DNA from: Hypoxylon rubiginosum
Lineage: Eukaryota; Ascomycota; Sordariomycetes; Xylariales; Hypoxylaceae
Length of the DNA stretch: 64,000 bases
Reading direction: 5' to 3'
NCBI GenBank assembly: GCA_902806565.1
Contig: CADCXA010000011.1
Span: 248,001 to 312,000, forward strand
Both the position numbers and the translations under genes were made by a program. Under the pieces are notes generated by a model. The model searched no databases, had not been told where the DNA came from, and saw nothing but the letters and a program-made list of their open reading frames with translations. This document shows, piece after piece, positions 1 to 64,000 of this stretch; position 1 is the stretch's first letter, and each line of letters starts with the position of its first letter.

Positions 1-611
1 CAAGGGTCTCGTCAAGACTCGCGACTTGAACTTTTTTGCGCAGCCAAACCTTTCTTCATTCAACCTTCACTGCCTCTTTGTCATCGCATATTACCACACT
101 CAAACCCATCACTAATGCGCCTCACAGGGTGACTATACAGGGGTGGTTTACTGAGTTGTAATTAACTCACGGATTTCTTGTTTCTTTCTTTGACACTTTG
201 ACACCTACGAGATTCAAATTAGTTCTTGTTTCCGTATAGCAACCAACCTACCCAGGTACCTACCAAAGCTGTGCGAATCGGAAAACTGGTGAACCGCAAA
301 CTTACGTCTAGGCATTGACTTTATTTCGCACAACTTCGAAACCGTAAAGTGTGTCTACGATTTCTATCTACGACTTGTCGACCTCGCCCAGTTCGTGTTC
401 GCAGGCAAACCAGACTTGACACATCTGTTGCGATCCATGCGCCTATCTCTCGTGCGACCTGTCATCTCACCTCGTTTCGAAATTCGATTTTCAACATTTA
501 GTTCTGGCTATTCTAGGGAGCTTGTTGTTCATCAAGATCCCAAACCTCCACCATTTCCACCTCCACCGAGATATTCGTCATTGAGAGATCAAGACTCTAA
601 ACACCGCCAAC
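1..611. other. Upstream region of RAT1; no gene seen
   Basis: No coding region can be supported here. The stretch is C/T-rich toward its 3' end, typical of a fungal 5' leader, and it leads into the ATG at 612, which sits in a favourable context (CCAACATGG). A long open frame that starts at 395 overlaps the RAT1 start in another frame and has no recognisable protein features. Confidence 0.6.
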
Positions 612-3600
612 ATGGGTATCCCCGCTGCCTTCCGATGGCTTTCCAACAAGTACCCCAAAATTATATCACCTGTCGTAGAGGATAGGCCGGTTGAGATGGA
701 AGATGGCATCGTTTTTCCTGTCGACACCACGAGACCCAATCCAAATGGAGAAGAGTTTGATAATCTGTACCTAGACATGAATGGGATTGTGCATCCCTGC
801 TCTCATCCCGAGGATAGGCCTGCTCCTAAAGACGAGGAAGAGATGATGCTGGAGATTTTCAAGTATACAGACCGTGTAGTCAACATGGTTCGCCCGAGGA
901 AACTGCTCATGATTGCTATTGGTAAGTTGCTCCATTGCCTGTTACTGCTACTCGTTGCGACGCATGCTAACCCATTCGCAGATGGTGTTGCGCCTCGTGC
1001 TAAGATGAACCAGCAGCGGTCCCGACGGTTCCGTTCTGCCCAAGAAGCTAAAGAGAAGCAGGCCGATAAAGAGGAGCTATTCAAAATGATTAAGCAACAG
1101 AATGGCGGCGTATTGCCACCTGAGACGCTTGAAGAAATATCTAAGAAGGCCTTCGACTCTAACGCCATCACACCCGGCACACCTTTTATGGATATACTGG
1201 CCGGAAGTTTGAGATATTGGTGTGCCTATAAGCTTAACACCGACCCCGGTTGGGCCAACACGAAAGTCATCATATCCGATGCTACAGTGCCCGGGGAGGG
1301 CGAACACAAGATCATGAACTTTATCCGCTCCCAGAGAACATCGCCCGACCATGACCCCAACACGAGACACGTCATCTATGGATTAGATGCTGACTTGATC
1401 ATGCTTGGGCTTGCCACCCACGAGCCCCATTTTCGTGTGCTTCGAGAAGACGTCTTTTTCCAGGAGGGTAAGGCCAGAACCTGCAAACTCTGTGGTCAGA
1501 AGGGCCACGACGCGCAAAGTTGCCGTGGCGCCGCCAAAGAGAAAGATGGTGAGTTCGACGAGAAGGACAAAGCTGTCCCGCTGAAACCGTTTATCTGGCT
1601 TCACGTTTCTGTACTGCGAGAATATCTTGCCGTTGAACTTGACGTGCCTGGATTGCCTTTCCGCTTTGACCTGGAACGTGCTATTGATGATTGGGTGTTC
1701 ATGTGCTCTTTTGTTGGCAACGATTTCCTCCCTCATCTTCCCGCCCTCGAAATTCGCGAGAATGGTATCGATACCTTAACCGCTATCTGGAGGGATAACC
1801 TGCCTCATATGGGTGGCTTTCTCACCAAAGATGGCCATGTCAATCTTGAGAGGGCTCAGTACATTCTAAGTGGCCTAGCGAAACAGGAGGATGCCATTTT
1901 CAGGAAACGAAAGGAGGTTGAAGACCGAAGGGAAGCTGGCTTCAAGAGGCGAAAGCTGCAGCAGGATCAGAGGGACGCACGTAATGGTGGCCGGAATGGC
2001 AGAGGTGGCGGTAATGGGTTTGATGGTGGCCTCCCCGGTGGCCTTCCTAAGGCCCTCACACATGACATGATTGTCAATCGAAATGCAGGCCAGGGAGCGA
2101 GTGAGGCGAACAAGAGCGCTGCTGCAGTGCTCAAGAGTCGCATCCAGGCTCTCCAGTCAGGAGCAACTGATGACGGTGCTGAAAAGAGTATCACAGAAGC
2201 ACAAGAAACACCTTCGGCTCTTGGTAAACGTAAAGCGTCCATAATGGAGGAGGATAACGCAAGCACCCCTGCCAGTAGTTCGGCCGCAGACGAAGAGCCG
2301 GGAGATTCTGTTCGGTTATGGGAAGATGGCTACGCCGACAGGTACTACGAGCAGAAGTTCCACGTCGATCCGAAGGATGTCGAATTCAGACGTAAGGTTG
2401 CTCGGGCCTACGTCGAAGGTCTCGCCTGGGTTTTGAGGTACTACTTTCAAGGATGCCCGTCATGGGAATGGTTCTACCCATATCATTATGCGCCGTTTGC
2501 GCAAGATTTTGCAGATATCGGTAGCCTAGAAGTCGGCTTCGAAAAGGGCAGGATTGCAAAGCCCTTCGAGCAGCTTATGAGTGTCCAGCCAGCCGCATCA
2601 CGCAACGTCCTCCCAGACGTTTTTCACAACCTCATGACAGATTCAGACAGCCCGATTATCGATTTCTATCCCGAAGACTTCGAGATCGACCTCAACGGGA
2701 AGAAGATGGCGTGGCAAGGCGTTGCACTTCTTCCATTTATCGAGATGCCACGGCTACTCGCTGCTGTGGAGCAGAAGTACCCTCTCCTAACTGCGGACGA
2801 TGCCGCACGCAATAGCATGGGCAGGGACGTGCTTATATTATCAGAAGCAAACCAGGATTTGTACGACGATATAATAACGCACTTCTATTCCAAGAAACAA
2901 GGAGAACCCAAATACGAACTCGATCCGCGCTTAAGTCGAGGTCTTTCCGGCAAGATCGAGAAGATCCCCGAATATCTACCCCGTGGTACCTTGGAATATC
3001 CGTTGGAGAGAAAGCCCTTCCCCGATCTGGATGACGATCGATCGTTGACGTAAGTGTCTAAACTTATCCAACGTATTAAGAAATATATTTTGGTGATCTA
3101 ACTTGACTATAGGGTTTACTATGAAATACCAACCAGCGGACACGATCATAAATCTATGCTTCTCCGAGGTGTTCAGATGCCGACGCCCGCGCTTAACCAC
3201 AGCGATAAGGAGGAGCTCAGGGGGAAGATGCGAAACTCTGGCCGAAGCCACGGAGGAGCTCCTCTCGGACGACAGAGCTACGATGGAAATAGGAGGGGTA
3301 GGATGAACTATGGGCCTGATTCTCGACGAGACAGACCTGACCGACCGCCGCCGTATCAGAACGGCTACAACAACTCGTATCCCCCGGTTCCGCCTCCGGG
3401 CTGGGCACCGCCACCCCCTGGTTTACCCGGGTTCGGGAATGGATTCCCACCCCCGCCTCCACCGGCCTATCTCGGTAGCCGTGATAACTACGGTAATGGA
3501 CATGACGGTCATCATGGTGGAAACCGCGGTGGTGGTGGTCAGTATAGAGGAAACTACGGAGGGAATCGCGGAGGAAACCAAGGTTACCAAGGAGGATATG

Positions 3601-3731
3601 CGCCACCGCAAAACAATTATGGTGGCCAATACAACCAGCCGCCTCCTGGCCGTGATGGCCGTGATCGTCGACCGTACGATGACCGTGGCGGTTATCGAGG
3701 CAATCAGTCTCGCGGCCGCGGATATAGATGA
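612..3731 (+). CDS. rat1: 5'-3' exoribonuclease 2 (RAT1/XRN2 family), 3 exons
   Basis: Nuclear 5'-to-3' exoribonuclease that trims rRNA and snoRNA precursors and drives torpedo termination of RNA polymerase II. Exons are 612-921, 982-3049 and 3113-3731, giving 998 aa. The first intron is 60 nt and happens to stay open, but removing it restores the conserved DGVAPRAKMNQQRSRRFR block. The N-terminal XRN nuclease domain shows YLDMNGIVHPC, VPGEGEHK, GLDADLIMLGL and SFVGNDFLPH, the acidic motifs that bind the metal ions. A CCHC zinc knuckle (C-X2-C-X4-H-X4-C) lies near residues 271-284, a feature of RAT1/XRN2 rather than cytoplasmic XRN1. The middle has a basic, Gly-rich linker, and the C-terminus (third exon) is Pro- and Gly/Arg-rich, ending in RGG-like repeats. 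The length fits fungal RAT1. The family call is firm; the second intron (3050-3112) was placed from GTAAGT/TATAG and frame. Confidence 0.95.
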
Positions 3732-5378
3732 TAAGGTAACTAGAAAAAGGCCCAGAATGGAGCAGCTAGTTTAGGTATGAAAAGATGTTGAGACGGTGTA
3801 GCATGGTTCCCTATAGTTGGGTACCTATAATACCTAGGTGTCCTTAGATATACTACCTAATTCCGCGATATTAATTGCTGGGCCACTACTGAAGTCATTC
3901 TTGTTTCCTTTTCCTAATATAAAATGTTGAACGCATTCCTAGAAGCTATCCACCCTAACCTACAAAATCCCAACATGTCAGTGCCGAACAACAACGCATG
4001 GCGTTTCTAGAACATCTCCCTACATGTAATTACAGATTACCTACTTCGTACATATAGGTACATGGAATCAACTGAAAAGGGCCGGGCCGTAGCGGGTTTT
4101 CCCAAGTGGGTAAAGTAGAAATCTAGGCAGGTGATCGATCAGAAATTCCCACACGCATGAAATATCTCGAACGTGTGAGAGATGCAGGCGATGATAAGTC
4201 ATTCTTGAGCGTCGACTAATTTGGCAGTTTTGGCAAGGAACCTGACGACGTTGAGGTCCGTACAGGGATATTTAGTGGTTCAGGAGACAAGAACTCGGGA
4301 TTAATATTAGACGATGAGCGATGGGCGGTCTAGGAGGGGGGGGTCTACCCCGCTAAAGGACATCACAATCGTGGCCATTTTCCAATTTAGGTACCTAGAG
4401 CTAGTCCTTATGGGTTCTAGATAATGCATTAGGTCAACCACGTTTCAGAGGATTCTCTTTTCGCAACTTGTGGTAGGCGACCTGGCGACTCGTCCTTGAT
4501 GATATTCTTTCCCCGCAGATATGCCCAGGTTTCCTCTCACTTATAACTGACCTCTTATGCTACCTACCTGGTAGGTATATGTAGGGGCTACATGTAGGTA
4601 AGACTATCCCTACCTAGCTCGCCGAGGTACCTACTATAGCACATAGCATTATAGTACATAGTGGTTTGCTAGAAGACCACCTTGTCTTCATGTTGTTTGT
4701 GCCTTTATGCCTGCCGGTACCTGTCTGTGCCTGTGTCCTGTACATACATTGTCCTACCGTAGCTTCATATTCTCCAACGCTAGCCTTGATAGTCTTGATA
4801 GCCTTTTCTTTTTTTTCTTTCTTTAACAATTATATAGCAACATACCAATACTTGTTTATGAAAATAAACCAAGTGACGTTACCAATTCTTTTTGGGGGTT
4901 ATTTACTATTATAGGGCGCTGACATTGAGAGCCGACATTGAGAGCCTATCGAATTTCGATCCTAGCTCCAATAATAGATCTTGTTAAATAATTCTACGTC
5001 TATTTAACCCTCGGAGGATCCTCGAGAAGAAGCACACCCGCACCGAAAGAAAAGAAAAGAAGAAAAAAGGGAATTGTAGCCCTATTTTGTATAGCATACG
5101 TTTCTCCCTTTCGATAATCCAATTTCCTCGACGTACTCGCATTTTGCGCGCGGGGGAACATCGGAGCTTGAATAGCGTGCCATTCTAGAACGAGAATAGA
5201 ACGACTTGTTCTACTGCCGAACCGAATTTTGAGACACCCATCTGTGTTTCGCAACGAGCTCCGACGAGCTACAACCGACTCGACGACTCTACCTACCCTA
5301 TCGCCCAGCTGTGCTCCATGACGACGTCACAATGTTGAGAAGACCCTTAAGCGCGATCCGACGGTATACGAGCACAAG
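3732..5378. other. Intergenic region, about 1.6 kb, no gene seen
   Basis: This holds the 3' flank of RAT1 and the promoter and leader of the RasGAP gene. Short open frames occur (for example near 4666-4914) but look like chance. The notable content is a dense scatter of the palindromic motif TACCTAGGTA and its halves, thickest at about 4555-4640, and purine-rich tracts near 5038-5070. Confidence 0.6.
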
Positions 5379-8300
5379 ATGAACGGTGATGCGGGCCTCG
5401 TTGGATGCTTAGTCGGAAGACTCACAACCAGGGTAATAGACAACTGCTTTCTCTTCTTCTTCTTCTTCTTCTTCTTCTTCTATGTAGCCTCGTAAAATGC
5501 CGCCCGCGGGAGACTCTGCTTGGTAGTAGCGTTGCTAATGTACACGTTTGCGCGCAGCTACCGCATCGTACCGGCACTCCGGGCCAAGATCTCCAACACG
5601 ACGATGTTGCTGTCATTACGCGCGCTACCCTCGTAAAAATCAGTGCTAGCTCTATAGGAGCCGTGCTCGAATCATTGATATCGCTCCTAGAAGACCTCGG
5701 TCGACCGTATAAGACGTTCACAAACCACCCACCTCACATTCTCCTAACCGAAGTCTTCGTCCTATCGCTGGCCGCCGATTGCTGCTCTGCTCACTGGCAA
5801 GCACTGCGTAACGCCAATTCCAATGGCACATCTAAGGTATCGGGCTCTGGGCCTAAAGAGCCCGAGCCGCTGGATGATGGGCTCGTGACCAGAATATTCG
5901 ATCTTTTCAAGTGCCTACTTCAACCCTTACCAGACGGCTACGTTCTGCCTACCAAGACGATATTGGACGAGAGGTCGGCACGGGAAATCTTTGACGCTCG
6001 TTTTGGAGATTCGATGCCGAGAGCCGTTTCGAGGAGCGGCTCTGATGACGAGAGGGATACCAGGGCCGTTGGCAGTGATGATGCGGAGGATGTCGAGCCG
6101 TGTATCAAAATTATCGTGGAATTCGTGACCGCCTCGAGCTGGTCGGCCTCTTTCGAGTACGTGAGAAATGTCATCTACGGTATCAGAGCTACAGCTCCTG
6201 CGCAGGTGGTCCCGACGCTAGCGATGGCGGAGGAAGAGAAGACAGCTCTGGTGATACTGCGCTTCATCTCTTACATGTGGGTTGATGGTCAAAAGCTCGG
6301 ACTCATCATCCAGGAATTGTGCTCTAGTTTCCTCCACTTTCGGAGAGCGTACCAGAACACCGTTGCCATTATTGCGCCACTTTTGATCACTAGATGGATC
6401 GAGCGGTACCCTGAGGAGTTTGTTGAGCTACACAATCAGCATAGGAAGCTGGACGGTGGGCCCGATACTCTCTTTGATATGACGCAGACCTTAGCCGACA
6501 GTGGCAAGAGGCGGTCGACGCTGTACCCCTTTCAAATCGCTCTGCTCATGTTAGTTCCTGATGTTTTCGAGGTGGCAAGTAACTTACGAGACGCGAAGAC
6601 CGGCGGCATGGCTAAGAAAGTCGCATTCCTCGAGGGGTTGAGAAAGGCACTCCGGAATAAGAACGATGCCGCCGGGTACTGTCTGATCAGCCTTCTCCGT
6701 GCAGCCCGCCATTTCGACGATGACGGGGATGCTGCCATTGTGAGCTACGCCATGGACGTTCAGGATGAAGTCCGAGATGCTGTCTTTCGCCGGTACTCTC
6801 CCAACGGAGACGGATCCCTGTTTGATCAAGACTTGACCACTGCAGCCTTCATCAGCCTTACACACCTGAATTTCGAAGGTTCCGTAGAATCACTAACGCA
6901 GTCGTGTCTCAACTCTTCTGCGCCCCATCCCTTCAAGATTGCAATTATCCAAGCATGCTCGTACTTTGCGCGGCAGCCCAATGCCGAAGACTACCGACGT
7001 CTGTTCACCGAGATCGCGGGTTATATACAAAGCCGACTAAAGGTCAGAACCTCTTTTAACTGTGGCCCAGCTGGGCAAAACAAGGAAGCAATGCTGACCC
7101 CTGCCAGGCAATGTCAGCGATTTCGGCGGATATGTACATAGGGGATCGCCATTCCCACCGTAAGGCGTCGGAAACGAACTCGTCGACGACTTCGGTAATA
7201 TGTAACATCCTCAACTTCCTAGACGCCTCTCCGAAAACCTTGTTTGAAGGTGTCCCGCCAGAGAGCCCGGACGCGGAACGATTTTACGAAGAGATTTTCG
7301 AAGCCTTCGTCTCTTGCCTTGTGACGGCGAACGACACCGTTAGAGCTCTTGCAAGCGGTCTGGCTAGAAAATTACTCGCCCCGAATGGTGTCCTCTCTGC
7401 CTTGCGAAAGTCAAAGCGCCTTGACTCGCACAGCTTCGTAACCAAGTTTTGGAGACTGACGTAGGCGCGAAGTGTCCCAATTCAAAAAGGAACGCGGCCA
7501 AACTAATGATGGGCTACAGGTCGCTCGTTCTCATGGAAATGTGTGAGAAGCATGAGCAACAGGACGATGACACACTACTCAAGTCCATCCACGGCTATCT
7601 CGAGTCCCGATTGCTCCTATTAAGTTCGATTCAGGTCAGACTTGGAACCGCAAGGCTATGTTTACACGGCTCAAGCTAACATACTTACAGGAGTTGTCCG
7701 TGGTATCTGAGGATATCCCGGAACGCATAGCGACTTCAACAAGACTTGAGACTCTGTTTCTAACATCGCTCTGTTCTGCAGACATTGACACATGCCAGCT
7801 AGTGACCTCTTGCATCGGGCTCTTCAACGAAGAGTGCCGCATTTTAGACTCGACCGTAGATGCAGGCAAGACGGCGAATTTGTTACTAAGGAATGGCGAA
7901 GTCTTTGGCGAGATTGCTTCCCCCGACTTTAGATTTACGGGAATGATGGCTTTCCAGAAACGCATCCGTGGGCTCTTGAGGCGCATGCAATACCCAAGTG
8001 TAGGTATTCTGGATGCTTGGGAGAAGGCTTTTGACAAGTGGCTCCATCTATCCAAAGATGTATCTACGACATCCGCCGACAGTGTTGATGAAAGGGGCTT
8101 TTCCGAGTGGAGGAACTTATCCGGTTTCCTCGCGTCGCTCGGCGGCATTTGCACCGCCGAACAAGCTTACATCCTTGAGGAGCCTGCTGCTGGCGGTCTA
8201 AAGTGGATTGATCGACTCTCATCTGAAAACCACGAGGAGCCCCTCCTCAATAGGTATCTCCAACTCAGCACGCAGCTCCTCGCATGTACCAACGTGCGAG

Positions 8301-11300
8301 TAAGAGAAACCACGCGTGAAGTACTATCTACCGACATATCGCCAACCTTATATCATCCCTTGTTTAGGGCGCTCGAATCTGAGCTCGAGGTGCTTTTCAC
8401 AGGAGCCCTTAAAACATCTGGCGAAGGCCAAGATGTCGAGATTATCTTTGCCGAGCAGGCAGCATCGTTGCTAAAAGCTTTGGTAGAGCGATTGCAAACC
8501 CCATCCGAGTTGGGGGCTGCGTCTTCGGTTCATTTCGGCTCTCTGGGGCTAAGCTTTGCAAAGTTCTTGGATGGTGTTGCTGATAACATAGCTAGCCTAC
8601 GAGTAAAAATCAAGATTTGCCAGTTATGCGAGTCCGTTAACAAGAAGAAGGAGCACTTGAATCTCCGCGATGATGTTAGAAAACGGAACCAGCTCCTGGA
8701 ATTTATATTTAGTTGGATTGCCAGACCTCGGACACCGCCCTCCGAGGCTAACTATACGCAACACCGTCAGGAAGATACTACACGGGTTCAGAGGGATCTT
8801 GATAAAGCTTGTCTCCGTTGCCTTGCCGAACTGACATATAGATTGCCACTTCAACCAGGGGATGGCCAGAATGACGCAGGCACGAGCGAGATGAAATCAC
8901 AGATGTTCCGCACATACTTCAACCGATTCCTATCACTGCTCAACTATGAGCCATCGGACAATATCAGAGGAGACGCCATTCCACCTTCATCGAATCGAGA
9001 CGAGGCCGGATCGACGTCCGACCTCGCCATTACCATCCTCTCGAACCTCTTGAGTGCGAATATTGACGTCGGCCTCAAGTATTCTCTTAGCATCGGCTAC
9101 AACGAGAATATTGAGATTCGTACTGCGTTTGTCAAGGTCCTTTACAATATCCTCGTTCAAGGGACCGAATTCAGCAATCTATCAGACAAGGCAGTGAATG
9201 AGAAATATGACGAACTACTAGAGGTAGCAATGATCAAACCTCTGAAATTAATCCGTTTAGCTAATTTGGATCGTTTAGCTTCTCACCCATGATATGAATC
9301 TTGCCGTTGCCATTAGCACGGTCTGTCCGAGTGGCGAGGTGGAGGAGCTCACTATCTCAATGTTGAATATTTTCGAATCTCGCGGACTTACCTTTGATCT
9401 TATGGAAGCATTGATCAAGCAGGAGATTGAAGAAACGGGTCAGTAAAACTCTGTCAACCTGACTTCTTAGCTAGTCGACTAATCTTGCTCTTAGAGAACG
9501 AGTCGGAGATTCTCCGTCGCAATTGTGTTGCAACTAAGATGCTTTCTATCTATGCAAAATGGAAAGGGGCTAACTACCTCAAAGCCACACTCCAGAAAGT
9601 CGTCGAGCGCTTGATGCTGACCTCAAAGGACCTCGATCTAGAACTCGACCCAACGAGGATCTCGTCTCAGGAAGAACTTCAGAAGAATGCATTACAACTA
9701 CGAATCGTTGCGAAAGTCTTCATTGATGACATATGCGCATCCTCTACAAGCATTCCCGCTTCATTCAGGAAAATCTGCAGCATAGTAAATTTGACAGTCT
9801 TATCAACATAGTTCTTGTTGCTGACATCTCCACAGATATCCGCATCTGTTATGCCTAGATTTCAAGAGGCTAAATATACGGCTGTCGGGGCTTTCATATT
9901 CCTCAGGTTCTTCTGTCCTGCTATCGTCGCACCGGAAGCAGAAAATCTTGTGGACGTAACACCATCTAAAGAAATGCGACGCGGTCTGCTCCTTATTGCC
10001 AAAGTTATCCAAAATCTGGCAAACAACGTCTTGTTCGGAGCAAAGGAGCCATACATGTATCCCCTGAACGACTTCCTAACGCAGAATATTTATCGAGTCA
10101 CCACCTTTCTAAGAGAAATCTCGGTGAGTCCTACCGTACTGATTTAATTCAACTTTGAGGTCCTCTAACGGGCGAGCCTAGGTTCCCCCAACCCCGCCGG
10201 AGACGCCTCCAGCAGAAGGCGAGACGTTCGAATTTGGCTCTTGCGTCGCTCTACATAGGTTCCTATACGATCACTGGGACCATGTTCGGCAGAGACTGAT
10301 GTCGCAAGAAAGGCGGGATCATGTTCGCTCTCCTAACGAATTAGCTCGTGGCCGATCGCCTCTCCTTGAGCCATTGCGAGCTCTGATAACGAATCTCGGG
10401 CCACCACCCTTGGCGGTCACTTGGAACCGCCCTCAAATCTCTGCTAATACTCCTCTTTCTTACTCTAGATTTCAGCATTTCATGCTTCGCAATGCTTTCC
10501 GAAGTACCGACTCCTTCATGACATCTCGAGCTATCTATGACGGTGGTGAGAGTAGGGTACGTACATCGTCTATCAACGTAGCTTATTCTAGCAATTGCGA
10601 AATTCTAACAATCAGTAGGACGGGCTCTCAGTCATTTGTGTGATTCTCCGCCATATCGATCAAGATTCCATAGATTATGATACCCTTTTGTATTGCTTCT
10701 TAAAGGTAAGTTCCAGCAGCCAAATAGAGAGGCAAGAATTACTTCATCCAGCGAGTCCCACTCTACACCTCTATTTATTGCTCTCTTCGATCCTTTTCCC
10801 GTCCTCATCTGACATGTGTATAGATTGCGAGTCGGTTGTGGCATAAACCTTTTGGTTTACTCATTGATGCGACCTGTTATGATGGACAAAATGACCCTCC
10901 AGATGAGTTTTTCAAGAAACTAGAACTACTCAGCCCGAACGAGTTGTCTCGACAGTTGTCCCGGATCTACGTATATAATATGAACAGCACTTTCCGGTAA
11001 GATGATTCTAGGTAGCATTTCGCACTTCGTTACTAACAAGACAAGGAAATGTTTCCGGCGTGTACTTCGCGTCGCTACCAAGAGCGACACAAGCGTCCTG
11101 AATCCAGCCAACGTAGAATATCTACTGCTCGGAAGTCGTCTTGACCTTCAAGCACATTTCCATCTAAGCCAAGTCCATCTTCCGAAAGAAACAATCAGCA
11201 TAGCCACCGATGCTCGCTACACATACCAGCCAGTCACCCGGCTTTCGAAGACGAAGGGAAAGATCGAGGTTACCGTCGGAGTCGGCAGCTCCTTTGTTCA

Positions 11301-13972
11301 GGTGACTACCGTGAAGAAGCAAGAGGTTCACCCTAGTTTTCGTCTAAATGGAATCGTCAACGATATCTTTCACCTTAAGGACCTTGACGAGGCACCAACT
11401 TCAATTCCCACCGAGGATGATTCTGCATTTGGCTTGCGAGCGGACAACGGCAAGATTGTGATGTACTTCCAGAGCACTAGGAAGGCCGATGTACTAAAGG
11501 AAATTCGAAAAGCTAAGGCAATGTTGGGCAAAGATACCAGGACACTGAAACCGTTTGAACGCCTTATACGACCTCAAGATGTTCCCGGGACATTGCTCAA
11601 TCTAGCGCTAACAAACCTCGCCTCTCCTGATGCCATGCTCCGAATTGCGTCGTATAACTTGCTCGGCGCTCTCTGTCGAGCTTTCAAATTCAAGGCAGCC
11701 TCCAAATTCATGCCCATCAGGGACGTATCCGTTCCCTTGGACCCTACACAGTTCATCATCAACATCAGCAAGACCCTTGCCCAAGAGGAACCGCAGCTGA
11801 CATCCGACTTCTTGAACGAGTTCTTCGTCGGATGGGAAAGCTTCTCTGAAGAGCAGAAGCCGCTAAGTCTAGCGTATATGGCACCATGGATACCTAGCCT
11901 GCGCACGTCACTGCTGGTAGACGAGTCCGATAGCGAAAAGGCTAAAGAAAAGATCGCTTTGATCTTCCGGAAGCTGATAGACGTGACGGTCGTCGAGCCA
12001 TCGCTGACTTTGACCTTGGAATATACGATTTGGCCGGCAATTTATAAGGACGAGGTGCTATTAGACATCTTCGTTGACGAGATCATCAAAGCGGCATTAG
12101 CCGTGGGTCTATACGACGAACATACTCAATCTTTGACCTCGATAGTCACGGCTATTGGTACAATAACCCTCCGAGGCAAAATAATATCTAGGCTCCGCAA
12201 GGCGTTGAATAGGTCCTCGCTTCGGCCAACCAAGTTCCTTCCGGAGAATGCCGTGTGGAATGAAATATGCATTCTACTCCAGTTCTGCCTCTCCCTCTCG
12301 TTCGACTGCGGTGTCCAATCTCAACTATATCTACCCGAGATATTCCATATAGTCACGATGCTATCGAACACGGGCTCTTATGACGTTCGGGCACTAGTTC
12401 ACAAGCTCCTCATCAATTCCATCCATGCGGCTTGTACCTCATTTAAATTAGAGGATGTGAAACTGTCGAAGCTCCGCGGGACACTCGAAATATTATCCGA
12501 GCCGAGAAACGATAGCTTATCTATTCCCTTGGTTCTGGCACGAGATGGAACTTCCATCTCAACGACGCAAGAGTCCGGGCCTGCTCTCTCGGTCATAGAG
12601 AGCTTGGCCACTTTGCTATTTGAGACGTGCTCCACCGCAGCGCCATCTGTTGATATGGCAAACGCATGGCGGTCGAGATGGATGAGCTTAGTCGCTAGTA
12701 CTGCCTTTCAGAATAACCCGGCGATTCAGCCTCGAGCTTTCACGGTCATGGGATGCTTGGCTCGCGAGGAGGTTGACGACGACCTGCTCTATCAAGTCCT
12801 TGTGGCGCTACGCAACAGTGTTGGCCGGTTTGGAGAGGATAACGGCAGCGATATGCTTGTTTCTATAGTCACATCTCTGTCCAAGATGATCGCTAAACTT
12901 ACCTCTGCTTCACGTTATGGGCCTCAGTTATTCTGGTTAGCCATGTCATTAATCCGGCTTGTACCAGCCAACCTATTCAACTGTACCGCCCAGTTCCTAG
13001 AGGCTGTTATGGCGAATATTGGTACGACGAGCGAACTAAGGAGCAACAAGATGGCCCAATATCTTCTGCAAGGTCGAGCGCAGCTGGAAGAAGCTACAAT
13101 CCCTCTAGACGAGGCGTACGGAATCCATTTCACGACAGATAGTTTCCACTTTGCAGTCTGCGCCTGTCTTGCCAGGGGAATTACAGATCCCAGCACCAAG
13201 GTTGCAGCTCTTCGAGTTCTGTCGACTTTCCTCGAGATGACAACGGATTGCTCTGCGAATTCCTCAGCGAAGAGCTTCTCGAGCGAGTTCTACGCGTCAC
13301 CCTACCTAGCTCTCATCCAAGCCCGGGCAGTCACTCCAGAAGATCTGAAAGAATGCCTCTGGTCTGCCGGTATAAGCCCGCTGGGGGTGGCCAATCTAGG
13401 ACCGGCTCGCAGCTTGGGCGATTTGGATGGCGTGAAAGACAAGGATCTCCTGTTGAACACTGCTATTGAGCTAGTAGATTTCCAGATCTTGGACGAGGCG
13501 GTGCAAACTCACACTCTTGTGTGGTTAAATGAGCTGGCATCCGGAAGGCCAGCTGTAGTCTTGCACTTGTGAGTCCCCCAGTATCTTACTATGTTCTCTG
13601 AAGAGGAGCGTACTAATTTAAATGATAGATGTCCCACCATCGCATCATTCTTAGACGAGATATTACTCCACGGCCAGAGCTCGTCGACGCTAGGATCTGC
13701 GCACGCTCTACTCCAGACGCTGTCTTCCAACCCTAAGTTCACAAGCGCCTTAGAAAGCAGCGGCATGTTGAGCGAGATTTTGGAGGATATGGGATTCGAA
13801 GGATTGTGGCGCTCGAGTACCTTTACGCACACGCAGGAGCCCGATAAGCAGTGTTCAATATTAACGGAGAAGTTGATCGAGGTGAGTTTTGACTAATTTG
13901 ACACCTGCAACACGTAAAATGCGAGAAAGACGAAATGCTGACGTGTTGCTTGCCTAGCTGATTATTATATGA
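5379..13972 (+). CDS. ira1: Neurofibromin/IRA-type Ras GTPase-activating protein, 14 exons
   Basis: Stimulates GTP hydrolysis by Ras and so damps Ras/cAMP signalling. Exons: 5379-5432, 5558-7042, 7108-7460, 7520-7634, 7691-9223, 9279-9438, 9495-9784, 9836-10123, 10182-10556, 10619-10705, 10824-10996, 11046-13568, 13629-13881, 13958-13972, giving 2567 aa, the size class of yeast Ira and human NF1. The start ATG at 5379 gives MNGDAGLVGCLVGRLTTR, which joins exon 2 in frame; an ATG inside intron 1 would not. The RasGAP domain spans roughly residues 1180-1450, with the likely arginine finger Arg1241 (in ILRRNCVATK) and the family signature FLRFFCPA at about 1352-1359. Exon 10 opens the Sec14/CRAL-TRIO-like plus PH-like module of neurofibromins (DGLSVICVILRHIDQDS, residue 1552 on). 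The flanks are helical, HEAT-like. The acceptor of exon 12 is AAG and the last exon codes only four residues plus the stop. The symbol is by homology class; the paralogue is not distinguished. Confidence 0.93.
5451..5481 (+). repeat. CTT trinucleotide microsatellite in RasGAP intron 1
   Basis: About ten CTT units lie inside the first intron (5433-5557). They add a pyrimidine tract but stand well upstream of the branch-like GCTAAT and the CAG acceptor. If read as coding, the tract gives a run of leucines, which explains a false open frame with a hydrophobic start. Confidence 0.85.
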
Positions 13973-14385
13973 AACGGGACGACGAGATACGACTGGAAAG
14001 CCGAGAAGGGAGCAAAGAAGAAAGAGTAGTGTCGAGAAAGCATATAGGGGAGTACTCATATGGGGCACACCAACCAAGCCATTTTTACTGTCAGCGGAAA
14101 TGTTGTAAAAAAGTACAAGTTGGATACGAGTCATGGAGAATATGATAGTCAACGAAAAGCAAGACTGATTTCTTAAGACATTTCAGGATTATATAGCTCA
14201 GGTACCGCGATACCCTTCAATATCTCCCTTAAAAATTTAATGTCTTCGATGTCTAAATCAGTCATCGTTCCAAGTATTGTAATGAAATTTACCCCTTAAC
14301 GCCACCTTCGTATCACGTGATCACGCGGCACATTTCCCAGCGCGTCCCATTCCAACTTTTCTTGTACCCCTAAGCTTCCAACAAC
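13973..14385. promoter_or_regulatory. Region between the RasGAP and MutY genes, with an E-box
   Basis: Both neighbours are on the plus strand, so this is the 3' flank of one and the promoter of the other. It holds a palindromic TCACGTGA (CACGTG at 14314-14319) about 70 bp before the MutY ATG, directly followed by ATCACGCG. CACGTG is a bHLH-type E-box; its use here is inferred only from position. Confidence 0.4.
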
Positions 14386-16425
14386 ATGCGACGCTCAACG
14401 CGAATCTCGACTAAACAGTCGGCTTCAACGGCGGTCACAGACGGGGCTGTCAAAAAAGCATCGCATTATTTTACAGAAAATGAAAATATCGTGAATGCCA
14501 CCTCCCGGAAGACTACAAGGACCACAAGGACCACAAGGACCACAAGGACCAAGAGGACTATCCGGTCTACTCAGAGTGATGACCCGTTGGATATCGATGA
14601 ATCCGAGGAGTATGTCGAAGAATACACCGAGGGTCTAGATGATGTGGTAGCAAAACCAAACGCCAAGAGACGAAAGGTGACAGGACACACCATCAGCAAA
14701 AAGGGGAATGCCAATGCACAACAGCAACTGCACGAGCGCCTCTTCGGTGGTAGACCTGATTCCGCACCAACTAATTCCATTTCCGCCACGGTACTTCCCA
14801 GCCGTTCCCATGAGCTAAGTTATCACCGGCCTCTACTACTAGTCAGCAAAGAAGGACGCGACTCTTTGCTGAGATGGTTCGACCAAGTAAGCACGAAGCG
14901 GAATATGCCGTGGCGCAAGGCATGGATAAATCCGCACGACACAGACGACGAGGTGGAACTACGCGGCCAGCATGAGCGCCGCGCGTACGAGGTCTGGATC
15001 AGCGAGATCATGCTGCAACAGACACGCGTCGCAGCGGTTATTGACTACTGGAACAGATGGATGGCCAGGTGGCCGACGGTTCAGGACCTAGCAGAGGCAA
15101 CGCCGGACGACGTCCTTGGGGCCTGGCGCGGTTTGGGGTATTACAGTCGCGCGACGAGGATACACGATGCGGCGAAACTCGTTTGCGCCGACCCGGACAT
15201 GCGTGGGTTGCTGCCGGACAAGGTGGACGAACTCGTTGCAAGGGTACCTGGGGTGGGAAGGTACACCGCCGGTGCCATTGCGGCTATTGTTTTCGGGAAG
15301 GCCGCCCCGATGGTCGATGGAAATGTTCTGCGAGTGCTAAGCCGGCAACTCGGCCTATTTGGGGACGTCAAATCGGACAAGACTATCATCGATTTGCTGT
15401 GGGCTGCCGCGAGTCGCCTAGTTCGAACCGTCGCGCAAGACGGATCGAAAATTGACGACGTAACCCCCGACAAATTGGATGATGAAGAGGAACGGCCCAG
15501 TGATAGACCCGGCAGATGGGGACAGGCGCTTATGGAACTCGGTAGCACAGTATGCACACCGAAGCCAAACTGCGCAGCGTGTCCCATCACCGCGAGCTGT
15601 CGCGCATATGGCGAGGGCCTCCAACTCGCTGCTAGGAGAGGACTAACGCCCAAGTCTGTAGCAAATGGTGGTGGTGCTGTCATCGATATTGAAGATGCTT
15701 GCACCTTGTGTAAGCCGTTCGAGGAATATGCAGACGAAAACGACGAGCTGGACGGCCATGACAGTGTCAATGAGGTATCTAAGCAACAGAAATCCAAGAC
15801 ACGGGCCCAAATGACTCTGCAGTCTTTCGCATTTACTGCTCAGATTACCGCTAAATCGGCCAAAAAGACGACTTCTACCTCCTCAGCTTCGTCTTTGGCC
15901 CCTCTTGATACGGCCGCTATAAACACGATCGCAAACCACGCACGTAAGTTCCCGGTCAAAGTTATCAAGAAAGCAGTACGGGAAGAAGAAACCCTCGTCT
16001 GCGCAATCAGGCGTCGCAGCGACGGACGGTATCTGATCCACCGACGCCCGGACAAGGGGCTCCTGGCCGGCCTTTGGGAGCTTCCCAGTCATATCCTAGA
16101 AGAGCCGCAAAGCAGCACGCCTAAGACGAGGAAAAAGGACGCGGAACGATATGTGTCGGGCTTGGTCGGCAAGATGCGACCGCCGAACACACTAAAGCAC
16201 GTGGGCGACCTGGGATCCGTCCCGTGGCTCTTCTCACACCTCAAGTTGACGATGCATGTCCATCTGTTCGAAATCGAGGGAGATCCCGGTGATGACGAGA
16301 GGGTTGAGGAAGAAAACAATAACGGAGCGCGGAGCCGGTGGAGCGATGTCGTGGCTGTCGATGAAGAGTCGATGGGAACTGGAATGCGCAAGTGCTGGGC
16401 TCTAGTGAAGGAAAATGGCACCTGA
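14386..16425 (+). CDS. Adenine DNA glycosylase (MutY/MUTYH family)
   Basis: Base-excision repair enzyme that removes adenine mispaired with 8-oxoguanine in nucleus and mitochondria. It is intronless, 679 aa, longer than bacterial MutY because of a basic and acidic N-terminal tail of about 145 residues. The HhH-GPD core shows the catalytic Glu207 in SEIMLQQTRV, the hairpin LVARVPGVGRYTAGAIAAI and the catalytic Asp311 in PMVDGNVLRVLSR. Four cysteines (390, 396, 399, 405) form the iron-sulfur site, but the first spacing is C-X5-C, not the usual C-X6-C. A C-terminal MutT/NUDIX-like 8-oxoG reader domain begins near residue 540 (LVCAIRRRSDGRYLIHRRP, then GLWELPS). An internal minisatellite encodes a TTR repeat at about residues 43-56. 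The ATG is the first in frame and follows CAACA. The call is firm; whether the short cluster loop works normally is unknown. Confidence 0.93.
   Translation: MRRSTRISTKQSASTAVTDGAVKKASHYFTENENIVNATSRKTTRTTRTTRTTRTKRTIRSTQSDDPLDIDESEEYVEEYTEGLDDVVAKPNAKRRKVTGHTISKKGNANAQQQLHERLFGGRPDSAPTNSISATVLPSRSHELSYHRPLLLVSKEGRDSLLRWFDQVSTKRNMPWRKAWINPHDTDDEVELRGQHERRAYEVWISEIMLQQTRVAAVIDYWNRWMARWPTVQDLAEATPDDVLGAWRGLGYYSRATRIHDAAKLVCADPDMRGLLPDKVDELVARVPGVGRYTAGAIAAIVFGKAAPMVDGNVLRVLSRQLGLFGDVKSDKTIIDLLWAAASRLVRTVAQDGSKIDDVTPDKLDDEEERPSDRPGRWGQALMELGSTVCTPKPNCAACPITASCRAYGEGLQLAARRGLTPKSVANGGGAVIDIEDACTLCKPFEEYADENDELDGHDSVNEVSKQQKSKTRAQMTLQSFAFTAQITAKSAKKTTSTSSASSLAPLDTAAINTIANHARKFPVKVIKKAVREEETLVCAIRRRSDGRYLIHRRPDKGLLAGLWELPSHILEEPQSSTPKTRKKDAERYVSGLVGKMRPPNTLKHVGDLGSVPWLFSHLKLTMHVHLFEIEGDPGDDERVEEENNNGARSRWSDVVAVDEESMGTGMRKCWALVKENGT
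14514..14556 (+). repeat. In-frame 9-bp minisatellite in the MutY gene
   Basis: About four copies of ACAAGGACC, in frame, code Thr-Thr-Arg repeats in the disordered N-terminal tail, ending in a degenerate copy (Thr-Lys-Arg). Copy number could vary between strains without shifting the frame. Confidence 0.85.
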
Positions 16426-16461
16426 GAGTTGGTTACATCTATTACTAGAGGAACCCAAAAG

Positions 16462-16493
16462 GGTCAAAGAGTGTGCTTGGTAACTCTTTGACC
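16462..16493 (+). terminator. Hairpin in the MutY 3' region
   Basis: Arms GGTCAAAGAGT (16462-16472) and ACTCTTTGACC (16483-16493) are perfectly complementary around a 10-base loop, 37 bases after the stop codon. In a fungus this is more likely a 3' UTR stem or a protein-binding site than a bacterial-type terminator. The label terminator only marks the position. Confidence 0.4.
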
Positions 16494-16887
16494 TGCCTAA
16501 TGTATCATCCTGTAACCTAGGCCTTTAAACTGTGACCTCAGGGCCTCAAGTGAGAAAATATTACACGGGACGAGCTTCCTACCTACCATTCAACGCCTCA
16601 AAGGCATATCTTTGGAACACTATAACTGGACCTTCTGTATTCACCATACCCCTTTATTAAGGGGTAAGGGATGCTTGACTCAAACCTCTGAACTGAGTGG
16701 TGTGGTTGGACGGAATGGCCAGTGACCTCATCACTTTGTCAATGACATTCGCTAATAAAATCAGTTAGCCCAACATAGACCCCTAGTAATGTCTAGACTC
16801 GTCATTCACGAAGGATTAGCCAATGACAGGGAAGGATTCCACTGAATCGCCATATCATCAAGAAGCTCTCTTCGCCCCCTTGAAACT

Positions 16888-16894
16888 TATATAA
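16888..16894 (+). promoter_or_regulatory. TATA-like element upstream of the 69-aa gene
   Basis: TATATAA stands about 133 bp before the ATG at 17027, followed by a C/T-rich leader (CTTCTCAACTTTCAC), the layout of many well-expressed fungal genes. Confidence 0.45.
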
Positions 16895-17026
16895 TATCTT
16901 CTCAACTTTCACAATTCACATATCTCTTCATTATCATCATACTATTTATCACTTGTATTATCGGACTACAATACACTAGCAATTGTAAAAGAAAGCTACA
17001 TAGTAACAAGCAAACCACCTGATAAC

Positions 17027-17389
17027 ATGCCACTTGCAAGTGCCAAGGTCGGCGAGCAGGGTATTCGTAAGAAGAGTACCGGCAGCGTTAGTTATCCCCT
17101 ATGATTAGTAGTCTTCTCCTTTCGAAGCTGTACCGAATTAACATGAATATCCCTTACTAGTTTTCCGGTCCGGACTTCAACAACCTCATGCAGCAGAAGA
17201 GGCATGGAGACGAGGAATCTATGAAAAGGCGGGACAGCCTAGCCGATCAGTACAACTCGGGATTTGTAGGGCGCATGTGGCAACGGTGAGTTTTCCTCCA
17301 ATTTACCGAGTTCATCATTTTTCTTTTCTTTTCGTCACGAGTATCATTTCTAATCAGATTATAGCTGGGTGTCCAAGACGAGGTCCTAG
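17027..17389 (+). CDS. Small conserved-looking protein of unknown function, 69 aa, 3 exons
   Basis: Exons are 17027-17086, 17161-17285 and 17365-17389, with introns starting GTTAGT and GTGAGT and ending CTAG and ATAG. The spliced frame opens with MPLASAKVGEQGIRKKSTGS, runs through SGPDFNNLMQQKRHGDEES and NSGFVGRMWQRWVSKTRS, and stops at TAG. No single exon is long enough to stand out as an ORF. Support comes from two clean introns with fungal branch-like sequences, a TATA-like box and a CT-rich leader upstream, and a sensible composition: basic, polar, with an aromatic/basic C-terminal patch (GFVGRMWQRW). There is no signal peptide and no membrane span. I do not recognise a family; small cytosolic proteins of this style are common in Sordariomycetes. 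Function unknown. Confidence 0.72.
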
Positions 17390-18350
17390 GGGTTCAGCAA
17401 TAACTTAACAAGGCGGTTTAGACTTATGTTATTGGCTATGGTCCCATGAAAAGAAGGCAATGTAACAATTACTTGTGTTGGAGTTGGGAGATTTCTTATA
17501 TTCGTGTACATCAAGATTGTACACTTAGATGTTTTATGTCTACCTATTTTTCATGTGATTTCCTGATTATATATTACCGATGCTGTGTTGTGCCCCTTAC
17601 GGATAAATCTGGGTTGGCATTATAAATCGATGAATTGTAACCGGATTCGATGCGCACACATACGGATTGGTGCATTCGATACAGTCGTCGATCCATGACA
17701 TTAATCAGGGATAGTATAGGGCTTCACGGCGTCGAACTACCGTGCAACCAACGTTCGCTTCCCAACGGGTGTGTGCCTCATGATGCGTCTAATATAGAGC
17801 CGCAGGGGTAACTCCGGTGGATTGCGGTATAGATTCGGGGGGGAAACCTGGTAACAGGTCACATCAATGAGGGAGGGAAGTATCCAATGCGGATATCGTT
17901 GACCTCGTCGTGCATACTTGACTATTCGATGTTGATAGCTCACTAATATTGACACTCTTCTCTCACTTGAGCGGCTATAGAACTAGTAATTTATCTGGAT
18001 CAGTCACTTCGGCTAGAACCATATAAACTTCCTAGAAGACGGGAACCATACCCATTTCAAGGATCGTCTCCCACATGCTCTCCCGCATCGTGTTTACTCC
18101 TAGCACCAACCATATCGTTCCTCTTGTAGCGATGGCCTCTCGCACTATATTATCCCGGTCCAGGTGTGCCTGGATGTAGAAACGCACATCGCCAGCCTAG
18201 TATCGACCCACCTAATCCAACGAAGATGGCCTGTCACTCAGTATCATCAGCTCACGTACCTAGGATATTTTATACTTCTCCGTTTCCTCACCCGTACTGC
18301 CGCGCTTCAGCAGTAGCTGTATTCATTTCTATCACTTCATAATCGACAAG
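17390..18350. other. Intergenic region, about 960 bp, no gene seen
   Basis: This holds the 3' flank of the 69-aa gene and the promoter of the pectate lyase. A minus-strand open frame at 17737-17955 has no start context or family features. AT-rich stretches such as GGATATTTTATAC near 18263-18275 could serve the pectate lyase promoter, about 80 bp before its ATG. Confidence 0.55.
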
Positions 18351-19331
18351 ATGAAGTATACTGCCGTTACGCTACTAGCCGCCGTGGCTGCCGCCTCTCC
18401 ACGTAACCCCTTGAGCGCTGTTAACCTAGTGGCACGCCAACAGGCCGGCGAGGCGTGTCCTATCGGATACTGTACCCAGAACGGTGGAACGACGGGTGGT
18501 GCCGGGGGCGAGACTGTTACCGTCATCGATGTTGCCAGCTTAGTCGCAGCAGCGGAGCAAGAAGGCCCTCTCACCATCATCGTTTCCGGCGCAATCTCCG
18601 GGTCCGCCAAGATACGCGTCGGCGCCAACAAGACCATCTACGGGGAGACGGGCAGCTCTCTCACCGGCGTCGGTCTTTACATCCGCAGAACCAGCAATGT
18701 TATCGTTCGCAACATGAAGATCGCCAAGGTTCCGGCCAGCAACGGCGATGCGATCGGCATCGACGGGTCCTCTAACGTCTGGGTCGACCACTGCGACCTG
18801 TCAGGCGATCTCAGCATGGGCAAGGACGATTACGACGGCTTGGTGGACATTTCGCACGGGTCCGAATGGGTCACGGTGTCAAACACGTACTTCCACGACC
18901 ACTGGAAGGCGTCGCTCATCGGGCACTCGGACAGCAACGCGGCGGAGGACCGGGGGAGCCTGCACGTCACGTACGCCAGCAACCACTTCTACAACACGTA
19001 CAGCCGCGCGCCCCTCGTCCGCTTCGGGACGGTGAACATGGTGAACACGTTCTGGGACTCGCTCCTCTCGAGCGGCGTCAACTGCCGCATGGGCGCGCAG
19101 GTGCTCATCCAGAGCTCCGCGTTCCGGAACAGCTCCCGGAACGCCGTCTTCTTCGCCGACTCCCAGGAGACCGGGTACGCCGTCCTCGACGACGTCGACC
19201 TCGGCGGTTCGCAGAACACGGCTCCGGCGGGCACGCTCACGGCCAGCGCGCTGCCGTACGCCTCGATCCAGCCGCTCGGTTCGGCCGCTGTTGCAAGTAC
19301 CATTCCTGGCACGGCTGGTCAGAAGCTGTAG
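18351..19331 (+). CDS. Secreted pectate lyase, polysaccharide lyase family 1
   Basis: Cleaves de-esterified pectin in plant cell walls by calcium-dependent beta-elimination. Single exon, 326 aa. Residues 1-15 are a signal peptide (MKYTAVTLLAAVAAA), followed by a short propeptide-like stretch ending VARQQ. The parallel beta-helix core shows VWVDHCDL (Asp146) and DDYDGLVDI with Asp162 and Asp166, the spacing of PL1 calcium ligands, then FHDHWKASLIGHSDS. SRAPLVRFG supplies the catalytic-type Arg219 and Arg224, in the same R-X4-R arrangement as PelC. The length is normal for fungal PL1. Codons in the second half are very G+C-rich. It stands 3 kb before the AT-rich element, with a hydrolase downstream on the same strand. 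Pectate lyase rather than pectin lyase is inferred from the calcium-site aspartates. Confidence 0.93.
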   Translation: MKYTAVTLLAAVAAASPRNPLSAVNLVARQQAGEACPIGYCTQNGGTTGGAGGETVTVIDVASLVAAAEQEGPLTIIVSGAISGSAKIRVGANKTIYGETGSSLTGVGLYIRRTSNVIVRNMKIAKVPASNGDAIGIDGSSNVWVDHCDLSGDLSMGKDDYDGLVDISHGSEWVTVSNTYFHDHWKASLIGHSDSNAAEDRGSLHVTYASNHFYNTYSRAPLVRFGTVNMVNTFWDSLLSSGVNCRMGAQVLIQSSAFRNSSRNAVFFADSQETGYAVLDDVDLGGSQNTAPAGTLTASALPYASIQPLGSAAVASTIPGTAGQKL

Positions 19332-20105
19332 TACTGCCTGCAGACCTAGTAGGCACAGTACTTCGTCTGCTAGTCTCCGCCGGGCCAGGGAAAAAAGAGG
19401 GCCATGTACTAGGTAAGTGGCTTTGGCCCCTTGGGTAATGGCGTCGACTTAGCGTAGTGCTTTCAAATGAGATGCTGTTGGATCATTAATAAGGCTGGTT
19501 TAATTTGATTTGACAGGAGTGTTTGTTCCCGTGCAAATGCAAGTTCCCATGTAGCCCATGCTAACTTTTATAACTTTCTAAGACAATGTCTCATGATCAC
19601 CGTCATGGTCAGATCATTCATCATGATTAAGATCATCCTCAATAGCGAGCTAGGTAAACAGGCAAGTAAACGTTCTATTGGTGCGAAATGCGGTCGTATG
19701 TAGTCTCTCTTCTCGGGCCCCGGGACGTACGTAAAAAGCGGCACTTGCTTACCTGCTTTACCTACCCCTGGCCCGACTGAGGTATGATAAATGCCGAAGG
19801 GGGTTATCGTATGGGGGGCAGGGAGCACGCCAACACCAATATCGCCAGGACTAACCGGGGAAGACGTGATGGTGCCGGGTATATGGTACAATAATATGTG
19901 CGGGTGTACGCTGGCACGTTAGATTCCCCGCTTCATAATCCTTCCATGCAACCAACGGTTCGTGAGGCGGGTAGAGATCGGCATCGTGATATTTAAAAAG
20001 TGAGTACGTATCACCCAAAGTATTAGTATTAATATCTCTTCTAAGTCTCTTCGGATTTACATAGAAAATACACAGCTGGACTTCTGAAGAATACCACCAG
20101 TGGCC
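19332..20105. other. Intergenic region, about 770 bp, no gene seen
   Basis: Separates the pectate lyase from the alpha/beta hydrolase. It includes CATGATCACCGTCATG-like short inverted repeats near 19590-19630 (TCATGATCACCGTCATGGTCAGATCATTCATCATGATTAAGATCATC region), but no coding evidence on either strand. An AT-rich ATATTTAAAAAG near 19988 is a possible core promoter for the gene that follows. Confidence 0.5.
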
Positions 20106-21056
20106 ATGGACAAACTAAAACCGCTCGGGCGCAGCATTGACGATGTTCTGCTGCCCACCTTTGCCGCCTACGCGCAGTTTATAATCGACAAGGAGAACGA
20201 GATTAGGTCGACGCGGCGCGAGACGCACCATTACGGCTTCACGCCTCGGCATCAGCTGGATATTTACTACCCGGACAAGGAGCCCGTGGCACCATTCCGC
20301 GCCAAGCCTGTGCTCGTCTTCCTGTACGGCGGCGGCTTCGTAGGTGGCGATAAAGTCAATCAGGGGTTTGCTCACAGCTTGGTATTTGGGAACCTCGGTC
20401 ACTTCTTCGCATCTCACTACGGGTTTACCGTCGTCATCCCGGATTACCGTCTCATCTCCCACGGCGCCAAGTATCCTTCCGGCGGGGAGGACCTCAAGCT
20501 GGTCGTCGATTGGGTCAAGGCTAGCCTATCGCAACAGCAGGGATACGAGTCCATCGACCTGTTCTTCCTGGGAAATTCAGCTGGCGGCATACATGTTACT
20601 ACTTACCTCCTAGCACCCGAATTTAAAGAATCCAGGGAGGCTGTGGTAGCGGAGGAGCGGACAGGCGCGGGTGTGCTGCTCAAGGGCGCTGTCCTACTTG
20701 GTGTACCGTTCCACTGGGGCGGGGAAGACAACGCCATCCTAAGAGCCTACTTGGGCGAGGGCAAGATCCAAGAGAACTCGTCCATAGGCATTCTAGAAAA
20801 AGAGAAGAAGAAGGGCGCCGAGCCGACCCTGCCAGGCGTCAAGATAAGCATTCTGGTCAGCGAGCTGGACCCGGACCTCATTTACGATTCTTCAAAGCAG
20901 TTTAAGGAGGAATGGAAGAGCGCTGATATCACGTATGACGTGCTGGAGGGCCACAACCATATCAGCCCCCAATTAGGTCTTAGCACGGGTATCGAGAAGG
21001 AAGAGGCCTGGGGAGTGCAGGTGGCCGAGTTCATCAAGTCGGGTGCCACGAAATAA
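20106..21056 (+). CDS. Alpha/beta-hydrolase fold protein (esterase/lipase-like)
   Basis: Predicted carboxylic-ester hydrolase of unknown substrate, 316 aa, single exon. The ATG at 20106 is chosen over an upstream in-frame GTG. The oxyanion-hole motif is FLYGGGFVGG, a Tyr variant of the HGGG motif. The nucleophile elbow is GNSAGG with Ser158; the likely acid is Asp255 in SELDPD, and the likely base is His285 in GHNHIS. This complete triad and the spacing suit the alpha/beta_hydrolase_3 or BD-FAE-like group. There is no signal peptide, so it is probably cytosolic. It converges on the EthD gene 220 bp downstream. Substrate and pathway cannot be told from the sequence. Confidence 0.85.
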   Translation: MDKLKPLGRSIDDVLLPTFAAYAQFIIDKENEIRSTRRETHHYGFTPRHQLDIYYPDKEPVAPFRAKPVLVFLYGGGFVGGDKVNQGFAHSLVFGNLGHFFASHYGFTVVIPDYRLISHGAKYPSGGEDLKLVVDWVKASLSQQQGYESIDLFFLGNSAGGIHVTTYLLAPEFKESREAVVAEERTGAGVLLKGAVLLGVPFHWGGEDNAILRAYLGEGKIQENSSIGILEKEKKKGAEPTLPGVKISILVSELDPDLIYDSSKQFKEEWKSADITYDVLEGHNHISPQLGLSTGIEKEEAWGVQVAEFIKSGATK

Positions 21057-21276
21057 AGAGCAAGCGCGAATCGGTGCAGCGTCTTAGATCTATTATCGTT
21101 GAAATTTGTCTTCTTAACCTAACCCTAACGCCACATCGTCATGTGCAACGTATAAGAGACGATCCCGTGTTCTCGACGTAACCATCAGCTTATATCAAGA
21201 TTAAATGTCTTCAATGATATCCCGTCTGTGATCCCGAGTATTGTGCACCTAACGCATACCCCCTTAATTAGACATC

Positions 21277-21597
21277 TCAGGACCCGCTAGCTTTGCTCTC
21301 CATAAACCAGACCACGGGGTCCTTGTCGGTAAAGTTCTTCATATCGTCCATGTACTTTTGCCTGGCCTCGGGCGGCGTCTGAGCTTGTGCCCTATCGAAT
21401 GATTCCATGTCGGGCCATTCGATCTCGATAAGCATCGCGTAGGGGCTCTTAGAGAGATCCGTCGGCGCCATCGCACGCCAAGCTCCCATCCCAAACGGCT
21501 TCCACGCTGGATTCACCGCCGGTAGATGCTTCTGGAGGTAGTACTCGGCATTGAAATTGGCATCTTTGGGGTAGCCGATCACCATGGTTATCGTCAT
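21277..21597 (-). CDS. EthD-domain protein (dimeric alpha/beta barrel)
   Basis: A 106-aa protein whose start MTITMVIGYPKD and the later HLPAVNPAW, AMLIEIEWPDMESFDRA and WFMESK match the EthD family layout: strand, catalytic-type His region, then a Trp/Phe-rich second half. Family members are small ferredoxin-like dimers; several act as decarboxylases or cyclases in aromatic polyketide pathways, while others have no known role. No polyketide synthase is visible here, so no pathway is proposed. It is tail-to-tail with the alpha/beta hydrolase and is the last gene before the AT-rich element. A second Met at codon 5 could also serve as start. Confidence 0.85.
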   Translation of the reverse strand: MTITMVIGYPKDANFNAEYYLQKHLPAVNPAWKPFGMGAWRAMAPTDLSKSPYAMLIEIEWPDMESFDRAQAQTPPEARQKYMDDMKNFTDKDPVVWFMESKASGS

Positions 21598-22279
21598 CTT
21601 GAATATCTCTGTTAAAGGTCAGGTGCTGGGTAAGTGCTAAGTTGTGGCAAGTAGCTGACCAGTATACTTTGTAACGAAGGGAGGTTTATTTTAATCGTAT
21701 CCTCGATATCCAAGAATAGGATTGATCGATTCCCGGTTATTATATGATTTCTACTGCCCGCATTAGAATATCCGCGGCTCCGCATGCTACCATCTCCATA
21801 CTTAAAATCGGCATGTGTATATGACATATGACATTTAACATGTACATTTCAGCAAAGTATTTGAGCCTAGTCTTGTCATACTCCCCTCTTTGCGGATCAG
21901 AGATTCTTTCGCATTCGTCTTCAACGCCGATGGCAGCGGATATCCGACTAATTCCACTAAAATTCATAGCGAATGTCGAAGCTGGTATTGCCTTTCATCA
22001 TAGCGTATTCTTTTCAAAGGAGAACCGCATACTTTTTCAACTCGAAAGTTATCCTTAGAGCATCGTGTCTCACGCACGAACCCACGTGGTAGTGAAAATT
22101 GGAAAGTTGAGAATGCGTCGTCCATAAGCCGGGGAATATTGGAGAATGACAGCAAAATCCTGCCTAGGAGGTACTAGATCTCGGCGTGAGATAACTCATC
22201 CCGGAACATGCATGATTAGGTAGACTGATTAACATAGATTCCACGATAAGCTCATCTTAGACCGTTGGCGGTTTACAAA
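21598..22279. other. Promoter side of the EthD gene up to the element; no gene seen
   Basis: Ordinary base composition up to about 22260, then directly the terminal repeat. Short open frames on both strands (for example 21828-22058) overlap each other and carry no motifs. The last 15 bases include TTGGCGGTTTA, an inverted copy of the element tip. Confidence 0.55.
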
Positions 22280-22365
22280 AAACCGCCAAAGTGACAAAAG
22301 TGCCAAGTCCGCCAAATCCGCCAAACCTGCCAAACCTGTAAAATGAGCTAAAATTATAATATATA
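22280..22365 (+). repeat. Left terminal inverted repeat, 86 bp
   Basis: Begins AAACCGCCAAAGTGACAAAA and matches the reverse complement of 50871-50956 at 81 of 86 positions; all five differences are transitions, three of them CpA/TpA-type. It contains a 9-bp-period series of (C/T)G(A/C)CAA(A/G) units starting at 22284, 22292, 22301, 22310, 22319 and 22328. Confidence 0.92.
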
Positions 22366-22531
22366 TAACTTTTATACTATATAAATATACTAAGTTCTTA
22401 ATAAATTAATATACTTTATTAATTTAAATTATAAAAAATATATAAATTAATAATAATATATAAAATATAATAAGAAAATAAAAATAAAAATTATTAATTA
22501 TAATAATAATTTAATTATAATATATTTTTAG

Positions 22532-22740
22532 TTTAATAATAATTTAATAATAATTTATTAATAGTTAAATAATAATTTAATAATAATTTAATAATAATTT
22601 AATAATAATTTAATAATAATTTAATAATAATTTAATAATAATTTAATAATAATTTAATAATAATTTAATAATAATTTAATAATAATTTAATAATAATTTA
22701 ATAATAATTTAATAATAATTTAATAATATTTTAATTATAA
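22532..22740 (+). repeat. 11-bp AT minisatellite near the left end
   Basis: About 15 or more almost perfect copies of AATAATAATTT in a row, with a less regular lead-in from 22532. The same motif in the same orientation forms an array near the right end. Confidence 0.9.
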
Positions 22741-25700
22741 TTTAATAATAATTAAATAATTATTATATTATAAAAAAAGTAAATAAATATATATTTTTTT
22801 AATATTAATTAATATATTTATAAATTATATATTAAGTTTTTTTTATTTTATAAGTTATTATTATAATTTTAATAATTAATTAAAATTTTAATTATATTAT
22901 ATTTTTTAATTTTATTTTTTATTATTTTATTTTATCGCTTTTTATTTAATTATAATATAATTAATATTAAAAATTTATATAAAATAAATTTTATATAATA
23001 ATATTAATTATTAAGTTTTTTATTTAATTTTAATAAAAATCCTTTAATTTTATAAAGAATTTTTTATTTATATATATAAATATAATTAATGTAAAATTAA
23101 ATATAATAAAAAAAAAATAAAAAACCTAAAAAATATAATTTAAAATATAATTTTATATATAATTAAATATTTAAAATTAATTTTTAAAAAAAAAATAAAG
23201 TTATAAAATATTTATATATTAAAAATATAATTAAATAATTTTTAGTTAAATATAATTATAAGAATTTATTACTTATTATTAAAATTTTTATAAAATTAAT
23301 TAATTTATAACTTTTTTTTATTTATAAAAAAGATTTATAAAAAGATATAATAATTTTAATTTAAAATAATATATTAAAAATATTATAAGTAACTATATAT
23401 AAATTATAAAATAAATATAATTTATATTTATAAATAATTATTAAAATTTATTATTTAATTTTTAACTTTTATTAATATATAAAAAAAGTTTATAAAAAAA
23501 CTTAATTATTTTAAAATTAAAATATAAAAATTATAGTTTTATATATTAGTTTATATATATTTAATATTTAATTATTTAATTAATTTATAATTATTTAATT
23601 TTTAGATATTTTTTTATATAAATAAATTAAATTAAATAAGTTTTTTTATATTAAGTTTTTATTATTATAATTTTAAAAAAGATTATTTAAATAAAAATAA
23701 ATACTTTTTATAATTATTAAAACTATAAAAAAAAAATATAATTAAAAAAAATTAAATATTAAATAACTATTTATAATTATTATAACTTATAGTTATATAA
23801 TTTTAAAATATATATTTTAATAAAAATAAATAATAAATATTAACTTATATATATAACTATAAAATAATATATTTATATTTATATATATATATAAAAAAAA
23901 ACTCCTTTTAATTTTTATTTTTATATGTTTTTATTTTTTTTTTTCTTTTTCTTTTTTTAATTATTATATTTTTTTATTTTTTTTTTTTATTTGTTTTTTC
24001 TTTATTTTTTATTATCTATTTATCTTATTTTTTTTAAATTTTTATTTATTTTTATTTTTATTATAACCTAATTAAATATATTTATTATAAGGTGTTTTAT
24101 TTATTATATAAACAAGTTTTTTAAGAATTTTAAAGTTTTAAATAATATATATTAAAATTAAAAATTTCTTTTTTTTATTATAAATATTATTATATATATA
24201 ATTAATATAATAATATACTTTTTTTTTAGCGATTTATTTTATAAAATAAAAATATATTTTTATATTATAATTTTTTCTTAAATAAGTTTAATAAAATTTA
24301 CTAATTATATTAATAAATAAAGTTTATTAAAAACTTTAAAATTTTTAATTTTTAGGAAAATATATATTATTTTTATTATTAAATTAAGGATAATAATAAT
24401 AAAAAAAATTTAACTAAATATTAAAAAATTAAATTAAAATGTTTATTAAATTTCTTTAAAATAATAAAAATATTATTTTATAAAAAAATATTTATATTAT
24501 ATTAAAAGTTATTAAATTAAATAGTTTAATATTTTTAATTTATTTATTAAAACTTAAATTAAAACTTAAATAATAATAATTAATATATATTATTTAATAT
24601 AAATAATTATTTTATTTAATTATAATTTTAATTAATATTAAATATTATTAACTTATAATAAATAACGTATATTATTTTAAAAAAATTTTTAAAAGATCTT
24701 TTAATTTTTTTTTTATTAAAACTAATTTTATTTTAATTATTTTATTTATTAAAAATACATTTTTTTTAAAAAAAAATTAAACTTTTTCCTTAATATAAAA
24801 TTTAAATAAGTTATAAAAACTTATTTTTTTTTAGTAGAAATTATTTTTATAATTAATATTATTTTTTAAAGCTTATAATTTAATAAATTTAATTTTAATG
24901 TTTATTAATTATAATTTAATAGTTAATAAGTTTAAATTTATATTATTTTTTTTATTTATTTATATTTTATAAAAAAGATTTTTCCTTAAAATTAAAAATT
25001 ATTATTATTTTAATTAAAAGCTTTAAAACGTTTAATTTAATATTAGATTTTATATAAATTTTAATTTTTTTATTAATAATATAAGTTAAAACGAAATAAA
25101 AGTAAAATAAAAAATAAAATAAAAATAAGATAAAAAGTGGGATAAAAAATGTTTATATTTTATTTTTATATTTTAATTTAATTATAATTAATTGTTTTTT
25201 ATAAAATTAAAAAAAAAATACTAATAATATTTTTTTAATATTTATTTAAATATATATTTATATAATTAATTATAATATACGCTTTTTTTTAACTAGTTTT
25301 TTATTTTATTTATTTTTTTTATAATAAAAATATATTATTATAATATATTTTAAAAATATTAATTAAAAAAATATAGGTTATATTTCTTTTTATTTATTAA
25401 ATTTTTTTATGTTTTATTTAATTTCCTTATTTATTATTTTATTTTTAAAAAGTTTTATATATTTTGTTTAATTTTAATTATTTTCTTTATTTTTAATTAA
25501 TATATATTATTATATTTTAATATTTATATAAGTTTTATTAAAATTTATTATTAATTAAAACTAGTTTTTTATTATTATATATTATTTATTTTTATAGTAA
25601 TTTTATTAAATAAATATATATAATTTTATTAAAATTTATATAAAATATAAAAAAGTTTATAAATAATTTAAAATAATTTTTAATTTTTATATAAATAAGT

Positions 25701-28700
25701 TTAATTATATATATTAACTATATTATTTTTTAAAACGTTATTAATTTTTAAAAGGAGATTAATTTAAATATATTTTATTAATTTAAATATATTTAAAAGT
25801 TTAAAATTAATATAAATAAATAGCCTGGTTAATAGTTATTAAAACCTAATAATCTTTTTTAATTATTTTTAACTTTAAATTAATAGTTTTTATATTTTTT
25901 TTATAAAATATAATTAGATTTTATTAAATATTATAAAACCTAGTTATATAATAATAAATTATTATAAACTAATATTTATAATATTAATATTATAAATAAG
26001 TAATATAACTTTTATAATATATTTTATTAATTTAATAATATTTTTTATTAATAATTTAACTTATTTTTATATTTTAAAAAAAAAGATTTATTTTATATTT
26101 AATTATTAATATTTAAAATAATAATAAATATTTAATTTATAATGATTTTTAATTTTCTTAATTTTTTTTTAAAAAAAATAATAATAGGTTTTTATTTTAT
26201 TATAAACTTAATGTTTTTATTAAATATTAATAGTAAAATATTATAAGTTAATATTAATATAAAAATAATTATAAACATGTTATTTATTTTTAATTGTTTT
26301 ATAATAATTATTATAAAAATTAAATACCGTTATTTAAATTTAGATTTTTATTATATATTTAATTAATAAAAGTATCTTTTTTTATTATTATTATAATAAT
26401 AATTAATATATATATTATTTAAATATTAAAATAAAATAATATAATATTAAAATATATTATTTTTTATTTAATATTAAATATAATTTTATTTTAAAAATAA
26501 AATATTATTATATATTTATATATAAATAACTAAAAATAATTAAAATCTTAGTTATTTTAAAAAACCTTTTTTAATTTATTTTTATAATTAGTAGTTAATG
26601 TTATATTTAATTTAATTTCTTTAAAATAATAATTTTAATTTATATATTATATATTTAAAATAATAATTTATTTTAAAAAAACTTATTAAATTATTAATAA
26701 GGTTTATATATTAAAATATAAAGTTTTAAATATATTTTTATTTATTATTATTTAAATAATAATAATATTAACTTTTATATTTTTAATTTTAATTAAAACT
26801 TATTATATAAACTTAATTAATTTTATATTATTTATTAATAAAAATTAATTATTATATTTATTAATATATAAAATATATTAAGATAAATAAAATAAAATTA
26901 AAAAATAATTTATTTATATTTAATTTAAAGTTATAAAAAAGTTTTAATTAAATTTAAAAAAATTAAAATAAATTATATTAAATATTAATTAGTTATATAA
27001 ATTAAAATTAACATATTTATTATTATTATTATTATTAATTTTATTTTTATTTACTAGCTTTTATAACTGTTTTTTTAATTTAATAATAATGGTTATTATA
27101 ATAAAAACTTAATAAATAAATTATATTTATAATAAAAAGCTGGAGAAAATAAAATTAAAAGAATTTTTAAAAACTAAAAAACTTATTAAAACCAAGGGAT
27201 TTTTTAAAGTTTAAAAAAAATAAAAAAACCTTTTAATATTATATAAAAAAAGTTAATAAACTTAGGTTAATTAAAAATTAATATTAGTTAAGTTATATAT
27301 TAATGTTATTTAAAAGAAAAAAAAAAAAACATTTAAACGTTATATAAAATTAAATACACGTTATATTTAAAAAGTTATAAAACGTAAAAAAGTTAAGAAA
27401 AAGATATAAATAAATTTAAAAAAGCTATATAATTTTTAAAAATAAATATAGGCGCATTTTTAATATTTTTTATTATTTATAAAAAATACTAAAAATATAT
27501 TTATATTTTTTAATAAAAAATTATTATAATATAACTTAAAAATAATATTTAATATATTATTTAATTTTTATTTAATGTTATAAATATTAAAACTATTTAT
27601 AAATACCTTATATTTTTATTAAATATTAATTTTTAGTAAATATTATATTTATTATAACTTTAATTTTAAAATTATTTTTAATTTATAATATTAAAACTTT
27701 TTTTTTTTTTATAATAAATTTATTTTATATTTTATATAAGTTTTTATTAGATTTTTATTCTAAGAAATTTATATAACTAATAAATACTATTAATATTAAA
27801 GTTATTAAATTAAAATTTAATTAATTTAATTTTATTATAAAACTAATAATTAATATTAAATATCCTGGTTATTTTAAATATATAAAACTATTTTTATTTT
27901 TTTTTACCTTAAATTATAATAATATTAATTATAACTTTATAATATATACTTATTATATTATAATTAAAAACATTTAACTTTATAATAATATATTTAATAA
28001 AAATATTTTATATTTTTTATATTTTAAAAACCTTTAAAATATTAATTTTATTTTAATTATCACGTTATTAATAAGTAATAATATTATTATTTAAAAAACT
28101 TATTATTTTTATATTTTTAATTATATAAGTTTATTTTTATATTTATTTTATATTCCTAGGTTTTAATTATAATAAATTTAAAGTTATATATTATAATATT
28201 TTTTTTTAATAATTAGTAGTTTTTTTATATTTTTAATATTTTTTTATTATATTTTATTATACCTTTAAATAACGTTTTTATTAACTTTTTTAATATATTA
28301 ATAAAAACTATTTTAACACTTTTTTTTTTACTATTTAATAAGCTATTATTATATTTATATTTATCTTTTTATTAATTAATTTAACTGGTTATATAATTAT
28401 TATTAATTATAATAAAACCTATTAAATTATATAATATAATACAAAAATAAAAACGGTATATTTAATATTAAAAAAAACTAAATTATAATTTAATATTAAT
28501 TATATATAATAATATATAAAAATATTAAATAATAATAAACTTATTAATAATTTAAATAATATATTTTTTTTATAGTGATATTTATTATATACTTAATTAT
28601 AAAAAACTTATTATTATTTTAAAAAAGTTAAATAATTAATATATTTTTATTTTTAAAATTATTAAATTAAATATAAAATATTTATATAATATATATATAA

Positions 28701-31700
28701 TATATTATAATTATATTTACTAGGATTTTTTAGATATTAAAGTTAAGTTTCTTTTTAATTATTTTATATAAAACATTTTTTATTTAAAAACCATATATAT
28801 TATTTTTATATTATATTTTTATTATTTAATATAAGTTTATAATAATAATAAAAACATATATAAAATTTAAAATAAATTTATATTAAAGTTTAAAAAAAGT
28901 TATAGTTAGTTTATAAATAAAAATAATAAACGTATATATAATTTAAATCCAGTTAATAATAATAATTATTTTATTTAAAATAATAAAATATTAATATTTA
29001 ATAAGTTTAAATTTAAGTTTAATAATTATTAAAAATATTTATATAATTTAAACATTTATAAGAAGCGTTTTTTTAGCTTGAAAAATAATAAGAATTATAA
29101 AAAATATAAATAAATTTAAAAATATAATAATAAATTTAATAACATTAATATTAAAATAAATATAAATTTTAATGTTATTTATTTTATATTTAATAATATT
29201 ATAAATAAATTTTAAAAACTAAATAAAAATGTTATTTTTCCTAGTTATAATACTTTAAAAAAAAAATATATAAAAAAAGATATATTTTTAAGGTTTTATT
29301 TTAATGAATTAAACTTAAAAAAATAAATTATATATATAACTTTTTATAAAATTTAAGTTTATTAACTAAAATATTATATATTAAATATAATTAAATAAAT
29401 AATTATTATATTAAAAAAGTTTTAAAATAATATATAATTAATATAAATATATATATAAAGTTATTTTTATATTAATTAATATAATTAATAAATATAATAA
29501 ATATAATAATTAATAACTTTTAGTTAGTTATTATTTATAATAATTATAACGTTTATTATTATAAAAAAAAAAGTTATTAATAAATAAACTAATAATAATA
29601 AAAACTATATAAATTTATATAAAAATTAAAATAAATTAATATAACTTTTAATATAAATAAGCTTTTAATAAATATATAAATAAATTAATTTATTATATTA
29701 ATATTTAGTTTATTTATATAAAAAATATTTATTTAAATTAAAAGTAAATATGTTTATATTTTTAATTTAATATTTAATTATTTATTATTTATTAAATAAT
29801 ATAAATAAATTATATCTTTTTTTTTTAAGCTTTTTAATAATAATTATTAAACTTTTATTTAACTATTATTATTAAGTTATTATTAACTTATTTTTTAACT
29901 TTTATTTAATTATTATTAATTTAACTTTTATATTTTTAATAACTTTATTATTTTTATTAACTATTAAATTATTTTTAAAGTTATTATTATTATTTTTAAT
30001 AATATTAGCCCCGGTTTTATTATTTTTAACTCCGGTTTTAATTTTTAATAAAAATAATAAACTTATAAAATAATAATTATTATTATTTTTAAACTTATTA
30101 TTATTTACTATAATATTTAATTGTTAAAATATTATTAATTAATTATTTAATTAAATAATAATTATATTAAACTTATTTTAATTATTTATTAACATATAAT
30201 TAATATTATTTATTAAATATAGTTTAATAATAAAATTTATTAATATTATTAATATTTAAAAATATAAAAAATTACTAGATTTAAACTTTTTTAATTTAGT
30301 AAAATTAATATTATAATTAATTTTAATTAAATTATTATTTAACGTTAATTAAAAGTTAATAATATAATTATTATAATTAATTTTATTTAAGTTATTATTT
30401 AATGTTAGTTAAATTTACGTTTAAAATATTAATATTTAATTAAACGTTAAAATTATTTTATTTTTATTATTTTTTTTTTCTTTTTAATTTTTAATTTTTT
30501 AAATATTTTAATATAATATAATAGTTATTATTTTTTAATTATTTAAATAACAGGTTTATTATTTTTTAAATGTTTAAATAAAATATTATTTATTTTAAAT
30601 ATATAAAACTTATTTAATAATAAAAAGTTTTTTTTTATTATATTATAAAAATTTTATTTATACGTTTAATTTATTAGTTAATTAATATAAAGTTAAAAAT
30701 ATAAATATTTTTATATTTTAATTTTAAATTAATTTATAATTAAGTTTATTATAATAACTTTAAATTTTTATAAATTATAATTAATTAATATTAGTAAATT
30801 AAATTAAATAATAATTAAATAATAATTAAATAATAATTAAATAATAGTTTAATAATAATTTAATAATAGTTTATTTAAATTTATAATAAAATTACATGTT
30901 ATATTAACTTTTTATAAAAATAAATTTATATAAAACATTATATTATTTAATTAATATTTATTTTACTAATATTTAAAAAGTATTTTATAAGTTTTTAATA
31001 ATAGATTTTTTAGTTAATATAAAAAAAATTAACGGTAAATTAATTATATTTATTAATTATTATTTAATTATAATTTATATATTTATTTTAATATAAAAGT
31101 TATATTAATGTTTTTAAAATTATAATTATTAATTAAAATCTTTTATATAATTATTAATATATTTACGTTTTTTTTAATTTTAAAAATAATATTATATATA
31201 ATATTAAATTTAAATATAGTTTTAATTATATATTTTATAATCTATTAGTTTTTAAATGTTAATTAAACTTTAATTTAACTTATATATTATTATTATATTA
31301 AAAAATTAAAATTTAATTATTAAAAAATATTATAATAATTAATATATTATTTGTTACTAAGTTATTATAATATTTATTAGTATTTTAACTTATAAATATA
31401 TTTAAAAATCTACGATTTTTTTTAATACGTTTTTTTTATTTTAAAAGATTAATTAAATATTATTAATTAATAGTAAAATTAATATTAACCGATTTATAAA
31501 AATTTAACTAATGAAATTTTTATTTAAAATAAATTTTATTTTTATTAGTTACAATTAAAAAACAATTAAACTAACGTTAAATAATAACTTAATAATAATT
31601 ATATAATAGTTTAATAATAATTTAAAAAATTTTAAATAGTTAAAATATTTTTTATATTTATTAATTTTATTAATATTTAATTTTGAAATATACAAGGATT

Positions 31701-34700
31701 AATATATATATTAAAAAAAAATATTATATTATTTTTATTATTATTATATATAGTTTTAATAAATAATTTAAATATTATTATTTTAATATATTAGAAATGT
31801 TTATAATATGTTTTTAAAATTATAAATTAAATATTAATATATTAAACTTTTATTAAATAAAAAAATATATTAAAAGTAAAAAATAATTTATATTAAAATA
31901 TAATAAATTTATAATTATTTTTAAATTATATTTAAATTATTAATAAATTATTATTAAGTTATTATTTAACTATTATTAAGCTATTTTTACTAAATATTAT
32001 TATAAATAATAATTTTATTTTTTATATTATTTATTTATATTATATTATATATTTATTATTATATATATTTATTAATTATAAATACTGGTTTTAAATACTG
32101 TTATTTTATTTATTTTAAAACCATTTATTATTTTTAAATATTGTTTTTTTTTTACTATTAAATTAATAGTTTTGTTTTTAGTTTTTATATTACTATATAA
32201 CATTATTATTTATATATAACTAAAAAATAATTTATTTATTTAATTAAAATTATTATTTAATAATAACTAACTTTACTTATTTTAATTAATTAAATAATTA
32301 TAAATTTATAATAAAAATATATATAAAACTAATTTACTAAATTTTTTAAATATTATAAATTTTATTTAAATTTTTATATATATTTAACTTATTATATATA
32401 TATATTATTTTTAAATTCTAAATTTATTTTTTATATATTTATTTAATAATTATACTAGTAATTTATTATTATATTATTATATTACTTTTTTTAATAAATT
32501 TATATTAACGTTTATAATTATATATTAATATTATTTTAATTATTTTAATTTAAAATTAATATTAAGTTTTAATATTTTTAATAATAATAATATTTATTAT
32601 ATTATAATATATTATATTATATATATAATAACTAAAAACATTTAAACTTTTAATAAAAAAAAAATATAAATAAATTTTAATAAAATGTTTTTTTTTTTAA
32701 AATTATAACGCCGGTTTTTATAGATATATTTAAAAATAATATTTTATTTATAAGTTATTATTATTTTTATATTTTAAGTTATAAATAAAAAAACTATATA
32801 TATTAATATTATAATTTTATATAAATAATATCCTTTAATTATTATTTATAGTTTTATTAATTAACTTAAAAATATAAAATATTAATATTAAAAAATTAAT
32901 TAATTAATAATAATATAATAATATAAAATAATAAATTAATATAAGTTTATTTAAAATTTAAAAATATAATATTTAATTTAATATAATAGTAATTATTTAT
33001 AAATTATTATTATTTATAGAAAAGTTTTTAATAATATTTAAGTTTTATTACTTTTATATATTAATTAATATTATATTTATTAAAAATAAAAATTATTTTT
33101 AGATTTTTTTAAAAATAATAATAATTATTATTATTATTATTTAACGTTTTTAAGCTTTATTAATAAGCTTAATTAATAATAAACTAGCTTTTTACTTATA
33201 AATATATATATTATATATTAATAATTAATTAATTATAATAATTTTATTAAATTTTAAAATGGTTTTTAAAATATTAATAATATTAATTTTACTTAATTTT
33301 AACTTTATTTTAAAATTAAAGTTTACTTTTATTATTAATATATTATTATTTTTTATAATAAAATGCTTTTAAGTTTAAAAAATAAATTTATTTATTTAAT
33401 AATTAATAAATATTTTTTAAATTAAAAGTAAGCTGGAATTATTATTATTAATTAATTTAAGAATTTTTTTTTACGTTGGTTTTTTTAATAAAATATATAT
33501 TATATTAAAGTAACTATAACTTTTATTAATATAATTAATAGTTTTATTTAAATTAAATAAAACCTTTTAATAAATATTAATAAAAATATATATATTAAAT
33601 TATTATATAATATATTATTTTACTTTTAAATTTAAAAGTTAATAATTAAAATTAGTTTAATATAAATAATTAATTTAATAAAAGTAATTAACTTAAAAAT
33701 AATTAATTTAAAAATAATTAATTTAAAAATAACTAGTTTAAAAAAGTTAATATTTTTAATATAAATATAATAAAAAATAAAAAATAATAAACTTTTTATA
33801 ACTTATAAATATATAATATAAATATTATAATATAAACCTTATATATATTATTAATTAAAAAACTTTTAATTTTTAATTAAAATATATAAAAACTAATTAA
33901 TATATTTTATATTTTTATAAAATTATTTAATAATTAAAATTAAATGATGGTTTTTTTTTTCTTTTTAAAATGTTTTATAAATATTATAACTTAGTTATTA
34001 TTAATTATTTACTGTTTATTATTATATAATTTAATAATAATATATTTTTAAAAAAAATAATTTAAATATATATAGTATTTATTTAATTTAATATCTATAT
34101 AGTTTATTTTTAATTATATTAAATAATTTTTTTAATAAATAATAAATAGATTTATATTATTTAAATATTTAAATAAATATTTTTTTATTTTTATTAATAT
34201 AATATTAAATAATAAATATATAGATGTTAAGTTAAAATAAAAACGGTAATAAGTTTTATAATATTTATTATATTTTTATCTTTTTTTTATAACCATTATT
34301 AATATTTTAATAAAAATATTTATTATAAATAAAATATTTTACTTTATTATTAAAATTATTATATTAATAAATTTATTTATAATTTATATTTTATATTTTA
34401 TTATAAAATTTAGTTTATATATAATTAGTTATAGTTAAAATATTAAATTTATTATTATTAAGTTTATTATTAAAACTTATATTAAAAAAAAAAAAAAAAA
34501 GGTAAAAAAATATAAAAAAAATATAAAATAATATTAAAATATAAAAATAATAAATTATAATTAAATAATTATAATAATAAAAAATTAAATAAACTAATTA
34601 AATATTAAAATATTTTAAAAATTAAACATTTAAATTAATATTATTATATATATAATTACTAACTTATATGTTTTTATATATTTTTAATAATTTAATTAAA

Positions 34701-35226
34701 CGAGATTATTTATTTTTATATAAGTTTTATTAATATATAATTTTTTTTAAGTTAAAATTTATATTTAAAATTAAATTATTAATGTTATTAAATAAATTAA
34801 GTACTTTTATATTTAAATTAAAATATATATATTTTATTTATATAAATAAATTAAACATATATATTTATTTTATATAATAAACTTAAATAAAATAAAGGAA
34901 TTATTTAATTTAAATTAAAAATTTATTTATAAGTAAATAAATATATTAGTTAGTTTTTTTTTATTGTTTTTATAATTCTTTTTTTTTATTTAATAAAAAT
35001 AACTAAAAAATATTATATATTTAAAAATAAAATAAATATATAATTTTTTAAATTAATATAAAAATTAATTTAATATTAAAATAATATATTAATAATATAT
35101 ATAATAAATTTATTTATATATTAAATAATTATTTATATTTTATTTTTTTTATTATAAATGTTTCTTTTTTTATTAATTAAAATTAATAAAACTTAATAAA
35201 ACGTTAAAATAAATATTATTTTTATT

Positions 35227-35400
35227 TTAATTATAATTATTAAATCTTTATTATATATTATTTTTATTTTATTTATAAACTTTATATTAATTATAAATAA
35301 TAAAACTTTAATATTTATTATTTTTAATTTATTTATAGATTTCGTGTTAATTATAAATAAAAATAATGTTTTTATTAATTTAACTAGTATTTTTATTATA
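35227..35400 (+). repeat. 60-bp tandem repeat, three copies
   Basis: The anchor TTAATTATAA recurs at 35227, 35287 and 35347, exactly 60 bp apart, each followed by a similar T-rich stretch with moderate divergence. It lies inside the AT-rich element. Confidence 0.6.
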
Positions 35401-37266
35401 AACTTAAACTTAATATTTTTATTAAATTATTAAAGTTTTAAAAAGTTAAATAACTTAATAATTTAAATAAAAACCGGTTAAATATTATAATTATTAAAGT
35501 TATAAAAAATAAATATTTAAAACATACGTTTAACTTTTTTTTTTTTTATTCTAAGAAAAATAACAACTATTATTCTCCTTTTTTAATCTTAAAAAAATTA
35601 TTTTTTACTATATAATATTAAACGGTAAAAATGTTTTATAACCTGTTTTTTAAAATTAAACACACTGTTAAAAACATTATATATATTAAATAAAAAGTTA
35701 TAAATAAATAAATATTAAAAGATTATTTTTACTTTAAATTTTTAAAACCTAAAAAATAAATAAATTTAATTAAAACTTTTAAATATGTTTAATTATAAAT
35801 TAAAAAAAATTAATAATATATATAATAATTATATAATAATAAATATTATTATAATAAAATGTTTTATATTAATTAAAATGTAATATATTTATTTTATATA
35901 ATTATTAATAAAATTAATCTTATATTTTTTAAAAGATATATTTTTTAATATATTTTTTATATTTATTATAAACATCTTTATTACTTTTTATAAAATATAA
36001 AAAAAATTTATTAAATCAATTAAATATTTAATAATAATTAATAATTTATAAAGTAAATTAATTATAATTAATTGTTTTTTTTAATTTAAATAAATAATAT
36101 TTATAATAAAAAATTATATTAAATATATAAAAAAGAGAAAAAGTAATAATAAAAAAAATAATTTTATTAAAAAAAATAATAGTTATCTTAAAAAAAACGT
36201 GTTATAATTTAAAAAACTTTTTAATTATAAAAAAACGAGGGGGTTTTAAACGGTGTAACTAATAATAATAATTTTAATTATAATTTTAATTAATTTTAAT
36301 TATAAAAAAATATATAAAAGATAGTTTTTATATATAATTATTATAAATAACAGTTTTTTTATAAAAAAGTAATATATTATAATTATAAATAAATATTAAT
36401 ATCTTATATATTTATTTTAATTAATTAATATTATAATTATAATTAAATATTTAATATTTTAATAAAAAAAAATAATAACTTAAATTAATAATTATATATA
36501 TTATAAATTAAAAAAATCTTATTATAATAAATTATAAAAAATATTACTTTTATTTAACTATTTATTACTAATAAATAATATATTAAATATTAATAAAAAA
36601 AAAACCTAAATAAATATATAATTAATAAAAGTAAATTATAAGTGTGTTAATATTATAAAAAAAATAAAAGTTAATATATTTTATTAAAATTATTATAAAT
36701 ATTTTATTTATATTATAAAAAATATTATAATATTATTAATTATTAAAAATTAATAAAATATTATAAACTTTATTTTCTTAATAAATAATTATTTTAAATA
36801 TGATGTTTTTATTATAAATAATATTTTTATTATTAATATTAATATTATTTTTTATAATGGTTAAAAAAAAAAAAAAAAAAAAGGTTAAAAAAAAAAAAAA
36901 AAGAAATAATTTACCTCAATTAATTAGGGATTGTTTTAATATAATATTTTAATTTTTTAACTTTTTATTTATTTTAAAATAATTTATTAAAAAAATTTAA
37001 TAAGGAATTTAAAAATAAATATTATATTAAATATAAATTATTCTTATATAAATAATTTTATTATAAATAGTTTTATTATAAATAAGTTAAGTTAATAAAA
37101 ATAATTATAAAAACTTTTAAAAATTTTATAATACGTGTTATTTTAATATTTAACTTATAAAAAACTTTTATTTTATTTAATTTTATTATAAGTTTTTTAA
37201 TTATATTTATATATTTAAAATATCTTATTTTATAAACAGTTAAATATTTAATATTTACTTATAATA

Positions 37267-37680
37267 ATTAAACTTAACTTTTTATTTATAAGCGGTTAAA
37301 ATTAAAATATTAATATGTTTTTAAAAAAATATCTTTTTTATTGTTTAAATAATAATATTATTAAGCTTATAAAAATTAAATTTTACGGTAAATAATATAA
37401 TTTATTTTTAATTATTAAAAATAAAAATGTTAATAAATATTTAAAAAGATGTTTTATTAGTTATAATTTAATAAAAATTAAACCTTATAATAAATAAAAT
37501 AATTTATTTATAAATAATAAAAATTAAAATACTTATATATTTTTATAAAAACGTTTTATTGGTTATTTTTTTATAAAAGTTAAATTTTATAATAAAATAA
37601 AAAACTTATTTAAAACTAGTAAAAATTAAAATTAAAATACCTAGTTATTTTTATAAAAATATTTTTTATATTATAATAAA
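37267..37680 (+). repeat. About 102-bp tandem repeat, four diverged copies
   Basis: Units anchored on (A/G)TTAAA start near 37267, 37375, 37477 and 37579. Each carries a later match of the type GTTTTATT(A/G)GTTAT. The last three are 102 bp apart, the first 108. Confidence 0.6.
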
Positions 37681-38933
37681 AAAAATAATATTAATAAAAT
37701 ATTAGTTATTATTTATAATGTTATTATATAATTAATAACTGTTAATAAAATATAACTTCTCTTTTTTACCTAATAAATAATATTAAGGATTATTATATAT
37801 AAGTTTTTATATTTTTTCTTTTTTATTAAAATAAAAATATTAATATAATAAATATAAAAAAAAATAATATTATTTTATATTTATTACTATATAATATAAA
37901 AACATATATCTATTTTATTAAAAATAAAGTTAAATATAGTAATATTTAACTTAAGTTTATTAATATTTAATATATTTTATAATTAATTATTAAATATTTT
38001 TATTAAATTAATATATATTATTAAATTAATAATAATTTAGTTTTCTTTAATTTAATTAATAAAACATTTATTAAAACCGTTACTTTTTAATTTTATAAAA
38101 AATTAAATAAGTAAAACTTTTTTATTATATATAGTTTTAATAAATATATATATAAATATATTATTTTTATTAAATTTTAATTATAATATATATATTATAA
38201 CTTTATATATTAATAATTTTAAAATAATATTAAATATTAATATAAAAAGTTTTTATAAATTAGATTATATTTTCTTAATAATTTTATTAAAAAAAGAAAA
38301 GATACGTTTAAATATAAATAAATTTAAAACTTTTTTAATTAAATTTTAATTTATATAAATATAGTTATTAAATATTATATTTTAATAAATTTTTTAAATA
38401 ACAGCTTTTTTTATTATAATATTTATTTTTATGTTTTTACCTTATTTTTCTTATTAATTACTTATTTAATTTAAGTTATTATTTAATTTAAATCTTTTAA
38501 ATATAAATTCTTTAACTAATATTATTTCTTTAAATTTAATTGTTTTTATTTTATAATATATTTTTAGTAATAACCTTTTAAATTAATTATATATTTATTT
38601 AGTTTTTATAATAATGTTTAAAGTTATTATTAATATATTATAATTATTTTTATTAAAAAGTTTATTATTAAAAATAACATTATTAAATTTAAGTTTTAGT
38701 TATTAAAAAAAAATATTAAATGTTTTATTTATATTAAACTTTTATGTTTTTTTTATATATTTAGTTTATTTTATAATAAATTTAAAAGTTATAATATATT
38801 AAAAAAATAAAATATATTAAAAAAATAAAAATTTAATATTTTAAATTTTAACTATATTATTAAATAATATAAAAAGAAGTTTATTATTAAATAATAAAAT
38901 AAAGGGGTAATTATTAAATAATAAAATAGAAAG

Positions 38934-39035
38934 TTTTTTATTAAACTTTAAATTAAATATATTATATTTAAATAAAATAAAAATTTTTTTATTAAACTTT
39001 AAATTAAATATATTATATTTAAATAAAATAAATAA
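38934..39035 (+). repeat. 51-bp direct repeat, two nearly identical copies
   Basis: ATTAAACTTTAAATTAAATA and the following 26 bases occur at 38940 and again at 38991 without change over about 46 bases. This is a younger duplication than the other arrays, since the copies show little divergence. Confidence 0.75.
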
Positions 39036-39481
39036 CCTTTTTTTAAATAATAATAAAATAATAATTAATTTTTAATTTAATTTAAGTAATAATAATAAAA
39101 ATAGTATTATTAAAAGAAAACTTATTAATATAAAACTGGTTTTAAAAAAAATGTTATTTTTAAATTATATATTAAATGTTTTTATATTTAAAAAAAAAAT
39201 TAAATTAAATTAATATTTTAAAATAATATTAAATAACGTAATATAAATATTTTAAATGTTTAAAATATTATAGATTTAATAAAATAAAATATATAATCTA
39301 ATTAAATAAATTAAAGTAAAATGTTATAATATATTTTATATATATTAATATATATTAATATAATAATATTTAATTTCTAGTTTATATATTAAATTGTTTA
39401 TATTTTATAAAATTCTTTTAATTTTTAAAATTAAGGTTTTATTATTAATTTAATTAATTAAAATTTTTTTATAAAATATAA

Positions 39482-39680
39482 GTTAATTTTATTTAAATTA
39501 TATAATTTTTTATTAAAAAATAAACCAGTTTTTTTTAATTTTTTTATAATAAATAAGTTAACTTTATTTAAGTTATATAATTTTTTAATAAAAAATAAAT
39601 TAAGTTTTTTTAATATATTATATAGTTTTTTTAAAGAAAATAAATTACTTTTATTTTTTAAATTATATGGTTTTTTAAAC
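39482..39680 (+). repeat. About 75-bp tandem repeat, two clear copies and a diverged third
   Basis: GTTAATTTTATTTAAATTAT at 39482 and GTTAACTTTATTTAAGTTAT at 39557 start copies that stay alignable over their length; a looser third copy runs to about 39680. The C/T and A/G differences between copies are RIP-like. Confidence 0.6.
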
Positions 39681-42600
39681 GGTAGATTTTTTTTTTACTA
39701 TAAAAAAGTTATAATTTAAAAAGATTTTATAGCTATTAAAAAAAGGTATTTTTATAAGTATAATTAAAGTAAAATATATATTTATAATTTTTTATATATT
39801 AAAATTATAAAGTGTTAAGAAACGTATAAATTCTTATATTTTAAACTAAAAATATAGTTTTTAAAAATAAGAATTAAATGTTTTTATAATAATAAAAAAT
39901 ATAATAAAAAATTTAAAAAATTAAGTTAATTAATAAAATAAATATGGCAGTTTATTTTATATTAATAATATAAAATAAAATAAAAAAAATAATAGTTAAT
40001 TAAAATATTATTAATATTAAAAAATTAAAAAAATATTTAAAAAAATCTTATAAAAGTTAAAAAAGGTTAATAAATATAATAAGATTTAATAAAAATAAAG
40101 TTATATAATAAGTTAATAATATAATTAAATAATAAGGTTTAAATGTAAAATATTTAATAATTATATAATATTTTTTATTAGTATAATTATAAAAAAAAAA
40201 AAGAAATACCTTAAAGTTAAAAATAAAAGTAATTAACGTTTATTAAAATTATAACTTTATTAAAAATAAAAACTAAATAATTAAACTTTTATTAGTATAT
40301 TTTTTTTTTTATTATAATATTAATTAATTAAAAATATTTATATTATTTTTTATATTAAAACTAAGAAAGGTAAAATTAATTAATTTAAAAATATATAAAG
40401 TTATAAATATATTAATATATTTATTTTTTTTATAAACTTTTTTAATAATATTATATATTAATAAAAGTTTTATTTAAAAGCGATGGTTTTATTTTAAATA
40501 TATATTTTTATATTATAATAATATATTTATAATTATTAAATGTTTTTTAAATTTTTCACTTTTTATATAATTATAAAATAATTAGTTGATTTTTTTTTTT
40601 TTTAAAAAATAATTTATTTTATAATAATATTTAATATATTATATTATATATATAAAATTTTATATATAGTAATATTTTTTAAATTATGTTTATATAATTA
40701 ATTAAGTTTTAAATGTTAATATATATTTTAAAAAAAAAAAAAATTTATAGATTATAAGATTTTAATAATAAAAAACAAGTGATTTTTATATTTTTTAAGT
40801 TATAAAAAAATATTTATTATATTTTTAGTAATAAAAATAATTAATTAAATTAAAATAAATATATAAAAAAATATAGTTTTATTAAGTTATATTTATATAT
40901 TTATTTTAAGTTAAATTATTAAATAAATATATAAAATATAATAAAGGCTTTTTTTTTTTTTAATTAATATTATAAATCTTTTCCTTAAATATTTTATTTT
41001 AAATTAAACTTATATTTTTTTTATTTTATTTTTATAATAAATATTAATAATTAATTAAATTTTATTATTATAATAAATAATTATTAAATTTTATTATAAA
41101 AATTTATAAAATATATTAACTTATTTATTATATAATAAAATAATAAAATTTTAAATATATTTTATATTATAAATAGTTAAATATAAGTTTTAAACGTGTA
41201 AATATAAACTATAAATAACTAAATATAAAATATAAACATATAACTATAAAATATAAATATATATAATATTTATTTAAAATTATAATTAATTAATTAATTA
41301 ACTTAAAGTTATAAACTATTATATTAAAATTATAAATTATTATATAATAAATAAATTTTAAGTTTTAAATAATTATATTATAAATAAAATTATAATATTA
41401 AATAAATAAATAAATATATATTTTAAAAAGTTAAAAATATATTTAGTAACATTGTAAATAAAATAATATTTTTTATTAATAATAACTAGGTTTTAATATA
41501 TAATATAAATAAGAATATAAATAATATAATATATTTAATAAATAATAAAATAAATATATTTATTATTAATTTATTACTTTTTTAAATATTAAAAATTAAT
41601 ATTTTAATTAAAGATTTTTTATAAATAATATTAATAATTAATATTTTAATTAATAAGTGTATATATATATATTATATTTATTAATATTAAAAGTATTTAT
41701 TATAAAAATAAAATTTAATTATTTTTTTAAGTTATTAAACCTAGATTTTTATAATATATTTTTTATTAAATATAAAAAGCTTATTTAAATATATAAAATA
41801 ATTATTTTAAGTTTAAAATATATAACTTAATTTATAAATTTTAGAAAAAAAAAAAAAAAAAAAAGATGTTATTAAAGATATTTATAAGTATAAAAACTAT
41901 AAAATAAATAAGAGGATTTAAATAAATTAAATAATATTTGTTTTATAGTTATTATAAATAGTTTTATTTTAATATTATTTATATTATTTATTATATTATT
42001 TTATATAGTTTTATATATTATTTTTTATATTATTTCTTATATATTTATATATAGTTTTTAACGTGGTTTTTTAGTTATTTTTATTATTTTAATATTAAGT
42101 AAATTATATTTTAAATGTTTAAGTGGGTTAAATAAATTTATATTTTTTTAATAAAAAATATAATAAAAGAAGTTTAAAAAATAAAATAAAATAAAAATAA
42201 AGTTATAATATTTTAAATAATTAACTGTATAATTTATTTATATAAATATAAATTAAAAGTTAATTTTTAATAAACTTTTATTAATAATTTTATAATTAAG
42301 TTTTAGTTTTAATTAGTTATTTATTTTTAGTTTTTTTATATTTAATTTTTTTATTTTTAATTATTTTATTTTTAATTTTGTTATTTTTATTATATTTATT
42401 ATTATTATTTTTATTATTACCGTTTTTATTATTATTTTTATTATATTTAACTTAAATAAATATTATATAAATTAATTTAGATTTTTAATTTTTAAAATTA
42501 ATTAATATTTATTAATATAGTTATTTTTTTTTATTTTAAATTAAAAAATTATATAATAATTTATTATTATAATATAAATTTTATATAAATAAAATTAATG

Positions 42601-43124
42601 GTTTTATAAAACTAGTATATTTTATATTATTATATAATAAATAAAATAATTTATTAAATTAAAAAAAAAATATATTTTAATTATTAATATTTAAAAGTTT
42701 AATAAATATATATAAATATAAACTAGTAATTTTTTTTTATATTATATTTTTATATATAAGTAAAATAATTATATTAAAAAAAAACTTAATATTTAACGTT
42801 ATTAAATGTTATATTTATAATTTAAAGTTAAGTTATATTATAAATTATTATTAGTTTAATTAATTAATATAAAAAAACCTTTATATTAAATCTAGTTTTT
42901 TAATATAATAAAAATTTTATATTTAATTATAAAACAGTTATTTATAATTAAATTAATAGGTTTAATAAACGGTTAAATAGTTTTATATTTTTAAGTGAAT
43001 TTTTTATAAAACTATAAATAATTAATTAATATAAGTGTTTTAAAAAAAGATTTTTTAATAAATAAATTTTTAATAAAAATATTTAATTTTATATTTTATT
43101 TTTTTGTTAATTATAAATAAATAA

Positions 43125-43295
43125 ATGTTTTTTTTTTTTTTCTTTTTTTTTTCTTTTTTATTTTTTTTTTAATTTTTTTTTTACCTTTTTCTTTACTTTT
43201 TTTTTTATTTTCTTTTTTATTTCTTTTTTTCTTTTTTTTTTTTATTTTTTTCTTTATTTTTTTTTTTACCTTTTTTTTTACTTTTTTTATTTATT
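43125..43295 (+). repeat. Long pyrimidine tract (T-rich with scattered C)
   Basis: About 170 bases that are almost purely T with occasional C and A on the plus strand, so strongly strand-asymmetric compared with the A/T-balanced sequence around it. Confidence 0.75.
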
Positions 43296-46289
43296 TATAA
43301 ATTTATTAATAATATAAAACTAATAATAAAATAGGTTTTTTTTTTTAATAAAAATATAATATAAATAATAACTTTAATATAAAAGATTTTTAATGTTTTT
43401 ACTTATTTTAAAAAGTTTATTTTATTTTTAATAAAAACAAGTTTAAAATTAATAACTATATAATAATTTATTTTAAAATTTCCTGTTTTTTTTTATATAT
43501 TATTATATAAACTTTAAAAAATTTTTTTTTTATATTTATTATTTTAAACTAAAATATTATATTTTTATTATAAAAATCACTAAATATTATTAATTTATAA
43601 TTAAAAAGTTTTATTATATAAAAATGTTTTTTAATTTAAATTTAAAAATGTTAAATAAACTAAAAATACCTAGTTTTTTAAAAATAAAAAAGTAATTTAA
43701 AATTAAATTTATAATAAATATTATTATAAAACTAATAATATATAAATTAATTATTATTCTTAAAAAAAATTTAAATTTAATATTTTATTAAAATTTATAT
43801 ATTAGTTAAATAAAAAGTTATATAAATTATATAAATTTATTATTAATTATTTTATAAATTAATATATATAATATTTTTTTACCGGTTTTTATAATAAAAA
43901 AAATATAAAAAATAATTTTTATTTATAAAGTTATTTAACTTTAAAACTAGTTATATATTAAATGTTTTATTTTTTTATATATAATTATTTTTTCTTTTAA
44001 AATATTAAATATATATATAGTATTTTTATTAATAATATTAAAATTCTTAAAATAATTATATTATAATATATTTTTATTTAATATACTTTTAATTAATATA
44101 TTTTTAATTAATATATTTTAAATTATTTTACCTTTTTATAAGTTAATAAAAAGTTATATAAATATATTTAAACTTATTATATAAATTATATTATTTATAT
44201 TATTTATTATATAAAAAATGGTAAATATATTAAGTTAAATATTAAATATAATATATTATTTATATTTTTTTTTATTAATTAATAACTATAATATAAAATT
44301 ATAAATAATAATATAAATATATTAAATAAAAGTTTTTATTAAAAAATTTATAGATGTTTTTATAAAAATAATTTAATTAATATTTATATTTATTAAATAT
44401 TATTTATTAATTATTTTTTAAATAATAATCTTAATATAAAAACGTTATAAAAAATAAAAATATTAAAGTTATTATAAATAAAAATATAATATAAAAAAGT
44501 TAATAATTAATTAAAAAAATTTAATAAAAATAATAATTATCCCTTTTTATTTTTTTTTATATTTTTCTATAAATAATCTTTTATTATAATTAAAAAATAA
44601 CTAGGTTACTTATATTATATAATAATTTATTAAACCGTACGTTTTTATTTATAAAATTATTATATTAAAAATAAAAAGTTATATATATTTAAAATTAAAA
44701 AAATAAAATTAAAAAACTGGTAATTAATAATTTTATTTATTTTAATTAGTTATATTTTATTAATTATTTAAATAAGAATTTTTTTTTAAATATAAAATTA
44801 TTATATAATATTTTATTTTTTTAATAAACTAATAATAATATATATAACGTATTAATATTTAAATAATTTTTAAAATAAATTAAATATAAATTAAAAAATA
44901 TATAAAAAATTAATATATAAAAGTTAATATATATAATTATAATTAATTAAAAATATATAACTTAATTAAATAAATTTAAAAATAATATTAAAAAACCTAT
45001 AAAAAAGGTTTTTTATTATTAAAAAAAAATAATAATTTAATTTAAACTATAATAAAGATTTTATTTTTATTATAATAAAAAATATATCCTTATTTTAAGC
45101 CGTTAAAAAAGATTTTATTTATATTATAATAAAAAGTAAATTTTTAGTTTATAATTTTTTAAATAAAAAGTTTTTAATAGTTTATATTAAAATAAGTTAT
45201 TTATTATAATTAAAAATATAAATAAACGCCTTAATATTAAATATACGTTAAAAAAAAATTTTTTAATATAATTAAAAATAGTTTATTATATTAATTTATT
45301 AAAACCTAAGAAATTTCTTTTTATTATATAATAATAATTAATAAAAATATTTAATATATTATTTCTTAAATTTTAAAGTTTTATTAAAAACTTTAAATAT
45401 AATCTTTAAAAATTATAAAATAGTAAAATAATAATAAAAATCCATTATTTTAATTTTTTAGAAAACTAATAATAAATAAATTTATTTAAATTAATAAAAG
45501 AATTTAAATTAATTTATAATAATATTAAAAATCATTTTACGTATTTAATTATAAAGTTAATATTAATAAAAAACTTATTAATATAAAATAAAAACTTGTT
45601 TATATTTTTTAATTAGTTTTCTAAATTAATTAAACCTATAAATTTAACATATATTAAAAATGTTTTTATTTTATTTTATAGATATTAAAACTAATTATTT
45701 AAAAGTATTAACTTATTAATTAAACTTAATAAATTATTAAAAAAATTTCTTATAATTAATTTTATACGTTTAATTATTTATTTTTTTAAGTTATTTAATA
45801 AAATATATTTTACTATATTATTAATATTAATATAAAGGTTTTTTAATATTAAAAACTTTATTAAAAAAGTATTTTATAAATATTATATATTATTTAAAAT
45901 TTAAAGTAAAATCTAATAATTATTATTTATATAATTATTTATTATATTTATTATAATAATTTAATTAATATAAAAAAAGAAAATAAAATTAATTAAAACT
46001 TAAAACTTTTTTAAAGTTTTATATTTATAAAAAATAAAAAGTGGTTTATAAAAATAAATAAATAATAATATATAATATATAAAATAAATTAAAATAAATA
46101 AGGTTTTTTAATAAAATAATTAATAAATTAATTTATATATAATTTAATATTATTAATATATAATTAATATTTTATATTTAAAATATTTAAAGTTTAAATA
46201 TTAATATATTATTTTTTATTACTTTTTAGTTATATAAAAATTAAATTATTTAATAATATTAATAAAACCATTTATCTTAAAATAAAATC

Positions 46290-47110
46290 TATTAAAAACT
46301 TTAATAAAAATATAATATTTATATTAACATATAAATCTTTTAATAATATTTATTTAAATATAATTATAGTTTTAATAAATTTAAAAAAATTATTATTTAA
46401 TAATATTACCAAAATTAGTTAATTAAAGTTTAAGTTTTTTAAAAACTTTAATAAAAATATAATATTTATATGGTTTTATAAACTTTTAAATTATATTTAA
46501 ATAAAAATATAATATTTATATTAACTTATAAACTTTTAACTAATATTTAAATAAATATAATTTTATTAAATTTTAATTTATTTTTATTTAATAATATTAA
46601 AAAGATTAATTATTTAAAAATATAATTTTTTAGAAATTATAATAAGAATATAATGTTTTTATTAATTAAAAAACTTTAAAATAATATTTAATTAAATATA
46701 ATTTAGGTTAAATTAAGGATATTTTTATTTAATAATACCAGGAAAATTAATTTTTTAAAAATATAATTTTTTAAAAATTATAATAAAATTATAATATTTA
46801 TATTAATTAAAAAACCTTAAAATAATATTTAATTAAATGTAATTTTAATTAATAAAAAAAGATTTTTATTTATTAATATAAAAAAAATTAATTATTTAAA
46901 ATTATAATTTTTTAAAAACTTTATAAAAATTATTATATTTATATTATTTTATAAACCTTTTATTAATATTTAATTTAATATAATTTTATTAAGTTTAAAA
47001 AAATTATTATTTAATAATATTAAAAAAATTAGTTATTTTATTAAAAAACTATTAAAAAACTTTAATAAAAATATAATATTTATATAAATATACGAATTTT
47101 TTAATGGTAT
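46290..47110 (+). repeat. About 141-bp satellite array, six units plus a partial one
   Basis: The anchor ATAAAAATATAATATTTAT recurs with changes at 46304, 46451, 46501 (partial unit), 46642, 46782, 46923 and 47065. Full units are 140-147 bp. Between anchors, an (A)TTATTATTTAATAATATTA block is also shared. Confidence 0.8.
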
Positions 47111-50100
47111 TTAAACTAATAAAAGTTTAATAAAAATAAAATTAATATTAATAATATTTAAATAAATATATTTATATTTTTTAAAATAAAATTACTTTAC
47201 TTTAAAATTATTAATTATTTAATATAAAAATATTTTAATATTAATTTAATATTACGTTTTTTTTAATATAAATTAATATAATAAAATATAATATAATATA
47301 ATTTATATTTTTTTTATTAAAATTTATTTAAAAAATAATATAAAATAAAAAGTTATTAATTTAACTAAATATAAGTAATATAAAAATAATATAATTAAAT
47401 TTTATTATAATTATAAATTTAAGTTAAATATATTAATAAATATAAAAAAAAATCTAATATATAAATTAATATATATAATTATAAAATAACTTATTTTTAA
47501 AAGTATAATTTAATTTAAATATATTTAAATATATTATTAAAATTATTTATAAACTATAAGTTTATAAGTATTTTAATTATTTTATAGTTAGTTATTTTAA
47601 AGTTATATTTTAAAACCGTAACTTTTATAGTTTAATTTATAAGGTTATATTATTTATTATAATTTTATAGTTATTTTTTTTACCTTAAATTTAGTTTTAA
47701 AACATATTTAATATAATATTTTTATTTAATATTAATTTTTATTTGGTTATAATAAACCGTAATATATATTTAAAAATTATAAATTATTAATATAACTAAA
47801 AAAAAATTCGCTATAATAAAAAGTGGAGATTTTTTTTTAATTTTAAAACTAAATTAACTATAAAATATAAATAAGTATTAAAAATTTTATTTTATTAAAT
47901 TTAAAATTTATATAAATATTAATATTTATTTTTATAAAATTATATAATATAATATTAATAAATTTAATAATTTACTTATAAATATAATTAACTAATATTT
48001 TAAAATAATTATTATACTAAGATTTTAACCTTAAATAATTTATATAAATTATAAAATTAAAATTTCTTTTATAGTTTAAATATAATATTAATTAATTATA
48101 TAAACCAGGCTTTAAATAACTATATAATTTACAAATAAAATAAAAATAAAATATTTATAAAATATATATATTTTAAAGTTATATAAGTTTTATATAAGTT
48201 AATATAATATAAAAATTAAATAATAATAACTTTTTTTTTAAATTAATATAACTAATTATTAAATTATAAATAAATTAATATTTATATTATTAAATATTAA
48301 TATTAATATTATATTATTAGTAATATTTTAAAAGTTTATATAATTTAAATTTATTTAAAAAATATTAGTTTTATATTTAAATTATAATATATATTATTTT
48401 TAAAAACTTATTATAATAAAAAATAACTTAATATATTTATTTATAAAATATTTATATTATTAAATAATAAAAAAATAAAATTACTAGTTATATTAATAAA
48501 TTTTAAATAAATTTAAATAATATAAAAATAAAAAATTATATTGTAAATTTAATTTTTTATTTTTTATTATTAAAATTAATATATTAATTAAAAAAGTTAA
48601 TATATAAATATAATTTTAATAGTTTTTTAGTTTTAAAAATATAATAAATTTATAATAAATAATTAATATAATATTTATTAAAACTTATTAAAAATAAAAA
48701 TTATTTATATTTTAATAAATATATTAATTTAAAAAATTATTTAAAATAATATAAAAAAAATAAAAAAAAACTAATATTAATATTTAATAAGTTTTTATAT
48801 AATAAAATAATATAATATATAACTTAATTAAATGAAATAAAAAAATAAATAAAAACAAAATAAATATAATTATATAATTATTTATTAAATATTTTAAAAA
48901 TAAAAAAATAAATTTAAAAAATATTAAAAATTTATATATTATTTTTTATAATAATAATAAATTATTTATTTCTTAAATATATATTTATAATATAAAACCG
49001 CTAGGGCGGTAAAAATAATTATTTTAATTATTAATTATTTTTTATTTAAATAAATATTTATTTAATTTATTAGGTATTATTTTATTATTTAAAATATTAA
49101 TACTTAAATATATATTTAAATAAATAAATATTAAATAAATAAATATTAAATAATAAAAATTATTATTTTTATTTATTAAAAGTTTTAATTTTATTAGTTT
49201 TTTAAAACTTATATAATTTTTTTTAGTTTATTATAATAAAAATTCTTTTTTATATTATATTTAATATTATAATAAATAAAAATAATTTAGCTTTTATAAA
49301 TTTCCTTAAAAATATATTATATATAAAATTATAATTAAATTATTTACTTTAAATTATAAAAAGAAAATCTTATTTTAAATATATTTTAAATATTTTATAA
49401 ATTAAATTATAAAAATATATATAATAATAATTTAATTGTTTTTATAAGTTTTTTTTAATAAGTTTATATTTAATATATAAAGTTTAAAATATTATTTAAA
49501 TTATTATTAGTTTGTTTTTTATAATAATTTATATTAATTTTTTTTAAAATTAAAATTTCTTAAATATTAATTATTATAATATTAATATATAAGTTTAAAA
49601 GTTTTTTATATTTATTAAAACTAAGGTTTTATTATAAAAACCTAGCTTTTATTATTTAAAAAATCATAGCTTTTAAAATAATAATATTAAATATTTATAT
49701 TATTAAAAATATTAAAAATAAATATAATAAATTTCTTTATTTAATAAGCTTTTTTATTTGTTATTTTTATATATATAAAAATGTTTATAATTATTAAATT
49801 TATTACTTTTTATATAATAACGTTTTAGTTTTTTTTATTATTTAAATAGTTTTATAATAATATTATTATTTTATAATATTAATATTTTTATTAATAAAAT
49901 ATTTTATAATAATATTTTATATAATATTTAATATTTTTTTTTATCTAGTATTTATTTAAATAAAAAATAAATTAAATATAAATAATGTTTATTTATAATA
50001 ATTATTTTATTTATATTTATAAGTTTATATTTTAAAGTTTTAAGTTTTTATAATTAGTTATTTTTAAATAAATTTTTAAAGTTATAATAAAAATTTTAAT

Positions 50101-50560
50101 TTATTTTAACTAATAAATTATATAAATTATAAAAAAAAGTTAATTAATTTTTTAATATATAATTTTTAAATTTAATTATATATATATATAAAATTTATTA
50201 TTTAAATAATAAAATTATAAATTAAAAAGTTATTATATTATTTTAATATTAAAATTTTATATATAAATAAATTTAACTTATATTTTTTTTAATATTAATA
50301 AATTAAGTTTTTTATTTAAATTATAAAAATTATATATTTTTTATTTAAACTTTAAAAATAATAAATAAGTTTATAATTTTCTTTAAATAATAAAAACTTA
50401 AAAAATTTTAATATATAATAATTAAAATATTAAAATTAAAATAAGTAAAAAAATTAATATTTAATATATAATAAATTATATTATTAAAATTACTAACTTA
50501 ATTAAAAACTTTAAAATTTTTTAATATAATATTTTATATATTTTATAATATAAAAACCTT

Positions 50561-50722
50561 AATTTAATTATAATTTAAATATAATTTAATAATAATTTAA
50601 TTATAATTTAATAATAATTTAATTATAATTTAATAATAACTTAATTATAACTTAATAATAATTTAATTATAATTTAATTATAATTTAATAATAACTTAAT
50701 AATAATTTTATAATAATTTAAA
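50561..50722 (+). repeat. 11-bp AT minisatellite near the right end
   Basis: AATAATAATTT and AATTATAATTT units alternate, giving a 22-bp higher-order pattern, with some copies keeping a C (AACTT). The orientation is the same as in the array near the left end, so the two are direct, not inverted. Confidence 0.85.
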
Positions 50723-50870
50723 TATTATTATAAATATTTTATAAATATAATAAATTTAATTTTAAATTTAAATATAATTATAATTAACTGTTATAAGTTT
50801 TTTATAATTTAAATTAATAAAATATATTAATTTATTAAAAACCTAGTGTATTTATATAGTATAGGAATTA

Positions 50871-50956
50871 TATATATTATAGTTTTAGCTTATTTTGTAG
50901 GTTTGGCAGGTTTGGCGGATTTGGCGAACTTGGCACTTTTGTCACTTTGGCGGTTT
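50871..50956 (-). repeat. Right terminal inverted repeat, 86 bp
   Basis: Reverse complement of the left end with five transitions in 86 bases. Read on the plus strand it ends CACTTTGGCGGTTT. Normal composition resumes directly after it, about 190 bp before the next gene. Confidence 0.92.
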
Positions 50957-51147
50957 AGCGTAAATTTACAGCGGAGTCTTATCAGAGCAAGTCAAAAGAG
51001 GAGCTTCTTTTATGGTATCGTAATAAATACCTATATATGGATAATAAAAGGACAGTTCCAAATACATAGAATAATTTTCAATAAATACGTCTTAAGCATA
51101 TGTTCACTGTTCCACCCGGTCTAGTAAGGGAGAGAGTGTAGATTACG

Positions 51148-52084
51148 ATGGCATCGGGCATCTTCAAGCTTCCCGGCGTAGCTCTCATTACCGGAGCGGC
51201 TGGCACAGGTACCTCATTTAATACCAACCTTTCCCCTCCCTCCACATCGAATCCCCAGACACTCACTCACATCCACTCTCTAGGAATCGGTGCCGCCGTA
51301 GCCCGCGGCTTCGCGCGGTCGGGATGTACGCGGCTCGCCATCACGGACATCAAGTCGGTCGCCAGCACGCGCGCCTCCATCCTCTCCATCAACCCGCGCG
51401 CCCAAGTATTAACACGCGAGGGCGACATCTCGTCCGAGTCCTTCGTGGCGGACCTCTTCGCGGACGTCGCCGCGGCGTTCGCCCGCCTCGACTACGCCGT
51501 CGGCTGCGCGGGCGTGCTGGGCTCGCCGCTGCGGTCGCACGAGACGCCCGTCGCCGAGTTCGACCGCGTCGCCGCCGCCAACTGGAAGGGCGCGTGGCTC
51601 GCGTCGCGCGCCGCGCTGGCGCGGATGCTGGCCGAGGGGCAGGAGCCGCTGGACGCGCACCCGGGTCAGAGGGGCGCCATAGTACATATCGCGAGCCAGC
51701 TCGGCATCGTCGGGCGGCCGGCCGCGGGTAAGTCGCGAGATCAGATCAAGTTAGTAGCGCGTATGAGGCTGGAACTGACTACCGAAAGCAACCTATTGCG
51801 CCTCCAAGGCTGCTATCATCAATATGACGCGGTCCGACGCGATCGACTATTCGCGGGATGGCATTAGAGTCAACTGTGTATGCCCTGGTGTGATCAAGAC
51901 GCCAATGACGACGGGGTCGCCAGAAGTGACGGAGAGGCTGAGACCTGCGATTGATATTGCACCTATGCGAAGAATGGGCACACCAGAAGAGGTGGCCGAT
52001 GCCGTACTGTTCCTGTGTTCGAATCAAGCTTCATTTATACAGGGCCATGCCTTGGTAGTCGATGGCGGATATACAATTAACTAG
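51148..52084 (+). CDS. Short-chain dehydrogenase/reductase (classical SDR), 3 exons
   Basis: Predicted NAD(P)-dependent oxidoreductase, 266 aa, substrate unknown. Exons are 51148-51208, 51284-51727 and 51789-52084, with 75- and 61-nt introns. Splicing joins LITGAAGTG to IGAAVARGFA, completing the cofactor motif TGxxxGIG (residues 15-23). The middle shows CAGVLG, a variant of NNAG. The catalytic set is Ser158 (HIASQLG) and Tyr171-X3-Lys175 (YCASK, created by the second splice), with the normal 13-residue Ser-Tyr gap. VNCVCPGVIKTPM and the C-terminal SFIQGHALVVDGGYTIN are typical of classical SDRs that act on alcohols or ketones. Exon 2 is extremely G+C-rich, in contrast with the AT-rich element whose end lies only about 190 bp upstream. 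The promoter must therefore lie in or beside the terminal repeat. Confidence 0.9.
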
Positions 52085-52248
52085 CGACCTACCTAGGTAC
52101 GTATTCATCTCACTCCGAATTACTTCGAATAGTCGTCCGAGTGAGGTATATATTTCCCCGTATAGGATCTAACCTATGAACACGAAGCTGGTATACCATG
52201 ACAAAGTGCAACCGAAACTCCGCAATTGATTTAACCCCAGGTCTGATT

Positions 52249-54169
52249 TTACCGCCTCTTGAACTTTTGAGCTTGTCGTGGTTGGCTTCCGTATGCCCTT
52301 CTTCCTTGCATCTTCTTATCCCTACTCATACTTGCGCCTAGAGTAATATCGACTCGAGGAGGTGTGGGGAAGCCGAAGCTCTTGGCTACCTTTGCCAAAT
52401 CCAGCTTGTGTATGTCAAATACTGTACGCAAGCTGTGGCTCGCGTAGGCGTGGAGATATGATCGGTAACCGTCCTTGGCGCTCTGGTTGAGATAGTAATT
52501 TTGCGAGATGAGCTTCTCGAGTTGCGAAGAGACGTTTAGAATCTTCTTGGCTGGGAACTCGAACTCAAGAACTGGCACGCGGGCTTCCTTTAAGTGAGAC
52601 AAGAAGCCAAGTTCGTGGGGTTGTAGGAAGAGGAGACTACGGCCTTTGGAATTTGCGCCGCGAGCTGTTCGACCGACCCGGTGAATGTAGTCGCGGGGGT
52701 CATCAGGGGGATCGAACTGTACTATGTAGTCGACTGCTGGGATCTGTATGATGTGATAAGCATGTGTCACCGCGAGATTCTTGCGGGACAACTTACATCC
52801 AAGCCACGAGCTGCAACGTCGGTGCAGAGAAGAATACCGGTTTTCGCGTTGCAGAACTCGAAGAACGTGTTAGTACGCTTCTGCTGTTTCTGTTTGCCGT
52901 GTAGAGATAGACAAGGCCTAGACAGCGTTAGCACTTATACCCGTATCGGTAGTTGATAGAGGTAGTTCCAACGTACAAATCAATATAATTTAGCAGCTCG
53001 GCATAATAGTTCACGCTCGCACAACTGGAGAAGAACACAATGACTTTCTTCTTGAGATTTCGCTTTAGGAATGAAAAGAGTAGAAGGAATCGCTTGTCGG
53101 CCTCGCAGGTAACATAGCCTTGCTCAAGTCCGGCAACGGTGGATGCAGAGCTCTCTTCGTCAACGTTGATGTAGAGGGGGCCTGGTCGAAGGGAAATTCT
53201 CGCGAGGTCTTCGACCTTGGTTGTCTGCGTCGCGGAGAACAGCATAGTCTGTCGGCCTTCGTTCGGTAGGATCTTGATGATTTGGCGCATCTCGTCTTCG
53301 AAACCGATCTCTAAAATTCGGTCGGCCTCGTCAATGATCAATGACTTCAAGTTCTTGAAGACAAAGGGGGTATTTTGGAGATGGTCCAAGAGTCGTCCGG
53401 GTGTAGCGATAATCAGATTCACTCCTTTCGATAACTTGTCGGCCTCGGCTCTGCGGTTTGCCCCTCCGATAACGATGCCGTAGGTCTGAGAGTGATGGGC
53501 CATCAGCTCGCGAGCAACACCGAAGATCTGTAAGGCCAATTCCCTGGTGGGGGAGACGACAAGAACACCTGTTCCGTTTCGGGGCTTAAACCGAAGCGCG
53601 CTCAGCATCTCCACGGCGGGAATTAAAAAGGCAAGTGTCTTTCCGCTTCCCGTCTTCGCTGCACCGAGCACGTCGCGACCAGCCAGTAAAGGTGGGATTG
53701 CTTTCCGTTGAATCGTCGTCATCTTCTCGAAGCCCATGTCCTCCTTAATGGCCTTTATCGTCTTCTCTGACAAGTTCAACTCGGCGAAGTTTTGCGCATC
53801 AGACCCGATGGTGGGTAACAGGGAGGCAGCGTCGGCATCGGTAGGTAAATCGGTACTTTGATCATGTTCGCCGGCGTCTTCATCCTCGGCCTCTGCTGCT
53901 TCGACTCGTTTGTTTAATTCCGATGTTTCTTCCGCATCATCTTCGAGGTCATTCTCATCCTCTCCTTGATCGCTTGCTTCTTGGTCTTCGACATCTTCTT
54001 CGACGTCATCAGATTCGTCGCTCGACTCTGCAGCAACGTCGGGTTCGACTCGCTTCAGCTTCTTTGATTTGGATGCCGGCGCGGCCTGCGTCTTTGGTTT
54101 TGTATCGGCGCTTTTGACGCCGTTAGCATCCCTGAATTTTCTCTTTTTGCTGAGTTTGGCTGAATCCAT
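52249..54169 (-). CDS. has1: DEAD-box ATP-dependent RNA helicase HAS1, 3 exons
   Basis: Nucleolar RNA helicase needed for 40S and 60S ribosome assembly. Exons on the minus strand are 54169-52977, 52917-52797 and 52743-52249, giving 602 aa, the usual HAS1 size. An acidic, low-complexity N-tail (to about 125) precedes [10 protein letters not shown] and the Q-motif region (GFEKMTTIQ). Walker A AKTGSGKT is at 171-178, PTREL at 207-211, DEAD at 280-283 and SAT at 312-314. The C-terminal domain is rebuilt by splicing: [15 protein letters not shown], then [11 protein letters not shown] joined to [13 protein letters not shown], then [11 protein letters not shown]. The C-terminus [11 protein letters not shown] and a basic tail ending KFKRR are HAS1-like. 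ATG at 54169 is the first in frame. Other DEAD helicases (for example DBP-type) are less likely given the C-terminal block. Confidence 0.95.
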
Positions 54170-56275
54170 CTTGACCGAGGTTTCTATTGGCGATGCTGAG
54201 AGTGAAGCTTAGGTATGGTATTTTCCAAGTGGGCAAGGATTCTGTTGCATCCCAATTGATGTTCATGGGAATATTTTTTTTACTTATCGATAGAAAAGAA
54301 TATGGACCGATAGACAGATGTGGATCTATAGTAGATCTAGCCGACTTAGCGCCGGACTCGCGTGGTCTGTGCGTTCATCCCACCTTGGCTAATCTCAAGC
54401 TTCGTTTATCATTATCGATAAGTCTTCCTTTTTTTTTTCCCAACACCCCTTAGGTATTTACCCGAACACCGAATTCTTCAACACCAGCGGCCCAATGTAC
54501 TAGGTATACTTCGTCTCTCAAGACTCTCTTCAAGATCTTATTAGTGCTAGGAGGGTACACTGAGTCAGCTATCTACTGAAATATAACCTCTCACCAAGGA
54601 CCAAGGTACTCCTAGATCTTGACACTGGTAACTGGTAGTAGTGATACATCCTATACCGGGCATCTCCCGTGAGCAGCCCTCTCGAGAGATTACAACAGCC
54701 AGCTCCTTTGCTTTTCCTTCAGTTATCATGGTCTAGTACCTATATTTCTAGGATCACTGTGCCTCGTACTATATGTTTATCCCGCACTCAAGCCTGCACT
54801 CGTGCTTGGCACTGGATGCCCTTCCGCCAATGCTGATGATGTTGTATATTAAGGGCGTGTCCTAAATGAAAGCAATACCGGACTCTCATCCTGCTGTTAT
54901 TACCTACTAAATCCTTCCAGGCTGCCGGATACTTGTGCCACGCCCCCTTTACTCTGTGAAAAACTTCTCGAATGTGAGGACGTGGTCGAGGTGCATTGCA
55001 GCTGCATATCGTTGCACTGGATAAATTCGACGGATAAATTCGATCCTCGTTCTTCGTCGTTCTAGCTCGCGACTCAACCCCCAGGCCAACCGCTCACGCG
55101 CCTTTCGTATTGATTATCCAAGTTACATTCCTCTACCTTCCAGCCGCGGCACTGTCGGTTCATCTAATATTAGGTTCTCGGTACCGGTTCAGACTGTGAT
55201 TTCATATTAGGAGCAGCGTGAGATAGATTGTTCTCTCCCACTGCTGGGCCCAATGGTCTTCATCAGCTAGATTGCGAGAGATTCTACCGTGGGGAAGCAT
55301 ACCCAGTATCCAGGTTCTCTAGCTAAGTCCTTTATTTTGGCTGTTTTCAGCTGTTGTAGATGTTTCTATACTGCCATACACTCTCGTTCGTTCGTTCGAC
55401 TCGTTACTAACAGTAAAAGTAAACTGCCGCCTCGGAGAGTTTTATCCTCGGCCCCCTATTCGCTATCTTCATGAGCCTCAACCTGCTCTTGTAGCGGCGG
55501 GAGGCCAAGCTTACCACCATCGGCCGAACTACAACCCCCTCTCGCCGTATCCGTTTTCCGTGTTCTAGTCTTATTGGACTTTGGCATCAGTACCACGTTG
55601 CAGCGCGATGTGACACCGCCGCGAAGAGGCGTCTTAATGCGGTAGCTGTAAGTCGAAAGTAAGCTCAAGTTGTCACTTGAACCATGCTGTATCACTGCCG
55701 ACCCTCGGACCTGTCCGGCCTTATGAAGCTTACGAAGTCTCCTTTGGAAGAGCTCCGCCAGGGTGTGGCATGGAGACGTGACAGGAACGGCTGAGGTGGA
55801 GCTCGGCGCCTTACAAGCTGCTGAGCAAGCTTGACTTCATTGGATAACGTCCAGGGGGTGCAAGGCTTAGATATATGGCAGGATTCGGGCTGGGAGGGTC
55901 GGCATGTCCAACTTCTGGGGAGAGCATGGGTGTCAGCATCACGGCCAATCTCCAGATCGGCCACGAGCTGAGTTGTGATCAGGTCTCGACCGTGAGATAT
56001 CGTCTGGCCATCAGGGCGAGAACAACCGAATGCCTCATCTGGCAGGTCCTGAAGCCCGGGGTTACCACACACTTCGGACTAGTTTCCTATCTGCTGATCT
56101 CCTGTCTGCAAGGTAAGCGAACGTCCCGCCCGTGGGGGGAGTAGTATAAAACTATGCACCTTTTCTTCCAGTTGGGATGGATGATGTACCAGTTCCTGGG
56201 AAACTTCAGCCTCTGCCGATCACTCCCTATCACGCAATTCTTTAGTAGCTTTCTGCCACCACCACTACTGCCACC
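54170..56275. other. Intergenic region, about 2.1 kb, no convincing gene
   Basis: Divergent promoter space between HAS1 (-) and the secreted protein gene (+). Several overlapping open frames on both strands at about 55289-56144 compete with one another and show no motifs, introns or start contexts worth calling. The sequence looks like ordinary unique DNA. A TATAAAA stands at 56145-56151. Confidence 0.5.
56145..56151 (+). promoter_or_regulatory. TATA box of the secreted protein gene
   Basis: TATAAAA about 125 bp before the ATG at 56276, preceded by GGGGGGAGTAG and followed by a C/T-rich leader with CACCACCACTACTGCCACC just before the start codon. Confidence 0.55.
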
Positions 56276-57030
56276 ATGAAGCCAGCATTCTTCTTGACTT
56301 TGGCCGCGGGCCTTGCCTCCTCCGTAGTGGAAGCATCAGACCGTATCCTCAAACAAGCCAGACGGCCGCAGCCCTCCAGCGAGTTCATGACTTACGCTCA
56401 CCCTTCGCTGAAGCTCGACAAGTCGAACCTGCAGGAGTTGCCCGGAAGCGTCGTTGACGCGCCGGTCTCAACCCTATCTTCACGTCAGCCTAGCACCGGT
56501 GACTTTTATGAGTGCAGACAATCGGTTTGTCCTTCTTTTTCTCGTCACACCCTTTTAAACCCCTATCCCACCTTCGAGGTTCTCCTAACCACGAGGTTGA
56601 GTCGTCTTCAACACCTCATTCTTCACCCACTTCGAGCTTCCCTTATGCAGTCCATCCCGGAGCCCAAATGAATCTGCTCTATCTCTTTCCCCAGTCGCTG
56701 ACCGTTGTCCTTCTCCAACGCTAGAACCCGGCGCCCAGCGACAGCGATTGCAATCGCATCATCGATGAGGTGTTCGCGCTAGACACGCCGCTCATCATCG
56801 CGCCCAACGCCTGCTTGCTGTTCCAGTTCGGCACGTGCTGGGGCTTCTTCTGCTCTCTTTGCGAGCAGTTATCCACCGACACGGACTTCGTCGCCAACCA
56901 GCTCATCTCGACCGAGGCACTCTGCGTCGCCGGCGGCCAGAGCGGCACCATCGTTGGGACTGACGCGCCCGAGTGGGAGGCTGGTTTCATCTACCAGGGC
57001 GGCAGCCTGCCGACCTACGATGTCTGTTAA
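56276..57030 (+). CDS. Small secreted cysteine-rich protein, 2 exons, function unknown
   Basis: Exons 56276-56524 and 56725-57030 give 184 aa. The 200-nt intron (GTTTGT to CGCTAG) is unusually long for this window and contains in-frame read-through that would mislead an ORF caller. Residues 1-20 (MKPAFFLTLAAGLASSVVEA) form a signal peptide. After a Pro/Ser-rich stretch to about residue 78, the mature domain carries eight cysteines, starting at YECRQS and including a compact CWGFFCSLC cluster, and it ends in DVC, so the last residue can close a disulfide. There is no membrane span or GPI-like tail. Such eight-Cys secreted proteins are often candidate effectors or cell-surface proteins, but I do not recognise a named family. 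It has its own TATA box and no clear cluster partners. Confidence 0.8.
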
Positions 57031-58009
57031 ACTCGACCTCAGACGACCAGGTGGCAGTCACTTGGTACCTTGGTCAAAGTGGTGCGTGGTGCGTGATGCG
57101 ATGCTTGGGATAAACGGTGCCGATGATAATTTGATGTGAGACATTGGTTTGTGGAATTAGGAAGGGAGGTAGTTATTTGAGAGAAAGGGGTCTGCGCTTG
57201 TTATGTAACAGGTAGTTGCTTTAAATGACTAAACATCTCTTTGCCATACCTTTTACCTATACGATATGTACCTAGGTATCGTAGGATATTGGCTACGCGG
57301 TATGTATGAAGTGCAATAAAATAGAAGAGGAAGAAGGGGGGGGGCGTAACATTTAATATATTTGCATCCAGCTCGCATCCCTCCCCGTATTTCATAGAGT
57401 GTTTAGGCGAGTACGTTTCTCGCTCACCACCTTGATTGGCCTTCGGATAAAGGGGCCCAAGTGACTTGTTGAGAGCCATTCTCCATCACTACAGCTTAGA
57501 ATAATGGCGGATTTTTATTTTTTATAATTTTTCTATGTTGCGTAATGACTACCTAGGGATCACTTGCAAGGAGGAAGATAAGGATAAACAACAAGATAAT
57601 CATAACTGACTTGTTTCTTTTGATATCATCCGGGTTTCCATTGGGGGATAGATATATACATACATACACCCGGCCTAATTTCAATGCAGGAAGCCCCTCT
57701 CCTAAGTCACCCCGTCTATATTAATATGCAACAACTCCCTTTTATCCACAAAGCCGAGCTGTCAAGAACCGACACGTCTTAAGCCATTCACCAATGCGCC
57801 TTCAGAACCAGCCTACCGGAACGTCTAAAACAGTGATCGCAAGAATGCCCGCACCCTTCACTACTCATTGCATTTTGTAATAGCTGGATGTCGTTGATAG
57901 TCCCCTCGAGTGTGGTAAAAGGGGGGGACATGTATACCGTGTTGTGTCATCACATCAAATCATAAGACCAAAAAGAAAGAAGAAATAGGAAAAATTCCTG
58001 TAGGGCTAT
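57031..58009. other. Intergenic region between convergent genes, about 980 bp
   Basis: Holds the 3' flanks of the secreted-protein gene (+) and PFK-2 (-). No coding region is supported; a minus-strand open frame at 57201-57479 lacks any family feature. Runs of G at 57337-57344 and 57921-57927 are the only marked features. Confidence 0.55.
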
Positions 58010-59557
58010 CTAGTGGGCAGCAGCAGTGACCACTGGACTATACCCTAGATTCGCCTCGGGAACTGGATCCTCGTGCTTGGCGGTGCTACCCTTGCCGCGC
58101 CACGTGCTAACGGCCGGGATGTCAGCCTGGTAACGCTCCTCATCGGTGCCGTAGGCACGGGGGGTCAGCTTGATTAAACAGTGGAGCGGAACGTTCATCC
58201 AGGGGCTTCGGGACTGGTCCTTCTTCATGAAGTAGGCGTAGATACAGCGGAGGATAGCCTGGTGGGTGACGATCAAGATATCCTCGGACCGCTCCAACTC
58301 CATGATAATGGGTTCAAGGCGGATAACCACGTCGCGGTATGATTCGCCGCCGCGGTAGCGGTAGTTGTATTTATCCTCGTCGCGTGCCACGAAATCTTCT
58401 GGGTATACGTCCTTGATCTCCTGATACGTCATGCCATCACACACGCCGGCGTCCAGTTCATCCAACGCCTTCCACTGCAGCTGGTTGTAGTTCTCGGGTA
58501 GAAACCGGGCCGTTTGTATTGTGCGCTTCAAGGTAGAAGTCCACACTGTGAGTGGGCGGTCACCCTACTCTTCGTTAGACAAGGGGGGAAAAGGGTAACG
58601 AGACCACGTCAAGAGCAGCGTATGAATACAAACTTACACCGACAGATTTGCGGACCAGATCAGGTAACTTCTTAGCATACTGATGTCCCCGCGGTGACAG
58701 ATCGGCATCGCCTCCAATTCGCCCATAGAGATTATACAGCGACTCTCCGTGCCTCGAGAGCCAGACTGACCTCGGCCGGATGTGTAGATTCATGAGGTAG
58801 TAGACAACCCGACTCTGCAGGTAGTCTTGTATTCGATTGATGATGACCTGTGCGCCGACATCCATAATCTTGAGGTATGTGTAGTGTTTCTCGTCACCGT
58901 CCGCGTCGATCGTCTTGTACACTTTCTCGTAGTTTTTTATTCGGTTGCGGAAATCTAGGGCGGCCTTTTCGGGATCCTGGCCCTTGTAGTCGGGGCTGGT
59001 AGTCTTGACGTCTCGAATATTGGCCATGATGAGGTTCTCGTCATCACACTTGGACTCGACGAACAGTACTTCGATACCCTCGCGGGCGCACACGTCGTAG
59101 ACCCATTTCCGTCGATCCTTGGTCGAATTAGTCGCGTCAAGGATCCCGATGACGCCGCCTTGGCGAAACCACCCCAGCATGTCAGCAATAGCTGCCTCGG
59201 CAGCGACACGCCGTCTTCGTTCTCCTTCAGCGTTGCTCATGTCGAAGAAATCGGCTGAGGGTTGGGGGGCGTCGTGACGCCGATAATTGCCGACGTTGAA
59301 GGTCTTGGCGTCGACCGAGAGCCATTGTAGATATCTCTGGGCTTCGAAAGACGGAGTTAGTTCAGTAAGTTCCACAGAGACAGCGAGATAATAAGACTAG
59401 GAGAATTATATGATGCTACCGAGGTAGAAGGTTAAAAAAAGGAGGTGGTACCTTTTTGTGCTATGTAGCTCTTCCCTCGCGCAGGCAAGCCGACCATGAC
59501 TACGCATATCTTTGTGTCCTCGACCTGGACGGCTCGGCCGTTAGTGCGTGGTGCCAT
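58010..59557 (-). CDS. Bifunctional 6-phosphofructo-2-kinase/fructose-2,6-bisphosphatase, 3 exons
   Basis: Makes and breaks fructose 2,6-bisphosphate, the signal that sets glycolysis against gluconeogenesis in the cytosol. Minus-strand exons are 59557-59452, 59341-58638 and 58564-58010, giving 454 aa. The kinase half has the P-loop GLPARGKS (23-30), joined by the first splice to AQRYLQWL, then DATNS and VESKCDDENLI. The phosphatase half has RHGES with His233, Glu306 (DELDAGVCDGM) and His371 (IVTHQAI), the complete histidine-phosphatase triad, so both activities are expected. This makes it closer in plan to yeast FBP26 or animal PFKFB than to yeast PFK26. The first acceptor is GAAG, chosen because only it restores the family sequence. 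ATG at 59557 is preferred over longer upstream frames without homology. Confidence 0.93.
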
Positions 59558-60033
59558 GTTTTCCAACTTTCCAGTACGACGAGAATGTAAGTGTGCAACG
59601 GCAGCGGCAGCGGCAGCATGGGAGCATGTGAGGCAACGGAGAGTAAGGAGGTATAGAAACCAAGTATGAAAATCCAAGCCAAGAACAGAGCAGCACGGTG
59701 AATGGGAAGTCGGAGAAATGGGAATTGGATATGATAGGATTGGTCAGGTGCCAAAAAACAGCCGAGCAGGAGACGTAAGTCTTTTTTTCTTCTTTTTTCA
59801 ACGTGGTAGTAAGGGAGTGTTGCATGCAGAAGAGGGCAGATCAAGAGAACATGGACATGGACATGAACATGAAAAGGTGCGGTGATGGTGATGGTGATGC
59901 AGAAGATTCCGTCACCAGTGATACGCCCATTGGATGTAGGGCCGGGATTCTCAGGAACAGAAGTGACAGGGCACAAGCAACGCTGACACGGGCTGACGGG
60001 TAGCCAAGGTAAACCGGGGTAGCTTCAAGAAGA

Positions 60034-60075
60034 GGGGGGCTGTTTGGGGCTTGGGGCTTGGGGCTTGGAGGGGGG
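60034..60075 (+). repeat. G-rich tract with G-quadruplex potential
   Basis: G-runs of four or more, spaced by CTT (GGGGCTTGGGGCTTGGGGCT), flanked by G6 on each side. This meets the usual pattern for an intramolecular quadruplex. It lies about 480-520 bp upstream of the PFK-2 start, on the strand that is the template for that gene. Confidence 0.75.
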
Positions 60076-60145
60076 AAAAAGAATAGCCCACGAAAAAATC
60101 TGGAAGCCGGCAACACCCCGCATTGGCCAGGGAGAAGGAGACACC

Positions 60146-60190
60146 TTTTTTTTTTTTTTTTTCTTCTTCTTCTTCTTCTTCTTCTTCTTT
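60146..60190 (+). repeat. Poly-T followed by CTT microsatellite
   Basis: A run of about 17 T followed by about nine CTT units, upstream of PFK-2 (reads as GAA then A on the coding strand of that gene). Confidence 0.85.
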
Positions 60191-61642
60191 TCCGTTTCTT
60201 TTTTCTTTCTTCCCTTTTTTTCGATAGGGTTACTCTCGATCTGCGCTCTGCAAACCCCCTGACTCCTTCAATGGGGCATCCATAAAAAAACCCGAGCGGA
60301 TAGCAAAGGCAATACTTTATTCCCAGCTTGCCAGCAATAAACCAACTTTGGTATAAGTAAAAAAAGTGTGACGTGACCTAGGTTCCTAACTGGAGTGACA
60401 ATTTGTTGTGCGTGTGCGTGTGTTAGTCTAATACACAGATGCACTAGACTTGGTCCACGATACCTCTTCAATTACTGCAACATCCCTCACTATTACTCTG
60501 TCTCTCCCTATCTCTCTCTATTTCTCCATCTCCTTGGCTTTCAGCTTCCTTCTTAAAAGGAAAAGGGGCAAAGGGCAAATGGTAAAGGGTAAAGGATGTC
60601 CCAGGACGAATGGACGGTAAGGACTTATCCGTCACTTGAATAATCGGAATCACCAGACGAGTTATCCGGCATCTCTCCGCCCATCCGCAACCGACTCCTC
60701 CCGATGGCTTTTCTTCATTTCCCGCTTGGGAACACTGGCAGTACCAGCGGTCAGAATATTGCCGAAGTAAAATGCAATCAATGGTCAATACCACGAACGC
60801 ACCACGGTTATCAATCCAGCCATCAAGGTCTGTCCGGAGTGGAAAGGATGTGTAGCGTCATACGAGACGAAGACTTATGAAACCGTTTTTGGAGCCGCAC
60901 GTGTCAAGGCGACGGTCGTATTTCTTTAAAAAAAAAAAACACATATCTTGAGCCTTCTCGCTCACACCCATACTCAAAGTCAGTGACAGTCAACTTGACC
61001 ATTTAGCGACATTGGTAATCTAGTAGACTACCTACCTACACATGCGACGGGCGTCCTTATCTTCATACCGACTCGTGAGAGGGTATCAGTGAATAGTAGT
61101 CGCTATTCTCCACCGGGTCCGCTCCGCATAGAAGAAGAAAAGAGAGAGATGGCTTTCCGAGCTTGTTACCTCGCCTCGCCGGGCCGTTGTAGAAGAAAAG
61201 GGGGGACAACCGGTCATTGGTGTCGATAAACAAAATTTATCGTCTCACCTTAGAAAAGCTCCACGCATGACCCCTATGCGATCGACCTCCTGCAATGACA
61301 CCCTTCATCGTGGACGATTCGGGCAGTTCGGGTTCTCGTCTTTAGAGTCGGACACGATAGGGAATGCCTTTCTGACCTGGTCCTAACAATTCCGCCCTCT
61401 AATCCTCCTGGCCAGAATGAATCGTCCCGATCGACAACCGTTAATTCCGTCTAGGCGTCACCAGCGATGGCTACTCGGTATGCGGGATTTAACTGGAGGG
61501 TTATCTCGGAGAGGATGAATTTGAAAGAATCGAAGTCTCGAAACTCGATAGACATTCGATGAGAACGAGTGGCAAGACTAATGTCGTCACAGGAAAATAA
61601 TTGAAGATGATGAGGACCTTATCTTCGAAGGCGAGGTTGGCC

Positions 61643-61703
61643 ATAACCACTCAGGATATAACCACTCAGGATATAACCACTCAGGATATAACCACTCAGG
61701 ATA
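61643..61703 (+). repeat. 15-bp minisatellite, four copies
   Basis: ATAACCACTCAGGAT is repeated four times almost perfectly. A multiple of three, it would code ITTQD repeats if translated, but nothing else supports a gene here. Confidence 0.85.
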
Positions 61704-61960
61704 GCATACCGAATTACCACGTGCGGTGCAGTGCAGAAACGGCGAATTCCAGCCAAGCAGAACCGAAGAAGTCGACAAGGGTCCCGCGTATGGCCCCCAA
61801 GAAACACACAGGAAATCCTAACATTCCAATCATACAGGCTCATACCTAAGATCCACCAGAAAGAGTAAGGTCTCTCAGTATGCCGTTGCTTGGCGACGAC
61901 AACGGAAAGATCTTGGTCGGCTTCATACCTTAGCTAGGTATGTACCTAGTTTTGGTAATC

Positions 61961-63943
61961 CTATATCAAATCGTCTTTTTCTCTGCGTCTGTTCTTGACC
62001 CAGTATTTGGCTGCGTGCGCCATATCAAATGAGTACGGCAGAGAGATTTGGAATAACTCGGGAATTTCTCTCTCGTTCTCCATTCGGTCTAGTTCGTGCA
62101 AGTAAATTTCTGTCGCCATGCGTACGATACGCCAAGTGATCGAAGCGACTCGGAAACACTTCAGTGTTGGACAGACACGGGCGGCCACTTGGACAGTTTC
62201 CGCCCATTTAGTCTTTCGTTCTTGGATATCTGCCGGTTCTCCTAACCATCCGTCATAGAAATCATCTGGCTCCATGATCCAGATACCTTCAAGCTTTGGC
62301 ATTTGAGAGGCTACGCACTCCACGAAGTCGCGGATTTCCCACGAGGTCATCGCCAGGAGTCGGATGGAGTCGCCAGCAGCCATTACGCGGTCCAGATTTA
62401 CGACGCCGTCCGCATGGCCGTGTAGTAATAGTTCCTGAGGTCGGCAATCCAGCAGGTCGCTCCAAGAAGCTTCGAGCTCGGATTTTTCGGCGTATTCTAG
62501 ACAGCGTTTATCGGCCTGGTTGACTTTCAACTGTCTCAAAGGAGTACCTTCTCGGACAATACCTTTGGCCCATCTCGCAAGCCAGGTGGTTGGCCTTCTA
62601 ACAGAAAGCTTCTCCAGCTTCGGCAGCGGACCAGGAGCCGTTTGCCACCACGATTGTATGATGTTGTCCGAGTTATTGTCGCCCGAGTTATTGTCGTCCG
62701 AATCACTATAGACCTCTAAGTAAATTTCACCATCGCCTACCAAGTCGAGACTCAGGTCTTTCAGCTGCGACAGATTCGCCAATTTATCTAAGCAACCTCC
62801 GTTTTGGCGCTCGTCTGGAAACTGAGGCCGCAAGCCTTTCGGATTCAAGTCGCGGCGCAAAACGAACATGTAGTGGCCAAGGTGCAGGCGTTGCAGATCC
62901 AAGGGCTTACCGCCCGCTCGAGCATATGCTCTGCAGAGCTCTCGCAAGAAGTGGGCGGGATGGAGCACCTTCAAGTCATCGTGCCACTCGGGATCCAGGT
63001 CACGGCAGCGCGTTGAAGTGGACAGGGAGAAGCCCAAGTCTGACAAGCCGGGCGAGTTCACGAGGATGACAGTGATCATTTTTCTCCATCGTTCAAGATG
63101 GCGTCCCCACATGTTGTGAATGTGAAGTTGGTTTAGGTTTCGGAACGGTGGTAGGTTCGGTATCTCCCAGCGTCGGTTCAGTGGCGCCCACAGCTCAGGT
63201 TCAGGTAGCAGATCAGCCTGGTCGCCCAGCTTCTGGCCAAGCATCAGATCTAAATTCGACGGGTAGACGATCGCAAGATTTCTCAAACGCTGGCACTGTC
63301 GGTACACTGTGGACAGTGTCGCCTTGAATAGGGGATAACCTAACCAACTAGCCAGGTATATTAATAAATATTCCGTATTTATAAACAAGGGGTGTCATTA
63401 ATTAGAGGTACTTACGAGAAGCTTTCGAGATATGGAATCTCCCTGAGTAATCGCACCACACCCTCATTGAACGCTTCACATGCCTCGGCCTCAGCTGTCG
63501 TAAACCAGTCAGCATTAAGAAATCAAGCATTCTTCAGATAAAAATGAAAACTCACTTATTTCCGCATAACAGAGCACGACTCTCCCCGGGCCGAAGAAGG
63601 GCTTGTACAAAGGTTGATACGTATCCTGGTAGGCCGCGAACGACAGTGCCTTTACGTGCTTCAGACGCTCGTTAGCCAGCAGCAAGCTTAATCTATCCTC
63701 TTGGAAAAGCCAATGGTAGTTTCTCTCGCAAAACCAGAGCTCCTTGTAGAGGAAGACCGAAAAGACCTTGTTGAAGCATTTGCTAACAAGGCACAGGTTT
63801 AACAGGAGCTTGCGGTTATTGATCTGCAAACATGTCAGCAGTAGTATGTTATTGCTATCGCACGCCCAATTTACCTGTTGTCCGACACAGTAAAGAAGAT
63901 CTCCATTTTTGGAGAACGCATCGATCGCAGTGATGGGATCCAT
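61961..63943 (-). CDS. F-box/leucine-rich-repeat-like protein, 4 exons
   Basis: Exons on the minus strand: 63943-63875, 63823-63556, 63494-63416 and 63347-61961, giving 600 aa; introns are 51, 61 and 68 nt. Intron 1 stays open in frame, and removing it joins LLYCVGQQ to INNRKLLLNLCLVSKCFNKV, a weak F-box-like helix pair (LLNLCLVSKCFN is the most typical part). The exon 3-4 junction gives LESFSWLGYPLF. The long C-terminal part has repeated segments of the LRR kind (RLRNLAIVYP, NLNQLHIHNMW, LSQLKDLSLDL, LPKLEKLSVRR), with a charged end. Such proteins usually act as substrate adaptors of SCF ubiquitin ligases; Pezizomycotina carry many diverse copies. The substrate is unknown. It belongs to the fast-evolving class with little conservation, so the N-terminus and intron 1 are less certain than the last exon. 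Confidence 0.75.
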
Positions 63944-64000
63944 GACTTGTCAGAACAAGGTAGCCCTGGGCGAGGCAAGAGGTCCAAGAGGGGAATTCCA

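What the first reader, a model, noticed from the sequence alone, without database searches (positions are those of the whole stretch)
22280..50956. A 28.7-kb AT-rich block bounded exactly by long inverted repeats: a giant, RIP-killed mobile element
Seen directly: 22280-22365 and 50871-50956 are inverted copies, 81 of 86 matching with only transitions between them, and both coincide with the edges of an AT-rich block that has no ORFs of 60 codons or more. Two unrelated events would not be expected to place matching ends exactly at both borders. The size exceeds ordinary fungal TIR transposons (2-8 kb). Either this is an undescribed giant TIR element class, or a small transposon that became a landing site for others and was then mutated as a whole. 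The cargo, if any, has been erased by RIP.
Basis: partly seen in the sequence, partly recalled or inferred. Interest (0 to 1): 0.9.

Follow-up and report, generated by a model that had tools for sequence, protein, structure and literature searches.

The report
Giant RIP-killed fungal transposon family
A 28.7-kb mobile DNA element with inverted ends has jumped as one piece to dozens of places in a Hypoxylon-like fungus, and the fungus then mutated the copies almost beyond recognition; what enzyme moved it is still unknown.

Summary
The block is one mobile element, window 22260-50976 (28,717 bp), flanked by an exact 5-bp target-site duplication, TCTTA. The own genome gives 76 matches to the end; they form 29 facing pairs, 20 of them spaced 28.0-29.5 kb. 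Of 11 pairs with both termini readable, 10 have an exact 5-bp duplication and the other matches 4 of 5. Seven full copies align end to end with 2,145-4,663 transitions but only 3-84 transversions per pair. One copy (contig C26) keeps a largely un-mutated stretch of about 4.3 kb (49% GC) with two intact predicted genes. The other copies differ from it almost only by C>T/G>A. This shows RIP-like mutation and refutes the nested-small-transposon and isochore readings. The two genes found no relatives. Ten target sites show no motif, which fits a DDE-type integrase/transposase better than a Starship; 5 bp does not fit canonical Polintons (6 bp). The mobilising enzyme was not identified. Host: probably Hypoxylaceae (one protein).

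The parts
22260..50976 (+). Giant TIR element, 28,717 bp, RIP-saturated copy; oriented with its A-end at the left
   Evidence: Termini shared by other copies and 5-bp target-site duplication; collinear with 6 other full copies
22255..22259 (.). Target-site duplication, left copy (TCTTA)
   Evidence: 10 of 11 testable pairs show an exact 5-bp duplication
50977..50981 (.). Target-site duplication, right copy (TCTTA)
22260..22445 (+). A-end terminal inverted repeat: GACCGTTGGCGGTTTACAAAAAACCGCC..., with 9-bp GCCAAA-type tandem repeats at about 22288-22338
   Evidence: against the B-end 20 of the first 30, 85 of the first 100 and 162 of the first 190 bases are identical
50791..50976 (-). B-end terminal inverted repeat: CTCCGCTGTAAATTTACGCTAAACCGCC... 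(read inward), same 9-bp repeats at about 50899-50948
   Evidence: in 11 of 11 pairs with both termini readable one end is type A and the other type B
22437..22764 (+). Subterminal 11-bp tandem array (about 30 copies, AATAATAATTT as it stands)
50560..50786 (+). Subterminal 11-bp tandem array at the other end (about 21 copies)
32387..36607 (.). Counterpart of the stretch that is largely un-mutated (48.6% GC) in the C26 copy (L046 4800-9100)
35193..36281 (-). RIP-destroyed counterpart of gene 1 (378 aa, intact in the C26 copy at L046 5128-6264); 21 stops in frame here and shorter than the C26 gene (1,089 against 1,137 bp)
33093..34480 (-). RIP-mutated counterpart of gene 2 (three predicted exons, 440 aa, intact in the C26 copy at L046 6977-7301, 7348-7871, 7921-8394)
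   Evidence: introns are predicted from GT..AG and frame, not shown by RNA
46220..47199 (+). Internal tandem repeats with mostly 141-bp spacing, inside the element
   Evidence: families D4-D6

Best explanation
A family of giant terminal-inverted-repeat DNA elements, each about 28.7 kb, that moved as whole units. SHOWN: shared termini; 5-bp target duplications at unrelated sequences; full-length pairs dominating; a star-like history in which each copy read carries almost only private transversions; and near-saturating one-way C:G to T:A mutation. INFERRED: a DDE-type transposase or integrase encoded in the RIP-saturated part binds the 9-bp repeats of the two unlike ends, cuts or copies the element out and joins it to staggered cuts 5 bp apart at near-random sites. 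INFERRED: new copies came repeatedly from one or a few sources that escaped RIP, and each copy was then detected as a repeat in sexual crosses and mutated by the host's RIP machinery, older copies more heavily. INFERRED with less confidence: amplification was replicative, because 27 of 29 pairs are 28 kb or longer and only two are short.
For: 76 end matches against 0 for the control pattern; 29 facing pairs: 20 at 28.0-29.5 kb, 7 at 34.3-45.0 kb (later insertions assumed, not read), 1 at 11.3 kb and 1 at 1.24 kb. 12 of the 29 pairs had both flanks in hand; 11 were readable, and 10 of these have an exact 5-bp TSD. Seven full copies: 2,145-4,663 transitions against 3-84 transversions per pair. 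Against the C26 stretch, C:G sites are mutated in CpA 95%, CpG 89%, CpT 82%, CpC 78% of cases, while only 14 of 11,712 A/T cells go the other way. Private transversions 51, 21, 16, 14, 4, 1, 1 with 9 shared sites; they fall as residual GC rises (Spearman -0.88, n=7). No target motif in 10 sites.
Against: No transposase was identified: a RIP-tolerant comparison of 15 recalled transposon domain consensuses and 5 real proteins gave nothing convincing over shuffled controls; but it has little power for distant relatives (phi29 against PRD1 polymerase about equals the highest shuffle). The outermost 30 bases of the two ends agree at only 20 positions. 18 of the 76 ends are unpaired. Only 7 of the 20 equal-length copies were read in full. 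Residual C:G sites coincide between copies more than 4-base context predicts, in 15 of 15 pairs, so fully independent mutation of each copy is not shown. No empty site in another strain could be examined. One TSD matches only 4 of 5.
Confidence: 0.82

Rival explanations
1. A Polinton/Maverick-like self-synthesising, virus-derived element: protein-primed DNA polymerase B copies the linear element and an rve-type integrase inserts it.
For: Size (15-25 kb, up to 40 kb), TIRs, and the scarcity of short forms fit (size and enzymes from PMC6431247 section 10).
Against: Target duplication is 5 bp, whereas 6 bp is characteristic (PMC10045372 passages). No DNA_pol_B_2 match in the genome at E 0.1 or less, though RIPped copies would be invisible to that search. 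phi29 and PRD1 polymerases give no signal in the RIP-tolerant comparison, which is weak. The two readable genes match no Pfam family and no PHROG convincingly.
Confidence: 0.2
2. A Starship: a tyrosine-recombinase (captain, DUF3435) element that happens to have TIRs.
For: Giant size; 18 of 20 high-confidence A. fumigatus Starships have TIRs and 19 of 20 direct repeats of 2-12 bp (PMC12153272 passages). A captain gene exists elsewhere in this genome (C10). Its fragment scored above 8 of 8 shuffles against the element (20.2 and 19.3 against maxima of 17.8 and 17.9).
Against: Starship direct repeats typically reflect part of a target site; here 10 duplications are 10 different sequences and no flanking column exceeds 0.32 bits. 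With 60 shuffles, 3 reach the captain's score, host DNA gives 18.2, and the best place is 16.8-17.0 kb, not an end.
Confidence: 0.05
3. An ordinary cut-and-paste transposon of a known superfamily with 5-bp duplications (hAT5, Transib, Ginger2) that has grown to 28.7 kb by capturing genes.
For: 5-bp duplications occur in hAT5 (PMC12730594 passages), Ginger2 (4 or 5 bp; PMC10045372 passages) and Transib (recalled).
Against: Recalled hAT, gypsy/copia integrase and other DDE consensuses give no convincing signal (no Transib query was run); termini GACCG/CTCCG fit none of the termini I recall for these groups; short forms are 2 of 29 pairs.
Confidence: 0.3
4. A small transposon that served as a landing site for others, mutated as a whole.
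For: Seven pairs of 34-45 kb suggest later insertions in some copies.
Against: Seven full copies at different sites are collinear over 28.5-28.9 kb, and a 1.2-kb interior piece recurs at 88-100% identity in 28 places, the window included.
Confidence: 0.01
5. A centromere or natural AT-rich isochore, or an assembly artefact.
For: AT-rich and without long ORFs.
Against: Sharp borders with target duplications, 29 facing pairs including five on one contig (C29), and a counterpart of about 49% GC in the C26 copy.
Confidence: 0.01

Closest known systems
Polinton/Maverick elements
   Same: Tens of kb, TIRs, multi-gene
   Different: 5-bp instead of 6-bp target duplication; about 190-bp TIR with unlike outermost 22 bp; no polymerase, integrase or capsid detected (with weak tests, capsid untested)
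Starships (captain tyrosine-recombinase elements of filamentous ascomycetes)
   Same: Giant, fungal, flanked by short direct repeats, often with TIRs
   Different: No conserved target site here; 29 paired places in one genome; no convincing captain signal in the element
hAT5 / Ginger2 / Transib DNA transposons
   Same: 5-bp target duplication, TIRs
   Different: About 28.7 kb instead of a few kb (typical size recalled); different termini; no transposase similarity detected
RIP-mutated transposons of Neurospora and other ascomycetes (recalled)
   Same: One-way C:G to T:A change in repeats, CpA most affected
   Different: Extreme saturation: 84-88% of C:G pairs mutated per copy in the measured stretch, 5.8-8.9% GC in six of seven copies; all contexts hit, not only CpA

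Membership tests
TIR DNA transposon (class II, DDE-type) | Terminal inverted repeats shared by the copies | tested here: met
TIR DNA transposon (class II, DDE-type) | Fixed-length target-site duplication at varied sequences | tested here: met
   10 of 11 exact 5 bp, 1 of 11 is 4 of 5; no motif in 10 sites
TIR DNA transposon (class II, DDE-type) | DDE transposase/integrase gene inside the element | tested here: inconclusive
   RIP-tolerant search negative but weak for distant relatives
Starship | Captain (DUF3435 tyrosine recombinase) at the 5' end | tested here: inconclusive
   Own-genome captain (L057) against the element: 20.2, 3 of 60 shuffles as high, above 8 of 8 shuffles; best place not at an end
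Starship | Direct repeats belong to a conserved target site | tested here: not met
   10 different duplications, at most 0.32 bits per column
Polinton/Maverick | 6-bp target-site duplication | tested here: not met
   5 bp; 6 bp stated in PMC10045372 passages
Polinton/Maverick | Protein-primed DNA polymerase B and rve integrase | tested here: inconclusive
   No PF03175 match in the genome; two rve matches, C34 (over cut-off) and C37 (under it), on contigs without element pairs; RIPped copies cannot be read by these searches; phi29/PRD1 comparison negative but weak
Polinton/Maverick | Capsid, packaging ATPase, protease genes | not tested
   No query for these was run; the two readable genes match nothing
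hAT5 | hAT transposase | tested here: inconclusive
   Recalled hAT core and dimerisation consensus not above shuffle maxima; the one hAT match in the genome, C10:182445-182693 in an 842-aa open frame, lies on a contig without element pairs
Ginger2 | 4-5 bp duplication and rve-type integrase | tested here: inconclusive
   5 bp met; recalled gypsy/copia integrase consensus: gypsy below shuffle maximum, copia 18.9 against 18.8
Transib | 5-bp duplication and CAC-type termini (recalled) | tested here: not met
   5 bp met, but termini are GACCG and CTCCG
RIP target | Directional C to T / G to A change in repeated DNA, strongest at CpA | tested here: met
RIP target | Mutation occurs in the sexual cycle by the RID/DIM-2 pathway (recalled) | not testable with these tools
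   Needs crosses

The most novel reading that the evidence does not exclude
An undescribed superfamily of giant (28.7 kb) TIR elements of ascomycetes, neither Starship nor Polinton, that spreads as complete multi-gene units with 5-bp duplications, possibly by replicative copying, and is normally invisible because RIP reduces its copies to 6-9% GC.
Probability: 0.4. Interest if true: 0.88.

Novelty: new variant of a known kind. Interest (0 to 1): 0.74.

Why it matters
Giant mobile elements in filamentous ascomycetes are discussed mainly as Starships (my impression from the listings). Here is a multi-copy giant element with TIRs and 5-bp duplications at unrelated sites. It shows that RIP can hide such elements as anonymous AT-rich blocks that annotation cannot name. 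The largely un-mutated stretch in one copy gives a built-in ruler of RIP: which C:G pairs were hit, in which context, and how mutation load grows with copy age. It also poses a testable puzzle: how a source stays un-mutated and productive in a host with such severe RIP.

Tried and rejected
Recalled consensus sequences of 15 transposon domains, and real phi29 and PRD1 polymerases, MuA, MuB and the genome's own captain fragment, were compared with the element after reducing query and target to purine/pyrimidine codons (so RIP does not matter). Positive controls worked: gene 1 scored 289 against shuffles of at most 24, a 180-aa part of gene 2 scored 118 against at most 17. No other query exceeded its controls convincingly. 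In one search, piggyBac scored 22.2 against a maximum of 21.4 in 10 shuffles and copia integrase 18.9 against 18.8; the other 13 stayed below their shuffle maxima. The captain scored 20.2, above 8 of 8 shuffles, but 3 of 60 shuffles reached it. These were rejected as chance. A distant pair (phi29 against PRD1 polymerase) gave 20.8 and 20.9 against shuffle maxima of 20.4 and 21.6, so negatives do not exclude distant relatives. A purine/pyrimidine dicodon scan suggested coding stretches at 7.6-8.4, 15.2-17.2, 21.1-21.5 and 24.2-25.2 kb of the C26 copy (scores 17.4-21.5, reversed-sequence maximum 16.5), but segments overlapping the two known genes scored only 9.7-13.9, so the map is tentative. 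C31:903912-932500 was suspected of an un-mutated patch because it was missing; a 1.1-kb sample was fully mutated (6.6% GC), and one search had scored only 39 of 2,437 candidates. The centromere/isochore and nested-insertion readings were rejected as given above. Ten paper searches (two returned nothing) showed no such element in the titles and abstract beginnings listed; the papers listed were otherwise not read. Read: outline with abstract and passages of PMC12730594, passages of PMC10045372, passages and section 10 of PMC6431247, passages of PMC12153272.
Full report
OBSERVATION. The block is 5.8% GC between 50.0% and 50.8% GC flanks, and its only ORF of 45 aa or more lying wholly inside has 46 aa. 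Exact borders, from ends shared among copies, are 22260-50976, 28,717 bp. TCTTA stands on both sides.

THE FAMILY IN THE SAME GENOME. The window is contig C11:248001-312000 of a 48.27-Mb, 70-contig assembly. A BLAST of the left end gave 40 matches (40 of 55 candidates scored); a RIP-tolerant 34-base pattern with up to 2 mismatches gave 76, against 0 for the pattern read backwards. Parsed in order along the contigs, these make 29 facing pairs and 18 unpaired ends. At least some unpaired ends lie within 28 kb of a contig end and point off it (for example C30:1553695 of 1,574,012 and C34:994912 of 1,010,543). Twenty pairs are 28.0-29.5 kb apart, seven 34.3-45.0 kb, one 11.3 kb and one 1.24 kb; no adjacent pair in any other orientation has the 28-29.5 kb spacing. 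The pairs span 847 kb, 1.75% of the assembly.

TERMINI AND TARGETS. The two ends differ in their outermost 22 bases: type A is GACCGTTGGCGGTTTACAAAA..., type B is CTCCGCTGTAAATTTACGCT.... In the window 20 of the first 30 bases agree, but 162 of the first 190. They share AAACCGCCAAAGTGACAAAAGTGCCAAGT... with 9-bp GCCAAA-type repeats. Twelve of the 29 pairs had both flanks in hand; one end of one pair could not be read. In all 11 readable pairs one end is A and the other B; 10 of the 11 have an exact 5-bp duplication, each of different sequence, and one matches 4 of 5. The ten target sites show no motif. Inside each terminal repeat lies an 11-bp tandem array, about 30 and 21 copies in the window.

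ONE UNIT, NOT A NEST. Six further full copies were read, so 7 of the 20 of that size; lengths are 28,544-28,908 bp. Aligned, they are collinear, and pairs differ by 2,145-4,663 transitions but only 3-84 transversions. A 1.2-kb interior piece recurs at 88-100% in 28 places, the window included (39 of 2,437 candidates scored). This rules out a small transposon enlarged by chance insertions.

RIP. The C26 copy is 17% GC overall because about 4.3 kb (its oriented 10.2-14.5 kb) is 48.6% GC; the rest of it is 11.6%. That stretch grades into the AT-rich DNA at both edges and aligns with the AT-rich copies with few gaps. At the 1,936 C:G sites of its core the six other copies keep 11.5-16.1% of the pairs; mutated fractions by context are CpA 95.3%, CpG 88.5%, CpT 82.3%, CpC 77.7%, and only 14 of 11,712 A/T cells read C or G elsewhere. 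The change is thus one-way, strongest at CpA and near saturation: RIP or a very similar process (RIP biology is established knowledge, not tested here). Against full independence: residual pairs coincide between copies more than expected even given 4-base context in 15 of 15 comparisons (e.g. 89 against 53.5 for W and C9), so position effects beyond that context, or some shared mutation history, remain. The outermost 90 bases stay at 40-49% GC in five of the seven copies and at 21-33% in C9 and C26, while bases 91-190 are at 3-11%.

HISTORY. Away from gaps, private transversions are W 51, C9 21, C29b 16, C21 14, C29a 4, C29c 1, C26 1, with 9 shared sites. A star with unequal rays suggests that the copies left a nearly unchanging source at different times. 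Residual GC rises as private transversions fall (Spearman -0.88, n=7), as expected if RIP accumulates over crosses. On this measure the window copy is the oldest of the seven.

CONTENT. The un-mutated stretch holds gene 1 (378 aa, one open frame) and gene 2 (predicted three exons, introns of 46 and 49 bp, 440 aa), both intact and on the same strand. In the six other copies the place of gene 1 has 19-57 stops when read from its start; two of them also have lengths not divisible by three. Neither gene has a relative at E of 0.01 or less among the 7,997 and 7,990 candidates scored, in Pfam up to E 10 or convincingly in PHROGs (best E 0.39). In solved structures gene 1 found none up to E 1, and the first 222 residues of gene 2 found one chance-level match (E 0.2). 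The protein database does hold many fungal proteins: the neighbouring pectate lyase found Hypoxylon texense at 90% and H. rubiginosum at 85%, so the host is probably a Hypoxylaceae (one protein) and the negatives carry some weight. No second un-mutated copy of this stretch is among the 16 matches.

WHAT MOVED IT. Fixed 5-bp duplications at unrelated sites plus TIRs are the signature of DDE-type strand transfer (established knowledge). The enzyme itself was not found. A comparison that ignores RIP by reducing codons to purine/pyrimidine was validated on gene 1 (289 against at most 24 for shuffles), then run with 15 recalled transposon domain consensuses and with phi29 and PRD1 polymerases, MuA, MuB and the genome's own captain. 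The highest values relative to controls were piggyBac (22.2 against 21.4), copia integrase (18.9 against 18.8) and the captain (20.2; above 8 of 8 shuffles, reached by 3 of 60); I treat all three as chance. The power for distant relatives is low, so this is weak evidence. The genome has no DNA_pol_B_2 match, captain matches in two places (an open one on C10, a fragment with seven stops on C60), two rve matches (one under its cut-off), one hAT and four DDE_1 matches, all on contigs without element pairs.

COMPARISON. Starship membership fails on the conserved-target feature and is inconclusive on the captain; Polinton membership fails on the 6-bp duplication and is inconclusive on the enzymes. 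Five-base duplications occur in hAT5 and Ginger2 and Transib (recalled), but nothing ties the element to them. Working description: a giant TIR element family of unknown transposase, killed by RIP. The scarcity of short forms (2 of 29 pairs) is unusual for cut-and-paste families (recalled) and hints at replicative copying; this is inference.

LIMITS. One genome, 7 full copies, no strain comparison, no expression data, and most of the coding content unreadable.

Noticed in passing
G000 C34:434531-434803 and C37:866664-866960: Two rve-integrase matches (the second under the family cut-off) lie in long open frames (1,315 and 2,302 aa) without stops, in a genome where this repeated element is mutated to under 10% GC.
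   Followed up: no
G000 C10:182445-182693: A single hAT dimerisation domain in an intact 842-aa open frame; possibly a lone or domesticated transposase.
   Followed up: no
G000 C10:594225-595539 (L057) and C60:62082-62459: A DUF3435 Starship captain gene with open frames, and a second captain fragment with seven stops.
   Followed up: partly
L014 (G000 C9:713131): A B-end whose terminal repeat is broken off after about 100 bases by unrelated sequence, perhaps a later insertion.
   Followed up: partly
L011 (G000 C6:215966-217209): A 1.24-kb pair of ends with 0-1.5% GC between them, lying in AT-rich DNA: apparently an internally deleted, fully mutated derivative.
   Followed up: partly
window 46220-47199: Tandem repeats with mostly 141-bp spacing inside the element, of unknown role.
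   Followed up: no
first 90 bases of each end, e.g. window 22260-22349: The outermost 90 bases stay at 40-49% GC in five of seven copies while bases 91-190 are at 3-11%: RIP seems to spare the very edges of the repeat in most copies.
   Followed up: partly
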